In this document: in pieces, positions 1-64,000 of the stretch | Layout of the letters: each line of letters opens with the position of its first letter | How positions within the stretch are numbered: position 1 is the stretch's first letter | Source of the DNA: Siphonodentalium dalli | Taxonomy: Eukaryota > Mollusca > Scaphopoda > Gadilida > Siphonodentaliidae | Length of the DNA: 64,000 nucleotides | Direction of reading: 5' to 3' | Assembly: GCA_032622095.1 (NCBI GenBank) | Contig: CP136065.1 | Span: 96,109,343 to 96,173,342 of the forward strand | The notes under the pieces: model-generated | Seen by the model: the letters and a program-made list of their open reading frames with translations, nothing else | Databases searched by the model: none | Told to the model about the DNA's origin: nothing | Translations under genes and position numbers: made by a program

Positions 1-224
1 TGATAAATAATACGTTTTGACGCAATTTTATACTATAGTTGACCTTGGTTAGCATTTTATTTTTGGGCAATTAATCGATTCTGATAACTGAAAAGGCATT
101 TTAAAAAATGTTGTTGTTGCTAACATGAGGCTTTGATGGTTTATCGAATTTAAATAGAGAAGGTTTGAACGCGGTTTGAATTTTTGTCACACAAAAAATT
201 ATCGTCCCTCTGGAGCCATTCGAT

Positions 225-640
225 CTTCCAAATTGTGTCTACGTATTTTGAAAGGAGGTATACGATAGGTTGATAAATACACGAAATATTGATATGCCGG
301 CTTCATATCTCTGAACAAATCTTTCGTGCACAAAGTTTAATAAACCCTCTTTATTGATACAATATCATGATTAGACTAACACGGAACGTTATGTTACATT
401 CAATGCCGTGCAATAAAATGGTAGTTTTTAATTTGGGACCCAAACATTGTGTTCAAAGTTGTATTGTGTATGACTCCAATGCGTCTTTCTGGAAAATTTA
501 ATGCTCGTAGAAAGGTAGTTCAAGTATTTATCGACTTATTTCGAGAAAAAAATCTAAAGCGAATATTATTAGGTTTATTATGGAGCACAAACCCCCAAGC
601 GTCTTTCAATAATGAGCTTTTCTGGTCATTTTCGATGTAT
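225..640 (+). repeat. Dispersed repeat R1, partial copy
   Basis: This stretch matches, with many substitutions, 38100-38395 and 30676-31180 on the same strand and 29330-29905 on the opposite strand. Shared landmarks in order are a GGTATACGATAGGT-like start, ATATTGATAT then GGCTTCATAT, a CTCTTTATTG block, a TTTGGGACC block and GCGAATATTATTAGG near the end. It is therefore an interspersed element rather than a gene; the 64-codon ORF inside it is not conserved between copies. The class of R1 is unknown. Confidence 0.7.
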
Positions 641-809
641 TGATATAGATTGATTATGTGTATTTCCACGATACTGAGAAATACGAATAATGGTGATTTT
701 AATTCTTTCATGACTGGCTCGCATATATAAGAGAAAGCATTGGCCTAACACATTTTATTTTATATTTTTTTTCTAATTTAAAAAAATTTAAGAAATAAAT
801 GAAAAAGTG

Positions 810-985
810 ATATTAAAATTGTTAAAGAATGTAAGAAAAAATTATAAAATTGTTAAAGAATATAAGAAAAAAATGATGTAATTGTTATAGAATGTAAGAG
901 AAAATTATAAAATTGTTAAACAATGTCAGAACAAATTATAAAAATTGTTGAAGAATGTAAGGAAAATGTATAAAAAATAAATTGT
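810..985. repeat. A/T-rich minisatellite, ~33-bp unit, about 5 copies
   Basis: Five degenerate units share AATTGTTAAAGAATGTAAG followed by an A-rich run. The array is bracketed by direct repeats reading GACTGGC...GCATTGGC at about 713-745 and 1008-1036, which suggests that the array expanded between two copies of a short sequence. The right bracket is also part of a small hairpin (GAATGCATTCTCG / CGAGAATGCATT). Confidence 0.7.
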
Positions 986-1249
986 TAGGCGAATGCATTC
1001 TCGACTCGACTGGCATACATACGAGAATGCATTGGCACAGGGTCTTTAAGTTTTCGTCAGCGCAGCTGCCGTCGTGAAAGGCTTAGCTAGTATTTTTAAT
1101 TTTCTTTTGCCTGGGAGGCGGAACATTGGCGTACACTTTGCTGACTTATTTTGTGTAATCTCGGTCCGGTGTACTATCTTTAACGGGGTTCACATGCACA
1201 CTTGCAAATTTACCAGTTAGATGCACTTGACACAGATGGGCAGGGTCGT

Positions 1250-1485
1250 TGCAACAGGATGGAGGCGGTTTTTGGTATATTCCCCCGAACTTTGTCAAAA
1301 TATTCAACAGTACATGTATAGGAATATTCATGTCTGAAACAACATTAGTTGGAAATTTTATACCACGTCTGGGTTGAAATTATTTTCATTTTTGTTATTT
1401 TCCAACCAGTAATTAGTGAGAATTTGTTGTTTTTAGACCAACAGTAGCACATTTTTCTACAACAGATGGAAAGCTTGAGGTACCA
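1250..1485 (+). repeat. Dispersed repeat R2, copy 1
   Basis: It resembles 13820-13985. Both carry CAGGATG at the start, TCA(A/T)CAGT and GTTGGAAATTTT, then CCAACCAGTA, GTGTTGTTTTTA-like and GTAGC(A/C)CAT blocks in the same order. Shorter pieces of the same vocabulary (CAACAGTTGGAAATTTCACACC) occur at 4290-4315 and 4970-5030. No function is seen. Confidence 0.55.
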
Positions 1486-1689
1486 GTTGAAAAGATCCAA
1501 CCCAACGGGGATCCCCTACACACGTCCACGCAGATGGGTACATATAATGTACATTTTCGGGTTGGTTCTTCCGAAATAGTTGAAGCTGTGATAAGAGCTA
1601 TGACATTGATAATTCCCGATTGCAGTCTGATTCGTTTGTAGATTTCATGTCGGCCAAACAAGGGTGACAAGTTACATTGTTCCATTGTG

Positions 1690-2052
1690 GATGTGGTAGC
1701 CCAGTGGGTAGAGTGTCGGACTTGTAATGATGTTAATGCACCGGCGTGAGTTCGCGCCTCGCTTGGTGGACTATTGTCTCCACACCAGTGGCTTGGCCGA
1801 ATTGAGCGGTGTGTGTGTGCTATATATAGCCACACACTGTTTCAAATCTCGCGCCAGGGCAAGGTCACTTGTACTGTGCTCGCTTCGTCGCACCTAGACG
1901 AGAAATAGGTACCTGGTTGTTGGGTATCCGTAAGCCGCTCTAGTGAAGCGCCTGTAAAATGGCAGCAGGCACAAGACTCGGCATTACTCATAAAAACAGC
2001 TGGGGTAATAATGTAAGCGCTATATAAATGATATACATTATTATTATTATTT
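1690..2052 (+). mobile_element. tRNA-derived SINE (tRNA-Thr-like head)
   Basis: The head has a pol III A box (GTAGCCCAGTGGGTAG, about 1696-1711) and a B box (GAGTTCGCGCC, about 1748-1759). The predicted anticodon-loop position reads CTTGTAA, as in tRNA-Thr(UGU). A 250-bp unrelated body follows. The tail contains AGCGCTATATAAAT and ends in ATT repeats, as in SINEs that borrow a LINE 3' end. At about 360 bp the length is normal for a full-length SINE. Transcription by pol III and retroposition by a partner LINE are family knowledge. I could not identify clear target-site duplications, so the ends are approximate. Confidence 0.8.
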
Positions 2053-2800
2053 AATAGTTTAATAATTATTTGTGTCAGTTATTGGAATGCTGACTACATG
2101 CAGGCAAATGTCAACTGTATTATCACTTGTGGAATCACGCGTACTTAAAAGAGTGATGCACATATAAAATAAATGTACTGTAATTATAGGTTGTATAAAA
2201 TAATTTCCTGTATTACTGAATACAAATTTGAAGACGCTCTATCTCACAACAACAACAACAACACAGTTCGAGGAAACTCGTTCCGACGGCACTTCAGCAC
2301 AGCTGTTCCCAAACAAATACATGAGAAACATTTGGTATCACAAATAGTTCGCACACAAGTGTATTAAAAGATAGATTTACAATCAAAATGTAGTAATGTT
2401 CTATAAATAGCGACAAAAGCTGTCCCGATTCATAGAAAATAATTCACAGAAAATTTAATTTCCCAGTGACAGAAACTCCAGTTACATGTAAATGGTTTCT
2501 CTGGCACATTATTATCGTTTTACACCCCGATTCTATACAGACATTTCAGGGAAGATATACACAATCTTAGATGACGTATCTCTTCTCTGAACGTTCTGAA
2601 TTGATGATGGGATATAGATTAATAATTCTGGGTTAGAGTAACCAGCCAGCAGGGTCTTAAGTTATAATATACTGGGACAGATGTGTTCATGTTTTCTATT
2701 GACATTGTGTCGTTAAAGCAGCAGTTTTACGAGCAATATAATATGTACACGACCACTTGATTCTCTTGTAAATGTACATTCAAAATGAATTTCATCGAAA
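2053..2800. other. No gene seen
   Basis: Nothing with coding support is visible. There is a short CAA run at about 2247-2262. The 64-codon ORF over 2173-2367 crosses this run and has no recognisable domain. Confidence 0.5.
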
Positions 2801-2801
2801 C

Positions 2802-2847
2802 TTGTTGTTGTTTTTGTTACTGTTGTTGTTGTTTATTGCTGTTGTTG
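2802..2847. repeat. GTT-rich microsatellite
   Basis: Imperfect GTT repeats about 360 bp upstream of the GTPase start. Confidence 0.75.
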
Positions 2848-2886
2848 GAATCGGTGCCGTGAAAAGATGAAGCATCTTTAAAGTTG

Positions 2887-3142
2887 ACATCGATTCAATT
2901 ACAGTGGCCTCATATGTGCATACTGACCTACCAAATGTAAAGCGTATTACTATATTTGCCGGAATGCGGCTATCAGAAAAAATGTAACCTTAGTTGGAGC
3001 GATTTGCATGGCAATCCCCATTTAAATGGATCTCTAGACATCCTCCTTATAACGTGAGATCGATTTAATGCCGACTCCAATCAACTGTACTCTTATTTAT
3101 ACTATATTTGCAGGAATTCGCTATCAGAACAAATTGACTGCC
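2887..3142. repeat. Short direct duplication upstream of the GTPase
   Basis: Two related segments (about 2887-2990 and 3057-3142) share ATCGATT(C/T)AAT, then ACTATATTTGC(C/A)GGAAT and GCTATCAGAA(A/C)AAA, about 152 bp apart. The second copy reads TTTGCAG where the first reads TTTGCCG. Confidence 0.6.
3100..3113 (+). other. Candidate splice acceptor in the 5' UTR
   Basis: A pyrimidine/A-T-rich run ends in TTTGCAG with the AG at 3112-3113, 93 bp before the GTPase ATG. A 5' UTR intron is common in animal genes with a single coding exon, but no matching donor is assigned. This is a plausible site only. Confidence 0.3.
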
Positions 3143-3206
3143 AAATGTACCGAACATAAGGACACTGGTACCTGTTATCATCTGGTGAATTCACATAAGA
3201 TTCAAA

Positions 3207-3935
3207 ATGGACCCGGATGCGCGAAATCGGGTCGTTGTTATGGGAGCAGGAAGAGTCGGAAAAAGCGCGATTTTGAAAAGGTTTCTGTTCGACCTGTTCG
3301 CGGAACATTACAAAGAGACAGTGGAAGATCTATTTTCTAAATCATTTCAAGTGAACGGCACAAATGTAGAAGCAGACTTCCTGGACACTGCAGGGAATTT
3401 GGCGTTTCCTGCCATGCGCAGATTGTCTATTAACACTGCGCATGCGTTCATATTGGTATATTCCATAACGAATGAAGGAACATTCCAAGAGGTGAAGGAC
3501 ATTTGGGAGCAAATTAAAGAAGAGCGGAGTAATCACCAAGAGATTCCTATTGTTATTGTTGGAAATTTCTTGGACTTGGAAAATGATAGGCAGGTTGAGA
3601 AGTTTGACGCTTTAAATTGGATTTATAGTGTTGGGTTCACGGGTGGATTCGTAGAAACTTCGGCAAAAGTCAACGAAGGTATAAAAGAAACATTCCGCAT
3701 GCTTTGGGAGCAAGCCAGATACCCTGGAGTGAATGTGTTGGAGCCGTTTGGTTCCAAGCGAGTACGAACTAATTCACTTGAGGGCTTAGAAGGCGCTCTG
3801 AAAGAACCGGACTCCGATCTTAATCTAATCGAAGCGAAAAAGTTTTCGAGGAGCCGCAGTTTGATCAGACGCAGCAGTAAGCCAAAAGTAAAGAAATCTG
3901 TGAATAGTCGCAAAAACGATTGTAGTATCTCTTAG
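3207..3935 (+). CDS. Ras-like small GTPase, RASD/Rhes-type
   Basis: The 242-residue ORF needs no intron and starts at the first ATG of the conserved reading frame. G1 is GAGRVGKS (13-20). Thr38 stands in switch I. G3 is DTAGN (60-64), with Asn where Ras has Gln61. It is followed by FPAMRRLSI (67-75), which is characteristic of RASD1 (Dexras1) and RASD2 (Rhes). G5 is ETSAK (150-154). After the G domain comes a basic tail rich in Arg, Lys and Ser, ending in the CaaX box CSIS (239-242), so farnesylation and membrane attachment are expected. RASD proteins modulate G-protein and cAMP signalling; that role is inferred from the family. One residue is odd: the G4 motif NKxD reads NFLD (120-123), so the Lys that packs on guanine is Phe. 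It could be a diverged paralogue with altered nucleotide binding. Length and an intact frame argue for a functional gene. Confidence 0.9.
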   Translation: MDPDARNRVVVMGAGRVGKSAILKRFLFDLFAEHYKETVEDLFSKSFQVNGTNVEADFLDTAGNLAFPAMRRLSINTAHAFILVYSITNEGTFQEVKDIWEQIKEERSNHQEIPIVIVGNFLDLENDRQVEKFDALNWIYSVGFTGGFVETSAKVNEGIKETFRMLWEQARYPGVNVLEPFGSKRVRTNSLEGLEGALKEPDSDLNLIEAKKFSRSRSLIRRSSKPKVKKSVNSRKNDCSIS

Positions 3936-4619
3936 ACAGAGATATGTGAACATCGAAAAGACATGTTCGGTCCCAAATGCATCTTTCTTGTTACATATAT
4001 GTGATCACAACAGTTATTTCGTGCTTAAACTACATGTATGCGAGCACGGTGCGTGATGTGCATGATACATTCACTGCGTTGGGTTTATGGATTTATAATA
4101 TATATACTTGCTCCGACAAAGTCTTTTCGCATACATAGACAAGAAAAACACACGGCAGTCGGCAGAGCCGATTGTGAAATATCTCTATATCTGACAGGCA
4201 CATGACGACAGGGTGGGTTAAAGTTTGAGCCTGATGTCTCTCAACACCCCCCCCCCCCCCCACTCGCCCTTGCAACTTTGGTCAAAATGTTCAACAGTTG
4301 GAAATTTCACACCGATAAAAGTATATTTGCCCGTATATTTTCCTACATGTACATGTACATTCGGTAAAACGTTTGGACTGAAATGGCCATCAATTGGACA
4401 TTTTCCAACCTTATGGGTGGTGTTAGTTTGGAAATTCCCAACAGTTGGAAATCTTAAGGTAACAATTACAAAATTCAAATTCAACAACGGGGAATGGTGC
4501 AAATAGATTTTCGCGAACTTGGAAAGTTGATCAGATTCAAGGAGAGGGGTGCAGTTGAAAGTTCAAGGTGGGCGCCAACCGAAGAAATTGTTGAATTATT
4601 ATAACAGTAGTATCACTTA
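3936..4619 (+). other. Probable 3' UTR / first copy of a tandem duplication
   Basis: Sequence directly after the GTPase stop recurs, diverged, at 4620-5180. Shared blocks in order are GTGAACATCG, GTCCCAA, GAGCACGG, TGATACA, GACAAGAA, then at the far end TTTTCGCGAACTTGGAA and GGTGCAGTTG. No clear AATAAA signal is seen here. A C15 run lies at 4247-4261. Confidence 0.55.
4247..4261. repeat. Poly-C run (15)
   Basis: Uninterrupted run of C, read directly; one of eight G/C homopolymers of 10 or more in the window. Confidence 0.95.
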
Positions 4620-5180
4620 GATATTCAATGTTGAATGGATGATTGTTATCGTCCGAGATTTGTGAACATCGGTAAGAAATGTGCAGTCCCAATACAGAGT
4701 TTTTGTTATATATCACAAACTTTCCCTCGTGCATACAAGTACATGTAATACTATGAGCACGGCTCATGGTGTGATGCATTCATTGCATGCGTTGTATTTA
4801 TGATACACTTGGTCTGTGCATACTCCGTTGAATATATATGGACAAGAACAGCACATGCACGGAAGAACCGATATTTGGAATATCATCTCCATCTAGAAGG
4901 GACATCGAGACCCCACCCCAACTTTTGGCTAAATGTTAAAAAGTGGGAAATTTCATGCCTGACACAGCATCAGTTGGAAAATTTCACACCATAATAGGTT
5001 GAAACTTTTCACATAATTTAATTTTCCAGCCAGTATTTAGTATTTTGCCCTCCCTAAGGTACCATGCAGTTAGAAAATTCCAACCCTACAGAGGAAGGAT
5101 GTAAATGGGTTTTCGCGAACTTGGAAGTTTGGTCTGATTCAAGGGGCGGGTGCAGTTGGAAATATCTAGGTGATCCGCTA
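4620..5180 (+). pseudogene. Decayed tandem duplicate of the GTPase 3' end
   Basis: The stretch at 4640-4670 aligns to the last codons and the start of the 3' flank of the GTPase (GATTGT...GAGAT.TGTGAACATCG), and the similarity continues through 5175 with indels. The offset is about 716 bp at the 5' side and about 602 bp at the 3' side, so roughly 110 bp was gained or lost. Only the last few codons can be recognised; the G domain is absent and the stop is not preserved. It is a leftover of a local duplication, not a second gene. An alternative is that both copies are fragments of one repeat family into which the gene ends. Confidence 0.55.
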
Positions 5181-5900
5181 ATGGAGACCTCTCACCACAT
5201 CCCTGGTAAATAACGTGCCAAGGCATGGAAAACATATAAAACACTGTACGACGTACAGTTCTGGTTAAACACAGACTCGACTAGAACTATACGACGTTAA
5301 AAACGTGGATGTATGTGATCATTTTTAATAAGGGCTGACGCAAAGAAAGTCGTAATTTCTAATGTTCATATCAAATCTCGCTTTTGTCTAGTTCCCGTGA
5401 TCAAAATAGCTAGATAAATACACGAAATACATACATACAAAGTATTTTCATATGTCTAAGAAATCTAAGACAGGGACGTGTCGATAGAGAGTATCGGTCA
5501 TGAGGGATGCACGTCTGGGAAATTCCGTTCGCACCAATGGGCTGAATTTGTCCAACTGATATCGAAAGCTTTCAAATTGTTGCGAAATCCAACCTGACAC
5601 CCGCTATCGTTTGACTTTTGACAACTAATGGCAATTTCGGCTCAAAGATTTTACCTATAGTAGGACAATAAAAACTGTCAAATTTCACGTTAAATGCCGG
5701 TTGCCAAGGCCAATTTCAAGCTACATGTATTTCTGATCTGAAATTTCCATCTGACGTGTAACTCATATAATTTCCAAATGTCGAATTTTCCAACTGTCTA
5801 CGAAAGTTGGGAGTGAAAGACTCCCCCAAACTATGTCCTTGTGAAACGCATCAGGAGAAAACAATGGTCTTCGGTCACGTGTGCAATATTAACCCTTTCT
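5180..5900. other. No gene seen
   Basis: Non-coding-looking sequence with scattered R2-like words (CCAACTG, CAAATTG, TTTCCAAC). No ORF of interest. Confidence 0.5.
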
Positions 5901-5904
5901 ATAA

Positions 5905-6100
5905 TAAATGGATTCTCCCACTCAGTTAAAAAGTATACATAGGATTGGTCTATTATTGATTTGGAGAGACGTTTATGTGATAAATGCAGACGACAGATAA
6001 ATGAAAGTGCACAAGGTGTCCTTTTTATTGAGGGAAATATGTATGGGATAACTACTCATCAATGATGCTTTAGTGTAGAAAGGGTTTAAAGAGCTCGGGG
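5905..6100 (+). repeat. Dispersed repeat R4, copy 1
   Basis: It matches 62400-62640: GA(T/C)TCTCCCA.TCAGTTAAA, TCTATTATT, CAGACGACAG, AAGTGCA, TATTGAGG and GGGATAACTACTCATCAATGA occur in the same order in both. Copy 2 carries an extra hairpin that copy 1 lacks. Confidence 0.75.
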
Positions 6101-6109
6101 ACTAGGGTT

Positions 6110-7260
6110 TTGCATTAGTCATGTTATGATATTTTTTATCGGTCTTTATAGAGTATAGATGTCCGGTTAAACACCCCTGATTCTCTAATACTTCGTCGGC
6201 TTCAGGTGTAAACAAATATTTGATTTGAGTCGATGAACCAACCCTTCAAAGCTCAGAGTTATTAAATTTCTACTTCTGAAATATATTTATTTTGCCACCT
6301 GGTATATTTGTCAGTCTAGCAAAAATTCTACCGGACAAAAATACGGCATGCTCGGACGCTTCGTGGTCGCTTTAGCAGATAAGAAATTATTTCGGAATAC
6401 AAGACGACGAAAATTATCGCCATAATCAAAAGTGACAGTATCTTGTCATAGTTGGAATGCGGACACTTACATGCCAGTATACTTATTCAGTAATCATGTT
6501 TTATTCGTGAAACAGACAAGTTATATATAAAACCATGCCGAGAACACGTGAAATTGAGAAGATGTGTGTTTACATTTATGATGACACGTGCTGGGGGATT
6601 CCAGTTCGGACTGAGCATCATCATATGGAATTCGATGCAGAAATAAAAAAAAATCGAAATCTAATAACTCTGTGCGATGAAAGGTAGTTTCCCCCCAGTG
6701 TTTCCCGACTCAAATTTCAAATGTATTGCAGCCGAAGATGTAGTATTATTTAGGGGTGTTAAATCAGACAGACTCTGTCAAACTTGAGGCAGGACGATTA
6801 TCCAAACGCTTGAAACAATAACGAGCGTTCAAGATCAGTCTATTCCTGGTGTGACAAGAGCGTTTCCCTCCCTTACATGTATATGAGGGAATATGAAACC
6901 AGCGCTGATAACTTTCTCTGATTTTGTTAAATTGTTTCAGAACATATAAATATGTACATTGAGAATTCATGTATTAATCGATTTATTTTATCCAATCCCC
7001 CAAATTACATATATAATCTGTGGGGTTCGAATGAGCCATGTCAGTTTAAAGGGGTACTGTGCACTAAATTCGGATATTTGCGGGACCATCTCCATTATAT
7101 ATGCAACAAATGAATTAATTTGAGCCATGGATTAGCGCAAAAATACACTCAAGTGCTCTATGAACGATACATAAAACATTGGTAATATAATTATAACGAA
7201 AATAAATGTATGGCTGGAGTCATAAATTCATTTTCATTATAATTACCGGGTTCTACTAAA
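6110..7260. other. No gene seen; contains a short repeat piece
   Basis: No coding support. At about 7005-7050 the sequence GGGGTTCGAATGAGCCATGT matches related words at 29920-29945 (GGTTCGACTGAACCATGTCC) and 61176-61204 (GGGGTTCGAACGCGCCATAT). These three are the end of one dispersed repeat (R3), not tRNA B boxes. Confidence 0.5.
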
Positions 7261-7264
7261 ACCC

Positions 7265-8590
7265 GACCGCACCCGTCCTCACCGTCACGAGTGGTCCGAT
7301 CGAGATGGTTCGGGCACTATCGCGCAGAATAGATCTGTATATGTACAAAAGTTCCAATCCCAATTCGATATATCAAGCGGAAACGACAGTTAATCCCTAA
7401 CTTGCGGCCGATTCTGCCATGTTCGCAAAATCAAAACAAGCACCTACCGCATCTCTCCTACCTGTCTGACCACGGAAAGGGACATCATATCATGCAACGA
7501 ATACCCCTCTGCATCCATGGCCGTTCGGGCAAGATGCTAGCTATACCGGAAGTGAATATATTAACCCATTCGCGGCGGTCGGATTCGTTATTCATGTACG
7601 CAAAACACCTAAAATAACACACACCGACCGTACAGCCACTGGGGGACCGAGCTAGATGTGTATATACAATCGTGCAGAATAGACCTGTATGTACCAACGT
7701 TTCAACCCCCTTTGTCGATATCTCAAGCGGGAACGGCACTGTTAACCCATAGCTTGTAGCCGATTCCACCAGGTGCGCAAAAATAAAATATAAGGCACCG
7801 ACCGCACCTCTCCTAGACGTCTGGCCACGGAAAGGGACATCATATCATGCGGTCGAATTCGCTATTCATGTACGCAAAAACACAGAAAATATCATCCGCC
7901 GACCGTACCGCCACCAGGGGACCGAGCTAGATGGGGCACGTGCTATCGTGCAGAATAGACCTGTATGTATATCAAAGTTCCAACCCACAAGTCGATACCT
8001 CAAGCGGAAACGGTACATACAGGTCTATTCTGCACGATAATACATGCCTAATCTCGCTCGGTCACCTGGTGGCGGTACGGTAGGCAGTTGTTATTTTCTG
8101 TGTTGTTGCGTACATTAATAGTGAATGGGTTAATATATTCACTTCTGTTATAGCTAGCAACTTTCCCGATCGGCCATGGATGCAGAGGGATATTCGCTGC
8201 ATGATATGATGTCCCTTTCCGTGGTCAGCCAGCGAGGAGAGGTGCTTTTTTATTTTTGCGTACCTGGATGTAATCGGCTGCAACCTAGCGGTTAACAGTG
8301 AGTGCCGTTTCCACTTGAGATGTCGACTTGGGGATTGGACTTTGATACATACCGGTGTAGTCTGCACGATAGCAGATGCCCCATCTCGCTCGATCCCCTG
8401 GTGGTGGTACGGTCGGCGGGGGTTATTTTCTGTGCATTTGCGTGCAAGAATAGCGAATTCGGCCTTAGCGAAAATGGGTTAATATATTCACTTCCGGTAT
8501 AGCTAGCAACTTGCCCGAACGGCCATGGGTGCAGAGGGGTATTCGCTGCATGATATGATGTCTCTTTCCGTTGTCAGACGTCTAATGACC
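7265..8590. repeat. Palindromic array of ~350-bp units
   Basis: The unit has the landmarks CAGAATAGACCTGTATGT, GGGACATCATATCATGC, CCATGGCCGTTCGGGCAAG, GTGAATATATTAACCCA and GACCGTACCGCCACC. On the + strand, units start near 7300, 7640 and 7920. At about 7980-8012 the order reverses, and the same landmarks return inverted at 8199 and 8549. Unit 2 has lost about 80 bp after CATATCATGC. ORFs on both strands (7402-7769 and 8062-8502) are shadows of this repeat. Confidence 0.8.
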
Positions 8591-8599
8591 GGGTGTAGG

Positions 8600-9920
8600 A
8601 TACTTTCCCCATTTAAAAATAACCCATTCGAGTTGACTTCTTAGACCTACAATTTATGCATGGTTTATATATCCACTGTGAGTTGACGGAAACGATAGCT
8701 GGTTTGCGGTATAGACTGTTTTCAAAGGTGGTCACCTCAGACTAACTACGGCACGTGTATTGTTATGTTTTACTTCAATTGTTCAAACATCCCAGCCCGG
8801 GTTGCAACATGCCTCGACGAGGGGTGTGTTCTGCGACATTTTCGTATTTATTTAGTTTAATTCTCGTGTATAGTTCTCTCGTAAATGAAGGCTGAACCTC
8901 CTATGGTCGTTCTAAAATCACGTCACGTTTGCGACCAAAAGAACATTTCCTATCGTAATAAAGAACAAAGACATTTCTTGATTGCATTAGTATCCCATTT
9001 AAAGTCACGCGTAGCGTTTGGACCATGTCTCCTGTGATTTTTGAGATACGAACCCGATTTCAAAGCTTGGTGCTCCAATATAATTGAACGGCTGGTAATA
9101 TTTGCCAATCAGGCATTGAACGCTTGCTATATTTTATTGTATATTGAAGGCTTGGTAAACTTTCGAGTATACCATGTAATCTGCCTATCACCTTTATTTG
9201 CACATGCCATACATATAGATTATTGCTACTTGTGCTAACAAATGTTTATTTAAATGGACAAATATCCCAGTCAAGATCTGAGATGCATTAGAGTAATTTA
9301 TTACACTGATATGCAGGGGACTCTGGTTATTGACCGAATGATGGTTGTTTTCATTTTTCTGTTGTCTAAGAACATGAAATCTAAATTTTGACAATTTTGT
9401 GTGTTAAGTCGGACAGGACATCATTAAATTATACCATCACATGAATATGTCGTATAATTGGAGATGACAAGACCGAAGTATATATAAGCCCTGAATATGA
9501 CAGGCTACGGCAACAGGAGTCTATACAATCGCAAATTATGTCATTAGATCACAACAATTCAAAATGATATATACTCACAGTTCACAAAAAAAGTAAATAA
9601 GGTAAGCAACAATCGTCTGCCCACTTTCGGAATGAGGGAGGGCTGGTGCTTTACTTCTTGCCGTGGTGGCACTCGCACCATATACACAGTAGGCAATACA
9701 TATACTGTGTATGGGTAGATATGAATATATTCACAAACTATACATATGCCGTTCAGCGGCAGTACAACATTACCAAAGTGGGTTGTAGGAGAGGGATGAT
9801 ATCCCCTTCAAATCCTCCCGGGTCTCACTCCCGAACTCCAAACTCCAAGAGAACGTGAAGAATTGGTCCATGCTGTCTAAACTATACGGTTGACGAACCC
9901 ATGCAGCAGTATGAGAGGCT
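8600..9920. other. No gene seen
   Basis: A/T-rich sequence with no recognisable domain, RNA or repeat landmark. The short ORFs at 9041-9394 and 9646-9858 overlap on opposite strands or lack any motif. Confidence 0.45.
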
Positions 9921-9924
9921 GTGT

Positions 9925-10045
9925 CGGTTAAGTGTTCCTGCTAATTTGCTATGGTGTTGGTGGATCCTGCTGAATCGCTATGATAATGGTAGCGCAAACT
10001 GATGCCGTTAAGAAAACGTACCGTTATTTTACTTAAGTTGACATC
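9925..10045 (+). repeat. R5 MITE end, solo copy
   Basis: GGTTAAGTGTTCCTGCTAAT followed by CCTGCTGAATCGCTATGATA, GCAAACTGATGCCGTTA and ACGTACCGTTATTTTA. It is the same end as that at 10071. Confidence 0.7.
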
Positions 10046-10070
10046 TTCTCAGTCTTAGGGTATTTACCCT

Positions 10071-10555
10071 CGGTCAAGTGGCCCTGCTAATTTGCCATGA
10101 TACTGGTGATCCTGCTGAATTGTTATGATGCCGGTAGGACAAACTGATGCCGTTATCAAAAAGTACCGTTATTGTTTCTAAAGTTGTCATTTTCGCGACG
10201 GTTGGCTAATCCGAGTGATTTGAGAAAAAGCCAGCCTGTATGCAACATTCAAGAACATATATATATATTGGGGGGATGAATAATGGCTGCCCTGGTGTTT
10301 ACAAAACGACGTGAATAGCCATCTTGATTAAAGTCAATTTGCAACAACTAATACAAACAGTATTTCAACAGATACAACAGATATTTCGCAAGATGTATGT
10401 TCTTGAATGTTTGATACACATAATGGTTTTTCCTAGATAAGTTCAGATTGTCCAAAAACCGCGAAAATGATAACTTTAGAATGCCCTAACAGCATCATAC
10501 CAATTCAGCAGGACCCACCAGCTTCATATCACATTAGCAGGACCACTTGACCAAG
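10071..10555. mobile_element. R5 foldback MITE
   Basis: Inverted termini of about 70 bp: GGTCAAGTGGCCCTGCTAAT at the left, and its complement with few changes at the right (ATTAGCAGGACCACTTGACC). Within each terminus CCTGCTGAATTG and TATGATGC recur, and AAAGTTGTCATTTTCGCG / CGCGAAAATGATAACTTT lie further in. No ORF. The class is unassigned and no clear target duplication was read. Confidence 0.75.
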
Positions 10556-10732
10556 GTGGTATTCTGAATATGTCGAGGAAATGCCAAAATGAGTATAAAC
10601 AATTCATAAACAGTATACTATTTATACTATTTTACTAATGGATATGTTGGTTGTTGTTGTTAACCGACCATTATAAAATATATATTCTGGTCGTTTTGCA
10701 AACACCAATATACAGCCATTATAGAAATGTTT

Positions 10733-10838
10733 AAACATGTATGTTCTTGAACGTTTCATATACAGACACTGGTTTTTTCGCTTGGATTTGATAAACACCT
10801 ATTAAAATGACAACTTTATAAAACTAAACGGTACTTTT
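10733..10838 (-). repeat. R5 piece left of the satellite element
   Basis: ATGTATGTTCTTGAACGTTT, AAAATGACAACTTTATAAAA and AACGGTACTTTT match the internal part of R5 at 10390-10480 and 50430-50500. Its continuation is found at 13452-13560, so the satellite element sits inside an R5 copy. Confidence 0.65.
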
Positions 10839-13451
10839 TAGCTCAACTTTACTTTGTAAAGTTTGAGCTATTGCCATGGCTTTGTCGTCCGTCGTCCGTG
10901 TGTGCGTGTGTGCGTGTGTGCGTGTGTACGGGCGGCGTCAACAATAGAGGCTACAGGACGTACCTTTGATCGGATCATTATGAAATTTGTCATAGCTGTT
11001 GACATCAACATTTGTACCGGAATGATTCATTTTGGGGTCATACGGAAAAAAAACATGGCCGCCAGTGGCCATCTTAGATTTCAAAATTCAATCCATTAGT
11101 ACGGGCTACAGGCCGTACTGTTCATCTGATCGTCATGAAATTTGTTATGGATGTTAATATTGACATGTAGATGGGAACGAGTAATTTTGAGGTCATTCGG
11201 CCAAAAAACATGGCCGCCAGCAGCCATCTTCGATTTTACTCTTTGCATGACTAAATCCTTTAGCACGGGCTACAGGTCGTACCTTTAGTCAGATCGTCAT
11301 AAAATTTGTCATGGATGTTAACAATGACATGTAGATGGGAACGAGTAATTTTTGGGTTATTCGGGCAAAAAACATGGCCGCCAGCAGCCATCTTGGATTT
11401 TACTCTTTGTATGACTAAATCCTTTAGCACGGGCTACAGGTCGTACCTTTAGTCTGATAATCATGAAATTTATCATGGCTGTTGAAATTGGAATGTAGAT
11501 GGGAACGAGTCATTTTGGGGTCATTCGGACAAAAAACATGGCCGCCAGTGGCCATCTTTGTTTTCAAAATTCAATCCATTAGCACGGGCCACAGGTCGCA
11601 CTGTTAGTCTGATCATCATGAAATTTGTCATGGATGTTAATATTGACATGTAGATGGGAACGAGTAATTTTGGGGTCATTCGGCCCAAAAACATGGCCGC
11701 CAGCAGCCATCTTGGATTTTACTCTTTGTATGACTAAATTCTTTAGCACGGGCTACAGGTCGTACCTTTAGTCTGATCATCATAAAATTTGTCATGGATG
11801 TTAACAATGACATGTAGATTGGAACGAGTTATTTTGGGGTCAATCGGCCAAAAAACATGGCCGCCAGCAGCCGTCTTGGATTTTACTCTTTGCATGACTA
11901 AATCCTTTAGCACGGGCTACAGGTCCTACTTTTCGTCTGATCATCATAAAATTGGTCAAGAATGTTAATAATCACATGTAGATGGGAACGAGTCATTTTG
12001 GGGTCATTCGGCCAAAAAACATGGCCGTCAGCAGCCATCTTGGATTTTACTCTTTGTATGACTAAATCCTTTAGCACGGGCTACAGGTCGTACCTTTAGT
12101 CTGATCATTATAAAATTTGTCTTGGCTGTTGATATTGGAATGTAGATGGGAACGAGTCATTTTGGGGTCATTCGGACAAAAAACATGGCCGCCAGCGGCC
12201 ATCTTGGATTTCAAAATTTAATCCATTAGCATGGGCCACAGGTCGTACTGATTGTCTGATCATCATGAAATTTGTCATGGATGATAATATTTACATGTAG
12301 ATGGGAACGAGTAATTTTGGGGTCATTCGGCCAAAAAACATGGCCACCAGCAGCCATCTTAGATTTTACTCTTTGTATGACTAAATTCTTTATCACGGGC
12401 TGCAGGTCGTACCTTTAGTCTGATCATCATAAAATTGGTCTTGGATGTTAACAATGACATGTAGATGGGAACGAGTAATTTTGGGGTCAATCGGCCAAAA
12501 AACATGGTCGCCAGCAGCCATCTTGGATTTTACTCTTTGTATGACTAAATCCTTTAGCACGGGCTACAGGTTGTATCTTTAGTCTGATCATCATAAAAAT
12601 TTTCATGAATGTTAATAATGACATGTAGATGGGAACGAGTCATTTTGGGGTCATTCGGCCAAAACAGATGGCCGCCAGCAGCCATCTTGGATTTTACTCT
12701 TTGTATGACTAAATCCTTTAGCACGGGCTACAGGTCGTACCTTTAGTCTGATCATCATAAAAAATTTCATGGCTGTTGAAATTGGAATGTAAATGGGAAC
12801 GAGTCATTTTGGGGTCATTCGGACAAAAAACATGGCCGCCAGCGGCCATCTTGGATTTCAAAATTTAATCCATTAGCACGGGCCACAGGTCGTACTATTC
12901 GTCTGATCATCATGAAATTTGTCCTGGATGTTAATGTTGAAATGTAGATGGGAACGAGTAATTTTGGGGTCATTTGGCGAAAAAACGTGGCCGCCAGCAG
13001 CCATCTTGGATTTTACTCTTTGTATGACTAAATTCTTTAGCACGGGCTACAGGTCGTACCTTTAGTCTGATCATCATAAAATTTGTCATGGATGTTAACA
13101 ATGACATGTAGATTGGAACGAGTCATTTTGGGGTCAATCGGCCAAAAAACATGGCCGCCAGCAGCCATCTTGGATTTTACTCTTTGTATGACTAAATTCT
13201 TTAGCATGGGCTACAGGTCGTACCTTTAGTCTGATCGTCATAAAATTTGTCATTGATGTTAACGATGACATGTAGATGGGAACGACTCATTTTGGGGTCA
13301 TTCGGCCGAAAACATGGCCGCCAGCAGCCATCTTGGATTTTACTTTTCTCTTCATGTCTATAAACTAGTATTAGACATTCAACTTTCCACATTCCTAATC
13401 GCTCCATTGACTGTAATATATTAAATTATTCCCTTTCCAAGTTGAGCTACA
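10839..13451 (+). mobile_element. TIR element filled with ~162-bp tandem repeats
   Basis: The element begins TAGCTCAACTTTACTTTG, itself half of a hairpin (GCTCAAACTTTAC stem), and ends AAGTTGAGCTA, so short inverted ends flanked by TA are visible. After a GT-rich and GTCCGTCGTCC-rich stretch, about fifteen repeat units follow, with CATGGCCGCCAG at about 11054, 11209, 11372, 11537, 11691, 11856, 12019, 12183, 12338, 12502, 12665, 12829, 12976, 13149 and 13312. Two unit types alternate: those followed by TTCAAAATT.AATCCATTAG (at 11054, 11537, 12183 and 12829) and those with TTTTACTCTTTGTATGACTA. The element has no transposase ORF; non-autonomous, class unassigned (TA-flanked TIR or Helentron-like). 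Confidence 0.8.
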
Positions 13452-13560
13452 GTGTCATTGACACTTTCATTTTCTGAACAGCATCGCGTTGGCCTACCGG
13501 CATCATTAAATTCAGCAGAACCCACCAGCATCATAGGAAATTAGCATGATCCCTTTAACA
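13452..13560 (-). repeat. R5 piece right of the satellite element
   Basis: AACAGCATCGCGTTGGCCTA, TTCAGCAGAACCCACCAGCA and AAATTAGCATGATCC match the outer R5 end in inverse orientation. Confidence 0.65.
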
Positions 13561-13819
13561 GGACTGGTAACGAAGCCAGTCGTCTGGGATGCAGGTACTT
13601 CGCTGTGTGTTCCTTGAGTTCGTTAGGGATCTGACAAACACATATGGTATTCTAACTGGCTAGAATGGCTGTGATTAGGAACGCGGTAATCATGGGTTAG
13701 TGCGATTACGATGTCTTGGTCTGAAAGGAAGAGATATTTGCCGAACCTAGCCTTACTCTTGTCAAACACGATGCAGTCATTTTGCTGGTTTTGAGTCGGC
13801 AACAGGAACGTGGCTACAG

Positions 13820-13985
13820 GATGTTGGGTGAGATTTTTGTGACAATATTCATCAGTTGGAAATTTTCGCAAAACGTACTTTGATATTGTTCTGATAGACT
13901 GATTATCCAACCAGTATATAGTGTGAATTGTGTTGTTTTTAAGACCCAAAGTAGCCCATGTTTCTACTTGTGATAACACATAAAT
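13820..13985 (+). repeat. Dispersed repeat R2, copy 2
   Basis: See 1250-1485 for the shared landmarks. The 118-codon minus-strand ORF across 13623-13979 overlaps this repeat and shows no domain. Confidence 0.55.
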
Positions 13986-13989
13986 TGCT

Positions 13990-15094
13990 TGCTATACTAC
14001 ATGCACTTACAGTCTAACAATTCCAACATGAACTACATGTAATGTGAATATTTAGTTCCAATATGAACCTATTTTCACGAGGATATCTTGGTACATCATT
14101 CAAACTTCGCAAACTTTCGAAATTTTGGCGGCATATTCTCCACATAGGAGTGACACGATAAGTTTAGTTAGTCCCATGTCGTCCAGTGGGAGATAATGCA
14201 ATTGGAAATCATTAATTCGATCAGAAGACATGCATTCTGTAATTCATGATTAATTTGATGAGGACCCGTGTATATAGACAAAGCCACTGAACACGCCTCA
14301 CAACATGAAGTCTACCATATGTGCCGATGATTTCGAACGAAATCGGCACCATGTGCTTTAAAAGTAACAGTCAATATATCGGGATTCTTACTTAGCGTGC
14401 ATACTCTAGAAGGCGCTGTTGTAAAAGACAGATCATGCCATCTGAGGTTGCATATAATATTCAAAATATAATGAATTTGCTCTTAATTTAGAATGCGCTG
14501 TCGCATGCCATTCGAGGTTGCATAAAATATGCAAAAATAGAATGAATTCCGCATCTAAATTCCAGAATGCACAAAAGGAGTACATTTTCTGCTCCGACGA
14601 GATTCCACGTTCATCATTACAAAATTATAGTGAGAATGTGAATCGAAATATATGGGCATGCAGTGTAGGACGTCATGTGGAACAAGTTGACAAATAATCT
14701 ATTATAGTCTGGTCGGAAAAGCTACATTTGTGGAATACTATAACCCTAGAGGCATTTTTGGGGAAAAGCATGAAACTAAGTTTTCTAGCATAATTTAAGT
14801 ATGCTGAATCTATTGAGGGTGCCTGTCGCTGCCTGTGACCCGTGTTTCACCCATAAAATCAACTTAAAGTCACATACTGTTGTTATTGCCGCGAAAATAC
14901 AGTAAGTCAATATCGAGACATATATCACACTCGTTATGCATATGAACATGGGAATACTTTGTTATTTGAATCACCCCTCGTGACCTTTCTGTCATAACTA
15001 TCTCACCATCTGCTATACATATATGGACAAGCATGTTATTTAATAAATAAATGCTCTTCATGAAATCACACCCGGTTGAAAGTTCTGTGAATCA
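13990..15094. other. No gene seen; short R1 piece
   Basis: At 14028-14100, AATATTTAGTTCCAATATGA and ACGAGGATATCTTG match R1 (29325-29360). At 14400-14540 the words ATGCCATCTGAGGTTGCATA and ATGCCATTCGAGGTTGCATA form a diverged ~75-bp direct duplication. The rest is unremarkable. Confidence 0.5.
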
Positions 15095-16129
15095 GGATTA
15101 AGTTGAAAATATGACGTTTTTTCACAAATATCTTCTAGACCAGTTCATGCTGTTTGGAACTGCTTGAGTAATGTGACTTTATATTGTGTTTTGTATATTA
15201 ACTGATCATTGGAGCAATTAAATATGCAATTATTGGAACACGGTATAAAATTTCACAAAAACATCACAATTTTAGTCATATTTCAACAAGAACTTTGTAA
15301 TGTAAGTGAGGCATATCATTACCTATGAATATTCCAACTCATTGGAACAAAAATTCTTACTTTGGCTCAAAATGGCTGCCAAAATGGCCGCCAAAATATG
15401 GAAAATGGTAAATATTGCCCCAGCGTGTCCTGCAATCGCTTACAAGTTGTGGTTGATGTATAAAATTGGCTATTCTGCCTCCTATACATTGAATACTAAC
15501 ATATCTGATGCACCATGGTTAATTGTTACTATTGTTACCACTGACATCACCAAAAATATTGGACTTCTTCTCTCAAAAACTTGACATAAATATCGGCAAA
15601 AATTAACTTTTCAGGTATAGACCATATTTTCAAGTAAAATGCAACTATCACTGGTAAAATGTAACTGTCTCTGGATTCAAATGTGTTTATTGTTTTGGTC
15701 TATCTTAAATGTGTCACACTACGGTATATATAGACCAAATTGATCAAGATGGCTTCCAAAATGGCCACCAAATTTTAATTTTTAATTTTTTTTTTTACAT
15801 ATATCCTGAACATTATTCTCTGTGTTATCCGAAAAGGTAGTAACTGGTGACTCACTTGGTTATTATACGTGTTAGTTAATTAACTGACAACTATATGTTC
15901 TATTCTGGTTGTCCCAGTTCCGTATGGGGCATGACAAATTCATTTTAAAGTATGGAATTTTGCCGAGAACCTCTTTTGTGATTCTGGCCATATTATTGAA
16001 TGGAAATGGGCAGAACGTTGAGACGAAACCGAGATGAACAATAATCTGTGGCTATTCTGGTCCATTATGGTAACAAAAAATATCAACTGGATGCAGGGTG
16101 GATGCCAAGATGGTAGTCAGTGAGTTACT

Positions 16130-17795
16130 CTATGATCATAGTTGAGGTGAATAGGTATACAGGGAGTTATTGTATGTCATGAATGGTGTGAATATGTATA
16201 CAAGGAGTGACTATATGGTTATGTGTGGGTTGTCCATTGTAAGATGTATCGGTATACAGGGAGAGGTCATGGTCATGTGTGATGTGAATAGGTATGAATG
16301 GAGTGAATGTATGTTGTATGGTTGTGTATGTCCAGTACGGGTGCACCCGATGTGCCTGTATGGACATTGATGGGGTGTGTGAATATAGTTACATGGTCAT
16401 CTATGTGTTGATTATGTATATATGGAGTGACTGTAAGGTCATGGGTGGGATGTACATGTGTTGTCTGTATAATCATGGATGGGGTGTGTGGATAAATAGG
16501 GAGTTATTTTACGGTTACGGGTAATGTGTATAGGTATACATGGAATGACTGTACGGTCATGATTGAAGTGTATATGCATTCCTGGAGTAAGCTGGTGGAC
16601 AGTATCGAACGTGTGGGTATATAGGGAGTGTCCTTGTGGTATATATTTATATATCTCGTGGATATTATCATTGGTGGGTATATAGGGATTATCTGTATGA
16701 TCATGGATGGCGTGTATGATTATACAGTGAGTTGCTGAATTGTCATGTGTGAGGTGTATATGCAAGTATGGAAGGTATGAGTGGTCGTGTGTGCAGGTTT
16801 TTTTGTATATCTGGAATGGCTGAATGGCCGTTTGTGAGGTGTATATGTATACCTGGGGTGACTCTATGGTCTAGGGTGGGCTGCATATGTATATATCGAG
16901 TGGTTATATGACTATGTGTGTCGAATAGGTATACATGTAGTGACTGTAAGGTCAATGGTGATATGAGTACATGTAGGTATACAAGGAGTGACTGTATGGT
17001 CATACATGCAATGAATATCTATACAGGGAGTGACTAAATGGTCATGTGTCAGGTGTATGAGTATACCTGGTGTTCCTGCTTGGTGATTCGTGGCGGTATG
17101 GTCATGTGTAGGTTATACGGGTATACACACGTGTTGTTATATGGTCATGTGCGAGGGGTATGTGTATATAGCGAGTGGCTATATGGCCATGTGTGAGGTG
17201 CATATGCATACACGGAGTGACTTTTCTGACATAGCTGGGGTGTATTAGTATATCTTGTGTCGCTATTCGGCTATGGTGCGACACATAGGGATACATGGAG
17301 TGACATGGCCAATGGTGAGGTGAATATGTATACAAGTATTGACCATGATCATGTATGAATGTTTTGAATAGGTACACACGGGGTGACTATATGGACATAT
17401 GTCAGGTGAAGGAGTATACCAGGTGGCAAGGGTGAGGGTATGTGTATGAAGCGAGTGGCTATATGACCATTGGTGAGGTGCATATGTATACCTGGAGTGA
17501 CTCTATGGTCATTGTTGTGGTGTTGATGTATATATTGAATGTCTATTTGACCATCTGTGTGGAGAATATGTATACAGGGGATTACCGTATGGCCAATCGT
17601 GAGGTGAATGCATGGGTATACACGGAGTGACTATATGGTTATGGGTCATGTTTAGGAGTATACCCGGTGGGCCTCCATTGTGACTCATGGATGTATGGTC
17701 ATCCGTGGTAATGGGTCAGGTGTACGTATAAACATTGGGTCACTATATTGTTGTGTCTGTGGTGTTTATGTATATATGGAATGACTGTGTGATAA
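16130..17795 (+). repeat. 42-bp minisatellite, left array of FB copy A
   Basis: Degenerate units centre on GGTATACAGGGAGTGACTA followed by TATGGTCATG and a G/T-rich spacer. Because 42 is divisible by three, both strands give long artefactual ORFs (His/Thr-rich on minus, Met/Cys/Tyr-rich on plus). Confidence 0.85.
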
Positions 17796-17797
17796 TG

Positions 17798-17901
17798 GGT
17801 GGCTAACGCTTTCCACGTTTAACGTTTCCCCCATGTATATAAACATGACCTCTCTATTGATTAACATATCCTTGAGTTATTGTGGAAAGCGATAGCCACC
17901 C
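17798..17901. repeat. Central hairpin of FB copy A
   Basis: The stem GGGTGGCTAACGCTTTCCAC pairs with GTGGAAAGCGATAGCCACCC; the loop contains ATGACCTCTCTATTGATTAA. The same stem and loop sit at 42789-42873 in copy B. Confidence 0.85.
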
Positions 17902-18380
17902 AAGGTACACATGTACAACCCACCCATTACCTCAGTCACTCCATATGTACATAAACACCACATAAATGACAATATAGTCACCCACTTTATACACGTACAC
18001 CTGACCATACAGCCGTACTTGGTTATACCCGTACATACCACAAATGACGATACAGCCACGATTCACCATGCATGAACACCAGGTGTACTCCTACACCTGG
18101 CACATGACCATATAGTCACTCTATGTATACATATGCACCACATCCACGATCATACATTCACTCAGTGCATACATATTCATCTCACTATGGACCATACAAC
18201 CACTACATGTATACATATTCGCCATACCCATGACCATAGGGTCAATCCAGGTATACATATACACCTCACCAATGGTGAGCCATTCCAGATATACGAATAC
18301 CCACACACACGACCACTTATACCTTCCGTACTTGCATATACACCTCACACATGACAATTCAGCAACTCACTGTATACTGT
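17902..18380 (-). repeat. 42-bp minisatellite, right (inverted) array of FB copy A
   Basis: The same unit on the opposite strand (CACTCCATATGTACATAAAC, GACCATACAGCC). Unit order follows copy B at 42874-43490. Confidence 0.85.
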
Positions 18381-18719
18381 ATTCATACACGCCGCTCCAA
18401 TGATCAGTTAATATACAAAACACAAAATAAAGTCATATTACTCAACCAGTTCCAAACAATATGAACTGATCTAGAAGATATTTGTGAAAAAACGTCATAT
18501 TTTCAACTTCCGGCGGCCATTTTGGCGGCCATTTTGGAGGGTGAGTTTCAATTTTGCGCCAAAAAAGTGTCATTATGTCTTAGCTTCACGAAAATATATA
18601 CATTTGTATACATTTTACTAGATTTTCCCCGCTATAATTTGCATAAAACTGAATTAGGGTCTGATCTGAAAAATGGCGGCCAGGATGGACGCCATCTTGT
18701 CTGAAGTCTACACGGCCAT

Positions 18720-20010
18720 CTTTTTCTTATTAACATTGCTTAAAAGTTGAAGGACATAATAAGGAACAACATGAGTGGGGTGAAGTTAAGTCCCATGGGG
18801 CGGGTGCAAAGGTACCCCTATTGGCTCCCGGACTATAAGAGAATTATTACGAGAATCGTCGATAAATATACAAAACAGCAATGTCTTACCGTAGGTACCT
18901 GATTAATATGATGTTAATGTTTCATAGTTATTACTGTGATGATAGTATCATGATACAACGCGGCTTTGAACGTTCCGCGAGGAGTATATAAGTTTGAGTA
19001 AGTTCAAGGCCAGTTACGTGATTTCATATGACGTTGTACGGTGCCGTATCAACAACCCTCCAGCGAAGAAAACACGAAGATTTTAAAAGCCTTTTATTGA
19101 ACCCTATGTTCGTCCAATCGGGTGACAGGCAGTCTATTCGTGTTCGGCACCTTCGAATTATGGTAAAAAAGTTGGTTTGACACTTTTCCGCGGAAATGCT
19201 TCTAGAAATGTCTTTTCTGAGAATTACGACTAGACTATTATGTTGGGTATCCACTTCTTCTAACACCAAGTCTGGATATATATCTACGAATAATTTCCTG
19301 AGAAACGAGAAGATTCAAATATTCATGTAAACTTAAACAATAAACATTAACATAATAATTAAACTTGAATGCACTCTGACATCAAAAAGTAAATTGCACA
19401 TGTAAGCTGATAACCAAACAGTCAAGATATATGACTTGATTGTCAGAACGCTGAAATGTCACACCGTCAACCAGGCGGCTGACTTTCAGGAAAGGCAATA
19501 ACACAACATGTTTGATGCTGTAACTCTATATCCTGCCAAAATTGAATAGCAAACCTCCACCTAAATCATTCACAGGTGTCAAAACATTTCCAGAATGGAC
19601 GCAGAAAATATATGGTAAATATTTATATCAATGTACCAGTGCCATCTAACCAGACTGAAAGAAGCATTGAATACACTAGAGTAGATCTGGCACCAGAGGC
19701 TATAGGAAATCTCCAAGCAAAGACAGCCGTTGCTGACCTTACAATCTATGGTCACACGAGCGACGACTCAAGGCACGAAATTGTGTGAAATTGGAATTTT
19801 ACATTGTTTTGTTTCACAAAAACCTACATTCCGACTGGATGATTGATGAACATCAAGCAATACATGTAGGTGCACAGTAGTTCAAACGTCTAGATTACGG
19901 AACATATACATGCCGGCTCCTGAGTGGATATTGTATGGAGTCAACTATAAGTGCATGCTTTGCTTAGTGGACAGCCTGCTCTTCTGAAATTAATCTCATC
20001 TGAACTCATT
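18720..20010. other. Mostly featureless; one possible terminal exon listed separately
   Basis: No repeat landmark seen. The minus-strand ORF at 19024-19269 has no recognisable motif. Confidence 0.4.
19576..19788 (+). other. Possible terminal coding exon, unrecognised
   Basis: A 70-codon open stretch follows TCATTCACAG, a reasonable acceptor ending at 19575. It has protein-like composition (acidic and polar, with IEYTRVDLAPEAIGNLQ near the middle) and ends in HEIV and a stop. It resembles the tail of a larger protein more than a stand-alone gene. There is no ATG at the start of the open stretch, no domain is recognised and no upstream exon was found. It may equally be chance. Confidence 0.2.
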
Positions 20011-20014
20011 TCAA

Positions 20015-20345
20015 AAACACAAATAAGCCCATATCGTCATTATCTGAATCTAAATTACGCTCTATAATCTAAACGCGACTTTAAATAGTCCAATAAGGGA
20101 CTATTTATGTACGAATAAACACACAGTATTCGCATTATTTAATCAATCTTTTTTCATCGACACGACTTACCCGATTCACACTCTTTATAATGTGTTTTCA
20201 CTGCGGCCCGCGCCTTTTAACGGAATAACGGGTATAAGCTCACTATGGGTTTATTTCAGTATCAATCATTCCAATATGAACCAACTTGAATATTTAGGTC
20301 AACTATGAACATAGTTGCAGGAGGATATGTTGCATTTGTCTATAT
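20015..20345 (+). repeat. R1 arm copy (third locus)
   Basis: It matches 29135-29360: AATAAGCCCATAT, CTGAATCTAAATTA, CCCGCGCC, GGAATAACGGGTATAAG, CTATGGGTTTATTTCAG, AATATTTAGGTC and AGGATATGTTG. It shows that R1 is interspersed. It is also a second reference for the unoccupied insertion point used at 31308 (reads GGGTATAAGC here). Confidence 0.7.
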
Positions 20346-20989
20346 ACAAACCTAAGGTTCAGTGAGCTACTGGAAGCCCTGAGTATCGACCCCATGAATG
20401 CATGGTAAACTGCATGCACCAAATAAAAGTGCCACTGACTGATGACCTTGTTGAGATAGTTAAACTCATTCAAGAAACTAACGAATTCACATTCAATATA
20501 TAGCAATATATAAATAGCAACTCACAGGCATGCACATACTTGAGTTATTCCCTGACAAAAATTAAAATACGTTTCATGAAAGATTCAGAGATGTTTGCCT
20601 TATAATATTCAACGGCCACACTGAAGAAATAATAGCTCTATTTGATAAAGTAAACAAACTGCACATGACTTACTTAGTTCATATTTTAATATCAACAATC
20701 AAAACTGCACATTTCTTGACCTAGATATGTTCAAGAAAAAGCTATTTTAAGAAACGGAAATTCTGGGTATGATGAAATGCCACATGAAACAGACTGACAC
20801 TTTTCAATACATCGCGAATCGTGTCACTCAACGAATAGTTTTAAATCATTCATTATTGGTGAATGCAAATATGGCTCCAAAACTCCAACAGTGAGAATGA
20901 TTTTGAAAGAAAACGCTAAATGATTCCGAAAAGCTCATAAATATGGGCTGTCTACAGGGGGTCGGAAAAAAGTGCCATGACAGTAGGCT

Positions 20990-21180
20990 GAATTTTTTCC
21001 GCCTCTTGGGTACCCACCACCCCCCTATTTGAAGGAAAAAATATTTTTTCAAATTTCATGCGGGGTACCCACCCCCTTTTTTTTACCTCCAAATCACACC
21101 AAATCACCCCTTATTTGAAGGATTATTTTTTCCAATTTCATGCAGGGTACCCACCCACGTTTTGCCTAAATATCTGTAGT
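20990..21180. repeat. Tandem duplication around GGGTACCCACC
   Basis: GGGTACCCACC, a C-rich stretch, TATTTGAAGGA and TTTTTTC.AATTTCATGC appear twice about 105 bp apart, with a third GGGTACCCACC at about 21146. Confidence 0.65.
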
Positions 21181-21189
21181 CTCACACCA

Positions 21190-22085
21190 TTTAGGCTTGG
21201 TATTTGTTTCAGTTATAAAGTCTGAGAACAGATAAGAATCGTATAAACCTGCAGCACCCATTGTTATCCTGTTTGTTTTTGTTTATCAATTGACTCATGA
21301 CTTGTAAACAAGTTATATGAACATTTTACCATATTTCCAATGCTTGTCTGTAATCACTTCAAATACAACTGTATCGAAAATATAAAATAAAAATTTAGGC
21401 AAAACATTTATGCTAAATAGTAATGGACCCACACGATCTTATACCATCTGACAACACTGCGTTTAACAGATTGATCAGCATTCATATGGCTTTGATGTGA
21501 AATTGTGTCAAAATAAAAACAAATAAATTAAACTAAAAAATTCAAACAAAAATCTGGTTCTGGCTTTAAATAGCATTCAATACTTTCTAGCATGATGAGA
21601 TTTCCATGTTTTGTTTACAATACACCAAATACAAATTAGTAGAGTGATTTCCCCTGGCACTACCTAGCTAGGATCAGCATAAAAACAATTCTGACAGCGG
21701 AATGGTTAATGATACATGGATGAAAAGTGCACGAAAAAATGCACAAATGTGTTTCCCGTCGAGAAACATCAAATATAACCACATGATAAACGGTTATGGC
21801 TGTGCAAATGGCGAATAATTTATGGGAGGTGTTTGTGTTTTTTTCGATGTCATTTTTTTCTCAATTTTAAGGGTAGTGTGACGTTTTTCAAGCTGCAGTG
21901 TGATTTACCACGTTCACAAGTACTTTTGGGCACATTTCTGTGTGTCTAAAAGGACGTTCTTTAATTTCAAATACTCGTGCGAATACAGGCCAGCGGGATT
22001 TGTTAACACTGAGGCCTATGTAAATCATTTGGTGTATTGTAACCTTTTGCCTCTTATGCTGTCTGATCAGGTCTAATGAGTAAAC
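21190..22085. other. No gene seen
   Basis: A/T-rich sequence. The minus-strand ORF at 21888-22109 runs into the LINE on the other strand and is not supported. Confidence 0.4.
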
Positions 22086-22868
22086 ATCAATGATATAAAA
22101 AAGCTCCACCTTAAGTTTTGTAAAATAATAACTTCAATGAAATCGAGTACACCTAATTATATGGTATATGCAGAACTTGGAAGGCATCCGATATTAATAG
22201 AAATAAAATATAGAGCACTATCGTATTGGTCAAAGCTAGTGAGTCATGATGGGTCAGAACTAGCAAAGAACATATTTCTTTTATTGAGGTATGTACATGA
22301 AGACGATATCTTATTGCAAGACAAGATCAAATGGATTAGATTTGTGGAAGGGATCCTTCACGAAGTAAACATGGACCACATTTGGTCAAGTCAGTCATCG
22401 CTAAGCAAAACAGCGTTAAGATACATAAAAAGTAAACTGATTGAAAATTATGAACGTAATCTGTTCGACAGTCTGAAGTCGTCCTCATCTACCAGAGCTA
22501 TATTCTACAGCAACATAAAGAACTCGATTAAAATGAATCGATATCTAGTATATTTGCCAGCCCATTTATCTAACTTCTTACTGAAAATACGAACATCAAA
22601 CCATAAATTGCCAGTTGAAAAAAATAGATGGACGAAAGGAAAAGATAATGATTTAAACTGTGTTTTGTGCAGCAATAGCCCATGTGATGAGTACCATTTT
22701 ATGATCATATGCCAAGAGCTGAAAAACTTACGCGAATTATATATTCCAAAATATTACTGGGATAATCCGAACCGCACTAAATTCCATGGACTACTTTCTC
22801 TTGAAAACATGAGCGTTCTGAAAAGACTGAGCATATTTATTAAATTGGCATTGAAAAAGATTTCTTAA
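22086..22868 (+). pseudogene. 5'-truncated LINE ORF2, C-terminal region
   Basis: The reading frame is open from about 22086, upstream of the first ATG at 22137. It begins with residues like LHLKFCKIIT and then STPNYMVYAELGRHP, the region after the reverse transcriptase domain in many animal non-LTR retrotransposons. Near the C terminus it has a zinc-knuckle-like block with CVLCSNSPCDEYHF, followed by LRELYIPKYYW and a helical end. The endonuclease and RT catalytic parts (the YxDD region) are absent, so this is a dead 5'-truncated insertion, about 260 codons of an ORF normally near 900-1000. The frame is intact, so the insertion is fairly young. The clade (CR1/L2/I-like) is not resolved. Confidence 0.8.
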
Positions 22869-23245
22869 TATACTATTATATATACAGATGAATTATATAT
22901 ATATATATGTATGTGTGTATGTGTATATGTATGCATGTTTGTATACAATCTGTATATATATGTATGTATATGTATGTATGTATATATATATATGTATATA
23001 TATAATATGAGACACATCCATAAATTGGAAATTGCATAATTATGAATCGTATGTATACGTGCTGTGTATAGTCATTATATTATGGTGAATTTGTTACGGA
23101 AGTATGATATGATAATTGTTAACGTATAAATTGTTTGTATAAATTGTTTGTATAAATTGTTTGTTTGTATATATGTATATTTGTTTGGCTATGTTCCAAC
23201 TTAAATGTTGGCTTTGCAAATAAACAATCAATCAATAGCTATATT
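22869..23245 (+). mobile_element. LINE 3' UTR and tail
   Basis: It follows the ORF2 stop: TA/TGTA-rich microsatellite sequence, three TTGTTTGTATAAA-like repeats (23125-23165), then GTTCCAACTTAAATGTTGGC (a small hairpin) and a tail of AATC repeats ending near 23240. A short simple-repeat tail is typical of non-LTR elements. Confidence 0.7.
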
Positions 23246-23562
23246 CATTTTTATTTACTTTAATCATGACTGTCCATTTTCATCTTGAACCAGTGGCGTT
23301 GGTATATGACAATGTGATCTGATGCAAAAGACGAAATTGTGAGTATTGGTTTTGTAACCGGGATTTCTGAGAAGCATTATGCCTAAATCCACACTAACTA
23401 CCCCCTAAGCCCTGACCTATGTGTCATACATACTATAACAATGATGCTGAACACTTTGAGGCAATTATATTGCAGAAATGTTGTAAGAGGAAAAAAAGTG
23501 ACTTTTTTCGCAGCTGAACCACCCACCCACCCCGGCCTACTGTATGGAAAAAAAGTGAATGA

Positions 23563-23580
23563 CCCCCCCCCCCCCCCCCC
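23563..23580. repeat. Poly-C run (18)
   Basis: Uninterrupted, read directly. Confidence 0.95.
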
Positions 23581-25265
23581 TGCTGTCTACGTAAAAAAAA
23601 AAGATAAACGAAATGAAATGAACTCTTGTGATACAATACGAAACAAATAAAAATATATATCGATGTTGTGAGCGATATATCACCCAGGTGCCAAAAGAAG
23701 TGGTACCATATCCTGAAGGATAAATGGGTCATTCTTTCTAATGAATCCTCAATTCAGGAGATATTTGATTAACCACACCTAATAGTCTTTCGACGCACCA
23801 AAATATTGGGGAAAATCTTATCGAAAAAACTCTCACTATACAATCAAAACAACAAACGCAAAGGTCCTCATAGAACTCACATGTGAAACGGACTTCTTCG
23901 TGGAAATGGCATGAAGAGGATCGAGCCATAGTGATTAGAATAATTCACTCATAAATATTCCACGCGTCTTTAATATGACAAATGACAAGGACGCATTTGC
24001 TCATGCATAATGTAAAGTAGCAGCACTCAAACTTATTACGTGATAAAACTGGGCATGCACTCCATGGTCAGATTCCGTTTCACACATGCAAGAACTCGAC
24101 ATTCCATAATTAATTGCAACATTGACGTTCGTTAAATTTAGAACAAACAAGCCAATTTATATTGATCAATTAATTCTTGACGCAACAATGAGAATTGTCT
24201 CACACAAAGAGATTTCATCAGTCCAAACAATTCACCCAAAAGTTTTTAATTACTTATTCCAATTTCGCACATGAAAGCTAAGGTTACTAACAAGTAATCT
24301 AATTATTTCACATATGCGGCAGTGTTAACTGTAAGTCCCGCCGGGCATGGATTAAGTATATACGAACTTCAAGTCAATGTCCCCTTAGAACGTCACCCGA
24401 TACACCATTCGGTGACAACAAACGGCCAGTTTCGGTATTTATTTTAAAACGAAAATCTTGCATTTCCACAACTACCTCATATACTTCACAAAATTCAGCA
24501 GCATAAACATACACAGATCCCTTCCATAACTTCGGGACCCACCAGACTCTTTCTGGCCTTTTAAACAAAAATGATCGCAAATAGTTACGTCGTCTAATAC
24601 TTTCTGTTCCAGTTCAGGGAATTTTCCCTCAAAGATAATCAACCAGCAGTCAGAATTTATGTTTATGCTGAATTTGGCTAAACCTACACAAATTCAAGAA
24701 GCGTAACTATATAGTAAGTTGATATTTTAACCTATAATTGCAAGGGAAATCGAACTCTCGGCATGGAAACCGCGCCAATTTGTACACAAAAAGTTTGAAA
24801 GTTAAAGTTGCGGCGAACGAGAGTTAATAATTGACTCGCCTGATCCGAAAATGTGTCCGAATGGGGTGAAAATATAATAGCCGAAGAAACAACACAGGTT
24901 GTGTCTATCAGTGCTTTCAAATTTCAAGCTCTGAACGACATTACAAAAATGTAAGTTTTCTCCCTATATATATATACTACAAAGGCAACCCGCGCTCGCA
25001 CTCAATGTACGAGTCTGGGCATGGACACTATACTGCGATAAATGTCCTTTTGAAAACAAAATTGAAATTGGATTCCGATTAATTCTGCCAATAAAGAGGT
25101 ATGAAGTGCGAAAATGGGCTTATATAGATAGATGGATACTTTTTAATGGCTAATAGATGCATAATAAGTTGACAGGTGAGCACATATACAAAAGAGCTAT
25201 ACAGTGTGTTATTAATATAGTATAGATATATAAATATAACAGGAAGACAGCTTGACAGTTATGCA

Positions 25266-25275
25266 GGGGGGGGGG
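25266..25275. repeat. Poly-G run (10)
   Basis: Uninterrupted, read directly. Confidence 0.95.
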
Positions 25276-26264
25276 ACAAGATAGTGAATTAACCCATCTT
25301 AGTATAACTACTAAATAAATATTCCTACCTGATATAGAAACATGATAATCAGCCCGTGCTATCCCACCTCCTCCATCAGCAGGACAGTCACGTTGCTAAA
25401 GAGATACCAGTAAGACCATTGCGGGGGATAAGTAAGACATTGAAAGATAGAGATGGGGGTCGAGAGATATAGATAGAGAAGTAGATGAGACATATACACA
25501 TGAATATGCTCGGTCTGACAAGTCATGCAATTGATTGCCATCAAGGAGCGCACAGGGAAGCAAGCCAAAGCTCACTTAGGTAGCAATACACGATTTCCAG
25601 CAATTTTGCCAACCTGGGAGGGGGTACTGTACTTCAAATCAATGCTAAGCCATTATCGTTGGCATATATTCAATCAAGCATGTTTTAATTTCGACAGAAA
25701 TTTTAGGTGTAATCATTTAAATGTACTTTTGGTTCTTCGTACAATATGTAATTGAGTTATGCCCCTTGGTTTGCACACACGAACCGCTCAATTTTACCCA
25801 TTTTTTCACTCAAATTGGCCATTTTCTACCCAAAAACAGACCATGATAGAGCGAATGTCAGTAAATAAGATTCTTCCACCTGATAGAGCTATGATAGAGC
25901 TGAGAAATATTTGAAATAGAAAAAAAGTTATCGTATCAATTTGAAAAAAAAGTCTTGCGAGCCCAGATGACAGAATTCAGGGGAGAGAAATCGGGCTATT
26001 TTCCTGTAACCAATAACACAGAGTTGGCCTTCACTGACTACGAAAACCCTGTTGCGTATCCAAATTTTTCACTTTTTTGAGAACTTTCCCAGGTTTGTAA
26101 AATAAATAAACCTTCAAACCAGTAACGACACAGTTAACACAGACTACACTGGCCGTTATGCCCCCCAGATACTTATATTTCTATTTTTCAGACCCCCTAC
26201 AACCTGTGAAATCGTGTACTGCTACCTTATTTCCACTGTGGTCCTTACCGGGCCCAAGCAATAA

Positions 26265-26693
26265 CCGAAGATTTCAATCGACCGATTTCATGAATACTTC
26301 AAAAGAATTGTCGAAGACGACAATGTAGATCCGCTACTTGAAAACACGTTTCATATTGATGCACAAGGTCCTATCACGAGCGACGAATATTATTGGCATT
26401 TGACAGACTTAAAACTCGGTCAAGTTATCGAGCTGGTGTTATGGAGGCTGTCCATGTCACACGTTCCAGCTGTCCTTTGGACTGTATGTATCAAAACTAC
26501 ACAATGTTCAGCGCAAAATAAATACTGTAGTATACAGTTTCGAACAGAGTTATACGAAATATATGCCTACAATTGTGTTCACGGCAAAGTGCACATGCAA
26601 TCCCCACTAACACGAACCGTGTCAAAGAGAGAGAGATATGTTTATTCCTCCAAATATGGAGCCAATATGATACAATATGATAGTTTGCAATGA
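26265..26693 (+). other. Unrecognised open stretch, possible exon
   Basis: The frame is open for 143 codons after a TAA at 26262. Residues at about 26274-26478 look protein-like (FHEYFKRIVEDDNVDPLLEN, then DEYYWHLTDLKLGQVIELVL) and are followed by a good donor-like GTATGT at 26480. An AG at 26269-26270 could be an acceptor. No ATG opens the conserved-looking part and I recognise no family. It could be an exon, an old transposon fragment or chance. Confidence 0.25.
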
Positions 26694-26916
26694 TAACATA
26701 CAGAAGTATTATCATATGTCGTTCTGTTCAGAGCGCGTACCATGATAACACCGTTGGCGAAAAAGGCTGGTTCGTCTCGACATGTAACCCAGAGTTTCCA
26801 AATGGAAATTGGATCAGGTTTGACCTTAAAGAAGAATAGCATATCTCGTTGTGAATAATAACTAGTTTCACGACAATAGTGAGCAGTGAATCGTTCATTT
26901 ATAGTCAGTTTCCACA

Positions 26917-27413
26917 TTAAAGGTACGGTTGGCCTTGGCGGTGGGTATCCTGTGAAAATATTTCCACCCGTCAAAAACCGCCACAAACAGAAAGAACATC
27001 AAAATGTAGACAGACTTTGTCCGTATATAAATAAGAAATATCGCATAAACAGTATGTTATTCTCATATGTTTAACCATTGTTATGTAAACAAAGGCATAA
27101 AAAGTTTCTGGTGTTTGTTTATATTATAATGGTAAACACAAAGAGCGTTCTTTGTTGGTGAATTCCTGATATGGAACTAATAAAGAGCGTTTATGCCATT
27201 TGTGTGTGATTAGCCAGTAGCATTGTGCTGTCCTCTGTAACCCAATCAGGCTCTTGCTTAGGTAAAATATGGTAGGTATTTATGATAACATGCTGTTTAC
27301 GCGATGGTCATGGTATATATGAACGAAACTGTATGCGTTTTAATGTTTTGCTGTTTACGGTGTTTGGAACAAATATGAATATTTTCGACAATTAAGGCTT
27401 CACGTGCCTTTAA
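26917..27413 (+). mobile_element. TTAA MITE, copy 1 (489 bp)
   Basis: The element proper is 26921-27409 with TTAA on both sides (26917-26920 and 27410-27413). The left end is AGGTACGGTTGGCCTT; the right end, complemented, is AGGCACGTGAAGCCTT, so the TIRs are short and imperfect. Inside are AAAGAGCG words and two TAAACA-rich stretches. No ORF. TTAA duplications are typical of piggyBac and Kolobok transposons; which one mobilised this is not decided. It lies inverted relative to copy 2, giving a 490-bp inverted repeat around the LINE fragment. Confidence 0.85.
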
Positions 27414-27499
27414 TATAGTCGGCAAAGTTCGTGTAGCTGCAAAGTGTAAGAGGTGATCATATAGGTCCTATTTTTAAAAACAAAATGGAACAAAACTAT

Positions 27500-27965
27500 T
27501 TCTAAGGCTTGCCTATGACCATATGGCATGTTGATGAGCGGCCCCAGAAACAAGAGTTTTCTCCTCAAGTTCATACTGAATTGGCAAAACACCAAGCAAG
27601 GAGAGAGAAATAATTGTACTACTTCTCTTAGAGATAAGTTGCATGTTTTTAATGCACATGGGATATGCTCGTTCTAAGCTAAGGTAATTCGTAGATGAAA
27701 TGCTCCACCACATCTCGCAATCACACAGGGCTTTAGGGATGGCTACCTGACTAAACAGTTTAATATCTGTCAGAGGAGTGAAATCTTTCGAAACCGGGGC
27801 GCGACAAGTGGCAAAGAAGCATTTGCGTAGCATTTGAGAAGCGTGCTCAATGTTCGGGAAACTGAAGTCGGTTATTGTATTGGTGACTGGACGTTCAGAA
27901 ACTATAACTTCTATTTTCCGACTCTCCAGTATCTCGTCCATTAAACCTGACATATATCGTCCACT
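27500..27965 (-). pseudogene. LINE ORF2 fragment (post-RT region), left arm
   Basis: The minus strand reads LKLFSQVAIPKAL, then CEMWWSISSTNYLSLERAYP and SLSLLGVLPIQYELE. This is the segment just downstream of the RT domain in CR1/Jockey-like ORF2, where family members usually show PxALYGCE. Here the Gly of that motif is replaced (ALCDCE). The same fragment on the + strand at 33484-33947 keeps ALYGCE. Similarity between the two stops after ATAGGCAAG. It is a passenger fragment with no RT catalytic core. Confidence 0.75.
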
Positions 27966-28463
27966 TTAAAGGCACGTGAGGCCTTAGTTGTCGAAAATAT
28001 TCATATTCCAATCACCGTAAACAGAAAAACATTAAAACGCATACAGTTTCGTTCATATATACCATGACCATCGCGTAAACAGCATGTTATCATAAAGATT
28101 TACTATATTTTACCTAAGCAAGAGCCTGATTGTGTTACAGAAGACAACACAATGCTGCTGGCTAATCACACACAAATGGCATAAACGCTCTTTATTCGTT
28201 CCATATCAGGAATTCACCCACAAAGAACGCTCCTTATGTTTACCATCATAATATAAACAAACACCAGAAAAGTAACTTTTTATGCTTTTGTTTACATAAC
28301 AATGGTCAAAAATATGACAATAACATACTGTTTATGCGATATTCCTTATTTGTATACGGACAAAGTCTGTCTACATTTTGTTGTTCTTTCTGTTTGTGGC
28401 GGTTTTTGACGGGTGGAAATATTTTCACAGGATACCCACCGCCAAGGCCAACCGTACCTTTAA
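27966..28463 (-). mobile_element. TTAA MITE, copy 2 (490 bp), with empty-site proof
   Basis: The element proper is 27970-28459, flanked by TTAA (27966-27969 and 28460-28463). Ends are AGGCACGTGAGGCCTT and, complemented, AGGTACGGTTGGCCTT. The inverted duplicate arm reads AAGAATTAAAGTGGACG at 33476-33492, exactly the sequence expected before insertion, with a single TTAA at 33480-33483. Confidence 0.92.
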
Positions 28464-29905
28464 TTCTTACTCGCCATAACCGAAATTGCAGTAAGACAGC
28501 GAGTTTACATCGCGTGTGGAAACTAGTCCATTCTGTCCAGTTGATCCGATTGTGTGCGGTCTATTGTGCTCGATGTCGGTCAGAACTTCGACTCGATAGA
28601 TTCTGGTAAATAACTATTATTATGCTCTGACCCTTACTTAAAACCATTATGGTGGTAAAATAAGATGTTGTCATCAGTGTAATTGTACTGTCTACAGTCC
28701 TGTATATTTAGAAACATATCATTTGCTGAATAAAAATGGGTCATGAAAGTACAGATCATTGTGGCAGTATTGTATTATACCGCACTCACTAACTTGGCCA
28801 TCAATTCATCTTAACGTTCATATTACGTTTGCGTAGTACAGAAGGGGGGGGGGGTCAAAATCTACGAGAACGGAGGTCGTTAAATAGAGGAAATACGAAT
28901 ATGCAGAATTTATTTGTTCTACAAAAGTCAGACCGAAATGGCAACAATTTATCAGCTGGGTTCATTTTCCCCAGAGAATAGAAATCAAACGCTCTTTATA
29001 TTTACCATATGCGGTATAGACCACACACGCACGTTCTTTAATTTGTATGTACTTTCCGAAGCGATATATCTTGTGACTTGATTAAGTCTTTCCGCGCCAG
29101 ATGAAGTCTATGTAAAAGTATATAAGCATCAAGTTCTCCTGAAAATAAGCCCATATGGGCAATATTTGAATCTGAATTAGGTTCTATATGAACCTTAATC
29201 GACTTAGTGGATGTACGCTCTTTAATTATAATATGTTTTCACCGTGACCCGCGCCATAAAACCGAATAACGGGTATAAGTCTGCTATGGGTTTATTTCAG
29301 AATCGAATAGTTCCAATATGAGCCTAAGTGAATATTTAGGTCCAATATGAACGAGGATATGTTGAAGTATTACACGTATTTATCGACCAAGTTTTATCCC
29401 TGAAATCGAATTTTGAATATTCCCTCAGAGCATACATGTACAGACGAACATGACTACGTTTTCTCAGCCAAACACGAATATGGTTACTGCGGGTCCGTCC
29501 ATTAAAGCGCTCCAAAATACACATATTATTCGCTTTTGAAGTTTTCTTGGTATCGAAATAGGTCGATAGATATCTGAACTACCTTTCTACGAGCATTATG
29601 TAACCCAAAACGACGTATTGAAGTAATGAAAAATACAACTGTGAATACGGTGTTTTGTGTACAAATAAATTTGCACGACATGGAACAGAAAAGAGCGTTC
29701 CGTGGCAGTCTATTCCTGATATGGTAGCAATAAAGAGCATTTGTCTGACTTCTGGCGAAAAGTTGAACACGGCTGAAAAATGGCTGTGACGTTGGCAAGT
29801 GTTTATCAGAGCATATGAAGCCAGTATATCGGTATATTGGTATATACCGGTATATAATAGTTCGTTTATTTATCGACCTATCGTATCCGTCGCTCCAAAT
29901 TATGT
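28464..29905 (-). repeat. R1 inverted repeat, left arm
   Basis: 1.44 kb, complementary to 30676-31310 plus 32665-33479. Segment lengths agree closely (about 810 and 632 bp on both sides of the 31308 insertion point). Landmarks are ACCGAATAACGGGTATAAGT at 29261-29280 and ATATTGGTATATACCGGTAT at about 29835-29855. A G11 run lies at 28844-28854 in this arm only. Confidence 0.85.
28844..28854. repeat. Poly-G run (11)
   Basis: Read directly. The matching position in the other arm (near 33095) has no run, so it arose or was lost after the arms duplicated. Confidence 0.95.
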
Positions 29906-30675
29906 AGAACAAAAATTGGAGGTTCGACTGAACCATGTCCATTTAATTAACATACTGGGATAAAGTGGAAGCAAATCTAATATTGGTCCCGACGCGCTTC
30001 AGCAGGAATCAGCGACCGAATGGTAAACATAAATCAATGTTGTCCCCAAGGACTATAGTTCTCGATCGAAAGTTTCCAAATCGAACAACAACAGAACCGG
30101 AAAGTGTTGGGGCATTGGATTTTGTTTTTCAATTTTAATAATGACAATCGATGCACATTATTGACAACTGTTTTAATTACATGTTACTGTGACCAAGGTG
30201 CATCCTAATCACTACAGATCTAATTTAGTCAATAGTTAGAGTGGGTAAATCTCAGGATGAATGAACTGTCTCAGTCACGTCTATATATCTTTCCCTATAT
30301 AATATTCAACATATATCTTATTAAGACATTTCAGTGGTGAATATGGTCATTTTGTCATGAAATGTCGCATCCAGCGTGTACAAAGACACCCAGGATCTCC
30401 CAAATGTGGAAAAGGGCGCACAGCATGTCGAAATATCACAATCATGCGATTTTAGATTAGTCGTCTGCTAACTATTATTATAATAAGTATTTGGTTTTGA
30501 TCAGAGTTGGATTTCTACGGAATTTGAATGGGTATTCTGTTCGCTTAAATTTGAGTTTGACCGGAATTGCAGTTCCGGATCCTTGATTCGACTTTTGAGA
30601 TTCTGTGTGACTTTTGGCACGCTTCGGAGATCTCGTGTGTCTTTTTGTGCGTTTAGGAGATACTGAGTGTCTTTT
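29906..30675. other. Spacer between the R1 arms
   Basis: About 770 bp of single-copy-looking sequence. It starts with an R3 end (GGTTCGACTGAACCATGTCC at about 29923) and ends in a small repeat of GAGAT(T/A/C)CT(G/C).GTGTCTTTT at 30596-30680. No gene seen. Confidence 0.55.
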
Positions 30676-31310
30676 TGGAGCGACGTATACGATAGGTCGA
30701 TAATAAATGAACTATTGATATACCGGCTTCATATGCTCTGATAAACACTAATCTTGCCAAAGCAATTTTCAGCCGTGTTCAACTTTTCGCCAGAAGTCAG
30801 ACAAACGCTCTTTATTGCTACCATATCAGGAATAGACTGCCACGGAACGCTCTTTTCTGTTCCATGTCGTGTAAATTTCTGTCTTTTGTGTTTGGGACCA
30901 CAAAACACCGTATTCACAGTTGTATTTTTCATTACATCAATGCGTCATTTTGGGTTACATAGTGCTCGTTGAAAGGTAAAGTGTGCAGATATCTATCGAC
31001 CTATTTCGATACCAAGACAAATTCAAAAGCGAATAGTATTATGTGTATTCTGGAGAGCAAACCGCCATGTGGCTTTAATGCACGGACCCGCAGTAACCAT
31101 ATTCGCGTTTGGTTGAGAAAACATAGTCATGTTCGTCTGTACATATATATATGCTCTGAGGGGATATTCTAAATTCGATTTCAGGGATAAAACTTGGTCG
31201 ATAAATACGTGTAATACTTCAACATATCCTCGTTCATATTGGACCTAAATATTCACTTAGGCTCATATTGGAACTATTCGATTCTGAAATAAACCCATAG
31301 CAGACTTATA
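30676..31310 (+). repeat. R1 inverted repeat, right arm, inner part
   Basis: Complement of 29271-29905. It includes ACGATAGGTCGATAA, ATACCGGCTTCATATGCTCT, TTTTCGCCAGAAGTCAGACA and GACCCGCAGTAACCATATTC. Confidence 0.85.
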
Positions 31311-31812
31311 GGGTGGATACACACATGCATGTAATGTCTGTATGTAAAATACATGTATTTTACATGGCCACACCAATAATTGACAAAATTAATCACCTGC
31401 GCGCGAGAGATCAATTTCACCAGTGAGTAGTTATAAGCCATTATCAAACAAACTGCCATCAAAAAATTTCAGGCCAGTCATAAATATGTCTTCTTTCATG
31501 GATGCCGAAATGAGTAATTCTTGTCTGATATCTGTTGCTGTTTTTCACGAGTTATAATTCATTTCGAAAAGTGGATTAGAGCCGGTCGATTTTATACTTG
31601 ATTTGTTTCTGTCATTTCTTGGAAACAGGGTCATCCAAAACAAACATAAAATATGCAGAATTCTTTTATAGGATGATACCGGCTTGTTGAGACTTCTCTG
31701 ATAATTTGAGAGCGAGCTCATGTAATAACATTAATTCAATTGGGATTGCAAATATTCATTATAGCGCCAAAAAATAATGTAGGTACAGCGTTGAAATTAA
31801 AAAGAGTGACAG

Positions 31813-31832
31813 CCCCCCCCCCCCCCCCCCCC
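31813..31832. repeat. Poly-C run (20)
   Basis: Longest C run in the window; inside the ATA-flanked element. Confidence 0.95.
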
Positions 31833-32304
31833 ATTTATATACATATATGTTTCTCAAGCCAAAGGTTGAACAAGCTCCTAACTGTCACAAGCTTGAATTA
31901 TAACATTTTCGACCATAATCCATGATTGGGGGAGGGGCTGGTTCTCGAAAGCTTCCAATAACTAAGGGAGTTAATTGAATGTATCAGCCGGGATTATCTG
32001 GGCAAGAATTACAATATAATGTTTTACTTAAATATTCCATAGTTGTAAATTTTGCGTATAACTGTATAACACAAGAGAGGAAATGTGACGTAGTTGGGAA
32101 CTCGTAGCTAGGCAACCCTTTCGCCGAATGAAGACAAACAGCAACACCATGCATTCAAATTTAAAGCTGTATAATGTGTTCATAATTGTATGAATGGCAT
32201 AAATTGCTGCATATTAGATTAATCACTCGTAGAAAACAGACACGACAGACATGACTACGATATTTATAAAGCAGAGTGTCAGGACTCAGGGTGTTGCATG
32301 CAGA

Positions 32305-32318
32305 CCCCCCCCCCCCCC
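32305..32318. repeat. Poly-C run (14)
   Basis: Inside the ATA-flanked element, about 350 bp from its right end. Confidence 0.95.
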
Positions 32319-32664
32319 GGTCGAGGAAATATGCAATGGTGAATTCGGTAGCTTCTGGGATAATATAGCTCCCCGTGCATGTTGGGGAAGAGGCCATCAC
32401 TGGTATTAACATCAATAGAAGACTGACAATGATTTAAACAGAACGTCGACCATTTGAGTTATCGCGCGAATAATTATTTTAAGCGGCCTGACGACTTTGT
32501 CCCAGTCAACGGCTCTTCAGCGGTTCAGAGTTTAACTCACTGTGGTCAAACACAGTCGCAATGATTGGGTTGTCAGCGGACACATATTACACGGTCTGTA
32601 TGATCCATGTAAAACGCCAAATACACGATATTTACAGAGATTACATGCATGTGTGTATCCACCC

Positions 32665-33479
32665 ATACCCGTTATTCGGTTTTATGGCGCGGGTCACGGT
32701 GAAAACATATTATAATTAAAGAGCGTACATCCACTAAGTCGATTAAGGTTCATATAGAACCTAATTCAGATTCAAATATTGCCCATATGGGCTTATTTTC
32801 AGGAGAACTTGATGCTTATATACTTTTACATAGACTTCATCTGGCGCGGAAAGACTTAATCAAGTCACAAGATATATCGCTTCGGAAAGTACATACAAAT
32901 TAAAGAACGTTCGTGTGTGGTCTATACCGCATATGGTAAATATAAAGAGCGTTTGATTTCTATTCTCTGGGGAAAATGAACCCAGCTGATAAATTGTTGC
33001 CATTTCGGTCGGACTTTTGTAGAACAAATACATTCTGTATATTCGTATTTCCTGTATTTAACGACCCTCCGTTCACGTAGATTTTGACCCTCCTTCTGAA
33101 CTACGCAAACGTAACATGAAGGTTAAAATGAATTGATGGCCAAGTTAGTGAGTGGGGTATAATATAATACTGCCACAAGGATCTGTACTTTCATGACCCA
33201 TTTTGATTCAGAATTTTTATAAATGATATGTTTCTAAATGTCCAGGACTGTAGACAGTACAATTACACTGATGACAACTTCTTATTTTACCACCATAATG
33301 GTTTTAAGTAAGGGTTAGAGCATAATAATAGTTATTTACCAGAATCTATCGAGTCGAAGTTCTGACCGACATCGAGCACAATAGATCGCACACAATCGGA
33401 TCAACTGGACAGATTGGACTAGTTTCCACACGCGATGTAAACTCGCTGTCACTGCATTTTCGGTTATGGCGAGCAAGAA
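32665..33479 (+). repeat. R1 inverted repeat, right arm, outer part
   Basis: Complement of 28464-29273. It runs directly into the LINE fragment through the TTAA at 33480, with no MITE. Confidence 0.85.
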
Positions 33480-33483
33480 TTAA

Positions 33484-33947
33484 AGTGGACGATATATGTC
33501 GGGGTTAATGGACGAGATACTGGAGAGTCGGGAAATAGAAGTTATAGTTTCTGAACGTCCAGTCACCAATACATTAACCAACTTCAGTTTCCCGAACACT
33601 GAGCACGCTTCTCAAATGCTACGCAAATGCTTCTTTGCCACTTGTCGGGCCCCAGTTTCGAAAGATTTCACTCCTCTGACTAATCTTAAACTGTTTAGCC
33701 AGGTAGCCATTCCTAGAGCCCTGTATGGGTGCGAGATGTGGTGGAGCATTTCATCTACGAATTACCTTAGCTTAGAACGAGCATATCGCATGGGCATTAA
33801 AAACATGCAACTTATCTCTCAGAGAAGTAGTACAAATCTTTCTCTATCCTAGCTTGGTGTTTTGCCAATTCAGTATGAACTAGAGAGGAGAAAACTCTTG
33901 TTTATGGGGTCGCTCATCAACTTGCCATATGGTCATAGGCAAGGGGT
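33484..33947 (+). pseudogene. LINE ORF2 fragment (post-RT region), right arm
   Basis: Same segment as 27500-27965. It reads NLKLFSQVAIPRALYGCEMW, then YLSLERAYRMGIKNMQLISQ, and an in-frame stop after NLSLS where the other copy continues. After the stop the frame still reads LGVLPIQYELE. Fragment of a CR1/Jockey-type ORF2 without catalytic core. Confidence 0.75.
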
Positions 33948-34140
33948 CATTATTATACATGTACTTCTCTGACGGAATGTCGGGGAAAAAATCTTCTGTC
34001 GGATTGAACACAATATAACCACCACCTGTACACGTTCGTTTTCGATACCAGAATTTATAAAGAGCGTCAATACTTCAATCGAACACAAGCGCGCGGTTGA
34101 TAGAAATGAGCGTTCTCTATTATCACCTTTTGTAATCGTG

Positions 34141-35232
34141 TTCGAAGTATTACATGTATTACCAATGGATGATTACGTATTACATGTATTACTAATGGAT
34201 GATTGTGTATTACATGTATTACCAATGGATGATTACGTATTATATGTATTAATAATGGATGATTACGTATTACATGTACTACCAATGGATGATTACGTAT
34301 TACATGTATTACTAATGGATGATTACGTATTACATGTATTACCAATGGATGATTGTGTATTACATGTATTACTAATGGATGATTACGTATTACATGTATT
34401 ACCAATGGATGATTACGTATTACATGTATTACCACTGGATGATTACGTATTAAGTGTATTACTAATGGATGGTTGTGTATTACATGTATTACTAATGGAT
34501 TATTGTGTATTGCATGTATTACTAATGGGTTATTGTGTATTGCATGTATTACCAATGTATGATTACGTATTACTTGTATTACTAATGGATGATTACGTAT
34601 TACATGTATTACCAATGGATGATTACATAGTACATGTTTACAAATGGATGATTACGTATTACATGTATTACTAATTGATGATTACTTATTACATGTATTA
34701 CTAATGAATGGTTGTGTATTATATGTATTACTAATGGATGTTTACGTATTACATGTATTACTAATGGATGATTACGTATTACGTGTATTACCAATGGATG
34801 ATTACGTATAACATGTATTACCAATGGATGATTACGTATTACATGTATTACCAATGGATGATTACGTATTACATGTAATAATAATGGATGATTGTGTATT
34901 ACATATATTACCAATGGATGATTACGTATTACATGTGTTACTAATGGGTGATTACGTATTACATGTATTACTAATGGATGATTACGTATTACATGTAATA
35001 ATAATGGATGATTACGTATTACATGTATTACCAATGGGTGTTTACGTATTACATGTATTACTAATGGATGATTATGTATTACGTGTATTACTAATGGATG
35101 ATTGTGTATTACGTGTATTACTAATTGATTATTGCGTATTACATGTATTACTAATGGATGATTGTGTATTACATGTATTACTAATGGACGATTACCTATT
35201 ACATGTATTACTAATGGGTGATTCCGCGTATT
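34141..35232. repeat. 30-bp minisatellite, about 36 copies
   Basis: The unit contains ATTACGTATTACATGTATTA followed by C/T, then AATGGATG. The period is 30 bp throughout, with neighbouring units often alternating ACCAATGGAT and ACTAATGGAT (a 60-bp tendency). Since 30 is a multiple of three and stops are rare in both directions, it yields 140-200-codon ORFs on both strands with ten-residue repeats. I regard these as artefacts. Confidence 0.95.
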
Positions 35233-35299
35233 ACATTTTCTTTTTGCCTGACAACTGGACAGCTGGCTTAAGAATTACGACCTACAGTACCAGTCAGAA

Positions 35300-35690
35300 G
35301 AAGTGGTATATTGAGGCCCGCCATTATTGCGATATTGAGCGCGCTGAATTTCAAAAAGGCGCGATTATAGCGCAATACCAAAACATCTGTCGCGCTTATT
35401 ATTACGATATTGAACGCAAAATATTGCGATTCTAAACGCGCTAAATTTCGTACAGACCCGATAGTGTTATATTGAATTGAGATAAATATTGTGTACATAT
35501 AGCATTTACAACTATAATTATATACAAATCTAAAACATCGTCTCTATTTGTGCATTAAACAATATAGAGGAAGCAAAAATTTGATAGCAAGATGTCGCAA
35601 TATTAAGCGCGAAATATTGCGATAATAAGCGAAAATATTGCAATAATATTACAAGCGGCGCGCTTATAAGCATATGGTGTCAAATCGGAC
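35300..35690. repeat. Cluster of GCG/ATATT words in both orientations
   Basis: Words such as GCGATATTGAGCGCG, GCGCGATTATAGCG, GCGCTTATTATTACGATATT, AATATTAAGCGCGAAATATT and AAGCGGCGCGCTTATAAGC recur with no fixed period. The segment can fold in many ways. No coding support. Confidence 0.6.
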
Positions 35691-36057
35691 CGGACATCTT
35701 GTACAATTAAAGACATATTATGTATGGACTTGTTCGGATTCGTGAAATTGATAAGTTACTACTCCGGCGATACACGTATGTCAACAGGACGAATGTAGCA
35801 TTATACTAACATCTCAAAGAAGTCGACCGTATCACTCCATAGAAAACATCGTATAATTGTAAATATTTACTTCTCGATTCTGGACGCAACTATCAGCGAT
35901 AACCTAACGACAACAATTTCACCGTCGAGAAACAGTGTATTTAATTAATATATAAGGATGTGTCTTTGTTTGATGTCAATTTGGATATAATATTTTATTT
36001 AAATAACTACTTTGAATAAGATTGTTCTCCATTTCGATTTGATCACCCTACAGAGTG

Positions 36058-37605
36058 ATTCACATCACTTTAATCTTTGTTCTAGTTTCGCATCCGGTTG
36101 GTCGGTTTGCACTGACCATATATCGTGTTTTATCGATCTACGACAAATATAAAGGCTGTAACAATGTGGGCGTATGCCCTTTATATGTCAAATAAGTCGC
36201 CCACCGTGTTAATGAAACCCCCACGTTACCTCACCATTTCCAATAAACACATTCTGCGAAACTGAACTCGCGCCATTGACCTTGACCTCACGCATCATAA
36301 CACCCCGAATGGTTTCATCAGAGACCTGACCCAGATTATAACCGCGGCGTTATTAATTTGTTATGAGTCAAAATAATGCAACAAACTAACCTCAACACTT
36401 GGTTAGAATTGATGGGTAGACGTTTGCGTGACATTCATAGGTGATATATTCAAATCATATTCATCATCACGCACGCTATATCCATCGTGGTCCGGACACT
36501 ATAAATACGTTATCGACATATGGTCACTATAGGCCAGATATACGCAATCGCAAGCTCGAATTTAAGCAAATGTGAGCTGCTTTAGAACCACCCCCACCAC
36601 TTGCATCAGCGACCTGATATTCTTCCGCATTTAGTACATCACGGTCACGAATCACTTGGTCTTATGAAGTTTAACTAAACTGGCGGATTTACAAATATGC
36701 ATAAAAACGAGGTAATTTCTTATAAAACAAATACTATGGAACAGAGCAACAATATGATCAATGATATTCCGAACGTGGTATAGTATCCCATTTGTTTCGA
36801 AATATAAGGTAGTCTTCTCTAACATTCTTAATTGCAACAAAAATGGTTCGTTTTATATGATATTTGTATCAAAATCCGCCATTTGTGTCAAATTTTTAAA
36901 GGGTTTTACGCCAATTTCAATACATATAACAATGATCTAGTATCGATAATATATTAAAAAGTAATCATTTTGAGTCGAAGCTATCTGCTGAAAACGTTAT
37001 CATACAAATCAAATTGAATTATTTAATATAAATTAGTGTATGACTGGAGTCATAAACTAAGTTACGTAGCTCCGTTGACGCGACGTACCACACTTAAATA
37101 ACGGATGTAGATTGTATTACATTTACCAAACATCGTGTAAAAATATATGTCGTGACGGGCGTCAACTGAAGACACCCGCTGACTTTAGAATAAAACTAAT
37201 ACATTAGTAGTAATGGCGGGCACTTTGGGGCACCTCGTAGCTCGACGGATACTCTCGCTCATGCCCCAGATTGTTAGTCGAGCTACGGAGTGCCCCAAAC
37301 GAGCGAGCGAGTAAAATTTCTAGGTTGCCCTCAGATGGTATGTCGCTACCTTATAACGTCGAGATATAGCGTCCACGGGCCCATGTGGGCGCTCGGGCGG
37401 TAAATAGTTACACCGCTAAATACTGGTTGAAATTTCAAACTGCCAGAACAAATTCAACCTGCTTTGGTCTGAAAACTCCATTTAATATTATGACAAACAT
37501 GAAACTTCATTACGTGACCGTGACATATCACCGACCATAGTGAGCAACTGACAGAATAATGTGTACAGATACACGAATCTAGCTATATACCATCCAGACT
37601 CATGT
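36058..37605 (+). repeat. 1.5-kb inverted repeat, left copy (arm L)
   Basis: Complementary to 44634-46183 over its whole length with few differences. Landmarks are TCACATCACTTTAATCTTTG at the outer edge, CCATTGACCTTGACCTCACG, TCTTCAGTTGACGCC-type words around 37160, and GAATCTAGCTATATACC at the inner edge. It contains the hairpin at 37227-37296. The 62-codon minus-strand ORF at 36652-36840 lies inside and is not supported. Confidence 0.85.
37227..37296. repeat. Hairpin inside arm L
   Basis: GGGGCACCTCGTAGCTCGAC (37227-37246) pairs 18 of 20 with GTCGAGCTACGGAGTGCCCC (37277-37296) around a 30-nt loop. The partner in arm R lies near 44936-45010 and is less perfect. Confidence 0.85.
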
Positions 37606-38099
37606 TAAACCCAACAGATTAAATCGAAAATGGACGGAAATTTGCGTTATCTTAACGGCTTATTATGGCCTATATAATGTGCTATTCGTCATGGCAACCG
37701 AGCTACCTTAGTTCCCGTCTAGCATATAGATATGTGATGTTCAAAATTACATTTGTTGTCGATGCTGATGGCAAGAATCCTTTACGCTTCAGGAAAGTCA
37801 TTTATTATTCATTCGATGTGTTTTAATCGATGACATGTATTTGCGCTTTAGCAATTATTTAGTTTTCTTGGTGCATAGTAGCACGTTCATCTCACACCAC
37901 GTACGTCGCCTGACTCCCAGTTCCAAGAGTGATGTTCAAAATATATTCGGTTATTTATTCTCAGACAAACCGCAGTGTCATCGACAAAATAAATTTATTT
38001 AAAGTGACACACAAGCTTATCAAATTAAAGATGTCCCATCCAATTTTACACCACAAAGCTATATCAAGTGTACGTTTAAAACGGTCATTGCTCATTCCA

Positions 38100-38395
38100 G
38101 CTTCCATTTTGTCTTCGTAATTTGGAAGGAGGTATCAGACATGGTGACAAATACACGAAATATTGATATAACGGCTTCATATCCCCTGAAACATAATGGC
38201 CATGGTCACAGCCATTTTCCAGCTGTTTTTCGCGCAGAAGTGAAACAAGCGTTCTTTATTTCTACCAGCCTAACACGGAACCCTCTTTTCTGTTCCATGC
38301 CGCACAGATGGCTATTTTTTTGTTTGGGTCCCGAACACCGTGTTCAAAGTTGTATTTTTTAACGAAATTAACCACACCATTTAAATTTTTCATTA
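38100..38395 (+). repeat. R1 partial copy
   Basis: It matches 225-480: GAAGGAGGTAT, ACAAATACACGAAATATTGA, GGCTTCATAT, CTAACACGGAA, TTTGGGTCCC and GTGTTCAAAGTTGTATT. Confidence 0.75.
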
Positions 38396-38529
38396 CACCT
38401 TCAGAAGTATTCGAAATAAACTAGAAATGATTGTTTATACGATCAATTGTTTCGATGTTCTGTCTTTTAGCGAACTCATCTGGACATGTATTTCTCTTCA
38501 GACAATCTAAGAATTCCGGGTTAACAAAT

Positions 38530-38745
38530 TAACATGTTCGGTAAGATCGCGACTCTCGTGGTGTAGTGTGGTCGTGGTACGCAAAAAAGGGGTTGACCCA
38601 GAAGAAATTGGTAAAGAAGCGATCTCGGTGTCATTCAACGCGGGAGAATCTCTACTACAACATATCCAAAATCCGCTAAAATCCGCTTTGGACAAAATCC
38701 AGGATCCAAGATGGCGTCCAACATGGCCGCCTTTAGTCAAAAGAG
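38530..38745 (+). repeat. Dispersed repeat R6, copy 1
   Basis: Complementary to 48285-48450. Shared blocks are AAATTGGTAAAGAAGCG, CGCGGGAGAATCTC, ATATCCAAAATCCGCTAAAA, CCAAGATGGCGTCCAACATG. The open stretches on both strands are repeat shadows. Confidence 0.75.
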
Positions 38746-39039
38746 ATTCTGATTAATTCGACATAATGAGAATAAATGTTGCCATATTTATACAAATGTA
38801 AACATTTTTGCGAAGGTAAAGTATTATGCCACATATCTATAGAAAAAATGGAACCCCTCGCCCCAGATGGCTGCCAAAATGGCGGCCTAAACACGAACAT
38901 TTGAAGTTTTTGCCTAATTTCTTAAAGATCAATTCCTGTTGTTTGATAATGGTTCAGACTGGCGATATTGATTAGGCTTTAGTTGGGGAGCCCGCATATG
39001 TTCTATTTACACTTTTGCGTACAAAAGGTTTGACCCCCT

Positions 39040-39560
39040 AAAGTTAGTACCAATAATGGAACATTCTGAAAACTGATTTCTTAAGTTGCGCATTCCTGGG
39101 GTTTAGGGGCCGCTGAACCCCAAAAAGTGCCAAAAAATCACTTCTATTTACACTTCCGCGTACATCGATGAATTTTGGTTTGATGATACTCCCAAGTGTA
39201 CTGATTAAGAAAACACAACTTAAGAAAGGGATTTTCCTGGGGTTTTCAGATAAGAAAGGGGGTCCCATGCTGAACCCCAAAACGTGATTTTTCACACTTT
39301 CGCGTACATCCACAATTTTTGGTCTCAAAGTACTTTGATATATACTAATTATAAAAACACAACTTAAGAAGGAACTTTTCCTGGGGTTTTAAGATAAGAA
39401 GGGGGTCATCGGGTCACCCCTCAAAACGTAAAAAATCACTTTTATTTATATGATTGCATTCGTCCAACGTGTGTGTATGTGCGTACACCCCTGGAACGTT
39501 GCACTATTACAACCAAAACATCCCTAAATCGATACGATCAACTTAAGAAATATATATTCA
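39040..39560 (+). repeat. Tandem array of ~155-bp units, about three copies
   Basis: Each unit holds AACCCCAAAA.GTG, TTTACACTT.CGCGTACAT, ACACAACTTAAGAA.GG and TTCCTGGGGTTTT.AGATAAG. The last unit and its right flank recur complemented at 46190-46435, outside arm R. Confidence 0.75.
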
Positions 39561-39591
39561 TGTCGTTTTCTGATAAGAACGAGACTTGTTA

Positions 39592-39607
39592 CCCCCCCCC
39601 CCCCCCC
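39592..39607. repeat. Poly-C run (16)
   Basis: Read directly, about 35 bp outside the left end of foldback copy B. Confidence 0.95.
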
Positions 39608-40829
39608 ACAACCCGATCCATTTTCTAGAACTATAAGTGAGCCTGTTTTATGAAAATTATAGCGGGAAAATCTGGTAAAATGTATACAAATGTATATATT
39701 TTCGTGAAGCTAAGACATAATGACACTTTTTTTGGGCCAAAATTGAAACTCACCATCCAAGATGGCCGCCAAAATGGCCACCGGAAGTTGAAAATACTAA
39801 TTTTTTCACAAATATCTTCTAGATCAATTCATGCTGTTTGGAACTGGTTGAGTAATACAACTTTATTTTGTGTTTTGTATATTAACTGATCATTGGAGCA
39901 ATTAAATATGCAATTATTGGGGTCCTAACCCCATCCCTCAAAAATTCCATTGTACAGAATGCTGTATAAAATTTCACCAAAAAAATCACAATTGGGATTC
40001 TAGTCATATTTCAACAAGAAATGAACAGAACTTTGTAAGGCATATCATTACCTATGCATATTCCAAATCACTGGAACCAAAATTCTTACTTTGGCTCAAA
40101 ATGGCTGCCAATATGGCCGCCAAAATATGGAAAATGGTAAATATTACACCAGCGTGTCCTGCAATCGCTTACAAGTTGTGTTTATGTATAAAATTGGCCA
40201 TTCTGCATTCTATACATTGAATACTAACATGTCTGATGCACCATGGTTAATTGTTACTATTTTCACCACTGACATCGTCAAAAATATTGGACTTTTCTCT
40301 AAAAAAACTTGACATAAATATCGGCAAAAATTCAGTTTTCAGGTTTGGACCATTTTTTCAGGTAAAATATAACTATCTTTGGATTGAAAGGTGTTTATTG
40401 TTTTGGTCTATCTTAAATGTGCCACACTACGGTATTTATAGACCAAATTGCTCAAGATGGCTTCCAAAATGGCAACCAAATTTGTAAAATGCTTATTTTT
40501 TACATATATCCCGAACATTCTCTGCATTATCCGAAAAGGTAGCAAATTGTGACTCACTTGCTTATTATACGTGTTAGTTAATTAACTGACAACTACATGT
40601 TCTATTCCCAGTTGTCCCAGTTCCGTATGGGACATGACAAATTCATTTTAAAGTATGTAATTTTACCGAGAACCTCTTTTGTTATTTTTGCCATATTTAT
40701 CGAAAGGAAATGGGCAGAACAATGATACAGAACTGAGATGGACCATAATCTTTGGCTATTCTGGTCCATTATGATAAAAAAAATGTCTACAGGATACAGT
40801 GTGGATGCCAAGATCGTAGGCAGGGAGTT

Positions 40830-42788
40830 ACTCTGTGATCATATGTGAGGTGAATAGGTATACAGGAGTTATTGTATGTCATGACTGATGTGAGTAGGTA
40901 TACAATGAGTGACTATATGGTTATAAGTGGGTTGTCCATGGTAAGATGGTATACAGGGAGAGGTCATGGTCAGGTGTGAGGTGAATCGGTATGTATGGAG
41001 TGACTGTATGGTGTATGATACAATGATTGTGTATATCCAGTACGGGTGCATCCGGTGTGCCTGTATGGTCATTGGTGTGGTGTGTGGGTATAGCTACATG
41101 GTCATCTATGTGTTGATTATGTATATATGGAGTGACTGTAAGGTCATGGGTGGGATGTTCATGATCATGGATGGGTATACAGGTATACAGGGAGTTATTG
41201 TATGTCATGACTGATGTGAGTAGGTATACAATGAGTGACTATATGGTTATAAGTGGGTTGTCCATGGTAATATGGTATACAGGGAGAGGTCATGGTCACG
41301 TGTGAGGTGAATCGGTATGTATGGAGTGACTGTATGGTGTATGATTGTGTATATCCAGTACGGGTGCATCCGGTGTGCCTGTATGGTCATTGGTGTGGTG
41401 TATGGATATAGCTACATGGTCACCTATGTGTTGATTATGTATATATGGAGTGACAGTAAGGTCATGGGTGGGATGTTCATGATCATGGATGGGGTGTGTG
41501 GATAAATAGGTAGTGATTTTATGGTTACGGGTAATGTGTATAGGTATACATGGAATGACTGTACGGTCATGATTGAATATGAATACATGGAGTAAGCTGT
41601 GTGGATATTATCGAGCGTGTGGGTACATAGGGAGTGTCCTTGTGGTAACCGGTGGGATGTATATTTATATATATCGTTGATGTATTATCATTGGTGGGTC
41701 TATAGGGCTTAGCTGTATTATCATGTATGGCGTGTATGATTATACAGTGAATTGCTGAATTGTCATGTGTGAGGTGTATATGCAAGTATGGATTGTTTGA
41801 GTGGTCGTATGTGCGGGTTTTTTGTATATCTGGAAGGGTTGAATGGCCATTAGTGAGGGTTACGTGTATACCTGGAGTGAATCTATGGTCTAGGGTGGGC
41901 TGCATATGTATATCGAGTGGTTATATGACTATGTGTGTCGAATAGGTAGTGACTGTATGGTTAATGGTGAGATGGGTACATGTAGGTATACAAGTAGTGA
42001 CTATGATCATAAATGTAATGAACATATATACAGGGGGTGACAGGCATATGAGTATACATGTACCTGGTGTTCCTGTTTGGTGACTCGTGTCGGTATCGTC
42101 ATGTGTAGGTTATACCAGTACACACACGTGTTGCTTTATTGTCATGGGCGAGGGATATGTGTATATAGCGAGTGGCTATATGGTCATGGATGATGTGCAT
42201 ATGCATACATGGAGTGACTATACTGACATGGCTGGGGTGTATTAGTATATCTTGAGTGGCTATTCGGCTATGGTATGACAAATAGGGACACAGGGATTGA
42301 CATGGCCAATGTTGGGGTGAATATGAATACAAGGATTGACCATGATCGTGTATGAATGTTTTGAATAGGTACACACGGGGTGACTATATGGCCATAGGTC
42401 AGATGAAGGAGTATACCAGGTAACATGGGTGAGGGTATGTGTATGAAGCGAGTGGCTATATGGCCATTGGTGATGTGCATATGTATACCGGAATGACTTT
42501 ATGGTCATTGTTGTGGTGTTAATGTATATATTGATTGTCCATTTGACCATGCGTTTGGAGAATAGGTATACAGGGGATGACCTTATGGCCAATGGTGAGA
42601 TGAATGGGTATATATGGAGTGACTATATGGTTATGGGTCATGTTTAGGAGTATACCCGGTGTGCCTGCATTGTGACGCGTGGCTGTATGGTCATCCGTGG
42701 TCATGGGTCAGGTGTACATGTATACAGTGGGTAACTATATTGTTATGTCTGTGGTGTTTATGTATATATGTAATGACTGTGTGATAAT
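40830..42788 (+). repeat. 42-bp minisatellite, left array of FB copy B
   Basis: Same unit and largely the same unit order as 16130-17795, including the odd unit CCAGTACGGGTGCATCCGGT. It contains an extra direct duplication of about 326 bp (about 40858-41170 and 41187-41490) that copy A lacks. Confidence 0.85.
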
Positions 42789-42873
42789 GGGTGGCTATCG
42801 CTTTCCACGACATGACATGACCTCTCTATTGATTAACATATCCTTGAGTTATTGTGGAGAGCGATAGCCACCC
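42789..42873. repeat. Central hairpin of FB copy B
   Basis: GGGTGGCTATCGCTTTCCAC pairs with GTGGAGAGCGATAGCCACCC; the loop again holds ATGACCTCTCTATTGATTAA and CATATCCTTGAGTTATT. Confidence 0.88.
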
Positions 42874-43490
42874 AAGGTACACATGTATTACCCACCCATT
42901 ACCCCAGTCACTCCATATGTACATACACACCACACAAATGACAACATAGTCACCCACTTTATACACGTACATGTACTAGTACACCTGATCATACAGCCAT
43001 ACTTGGTTATACCCGTACATACCACAAATGACGATACAGCCACGAGTCGTCACCATGCATGAACACCAGTATGCACCTACACCCGACCATATAGTCACTC
43101 TATGTATACATATTCACTACATTCACGATCATAAAGTCACTAATTGTATACATATTCCCCCCACCATGGGCCATACAGCCACTACATGTATACCTATTCG
43201 CCACACCCATGACCATGGAGTCAACCCAGGTATACATATGCACATCACCAATGGTGAGCCCTTCCAGATATACCAATATCCGCACATACGACCACTCATA
43301 AGTTCCATACTTGCCATACTCATACACACCATCCATGATAATAAATCTACTCCCCATACACCACCAATGATAACACATCCACAACATATATAAATATACG
43401 TCCCACCGTTACCAACAGGGCACTCCCTATATACACACACATCATTCATGACCATACAATAACTCCCTGTATACCTATTATCCTCATCTA
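42874..43490 (-). repeat. 42-bp minisatellite, right (inverted) array of FB copy B
   Basis: Opposite orientation to the left array. Shared with copy A unit by unit (CACCAATGGTGAGCC, then CCAGATATACGAATA- or CCAATA-type unit). Confidence 0.85.
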
Positions 43491-44633
43491 TGATCATAAC
43501 TCCCTGGCTACCATCTTGGCTTCCACCCTGTATCCAGTTGATAAATGTTTATCATAATGGGCCAGAATACCCACATATCATGGTTCATCTCAGTTCAGTC
43601 TCAAAGTTCTGCCCATTTCCGTTCAATAATATGGTTCTCCGCAAAATTCCATACTGCAACTTTAAAATGAATTTGTCATGTCCCATACGGAACTGGGACA
43701 AACATAATAGAACGTAGTTGTCAGTTAATTACATTGTAACTAACACGTACAATAACCAAGTGAGTCACAATTTGCAACTTTTTTCGGTTAACGCAGAGAA
43801 CAATGTTCGGGATATGTTAACTTTTAACTTCTAACAAATTTGGTTGCCATTTTTGAAGCCATCTTGAGCAATTTAGTCTATAAACACAGTAGTGTGACAC
43901 ATTTAAGATAGACCAAAACAATAAACACCTTTCAATCCAAAGATAGTTACATTTTACTTGAACAAATGGTCGAACCCTGAAAAGTGAATTCTTGCCGATA
44001 TTTATGTCCAATATTTCTGGTAAATGTCAGTGGTGACAATAGTAAAAATGATCCATGGTGCAGTAGACATGTTAGTATGGCATGTATAGAAAACATATTA
44101 GCCAATTGTGTACATCAACCACAACTTGTAAGCGATTGCAGGACACCCTGGGGCAATATTTAACATTTTCCATATTTTAGCGGCCATTTTCGCAGCCATT
44201 TTGAGCCAAGGTAAGATTTATGGTTCCAGAGATTTGGAATATTCATAGGTAATGATATGCCTCATTTACATTACAATGTTCTTTTCATTTCTTGTTGAAA
44301 TATGACTAGAATCCAAATTGTGATTTTTTGTAAAATTTTGTACTGCGTTCTGTAAAATCGAATTTTTTAGGGATCGGAAGGGGTTAGGACCCCAATAATT
44401 GCATATTTAATTGCTCCAATGATCAGTTAATATAAAAAACACAAAATAATGTTGCATTACTCAACCAGTTCCAAACAGCATGAATTGATCTAGAAGATAT
44501 TTGTGAAAAAAAATTATATTTTCTAATTCCGGCAGCCATTTTGGCGGCCATCTTGGATGGTGAGTTTCAATTTTGGCCCATAAAAGTGTCATTATGTCTT
44601 AGCTTCACGAAAATATATACATTTTACTAGATT

Positions 44634-46183
44634 TTCTCTGGAGGGTATATAGCTAGATTCGTGTATCTGTACACATTATTTTGTCAGTTGCTCACTATGG
44701 TCGGTGATATGTCACGGTCACGTAATGAAGTTTCATGTTTGTCATAATATTAAATGGAGTTTTCAGACCAAAGCAGGTTGAATTTGTTCTGGCAGTTTGA
44801 AATTTCAACCAGTATTTAGCGGTGTAACTATTTACCGCCCGAGGCCGCCCGGGCGCCCACATGGGCCCGTGGACGCTATATCTCGACGTTATAAGGTAGC
44901 GACATACCATCTGAGGGCAACCTAGAAATTTTACTCCGTAGCTCGACTAACAATCTGGGGCATGAGCGAGAGAGTATCAGAGTATCCGTCGAGCTACGAG
45001 GTGCTCCAACGTGCCCGCCCTTACTACTAATGTATTAGTTTTATTCTAAAGTCAGCGGGTGTCTTCAGTTGACGCCCGTCACGACATATATTTTTACACG
45101 ATGTTTGGCAAATGTAATACAATCTACATCCGTTATTTAAGTGTGGTACGTCGCGTCAACGGAACTACGTAACTTAGTTTATGACTCCAGTCATACACTA
45201 ATTTATATTAAATAATTCAATTTGATTTGTATGATAACGTTTTCAGCAGATAGCTTCGACTCAAAATAATTACTTTTTAATATATTATCGATACTAGATC
45301 ATTGTTATATGTATTGAAATTGGCGTAAAACCCTTTAAAAAATTGACACAAATGGCGGATTTTGATACAAATATCATATAAAACGAACCATTTTTGTTGC
45401 AATTAAGAATGTTAGAGAAGACTACCTTATGTTTCGAAACAAATGGGATACTATAACACGTTCGGAATATCATTGACCATATTGTTGATCTGTTCCATAG
45501 TATTTGTTTTATAAGAAATTACCTCGTTTTTATGCATATTTGTAAAAATCCGCCAGTTTTTTAAAACTTCATAAGACCAAGTGATTCGTGATCGTGATGT
45601 ACTGCATGCGGAAGAATATCAGGTCGCTGATGCAAGCGGTGGGGGTGGGTGGTTATAAATCAGCTCATATTTGCTTAAGTTCGAGCTGGCGATTGCGTAT
45701 ATCTGGCCTATAGTGACCATATGTCGATAACGTATTTATAGTGTCCGGACCACGATGGATATAGCGTGCGTGATGATGAATATGATTTGAATATATCACA
45801 TATGAATGTCACGGAAACGTCTACCCATCAATTCTAACCAAGTGTTGATGTTAGTTTGTTGCATTATTTTGACTCATAACAAATTAATAACGCCGCGGTT
45901 ATAATCTGGGTCAGGTCTCTGGTGAAACCATTCGGAGTGTTATGACGCGTGAGGTCAAGGTCAATGGCGGCGAGTTCAGTTTCGCAGAATGTGTTTATTG
46001 GAAATGGTGAGGTAACGTGAGGGTTTCATTAACACGGTGGGCGACTTATTTGACATATAAAGGGCATACGCCCACATTGTTACAGCCTTTATATTTGTCG
46101 TAGGTCGATAAAACACGATATATGGTCAGTGCAAACCGACCAACCGGATGCGAAACTAGAACAAAGATTAAAGTGATGTGAAT
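44634..46183 (-). repeat. 1.5-kb inverted repeat, right copy (arm R)
   Basis: Complement of 36058-37605. It interrupts the right flank of foldback copy B: the sequence on its far side (46190 onward) continues the complement of the left flank of copy B. Arm R therefore replaces about 100 bp of that flank. Confidence 0.82.
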
Positions 46184-46189
46184 ATATAT

Positions 46190-46435
46190 TTCTTAAGTTG
46201 ATCGTATCGATTTAGGGATGTATTGGTTGTAATAGTGCAACGTTTCAGGGGTGTACGCACACACACACACTTGGGCGAATGCAATCATGTAAATAAAAGT
46301 GATTTTTTACGTTTTGAGGGGTGACCTGATGACCCCCTTCTTATCTTAAAACCCCAGGAAAAGTTCCTTCTTAAGTTGTGTTTTTATAATTAGTATATAT
46401 CAAAGTACTTTGAGACCAAAAATTTGTGAATTCTA
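46190..46435 (-). repeat. Complement of the 39300-39560 flank
   Basis: TTCTTAAGTTGATCGTATCG, TGTAATAGTGCAACGTTTCA, GACCCCCTTCTTATCTTAAA and CAAAGTACTTTGAGACCAAA complement 39320-39555. The match stops near AAAATTTGTGAA. Confidence 0.8.
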
Positions 46436-46439
46436 AAAT

Positions 46440-48284
46440 GTGTGCTATATGGTAGTATCTCCATGTTAGTCACGTGATCAATTGGTGATTTAAATTTTGG
46501 GATTGTTCCACACATTTCTGTATGATGATGCACATGGGTGAATTTTCATAGTGTAGAATAGGCACTTTTTATTTCATAGACATATGCGATTGCCACCATA
46601 TTTAGCTTAATCTGCATTTATTAGCACAACTTCATTATAGCACGGAAACGAATCGTCGCTGGCATACGCAAAATGTCATCTCCAAACAAGCTATAGCTTT
46701 TTAAAAGAAAACGAGGGAGTAAACAGAAAACAATATGTGGTCCAATGAACAGCTAATGTCAGTTATCATTGAGATAAATACAACAATACGTCATGCTTTG
46801 TCAACATTAGGAGAAATGTTGTCTAAAAACTTCAACCTTCATTTTCTCGGAAAGTTGAAAATGTGGGTTACATTATAGCACTGATGCGACGAAATATTAA
46901 CTACTCGGGCTCGGCCATCATTTTCAAGTTTCAAGCTGAAACTAAATGTAGCCCATGGATTCCCCATTTCGACATGTAAGAAAAGTAGTTTTACTCTGAT
47001 CTCTTCCCAGATATCAACTCTCCGGTAAATGGTGATCTCTTATGTTCTAGAAAATACGTGTGCCAAATACATATATGAACGAAGAAACTATCCCCATACA
47101 TTGTTTACACATCGACTCCGTAAGTATGTGGAAGTTTTCTTGGACAAGCGGGATTTTCAAACCTCGAAACCGTCCGTACAGACAATAAAAGTTAATAGGA
47201 AATGACGTTGGATGTAGGTCTAGAGTACGTCGTCCGCATGAAATAGTTTTCGTGTCATTAATTTGCACATATTTCGTGCTCTGATGAGCATGGATGAACG
47301 CCTTATGTGGCAATTTGATTGTCTAGCATCCGGAAAATAACATGTTCATTGTTCACATTTCTTAGACAACATGTTGTTAATCACCATGTTCATGTGGCAT
47401 TTCTATCCAATGACAACCTTGACATACCAGTTCATCAAGCTAAATGGTTGATACCTTTACGCCTACGGATCAGATCCAGCCGTGGCGCACATTGTGTCTA
47501 CATATCATTGATGACATTCACTAAATGTGTAGAAGATATCGGTGCGTCTATATATTTACTAGAATGTTTCTATCCACATGTATATACCCACAATCGCATG
47601 ACACGGAATTGTCACATGGAGTGTGAAGGGTATACAATGTACGTGCGAATTTTCATGTTTCCTCTTGATATTGAAGAAAATAATATTACTTTGAAACTCC
47701 CCAGCTCCGATAACCAACTTGCCCACCAATTAAGTAAACCCCAGATTATTCGCTTTTCCCTCGTGTCCTTTTCACTTTCGCCAGCACTGGAAAACCCACT
47801 AGAGCCTGATGCTTCCGGACTAGACCACCGATGCCCATATATTTGATGTTCCGAATAGTCGTTATAAGTAGAAATATTGACACTGTGTTTACAAATAATC
47901 CAGATTCGTAGCAATTTAATTTCTTTTTAATTAATTTCCAGATAGTCCCTCGTAATAAGTGGACATCGTGTTGGATCCTGCAGTAGATACTGCTTAGTTG
48001 GAACATTTCGGACTGAACTGATTGTGGTAGTAGATTATTGACAACATGTTTAATAGGTCTGTCATCGTTAGCTCACAACCGAAGTGTTGTTTCGGCTTTC
48101 CTCTGATCAGAACTTAAATTTCGACAATTTTCGGTGGCCATTTTGGTAGCCATCTTAGTATTTAGAATCGTGATTGGCTACTCATACCCACAAAAAAACA
48201 TTGCTTTCAATCAATGATGTGTATTGGTGCCGAATTGGCGTTTTGTCGAATGGGTTTTCGTGAATAACTACATATTTGCCATTT
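46440..48284. other. No supported gene
   Basis: A 175-codon + ORF (47319-47846) and overlapping minus ORFs (47612-48006) are the longest non-repeat ORFs here. None shows a domain, a usable intron pattern or a preferred strand, so I leave them uncalled. Confidence 0.35.
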
Positions 48285-48450
48285 TCATGATTATTGGCGA
48301 CCATGTTGGACGCCATCTTGAATTCTGTATTTTCCCCAAAGCGGATTTTAGCGGATTTTGGATATGTTATACACGAGATTCTCCCGCGTCGAATGACAAC
48401 AAAACCGCTTCTTTACCAATTTCTTCTGGGTCTCACACTCCGACGACCAC
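48285..48450 (-). repeat. Dispersed repeat R6, copy 2
   Basis: Complement of 38537-38735. It includes CATGTTGGACGCCATCTTG and TTTAGCGGATTTTGGATATG. Confidence 0.75.
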
Positions 48451-49298
48451 ACTAGTGGAGGCATATGTGTAATCATCACCCATATGCGCTATCCTTATGG
48501 TACGTTCATACGCTGGCAATATTGCACTGCAAACTGCAAAAATGCCAGCTGAAAATGTTGTTTTGTTTTGTTTTATTAGCTGGCATTTTTGCCAGCTAAC
48601 GACTAGCTCGTGTTGGGTCGTGGCTGGTCGTCAACAATCAACGGTGATATATGATAACGGCGTATACCTCTCTGTCGGTGGCCACAACACAAGGCCACTG
48701 ACAATAATTGACTGTGTATGTACCGTCCTTGATACGATCGAAATGGGATCGGGGTGTGTTCTCTGTGATTCTCATACACACTTAATTATACATGTGTACG
48801 GATCTCCGTTATATGAGGATATGATATGGCGTGATACAAAGAGTATCAAAAGTGATGCTTCCCGAGTCATAAATGTGGGAGCTATAGGGGAGGTGGTGGC
48901 AGGACTCACTATGAGTATCCATGCATTGCTTCAAATGTGCTTACTTCAGTGAGCGTGTACAAATTCTCAATTGTTATCGAAATGGTCATGTATCGATCAG
49001 AATGGCACATTGATGTATCACTCAATTCAGATCAAGCTGGGGTTCGAATGCGTGCCAACACCATCTACCCAGACTGCGATATCGATGTAATTGTAGTGGT
49101 TTAAAAGTGACTGCTTGTGTCGTGGTGGTGGGGCGGGTCTAAGGGTAGGGATAATGGGATGTTAGTCTGGCATTGATAAAGCATATATGGGCCTATAGCA
49201 TTATTCATGCCATTTGAATAACAATATATTGTGTGCTTTTGATTAACTTGTGTTACTATTTATTTGATGTCTTTGTTTTGTTTAATATCAGCACCACG

Positions 49299-49311
49299 CC
49301 CCCCCCCCCCC
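49299..49311. repeat. Poly-C run (13)
   Basis: Read directly; inside the Harbinger-like element. Confidence 0.95.
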
Positions 49312-49318
49312 GTTTTTC

Positions 49319-49642
49319 TTAACTTATTGTTTTGCTTAACATGAAGACAAACGAGTTTGTGACTAAAATTATTGGAATGACAAGTTTGGAGTTTGGGATG
49401 ATACCCGAGAAGATTTGAATTCGTCGGTTATCTTCGTTGAGCCAAGTGCGGACCCACCATCTCCTGTCCAGGTGACGTTCATTGTACTCATATGTGAGCA
49501 GCATCACAGCGAGAGAGCTGGCCGTGACGATATCACATTCCAACATGTCAAGTGACATTATTTTGACTGGCCTAAGAATACCAACACACATCGTGTTATA
49601 ATATATTGCAAACAGCTCATCATATTGCAAACAGCTCATCAA
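49319..49642 (-). pseudogene. Possible Harbinger transposase remnant
   Basis: The minus-strand ORF of 107 codons contains NERHLDRRWWVRTWL at about residues 55-69. RRWWVRPWL-type motifs mark the N-terminal part of many animal Harbinger transposases and HARBI1 relatives, which are DDE enzymes. The expected downstream region (QLxxELxxED..., then the DDE core) is not seen; after LNEDNRRI the sequence is unfamiliar. The match is short, but its place inside a TTA-flanked TIR element supports it. It is certainly non-functional if real. Confidence 0.45.
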
Positions 49643-49789
49643 TCACGCAAAACGGCTGTCGTTCATTGATCACTACTAACGTTGATTTGTTGACAGCGGG
49701 CAGAAATTAATCAGTTTTGGCAATTTTGCAGCTGGCATTTTTGCAGTTTGCAGTGCAATATTGTCAGCGTATGAACGTACCCTTAGGCG

Positions 49790-50395
49790 AATTAGAATTT
49801 GACTCATCAATATTATGGTTTATAATATTCTCTAAGAAAGGACATGTCCTACTACTGTCCGGCAACGGGGGATGTCATATGGGTCAGAACAGTGCATTAA
49901 TCCAAAAATACTGGGGTTACTTAAGATTCATTGATCAGACGCACTTGACATATCAGAAACTCTTATTATAACGGGTGTCAATTTCAATCTCCTAGACAGA
50001 TCCTCGAAGTTGAAAGAAATCACAGACCAATACAGCATCAAAAACATTATTACACCACCATATACAAGAATAACCCACTCATCGAGTACATTATTGAGCC
50101 GTGTTATTATCGGAAATTCTGTTCGTGTCGTGTACTAGAAGCCGAAGTAATAAATCCCGGGAGTCTCTGACAACTTATGTGTATATGCGTCATTGATTAT
50201 TATGATTATTCACAAGCGACTTCATTCCAGAGAATAGAATGGAACATCTCCAGAGGAAATTTCGAAAGATCCAACGAACTGCTCAGTAACACAAACTGCG
50301 ATTATTTCTTAACGTCAATTCAGCCACCATAATTTTGCAGAATAAATTTATGCCAATAATGCGAGATACAATTCCCCAACCCTCTGTTACAGTAT
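49790..50395. other. No gene seen
   Basis: No domain or repeat landmark recognised. Confidence 0.4.
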
Positions 50396-50399
50396 TTTT

Positions 50400-50555
50400 T
50401 TTTTAATGTTTTACACATGATGGCTTTTTTCAGGATTCGTTAAGATTAGCCAAAAGGCCACCGAAATGACACTTTTGAGTAAAATAACGGTGCTTTTGCG
50501 AAACAGCATCGGTTTGCTCTACCAGCATCATAGCAGGGTCACTTAGCCAGGGGTG
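50400..50555 (-). repeat. R5 partial copy
   Basis: AAATGACACTTTTGAGTAAA, AACGGTGCTTTTGCGAAACA, GCATCGGTTTGCTCTACCAG and GGTCACTTAGCCAGG match R5. The CAGCAGGACCCACCAG block is missing. Words from R7 follow to about 50640. Confidence 0.65.
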
Positions 50556-50639
50556 TGTACAGGTGCGCGATTGTCAATTTAATTGCTTGTGACTTCCAAT
50601 TATGATGTGTCAGAAAACAGAATACATACTCGTTTCACG

Positions 50640-51400
50640 GTTGCTAATGTATGCTACACCGTTTTGGACTCGATGTGTGTTGTGTTCCATTTAGCTATAT
50701 TTCACCTCACCCAGAAATGGTGCCTTCTGGTTGGTCGAAAGCTGTATCCTATATGATGTAGTCCAATGATGTGCCCAATGTATTACACTACAATACTTGT
50801 ATGGTAGCGTGCTAACTTTAATACGCTACTGTACAACAAACAATGAACAGAGCCAATAATCTCCATAACAGATATACATAAATGTGTCCACCAATGTACT
50901 AAGGCGTGTCCAAGTAAAATTAAAACATTACTGTGATTTTTTTTCTTCACAGGAACGACGTCAACTTGCGAAGTGGCAACATTCGGTTGAATTCACCTTG
51001 TGGTACAGTTTCTGGTTTCCGTGCTCTCAAAACAAAACTTAAATACTGCGGTTTCGAATTAATGAACTACATAGATTTCAACACATTTTGCGACGATTAT
51101 GTTTCTTCTTAAGCTATATTTACCAGCAAGTGGATACGCATACTTGTTCTCGGTAAAAACGAGCTGTGCATGATTTCTATTAACGTCATATGAAGGGAAT
51201 TTGACCAGTTCATGTTGGTAGGGTATGGTCATATAGTATGTATGCTGCAAGTTCGAATTGTTCGGTGAAGCGTAGTGAACTACACCCACCCTCTGGCATC
51301 TGGGCACTATACCCGCGTAGTCAACTCAAAGCCATGCTCTATTTATTAAATAGACAATTATACAATTCAGACAGCGTGAATAATAATATAAAGTTATTTT
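50640..51400. other. No gene seen
   Basis: No supported feature; the minus-strand ORF at 51059-51307 has no motif. Confidence 0.4.
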
Positions 51401-51402
51401 GC

Positions 51403-51550
51403 AATGTTGTGTACAGTGTGTGTTTTTCTTGTACGAGTCCAAGTTGTGGTGAAAAGTCATATTGGACGAGACACGCAGTGCCGAGTCCAATATTACTTTT
51501 TCACCACAACTTGGACGAGTACAAGAAAAACACATACTGTACACAACATT
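51403..51550. repeat. P-family palindrome, copy 1
   Basis: Stems of about 66 bp: AATGTTGTGTACAGTGTGTG...CATATTGGAC against GTCCAATATTACTTTTTCAC...ACACAACATT, with a loop of about 17 nt (GAGACACGCAGTGCCGA). Both strands give an ORF with the residues SCGEK because of the symmetry. Confidence 0.9.
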
Positions 51551-51576
51551 GTATAATGGCATTTTTAGTATCCATC

Positions 51577-52683
51577 TGTATGTTTATTCAAATTTTGGGA
51601 ATTAAACTTTTGTGGTTATTTTTGGTATTTGTCGGCAATTAAATTCTCTATAAAAGCCTGTAATTGATCATCAGAAAGCATGATTTGGAACAGTAAACAC
51701 GGAAGTGAAAAAAAACTCAATGCAGAAGTGAAACGTCTGCTAAATCCACTAGTGTTGCGCGCGCAACACAATTTCACCGATTCATTTCGCAATAGAGTTA
51801 ATTCGTGACGTCACAGAGTCCCGATAAATTAAGTTATATTGCACACCTGGGAGTCCAATATGACATTCGGGAGTCCAATATGACTTTTTCCCGGATTATC
51901 ACGTGGCGGCATTTGCACAATCAGAAATAGTGTTAGTTAAGGGATGGATAATAAAATTATTTATCGACTTATATCGATGCCGAGACAAATTCAACAGCGA
52001 ATATTATTAGGTGTATTTTGGAGCGCAAACCGCAATGTGGATTTAAACGGACAGTATATTAAAAAGAAAGGATATTTATTGTTTTACAATAGGTCTTCCT
52101 GTTATATGGCGAAGTTCATGTAACGTGATGCGTATAAGATTATTTGGTATTTAACGTATTTCCCGATTTATTTTTATTTCACAGTACCGGCGCGGGATGT
52201 AAAAACCGGGTATATATTTATACAATCGTGAACGACCATTCAAATGCACATTTTTCTTTCGAGGGTATACGCAATCCAGGTGTTGTGATCCGATGGTTTC
52301 GTATTTCCGTTCGTATTCATTATCAAGAAATACTTAAATTACATTTGGCTATTATTATTCCGTATTATTATCCATCCCTTAAATAACACTCTTTATGATT
52401 GGGCAAAATCCGTCACGTAATAATCCGGGAAAAAGTCACATTGGACTCCCGAGTGTTCAATGTTACTTTTTTTCGGGACTCCATGACGTCAAATGAATCG
52501 GTGCAATTGTGATGCGCACCCAAAACTGTGGTGGATTTAGTAGACATTTCACTTCCGTATTTACTGTTACAAATCATGCTTTCTGATGATCAAATGCAGG
52601 CTTTTATAGAATATCAAGTGCCGACAAATACCAAAAATAACCACAAATGTTTTATTGCCAAAATTTGGATAACATACAGATGA
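51577..52683. repeat. P-family larger inverted repeat
   Basis: Left arm 51577-51950 and right arm 52355-52683 share, inverted, AGCATGATTTG, ATTCATTTCGC-like, GTGACGTCA, GAGTCCAATATGACTTTTTC and GGGATGGATAATA. The intervening 400 bp holds an R1 piece (51955-52065; GCGAATATTATTAGGTGTAT). The right arm breaks off at CATACAGATG (52683), where LINE sequence begins. Confidence 0.75.
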
Positions 52684-52898
52684 CTGCGTGCTCATGTGGA
52701 AACCGATATGAAGACGCCTATCACTATTTCTTCATGTGGCCATTGTACCAACGTGAGCGCTCAGTATTCTTTGAGAAACTAACCCGCGAAAATCTCAAAA
52801 TAAGCAATATTTCAGAACTCATGTATGGAATACTTTATAACTCGTCCCAAAAAAATATGAAACTATATTCCATCACACCAATATATTGCAGCGACTAA
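52681..52898 (+). pseudogene. LINE ORF2 C-terminal fragment
   Basis: The protein reads ACSCGNRYEDAYHYFFMWPL followed by YQRERSVFFEKL. The CxCG...ED..HYFF.CPLY pattern is the usual C-terminal zinc-finger-like block of Jockey/CR1/I-type ORF2. Here the second Cys before PLY is Trp (MWPL). The first eleven residues of the open frame come from the P-family arm, so the ORF is a chimera at a repeat junction, not a gene. The stop is at 52896-52898, and a T-rich and A-rich stretch follows. Confidence 0.7.
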
Positions 52899-52904
52899 GC
52901 GCTT

Positions 52905-53295
52905 CGACCCCAAATGATTATATTTATTTTATTTGCGAATCTATACTTTAAAAAAAATGCTTCTGGAATTTCAACTTGATATGTGGTATTTACCTCACAA
53001 GTGGACAAACCTCCCATTCAAACATCTCATTCTGATTTAGTATCTGTATTGCCTTCCAGAGCACAACAAATAGAAAAATAATCAAGTGTACCATTATATT
53101 TTACAGCCAACATAAAAGTACTAAGAATAGATAATATATTGGCAATTGTCAATCATACCAAAATTCACAATGAAGTGACATTCTTTAATATAAAATTTTT
53201 GTCACAGCCAAGAAACAACATCATATCGATCTGATCATCTCTGGAAGGCACTACACACTATATCTCTCATAACTTATCACCATGTAAATATGTTT
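52905..53295. other. No gene seen
   Basis: A/T-rich sequence without landmarks. Confidence 0.4.
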
Positions 53296-53296
53296 G

Positions 53297-53592
53297 TACA
53301 CTGAAAAACAAGTGTTTAACTTCTACACACAAAGCTAAACACTTTTTGGTCCCACTTTATAAACACGTTATCATGTGTGCATGTTAAACAAGGTGTTTAT
53401 AAACTAAACGAGGTGTTTGGGTAAACTATACACATGCATGTGTTTAGATAAATAAACACCTATGTGTTTAAGTAATTAAACACATCACAAAGTAATTAAA
53501 CACATCACATGTTTAGATCATAAACGAGGTGTTTAGGTAAAGTAAACACGGTGTTTAGAAAGTAAACACCTCAATGTGTTTATTAAATAAAT
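53297..53592. repeat. Array of GTGTTTA / TAAACAC words
   Basis: About twenty copies of GTGTTTA or TAAACAC in both orientations in 300 bp, with spacers but no fixed period. The left boundary TACACTGAAAAAC matches, complemented, the right boundary TTTTTTCAGTGTA at 60268-60280. This looks like a MITE family with a word-rich interior. Confidence 0.75.
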
Positions 53593-53599
53593 GGATCCA

Positions 53600-54840
53600 G
53601 GTGTATATGGCTTGTGTTCAGTTCCTATACATGTTTATTAATTTGTAATCATCAGTGAATATGAAGTCAAATATAAACTGAAAAAAAAAACAGAATATAC
53701 ATAGAGCTCATACAGATTTCAATTGGATATAATTCAGGTAATATACAAAGGATATAACATAGTATAACACATAAATAATGTTATTATGAATTTGTATGTA
53801 AAATGGAGAAAAGAAGCACCAAATGACAAAATTGAAACTATACCTCTCATGTAGATTGAAAAAAATACATGTGACATAATTCAGTTATTAAATTGTTGTT
53901 ATTACGTCATAAAATAAATACCTAGATTATCATATTTTCTTGGAAAACTAGGGCGCATGAGAGATATGTTCTAATGGTTTAAAAAAGTTATTTAACAAAA
54001 ATACAAATTTACAACATAAGAAATATGTCCAATTGTTTAAAATAAATAATTTAAAAAGAATTAAAACTTTTTTGAGGTGAGTCGATCGAGTTTGACAGGA
54101 AATATTTGCAACAAAAAAAAACAAATACTGCATCATTGTCTAGTTTATGGACCCAGCTATAGACTATGCGCTCAGTCTACCAATCATGCACATCAGAATG
54201 ATGATCACAACTTCCTGGTCGGTAATAACGTTTTAAGCTGGCAGAACACAATCACACAATTTCACCAGCCAGAGGAATACTCCAAAAGATGGCAGACCGG
54301 TGAAAAATGTTTTGGCGTCATCGTTGATTAACTCCAAACTTCATGTTGATTTGTTCTGCCTTGAGCTGATCTCTCTCCTATCGAAGATAGTTGACTCTCC
54401 TTGTGTAATTTGTCCTTTTTTGAGAGAGACACCATATTCTTAATATAAATGTCATGGATACCTGAAACACAATACATTCCGAAGTCAGCTTAATGTTATT
54501 ATGTATAGTTATATAATTGTGTGATTGTTTATTAATTCACAGAGAACTCAGAAGTCATTCTTTTCACAATGGAATACATTCATTCTGATTTCATTATGAG
54601 TGTAATCAGTATGAACGAAATGACTTCTGAGTTCGCTGTTGCTCATCAACTTTTATCAAGTTGTTTATGTATTCTCATCAAAATATATTTTAGCTGATGC
54701 ATATGTTTTAGGCCATGGTTAGTTATGTTTATTTTTAGCGTCATCCAGGATTCTGATAATTAAATCCAAAGTGCGGTGATTATTTATTATTAATTATTCA
54801 CGATAGGAACATTTCTGAAGTTACTATAATATATAGTACA
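53600..54840. other. No supported gene
   Basis: A/T-rich. At 54543-54640 an inverted pair (AACTCAGAAGTCATT / AATGACTTCTGAGTTC) forms a 100-bp hairpin-like structure. The ORF at 54077-54331 has no domain. Confidence 0.45.
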
Positions 54841-54844
54841 AACG

Positions 54845-55242
54845 TTGTCGTATTGGCGAGCCCGTGCGGTGCCCACTTCGCGCATGCGCAGACGAGATCT
54901 TGGAAACGGGTGGAGCTATCGACTTGAAATTTGGTATGTGAATGTATCTTGCCCCGGATACGAATTTTATCGGGTCGCCGAGCCCGTGCGACGCCAGCTT
55001 CGCGCATGCGCAGACGAGATCTCGGAAAAGGGTGGAGCTATCGACTTGAAATTTGGTATGTGAATGTATCTTGCCCCGGATACGAATTTTATCGGGTCGC
55101 CGAGCCCGTGCGACGCCAGCTTCGCGCATGCGCAGACCAGATCTAGGAAACGGGTACAGCTATCGACTTGAAATTTGGTTTTTGAATAGCCCGGACAACG
55201 TCGGGCTGGGTAGAGCTATCGACTTGAAAATTGGTTTTTGAA
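54845..55242. mobile_element. Helitron-like element, 3' portion with 122-bp repeats
   Basis: Three units start at CGAGCCCGTGCG (54857, 54979, 55101), so the period is 122 bp. Each holds CGCGCATGCGCAGAC, GGTGGAGCTATCGACTTGAA and TATCTTGCCCCGGATACGAA. The piece runs into AGCCCGGACAACGTCGGGCT (about 55185), a hairpin like that before CTAG in the next element. ORFs on both strands are repeat shadows. Confidence 0.7.
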
Positions 55243-55600
55243 TAGTCTGTTTGTCTGTATGTTTGTCTGTCATTGATATAAATCTACGATTCTGGACCGA
55301 TCGGGATGAAACTTGGTACGTGTGTGTAGTTTGACCAGGCGGTCGTCGTCGTCGTATTGGCGACCCCATGCGACGCCCGTGCAGCGCATGCGCAGACGAG
55401 ATCTCGGAAACGGGTGGAGCTATCGACTTGAAATTTGGTATGTGAATGTATCTTGCCCCGGATACGAATTTTATCGGGTCGCCGAGCCCCGTGCGACGCC
55501 AGCTTCGCGCATGCGCAGACCAGATCTCGGAAACGGGTAGAGCTATCGACTTGAAATTTGGTTTTTGAATAGCCCGGACAACGTAGGGCTCATCGGCTAG
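55243..55600 (+). mobile_element. Helitron-like element 0 (ends CTAG)
   Basis: Starts TCTGTTTGTCTGTATGTTTG, then GATGAAACTTGGTACGTG, then about 1.5 of the 122-bp units. Ends with the hairpin AGCCC...GGGCT (55571-55590) followed by CATCGG and CTAG (55597-55600). A hairpin a few bases before CTAG and a 5' TC are Helitron hallmarks. No Rep/helicase, so non-autonomous. Confidence 0.65.
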
Positions 55601-56277
55601 TCTATATATTTTTGGAAGATCTGTGTCTGTGTGTGTGTTCGCGATGAACTCGAAAACGGCCGACCCGATTTCGATGAAACTTCGTATGTGGGGGTATTTT
55701 CGGCCGTGGGGTGGCATGGGCCTATTAATTTGTCCGTGCGACGTGACCTTGACCTTGAAATCGGGTCATTTCAAGGTCAAACGCCCGAATATCACGGGAT
55801 TTCGATGAAACTTGGTATGTGGGGGTACCTTCGGCCGGAGAGTGGCATAAACCTATTAATTTGCCCGTGCGACGTGACCTTGACCTTGAAATCGGGTCAT
55901 TTCAAGGTCAAACGCCCGAATATCACTGGATTTCGATGAAACTTGGTATGTGGGGGTACTTTCGTATGGGGAGTCTCATAAGAATATTCATTTGCCCGTG
56001 CGACGTGACTTTGACCTTGAAATTTTATACATAGGTTTACTTTTGTCCACTGAGTGTTTCGGACGGGTCAAATCGTGACCCCGACCTGACCTTGACCTTC
56101 AAAATCATCAATTCAAGGTCAAATCGGGTAAAACCGGATGGATTTCGACGGGCACGTTTGTCGGGTACTTTTGTCCGGGCAGTGTTTTGGACTGGTCAAA
56201 TCGCGACCCCACTTGACCTTGACCTTCAAAATGGACAATTCAAGGTCAAAGCCGGACGAAGTCGGGTCACCTTCTAG
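55601..56277 (+). mobile_element. Helitron-like element 1, 677 bp (TC...CTAG)
   Basis: Starts TCTATATATTTTTGGAAGAT immediately after the previous CTAG and ends CTAG at 56274-56277. Before the end, CCGGACGAAGTCGGG forms a short hairpin, 7 bases (TCACCTT) upstream of CTAG. The body is ~131-bp repeats with TTTCGATGAAACTTGGTATG, CCCGTGCGACGTGACCTTGA and TTTCAAGGTCAAACGCCCGA. Non-autonomous. Confidence 0.75.
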
Positions 56278-56975
56278 TCTATTATATATTTTGGAAGATC
56301 TGTGTGTCTGTGTGTCTGTCTGTGTGTTCGCGATGAACTCGAAAACGGCCCACCCGATTTCGATGAAACTTGGTATGTGGGGATATTATCGGCCGGGGAC
56401 GAACATAGGCATATTAACTTGTCCGTGCGACGTCACCCGATTTCAAGGTCAAACGCCCGAATATCAGGGATTTCGATGAAACTTGGTATGTGTGGGTACT
56501 TTCTTATAGCGAGTCTCATAAGCATATTCATTTGCCCGTGCGACGTCAACTTGACCTTGAAATCTGGTAATTTCAAGGTCAAACGGCCGAATATCACGGG
56601 ATTTCGATGAAACTTGGTATGTATCTTCGGCCGGGGAGTGGCATAAACCTATTAATTTGTCCGTGCGTCGTGACCTTGACCTTGAAATCGGGTCATTTCA
56701 AGGTCAAATGCCCCAATATTACGGGATTTCAATGAAACTTGGTATGCGGGGGTACATTCGTATGGGGAGTCTCATAAGCATATTCATTTGCCCGTGCGAC
56801 GTGACCTTGACCTTGAAATCTGGTCAATTCAAGGTCAAATCGCCAATTTTGATGGGATTTCGACGAAATTTGATACATGGGGGTACTTTGTCAACTGAGT
56901 GTTTTGGACGGGTCAAATCGTGACCCCGACCTGACCTTGACCTTCAAAATAATAAATTAAAGGTCAAATCGGGGG
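56278..56975 (+). mobile_element. Helitron-like element 2, 3'-truncated
   Basis: Starts TCTATTATATATTTTGGAAG directly at the previous CTAG. Same repeats as element 1 (five to six units) until AAAGGTCAAATCGGGGGGG, where G-rich sequence replaces the hairpin and CTAG end. Confidence 0.75.
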
Positions 56976-59850
56976 GGTGGGTGGGTACCCGAGGCCGGAA
57001 ACCGTTTTTGACCACATTTTTTGCATTTTTTTTTCATTGACATATTTTCAACTGTTTTAAACATATTTGTTTATTTGTTGTGGCTTGTTGCAATATGAGA
57101 AGCACTAATACATTCAATATTGTTATAATTACCCCCATAAGTTGATATAAAATGGAAAAATAGTGAATATTGTGGGGGTGGGTCCCAAAATTTTCATTGA
57201 TTTTTTTTTGCGTGCAATTTTTTTTTATTGTGTCTGTTTCAGCTTGCTTGGCAGTTTTTATATTGAAAATTGTCTAGTTCACGGTGTAGATCAATAAAAA
57301 AAATACCTCAGATAGCTCTAGGGTAGGGTGAACTTAATGCAGTCTGACAATATCAGCTAACAACTCATGACAGAATATTACAATAATTCTTATACTTTAC
57401 TCATACAGTTAGTTGATGCATGAGTGTAATGTATGAACTAAATATTTGTATCAGTGTTTGTATACTAAATTGATTTTTAAATATACTTTTGTCAAATAAT
57501 TATTTGAATTGTCAAATTATTTGTTTCAGTGTTGTTGACAACCATCAATAAGTAAATAAGTAGACATGAAATAAAGTTTTAATAACATTTATTGAAAGAA
57601 ACAAAAATATAACCTTCCTTGGATAGTCTTCTGAAAAGTATAAAAATATTATTTAAATAGATGTGAAGAGGGGCCAGGACACATTACCGTTTTGTTCACT
57701 TGTAATTATTATATCCCATAATTACCTGCATATACTAGTATGTAAATGACACTTTATGTCTAATTCAGGCTAATTTGAAAATTATCAAAGAAGAAAATTA
57801 ATTTACTTAATTATTGTATATTTATAAGATGATGTGCATGCAAGGAGGTCTAGTTTGAAGACACACATAAAGGTCATGTACAGAATGTGTGTGGATTTCT
57901 TATTGCACATGAACTCCATCCAGTACATGACCGAAGTTCAGCCCTGATTGTCCAAATGAATCTCAGTAATATACATCTGTGTATATGGATTCGGCACTAA
58001 ATTGACCATCAACGTTCAAACTCAAAGGGTTAAGCATTATTTTAGGCCTAGTTCTAAGTCGTAATGCGAGGTCGGGTCGGTGGTCATGCAGGTATACATA
58101 AAAGTTAATTCGTACACTGGTTCATATGCACATTTTCCTTTTTGGTATTACTATAGGCTCTAGGCCTACTAGTTGATGCTGGTTGATGTCTGAAAAAAGA
58201 TAAATTTAAGTTTGTGTAATTTTTTATTCTACTGTAGGCCCTAACACTGGCCCTAGTTATTTTTTGTTGTCATTCCAGGGGATTCAACATATTTTTCATC
58301 TACTCACCAGCTGTACTCACACAGATGAATAGGCTGGGTTATAAATTTACCAATATAATCACATAATATTCTACCTTTGTTGATTGCTTAGAGTTCAATT
58401 TTGCACATGTTTGTTAACAGGAAGTAACATTTAATTTGGTCTTTCAAAGAAGGGACCAATATAGAGCGGTTGGTCGTTTTTACAGAGGGGACCAACATAA
58501 AGCTTTGATGTTTTGGGGTGGGTGTCTAAAATTTTATGAAAAAAAAATGCAAGAAAGGGTGGGTGGGTGTAAAAAAAATGGAAATGTAAAAAAAAGACCC
58601 CCACGTCTCGCAACTTTTTTACGGCCCCCCTGGATATACTGTAATTTATTTGAACACTATTTACCACCCCCGACATTCATACAATATATAAATATAATAT
58701 TTCAAAGAGATTTGGGATTACAGGCAACAAGTCGTTGGTTTATTTGAATTACCTCTTAGATTTTGTATTTATCAACTGTTTTCAACTTTATCCACATAAT
58801 CGACACAAACGCTCTTTAAATATTGTTACCATGTCGGAAAATAATTAATCAATCCTGAGCTCAAAATTATATTTGAGCCCGTGGAATAATAAATATGAGA
58901 TACTCATGACATAGGTACGTAACACAAACGAGTCCTATATAATTTCATTTCCAACATAATTATGTTAGTTTTTTTTTCATTTTTGACTGAAAACATCGAA
59001 AGACGTTATAGTTTTTCTATAAAACTGTATAGTGATGTCTCGGAAAATAAAAGCAATTATTATGTAGACATTTAAAAGGACATGACTCATTTGAACCTCA
59101 AAATTATATATAGTATACACAATAGTGTGATAACAGGGACAACACATGTCGTTAACTGACATCTACCTTTATACGGATTTTTACTCATCCAAATTTAAGA
59201 TAATTTTCTGCTTTTAAATTTCAAGTTGTTTTAATTTTTCCGGCATAGAAGTGAATCTAACGATAGATGCCCGTTTTTAAATCAAATAATTTACACAACG
59301 GTCAGATTGACTAATGTTTTTATAAAGATTTTTATATTAAAATGTCACTCACCCCTATACGTATAACAGTATTTGAAATAATTACTAACCGAGAGGCGGA
59401 GACGTTTACCTTTTGACCAATTCGGATGACAGGATCAGGACTAAGCGACCACATGTGTGTCGCACCCATAGTGGCGATAACAAATTTGATGAATTTTGAG
59501 GGCCAACATGTAACTGAAGATGGAATTTTATTCATGTCACTACTTGAACTTGTTGGAATACATTGCCTTTTTGTTAATTTTATTTTTTTAAAAATGATTT
59601 TCTAGAAAAAATATTATGAAAATGTTCTGGTATTCATATATATATACGTAGTCTTATTTTGAGGTTGAGGATACGAACTTGTTGGAAAGCAACATACTAA
59701 ACGGACAATTTTAATGTTATTTTTCTTTAGAAAGAACACTCTGAAAAGGTTGTGTAAGTTTCCAATGAACTGTTCGTGTGTGTGAATGTGAATCCTCAAA
59801 CTTGGAACATTCATATGGCATATGCAAAATGGGAATCATTAGATTATTGT
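56976..59850. other. No supported gene
   Basis: Nearly 3 kb of A/T-rich sequence. A GGGTGGGT / GGTACCC stretch opens it, and a similar GGGTGGGTG-rich piece lies at 58515-58575. AATAAA occurs at 57570-57576 but with no gene to terminate. A short R1-like word (AAACGCTCTTTAAATATTGT) is at 58807. ORFs at 58431-58747 overlap on both strands. Confidence 0.4.
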
Positions 59851-59984
59851 TTCTATCGACGGGCACGTTTGTCGGGTACTTTTGTCCGGGTAGTGTTTTG
59901 GACTGGTCAAATCGTGACCCCCACTTGACCTTCAAAATGGACAATTCAAGGTCAAAGCCCGGACGAAGTCGGGTCACCTTCTAG
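59851..59984 (+). mobile_element. Helitron-like 3' end fragment
   Basis: Matches the last 130 bp of element 1 (56149-56277): GACGGGCACGTTTGTCGGGT, GTGTTTTGGACTGGTCAAAT, then hairpin CCCGGACGAAGTCGGG and CTAG at 59981-59984. It confirms that the family end is at CTAG, because the downstream sequence here (TGTTATATATAG) differs from 56278. Confidence 0.75.
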
Positions 59985-60130
59985 TGTTATATATAGCGCC
60001 TCTATACTCATGAAATATTGAAATTATATAAATATGTTATATATATATATATACTTCACAAAACTCAGTCGACATACGTATATATTAAACTATAAACATG
60101 TGATCTGCCCTGATAGTTGTATACACATTG

Positions 60131-60280
60131 GAAACTAAACACCATATACCTAAACATATTGCAATAAACATCTACACACTAAACCTAAACGATATATTTA
60201 CTATCTATATGCGGTGTATAGAAAATAAACACCTACATGCAAAGCTAAACATGTCAACCCGACTTTGTTTTTTCAGTGTA
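60131..60280 (-). repeat. TAAACA-word element, end fragment
   Basis: Contains AACTAAACACC, CCTAAACATAT, AATAAACA, AAATAAACACC and AGCTAAACATG, and ends TTTTTTCAGTGTA, the complement of the 53297 boundary. Confidence 0.65.
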
Positions 60281-60289
60281 CCGTCATCT

Positions 60290-60634
60290 TGATCACATTT
60301 GTGATATTATATTTTATTATCCATCCCTTAACTAACACCATTTCCGATTGGGCAAAAACCGCCACGTGATAGTTCGGAAAAAGTCATATTGTACTCCCGA
60401 ATGTCACATTGGACTCCCAAGTGCCCAATAGCACTTTTTTATCAGGACTCCGTGACATCACGAATTAACTATATTGCGAAATGAATCAGTGAAATTGTGA
60501 TGCGCGCGCAACACTGGTGGATTTTAGAGGCTTTTATAGAGAATTAGGTGCCGACAAATACCAAAAATAACCACAAAAGATTTATTCCCAAAATTTCGAT
60601 AAACATACAGATGGATAATAAAAATGTCATTATA
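60290..60634 (+). repeat. P-family arm
   Basis: Same order as 52355-52683: TTATCCATCCCTTAA, GATTGGGCAAAAACC, GAAAAAGTCATATTG, TGATGCGCGCGCAACAC and CCAAAAATAACCACAAAAGA, continuing into the palindrome at 60635. Confidence 0.75.
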
Positions 60635-60783
60635 CAATGTTGTGTACAGTATGAGTTTTTCTTGTACTCGTCCAGGTTGCGGTGAAAAGTCATATTGGAC
60701 TCGGCACTGCGTGTCTCGTCCAATATGACTTTTCACCACAACCTGGACTCGTACAAGAAAAACACATACTGTACACAACATTG
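60635..60783. repeat. P-family palindrome, copy 2
   Basis: Same stems as 51403-51550; the loop reads as the complement of copy 1 (GGACTCGGCACTGCGTGTCT). A further single arm lies at 60900-60985. Confidence 0.9.
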
Positions 60784-60989
60784 TATAATAACTTTATAGT
60801 ATTAGGAGAGGGTCTTCATAAGTTGCAAAAACTTGTGCCCCAATCCCTTTTGTATATTATGCAAATAAAATATGTTTCAAGTCAAATCAAAGTCTGCGTC
60901 TCTCGTCCAATATGACTTCACCACAACCTGGATTCGTACAAGAAAAACACATACTGCACACAACATTGTATAATAACTCTATAATGTGA

Positions 60990-62395
60990 ACTACCTTATA
61001 CGAGTATTACATGTCCCAGAAAGACACATTGAAGTCATTAAAATACAACATCGAACACAATGTACGGTCTCCGTAGAAAACAGTGTAATTTGTATTCATT
61101 GTAATTATTCATAAATCTTCCGCGAGGGTATGTTTTGTGAGACCTCTTACTAAATAATGTAGACATAAGTTTGGGGTTCGAACGCGCCATATCCGTTTAA
61201 TGGTCGATCACTGTTGAGATGACCAGACGTTAACGTCAACATAATGCTCGCGAGTGTGAACAGCTTTATATTATAACCCTTTATGCCACTCCCTTTCCTA
61301 CTAATTGATGGTTCTTCATTTGAAGAACCTAATATACCCCAAGGAGTGAAGAAACTAATACACTAGTGTATGCGGTCCGACGAAATATTTTATTCGCCAA
61401 AATCACTCAAAGGTGTCAATTGATTAAAAGTCCTTGTTGCTGGCTACGAATTAATCATGGTAATAATTTTGAATGTCCATTAGGTGAACAGACCTTGATC
61501 AAATTTTTAATACTGTTTGTGGGTGTAAAGTGCAAAAAGCCAGCATATAGTTACAGCTACAAAACCATGAGGACCCTTGTATATTTTGTAGCAGGGAAAG
61601 CTATGACTATCAAGGTCCAAACATGGAGATCTGAAGGCGCTTCCCGCCATCTATACTTTGGAAAGATTGCCTTTTTGCAACGCATTAATTGGAAAACTCC
61701 TTCAAACTCTAAATGCATAAAAACTATCAAACATAATAATCAGTACAATGTATAGCATACAATTCAACAAAATGGAGATTATAATTCAACAGTACCATGT
61801 GAAACAAATTGATCATACATTGTACATTGTGATGAAAACAGTACATGTAAACAATATTATGTCATCTATCAGGGGTGTGAGATCTTCGGACATAAATATA
61901 GTGTTCATCCAAAGTTTAGACTGAACATTTACATGCTATTGACACAGTTGTAGTTTGATTGAAAACAGATGTTCGATTATTGACGCCCATCAAGTTCTCA
62001 CATCCCTGCCATCTTCATGAATATCTCCTCCTTGCAAGCTCAATATGATAAGGGTATGGTGGAAGGGTTAAAATATTTTTGAAGGCTGGAACACAAGTCT
62101 TTATTCGGTTATAGAAGAATGGCGACTGATTCCAATACGCTAGGAATTGCCGCGCAAATTATTCTCAGAATATGCGGGCTGCTGATTGGCTAGAGCTATA
62201 ACTGCTGCATAGCTATTGGTTCCCACACCAATAACATGAGGTAATCCCGCGATGTATTAAATTTCTTAGAATGTGTGCCAGGCTATAGCCTGGCGGAACC
62301 TTTCATACTGTAATAGGTATGTTATTAATTAGTGCTGTGTTATTAATGAGGGCTGTAACTGGCATAAACATATTTACTTTATAAATTATCTTTGT
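60990..62395. other. No supported gene
   Basis: R3 end at 61157-61204 (GGGGTTCGAACGCGCCATAT), then AGACGTTAACGTCAACA at 61226, which recurs at 63066. The 129-codon ORF at 61366-61755 has no motif and is left uncalled. Confidence 0.4.
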
Positions 62396-62399
62396 ATAC

Positions 62400-62640
62400 T
62401 AAATTGACTCTCCCAATCAGTTAAATGTGTACATTTATAGAATAATCTATTATTCATTTGGAAGGATGGTAAGGTGATCCAATCAGACGACAGGTATATA
62501 CAAGTGCAGAAGGAGTCCTATCTATTGAGGTAAATATTCAGATAATTATAAGTAGTTCAACAATTTTTGTTGAACTTAATATCTGAACATTTCCAATGGG
62601 ATAACTACTCATCAATGAGGCTTTAGTATATATATGGTTA
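62400..62640 (+). repeat. Dispersed repeat R4, copy 2, with hairpin insert
   Basis: Matches 5905-6100. Between TATTGAGG and GGGATAACTAC it carries an extra hairpin (62538-62586; GTTCAACAA / TTGTTGAAC stem, TTCAGATA / ATCTGAA base) that copy 1 lacks. Confidence 0.75.
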
Positions 62641-62644
62641 ATTG

Positions 62645-63240
62645 TCGAAACACCTCGAGTGATGCTGGCAAATCATACCAATATACAACAAAGTGATTGG
62701 CAATTTAATTAGTGGTGACTTAGAATACATAATACATTTTTTTTTTGAATGTTTAAGTTTTTATTGATCAAAATTAAATATATATATACAATAAATATAT
62801 TGTGCAATTAGCAACCACGATGGTCTCGCAGCCTCTCTTTCGTTCACACAGGCTATCCACAGGCGGTCAACGTGGCTAGCTATGGCATAGTTATTATGAC
62901 AACAAATTGCCACAAAACTCCACCACAATAAATTGGCACACCTACTCTGCCATCGCTACTGTGGTACGTGTGTCCGAAGCCAATGCCAAGGTAAATATTG
63001 TTTGGCCAATGTATTCTCTTATATGTACGAGGCTGCCCATAATTGTCGACCAGTGTTAATATGTCCAGACGTTAACGTCAACAGAATGCCCGCATGTTCT
63101 GTGGTTGAAGTTGTTTAGATTAATTTGCGAAACACCTAGAATGCTGCTGGAGAAAATAACCACTATACAAGATAGCGATTGGCAATATATTTAATGGTGA
63201 CTTCCAATTAAGGCTCATACCACAGAACACATACTCGTAT
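62645..63240. repeat. R7 direct duplication
   Basis: 62646-62723 and 63125-63205 share GCGAAACACCT-like, ATGCTG, ATACAA.A, AG.GATTGGCAAT and TTAATGGTGACTT-like blocks. A related piece is at 50550-50640 (GCGATTGTCAATTTAATTGC, then ACATACTCG). Confidence 0.6.
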
Positions 63241-63735
63241 AGCTCGTGTCTTAGTTCATAAAGGACAGCGTTTTGTATTCAATGATTATCTCGTCGCTCG
63301 AGAACCAGAATGTCCACCTCCACTGCCGTTGATTCCAAGAATTTTTGGCATTTTTAAAATGTCCCATTTCGATGCGTTTCAACACTATCTTATCTGTGTA
63401 TTATACTATGGAGAGTGCCAGAAAAAGTCAAAACATGGCAAGAAAAGCCTCCAACTCCATTCTTAGAGATAGAACATTGTTCTCAACATTTCTGTCTTTT
63501 ATGTGCCATTTTCGGAGACAGAACATTCTAGCAATCATATTCTTGATGAGTTTCGAACCTTACCATGTCACATCTGGAGATATGACAATTAATATGCATC
63601 TTTCTTAACACGGTCACGCCCGTACTTACATGTAGATCGCCCTCAAATAATTGTACCGCACGCCGATTTATATAATGATCCGATGATAATCACTAAAAAG
63701 TGAACAACAGTAGATTTATTGACGGCTTAAATTAG
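63240..63735. other. No supported gene
   Basis: The 87-codon ORF at 63345-63608 has no recognisable domain and no homologous copy here. Confidence 0.35.
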
Positions 63736-63736
63736 A

Positions 63737-63861
63737 GTGTTATAAACAATATTTCATTAGGTGCAATGTTACGTTACCTGACGGTTACTCATACTTTGCA
63801 CGCATACCCATTGAAGAGGCAACGTAACAATGTTCCTTATGAAATATTGTTTATGAACGCT
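63737..63861. repeat. Hairpin element, ~125 bp
   Basis: ATAAACAATATTTCATTAGG and TGTTACGTTACC pair with GGCAACGTAACAATGTTCC and TTATGAAATATTGTTTATGA across a 40-bp loop. Stem about 40 bp, roughly 85% paired. MITE-like; no target duplication read. Confidence 0.8.
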
Positions 63862-64000
63862 CCATATTTAAGAGAACAACCACGTTGCGTTCAGCATCGA
63901 CATTAAATGATTTATTGTCACATTAAGATTTAAAGGAATAATCCGGCGAAGATTACCAATATGTGCTACCAGACGCACTGCGACCCATTAGCCGAATTTT

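Follow-up and report, generated by a model that had tools for sequence, protein, structure and literature searches.

The window (the whole stretch of 64,000 nucleotides analysed here) contains two places, A and B, at which a 42-bp minisatellite reverses its orientation around a central hairpin. Are these two copies of one mobile element, as an earlier note on this DNA claimed, and how did the same structure come to both? The features identified at the two places are listed below by coordinates in the window, strand and description.

14702-14704, no strand: left target-site duplication of copy A, TTA
14705-19237, + strand: copy A, complete 4,533-bp element (4.53 kb) of family A, ends TAGTCTGGTCGG.../...CGACTAGACTA
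14705-15099, + strand: left outer part of family A, unrelated to B
15100-16129, + strand: core, left inner arm of A, homologous to B from 39785
16130-17796, + strand: core, left 42-bp array of A
17797-17901, + strand: core, central hairpin of A (stems 17797-17816 and 17882-17901, loop 65 nt)
17905-18390, - strand: core, right inverted 42-bp array of A
18394-18649, - strand: core, remnant of the right inner arm of A, about 260 bp
18650-19237, + strand: right outer part of family A, unrelated to B
19238-19240, no strand: right target-site duplication of copy A, TTA
38980-46424, + strand: copy B, a damaged family-B element that starts at 38980 with the left end TAGTTGGGGAGCCCGC and lacks the last ~344 bp of its right end
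38980-39880, + strand: outer arm of family B, left and right being interchangeable within the family
39881-40829, + strand: core, left inner arm of B
40830-42788, + strand: core, left 42-bp array of B, including a ~326-bp tandem duplication (40836-41250 / 41162-41570)
42789-42873, + strand: core, central hairpin of B (stems 42789-42808 and 42854-42873, loop 45 nt)
42895-43500, - strand: core, right inverted 42-bp array of B
43501-44636, - strand: inner part of the right arm of B, with the beginning of its outer part
44637-46179, no strand: foreign 1.54-kb repeat replacing ~127 bp of the right arm of B
46180-46424, - strand: right outer arm of B resumes and is then cut off

A and B very probably belong to two different families of cut-and-paste DNA transposons, both non-autonomous, between which a core was transferred. 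They are not two copies of one element, as their outer parts are unrelated and their ends differ. The borders proposed earlier (15095-18655 and 39640-44634) were not confirmed and are replaced by those listed above; the arms described as common outer arms are mostly inner arms. Common to both places is a core of about 3.2 kb that consists of inner arm, 42-bp array, hairpin and inverted array. Family B has inverted arms of about 1.9 kb and shows the foldback layout, in which the inverted arms are long and internally repetitive and little lies between them. In family A the inverted repeats are no more than short, imperfect ends, with agreement at 12 of the first 14 bases. In both families the ends are of the form TAGT...ACTA and are accompanied by a 3-bp target duplication, and the A ends are unlike those of B beyond TAGT. 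Copy A has ends TAGTCTGGTCGG/TAGTCTAGTCGT and the duplication TTA; copy B (about 6.05 kb, inverted arms about 1.9 kb) has ends TAGTTNGGGAGCCCGC. The foreign repeat in copy B has an inverted copy at 36058-37598 (94.8% identity).

Both families are spread to many places in the 2.2-Gb host genome. Exact 26-mers from the B ends have 657 genome matches (0 in the control) and 17-mers from the A ends have 538 (25 in the control). L057 is matched over its full length, at 93-96% identity and with the same end points, by copy A, L058 and L059, and the segment 14850-15300 is matched over about positions 1-443 of its 451, at 95-96%, in 39 other scored places.

The mobility suspected earlier is borne out by target duplications and empty sites. 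A flush 3-bp duplication was identified in 25 of the 27 B copies (23 of 25 without two segmental duplicates), the exceptions being L019 and L022, and no flush match longer than 3 bp occurs among the 27. All five A copies with both ends in hand have a 3-bp duplication (TTA, TCA, TGA, TTA, TTA), always of the form TNA, whereas only 8 of 25 B duplications are TNA and 7 of 25 are TAA or TTA (others include GTG, TTC, AAA and CAT). This difference in base preference could indicate two enzymes. When the flanks of L003 are joined, 40 of 40 scored places match across the junction (90-95% identity), as do 39 of 40 for L007 (81-85%); one of these empty sites, L054, was inspected at single-base level and runs through uninterrupted with one TAT. 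Segmental duplicates do exist (L001/L002, L014/L036, L044/L046 and L060/L061) and a single cluster on C8 contains eleven C-type ends; both observations would suit a segmental or satellite-like amplification of the locus without transposition. As most of the copies examined have different flanks and 3-bp duplications, and as empty sites exist, we find such an amplification exceedingly improbable.

The earlier description of the core itself holds well. All four arrays have their strongest autocorrelation peak at a period of 42 bp, at both places the left array is long and the right one short, and 19 of 20 bases are paired in the hairpin stems of both A and B. The left arrays have their units in the same order: of 39 blocks from A, 36 of 38 steps rise along B (Spearman 0.978), compared with 21 of 38 for a unit-shuffled B (Spearman -0.23) and 22 of 38 for the reverse complement (Spearman 0.38, p = 0.016, but scoring far lower). 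Agreement between the right arrays is weaker (9 of 10 steps, Spearman 0.59, p = 0.056). Unit order is constant in the copies examined, which supports the view that the arrays travelled as part of the element and were not expanded site by site; unrelated orders at each site, which had been set beforehand as evidence against this claim, were sought in these copies and not found. The B arrays are nearly constant in length and nearly frozen; L001 and L002 align across the ~326-bp tandem duplication in one piece, and L003, L004 and L011 do not. With up to three mismatches, the hairpin loop has 1,067 + 1,041 = 2,108 genome matches, both families counted, and none in the control. Thus, the structure is neither a chance arrangement nor one segmental duplication, the latter having also been sought and not found. 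We considered whether the hairpin is under constraint and rejected this, as its identity (0.924 for A-B, 0.965 for A-A, 0.949 for B-B) is not above that of its surroundings. Rfam gave no matches to the window at the gathering threshold.

Core identity between A and B is about 90% without gaps and about 85% by BLAST with gaps. In steps of 150 bp it is 0.83-0.94 over positions 901-4050 of L011, a B copy (gaps not counted), and it falls to 0.40-0.54 beyond. Two pairs of outer parts, unrelated to each other, enclose the same core, which would fit a core that is itself a mobile foldback element and was nested separately into A- and B-type elements. We regard this as highly unlikely, because the core borders in A differ on its two sides (B position 823 and, mirrored, 680) and because all 28 rows of the tree of sampled cores fall into two groups, so that repeated core insertion is not seen. 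In that tree, 15 B rows and 8 A rows lie on opposite sides of one branch with support 100/100.

The A core corresponds to a fragment of B (L011 positions 823-5389) with an inner deletion, and most of the right inner arm is missing. Transfer from a B-like into an A-like element is most likely for this reason, and we infer that this was probably the direction, the asymmetric truncation being the one observation from which it is read. The core, minisatellite included, would have been assembled once, copied as a block and transferred before both families spread. Alternatively, there may be one family whose ends were replaced, A being a recombinant B that gained new ends (e.g., by abortive gap repair after excision) and is moved by the same enzyme. 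The ~90% common core, its truncated B-like form in A, and the TAGT starts with 3-bp duplications at both kinds of ends agree with this reading; the absence of any relationship between A and B ends beyond TAGT, and the differing base preference of the duplications, do not. We rate it as possible but doubtful. It overlaps the transfer scheme, and the likelihoods given here do not sum to one.

Under the preferred scheme of two families and one transferred core, a transposase supplied in trans would cut the TAGT...ACTA ends and join them across a 3-bp stagger. Such an enzyme is suggested because both families share these ends and the 3-bp duplication. Most likely, both families are mobilised in trans by one or two transposases, with the core as a passenger, passed once, that would need no activity of its own. 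It is unlikely that selection acts on the arms and hairpin (e.g., because they offer repeated binding sites to a transposase) and that the core is functional. Tandem repeats in the TIRs of Galileo contain binding sites for the Galileo transposase, according to the portions of that work compared (PMC3688188), and the B outer arm includes a ~195-bp direct repeat (offset 156 bp, 73% identical). Against this, hairpin identity is no higher than that of the surroundings, and family A has spread although it lacks long outer arms. A core that acts as an exchangeable module, giving a mobilisation or copying advantage to the ends around it so that families with different ends converge on it, seems quite improbable.

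A transposase or autonomous partner was not found in the odd-spaced copies opened, most of them in part. L009/L010 (10.9 kb) have a 4.4-kb insertion with no listed frame above 87 aa, and L014 has 2.75 kb of other sequence in which the longest listed frame is 124 aa. A 9.66-kb palindrome occupies C7:69.40-69.42 Mb. The 20.4-kb copy on C8 (10.0 kb read) contains satellite and frames that, from their motifs, we take to be LINE-like. Copies of 9.2 kb on C9, 10.5 kb on C3 and 11 kb on C8 (5.3, 6.4 and 7.0 kb read) contain core pieces, a second A-type core (L051), satellite and other repeats. In family A, the copy at C2:8.71 Mb and its duplicate at C2:10.71 Mb contain a hAT element, those at C1:159.9 and 134.8 Mb are rearranged, and the 8.5 of 16.6 kb read at C1:160.8 Mb include ~6.5 kb of other sequence with no frame of at least 110 aa. 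Of 910 candidates for PF13359 (the DDE transposase of PIF/Harbinger elements), 150 were scored, and inspection by eye placed none of these within 20 kb of the listed ends, which represent part of the copies. For L011, six of the 17 listed frames were compared with Pfam, with weak hits (E 0.057-0.17) that all fall under the cut-off. No NOF transposase was seen between the arms of the copies opened, some of them in part.

Foldback layouts with tandem repeats in the arms also occur in Drosophila FB (with NOF) and sea urchin TU, which have 9-bp and 8-bp target duplications. The earlier note likened the structure to FB, TU and Galileo; membership is not supported, as the duplication here is 3 bp and theirs are 7-9 bp (FB and TU were compared by layout and duplication size). 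The 3-bp duplication also separates the foldback layout here from the animal examples compared (7-10 bp). Target duplications of 3 bp are made by EnSpm/CACTA and Academ elements; the ends here do not begin with CACTA. Zator also has a 3-bp duplication, and IS3EU shares TA...TA ends with the families here but usually has a 6-bp duplication. Galileo, of the P superfamily, resembles the structure in its long, internally repetitive TIRs and chimeric copies (PMC3573991, PMC3688188, in the parts compared) but differs in its 7-bp duplications, which are not seen here, and its known THAP-domain transposase (PMC3573991). Tetris of Drosophila virilis is, in the passages compared (PMC4079207), likewise non-autonomous, with TIRs of up to 1.7 kb that contain inner tandem repeats and ends common to the element DAIBAM; unlike here, its target duplications are 8-10 bp, which speaks against membership, its ~220-bp repeats vary in number, and it has three structurally complete copies. 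The PIF/Harbinger element MtPH-A6-4 of Medicago, as described in the passages compared (PMC2213677), shares the 3-bp duplication and inner inversions but has TAA/TTA duplications, to which those here are not confined, a TIR motif G(N)5GTT and 2 to 35 repeats between copies (nearly fixed here); these passages mention no sharing of a core from family to family. The oyster Cg_HINE elements (PMC7492417) have tandem-repeat modules with different flanks in several families, as here, but are Helentrons, and inverted arms and 3-bp duplications are absent from the parts of their description compared.

We found no description of this element in open PMC text, covering listings and the starts of abstracts. 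To call it an undescribed mobile system is too strong, as non-autonomous transposons with long repetitive arms are already known, but the two families and the one core common to both appear to be new. The presence of the same hairpin core between unrelated ends in two families that both spread suggests that a core can pass between kinds of transposon. The inner arrays of the foldback elements compared expand and contract and are confined to a single family; the core described here is nearly frozen and lies inside two families with unrelated ends, and thus inner structure and ends evolved separately.

With ~2,100 hairpin loops in one assembly, the order in which the array was built, the core transferred, the outer arms homogenised and the families expanded could be read from sequence. 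Family-B arms are 97-100% identical over their first 100 bp in four copies, and identity drops inward. The outer 900 bp show no fixed difference between left and right in nine of 13 full-length copies (L006, L013, L014 and L019, with rearranged or missing parts, were dropped). Keeping L013 in this comparison visibly distorts the result. Conversion between the arms of a copy was considered and rejected: own arms are slightly closer in the outer part of the nine copies, but the difference is not significant with more copies. In 23 of the 27 B copies (L013, L022, L036 and L046 dropped, several of the arms kept being rearranged), mean distances to own and other arms are 0.123 and 0.128 and both medians are 0.044; 4,086 of 20,000 permutations are as low, and the own arm is the nearest neighbour in 6 of 46 cases.

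The 42-bp arrays, the central hairpin and the common unit order that an earlier note had described were all found in the window. A 42-bp period is the top autocorrelation peak in 4/4 arrays (both arrays of copies A and B), and 19/20 hairpin bases are paired in each copy. Between A and B, the left arrays keep a collinear order, with 36/38 block steps rising and a Spearman coefficient of 0.978, compared with 21/38 steps (-0.23) after shuffling of units and 22/38 steps (0.38, p = 0.016) in a reverse-complement control; the mean best score is 61, versus 18 in the latter control. The right arrays, which are short, agree less firmly (9/10 steps, Spearman 0.59, p = 0.056).

The same note took A (15095-18655) and B (39640-44634) for one element present twice, with borders that proved too narrow. 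First-look searches of the assembly (2.23 Gb, nine contigs) returned 3,097 candidates for an array probe, 2,074 for an arm probe and 1,307 for a hairpin probe (40 scored per probe). Fetched copies show that the B element is ~6.05 kb, with TAGTTNGGGAGCCCGCATATG at one terminus and its inverse at the other. In the window, the left end of B is at 38980, the right arm contains 1.54 kb of foreign DNA (44637-46179) replacing ~127 bp, and the right side stops at 46424, ~344 bp before the element end. The exact 26-base B end occurs 306 + 351 times, including some occurrences where the end is itself tandemly arrayed, and its reversed control 0 times. Base 6 of the end is variable (A, G or C); the C-type forms a small subgroup of 24 + 42 exact 49-mers, of which one cluster contains eleven.

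Within that cluster (C8:66967881-67041072), the eleven C-type ends are repeated in a single orientation. The end of L052, a locus read just before the cluster, consists of a ~164-bp satellite also present at window 10949-13344. At locus L005 (C1:105.578 Mb), fifteen B-end matches follow one another at one terminus (5805-6299) at intervals of 33 bp, with one step of 65; the outermost flank, TAA, agrees with TAA at the opposite end in locus L048. A fragment with ~69% similarity to the B arm, which may be left from an older relative, lies directly outside the B left end in the window (38789-38957).

Probes spanning the two proposed borders of A match far past them: in 39 other scored places each, probe 18400-18850 has full-length or near-full-length matches at 96-98%, and probe 14850-15300 is matched over approximately positions 1-443 of 451 at 95-96%. 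Alignments of three further copies (L057-L059), whether among themselves or to the window, cover one and the same 4.5-4.6 kb and terminate at identical ends; window A is therefore a complete element of 4,533 bp (14705-19237), with TTA on either side. Family-A ends are TAGTCTGGTCGG and TAGTCTAGTCGT; the combined pattern occurs 263 + 275 times (control 7 + 18). Among the first 100 places listed, 40 facing pairs were counted by hand. All combine one GG end with one AG end, and their spacing is 4.3-4.6 kb in 22 and 3.8-5.3 kb in 32. Within the A core of L060 (C2:8.71 Mb) sits a hAT element (2797-6217) with 13-bp inverted ends CAGGGATGAGAAT, a 6-bp duplication (TGATGT) and a 639-aa frame matching Dimer_Tnp_hAT (E 2.4e-05).

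Flush identical 3-bp flanks are present in 25/27 B copies for which both ends were available, and a longer flush match in 0/27; these counts omit L001, L002, L005 and L008 (nested copies, or copies with one end beyond the retrieved sequence). Allowing for two segmental-duplicate pairs, 23/25 distinct sites carry the duplication. Copies without it are L019, flanked by ATA/ATG, and L022, located between mirrored flanks. In L053 (C1:10682600-10691200), a B element that lacks a 3-bp duplication is centred in ~206-bp mirrored flanks. The 3-bp flanks match in 5/5 A copies (TTA in L057, L063 and window A, TCA in L058, TGA in L059). Empty sites were identified for two B copies. Joined flanks of L003 match across the junction in 40/40 scored places at 90-95% identity (156 candidates), and those of L007 in 39/40 at 81-85% (2,946 candidates), the fortieth being the right flank of the filled site itself. 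Read base by base, the junction in L054 is uninterrupted, with a single TAT; L055 and L056 (minus-strand matches) gave short chance alignments only.

The differently ended families share a core of inner arm, 42-bp array, hairpin and inverted array. A copy L057 matches B copy L011 over L011 823-4036 at 84.7% (with gaps) and again over 5130-5389 at 92.7%. When 4 A rows and 8 B rows are compared per 150 bp with gaps uncounted, identity between A and B stands at 0.83-0.94 across L011 901-4050 and at 0.40-0.54 beyond; A-A and B-B identity remains 0.93-0.995. A left-array tree of 28 rows has one branch (support 100/100) that separates 8 A rows from 15 B rows. Of five previously unlabelled rows, four group with B, and L051, which is located between B ends and has two cores, groups with A. 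The tree excludes L006, L015 and L064 for insufficient length, and L010, L014 and L020, for which no match was obtained; L060 and L061 are duplicates. Because A and B rows divide at one branch, we infer that the core split a single time in this sample, prior to expansion of either family. Cut points of the A core differ between the two sides and most of the right inner arm is absent, which suggests transfer from a B-like to an A-like element. We found no report, in the open PMC literature, of one foldback core in two differently ended DNA-transposon families.

Across nine B copies, no fixed difference separates the left and right arms in the outer 900 bp, where each 150 bp holds 1-2 polymorphisms shared by both. 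Positions 901-1950 have 2-18 fixed left/right differences per 150 bp, and the 150 bp beyond 1950 (within the array) have 47. This pattern indicates that the B ancestor carried homogenised outer arms flanking an older inner part. A test for ongoing homogenisation inside individual B copies was not significant.

The B minisatellite is nearly frozen. Left arrays are anchored on both sides in 11/13 copies, ten spanning 1,632-1,686 bp (the sole exception, L015, has 1,255 bp), and right arrays span 614-656 bp in 10/10 anchored copies, in a sample biased to normal-length copies because these were picked by array hits or by end pairs 4.9-6.2 kb apart. The left array of window B has an additional 326-bp duplication.

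By layout, family B is a foldback transposon. Target duplications are 9 bp in FB and 8 bp in TU elements. Published accounts give 7 bp for Galileo (PMC3573991) and 8-10 bp for Tetris (PMC4079207). Duplication size (3 bp here) argues against membership of B in all four groups. The nearest published form found is MtPH-A6-4 of the PIF/Harbinger group, which is reported to prefer TAA/TTA duplications (PMC2213677); these make up 7/25 B and 3/5 A duplications here. Unlike the 42-bp minisatellite, MtPH and Tetris repeats are not near-frozen. Modular combining of repeats and flanks is already known from oyster Helentrons (PMC7492417).

These elements have defined ends, 3-bp duplications and empty sites, and their core was copied as a block. 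A transposase with a 3-bp stagger would mobilise them in trans, and the core was probably transferred once between element types. No partner transposase was found in the odd-spaced copies opened, most of them read partly, and the six L011 frames compared with Pfam, of 17 of at least 60 aa, gave weak sub-cut-off hits or none. At L021+L020 (C7:69404200-69418700), a B array contains a 9.66-kb insertion forming a near-perfect palindrome along its full length (98.8%), with a target sequence overlap of 8 bp at its borders and mirrored 192-aa frames whose C2H2 finger match is weak and does not reach the Pfam cut-off.

Also present in the window are a 248-aa, apparently intronless open frame with a Ras domain (3189-3935; Pfam E 2.3e-39), a 30-bp minisatellite of thirty-six copies with long open stretches on both strands (34147-35236), and nested inverted repeats of 93-95% identity (26916-33943).

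Inverted repeat pairs in the window
26916-27413 and 27966-28464, nested inverted pair, 93-95% identity
27508-27969 and 33480-33943, nested inverted pair, 93-95% identity
28458-29276 and 32665-33485, nested inverted pair, 93-95% identity
29274-29899 and 30674-31310, additional inverted pair, 85% identity
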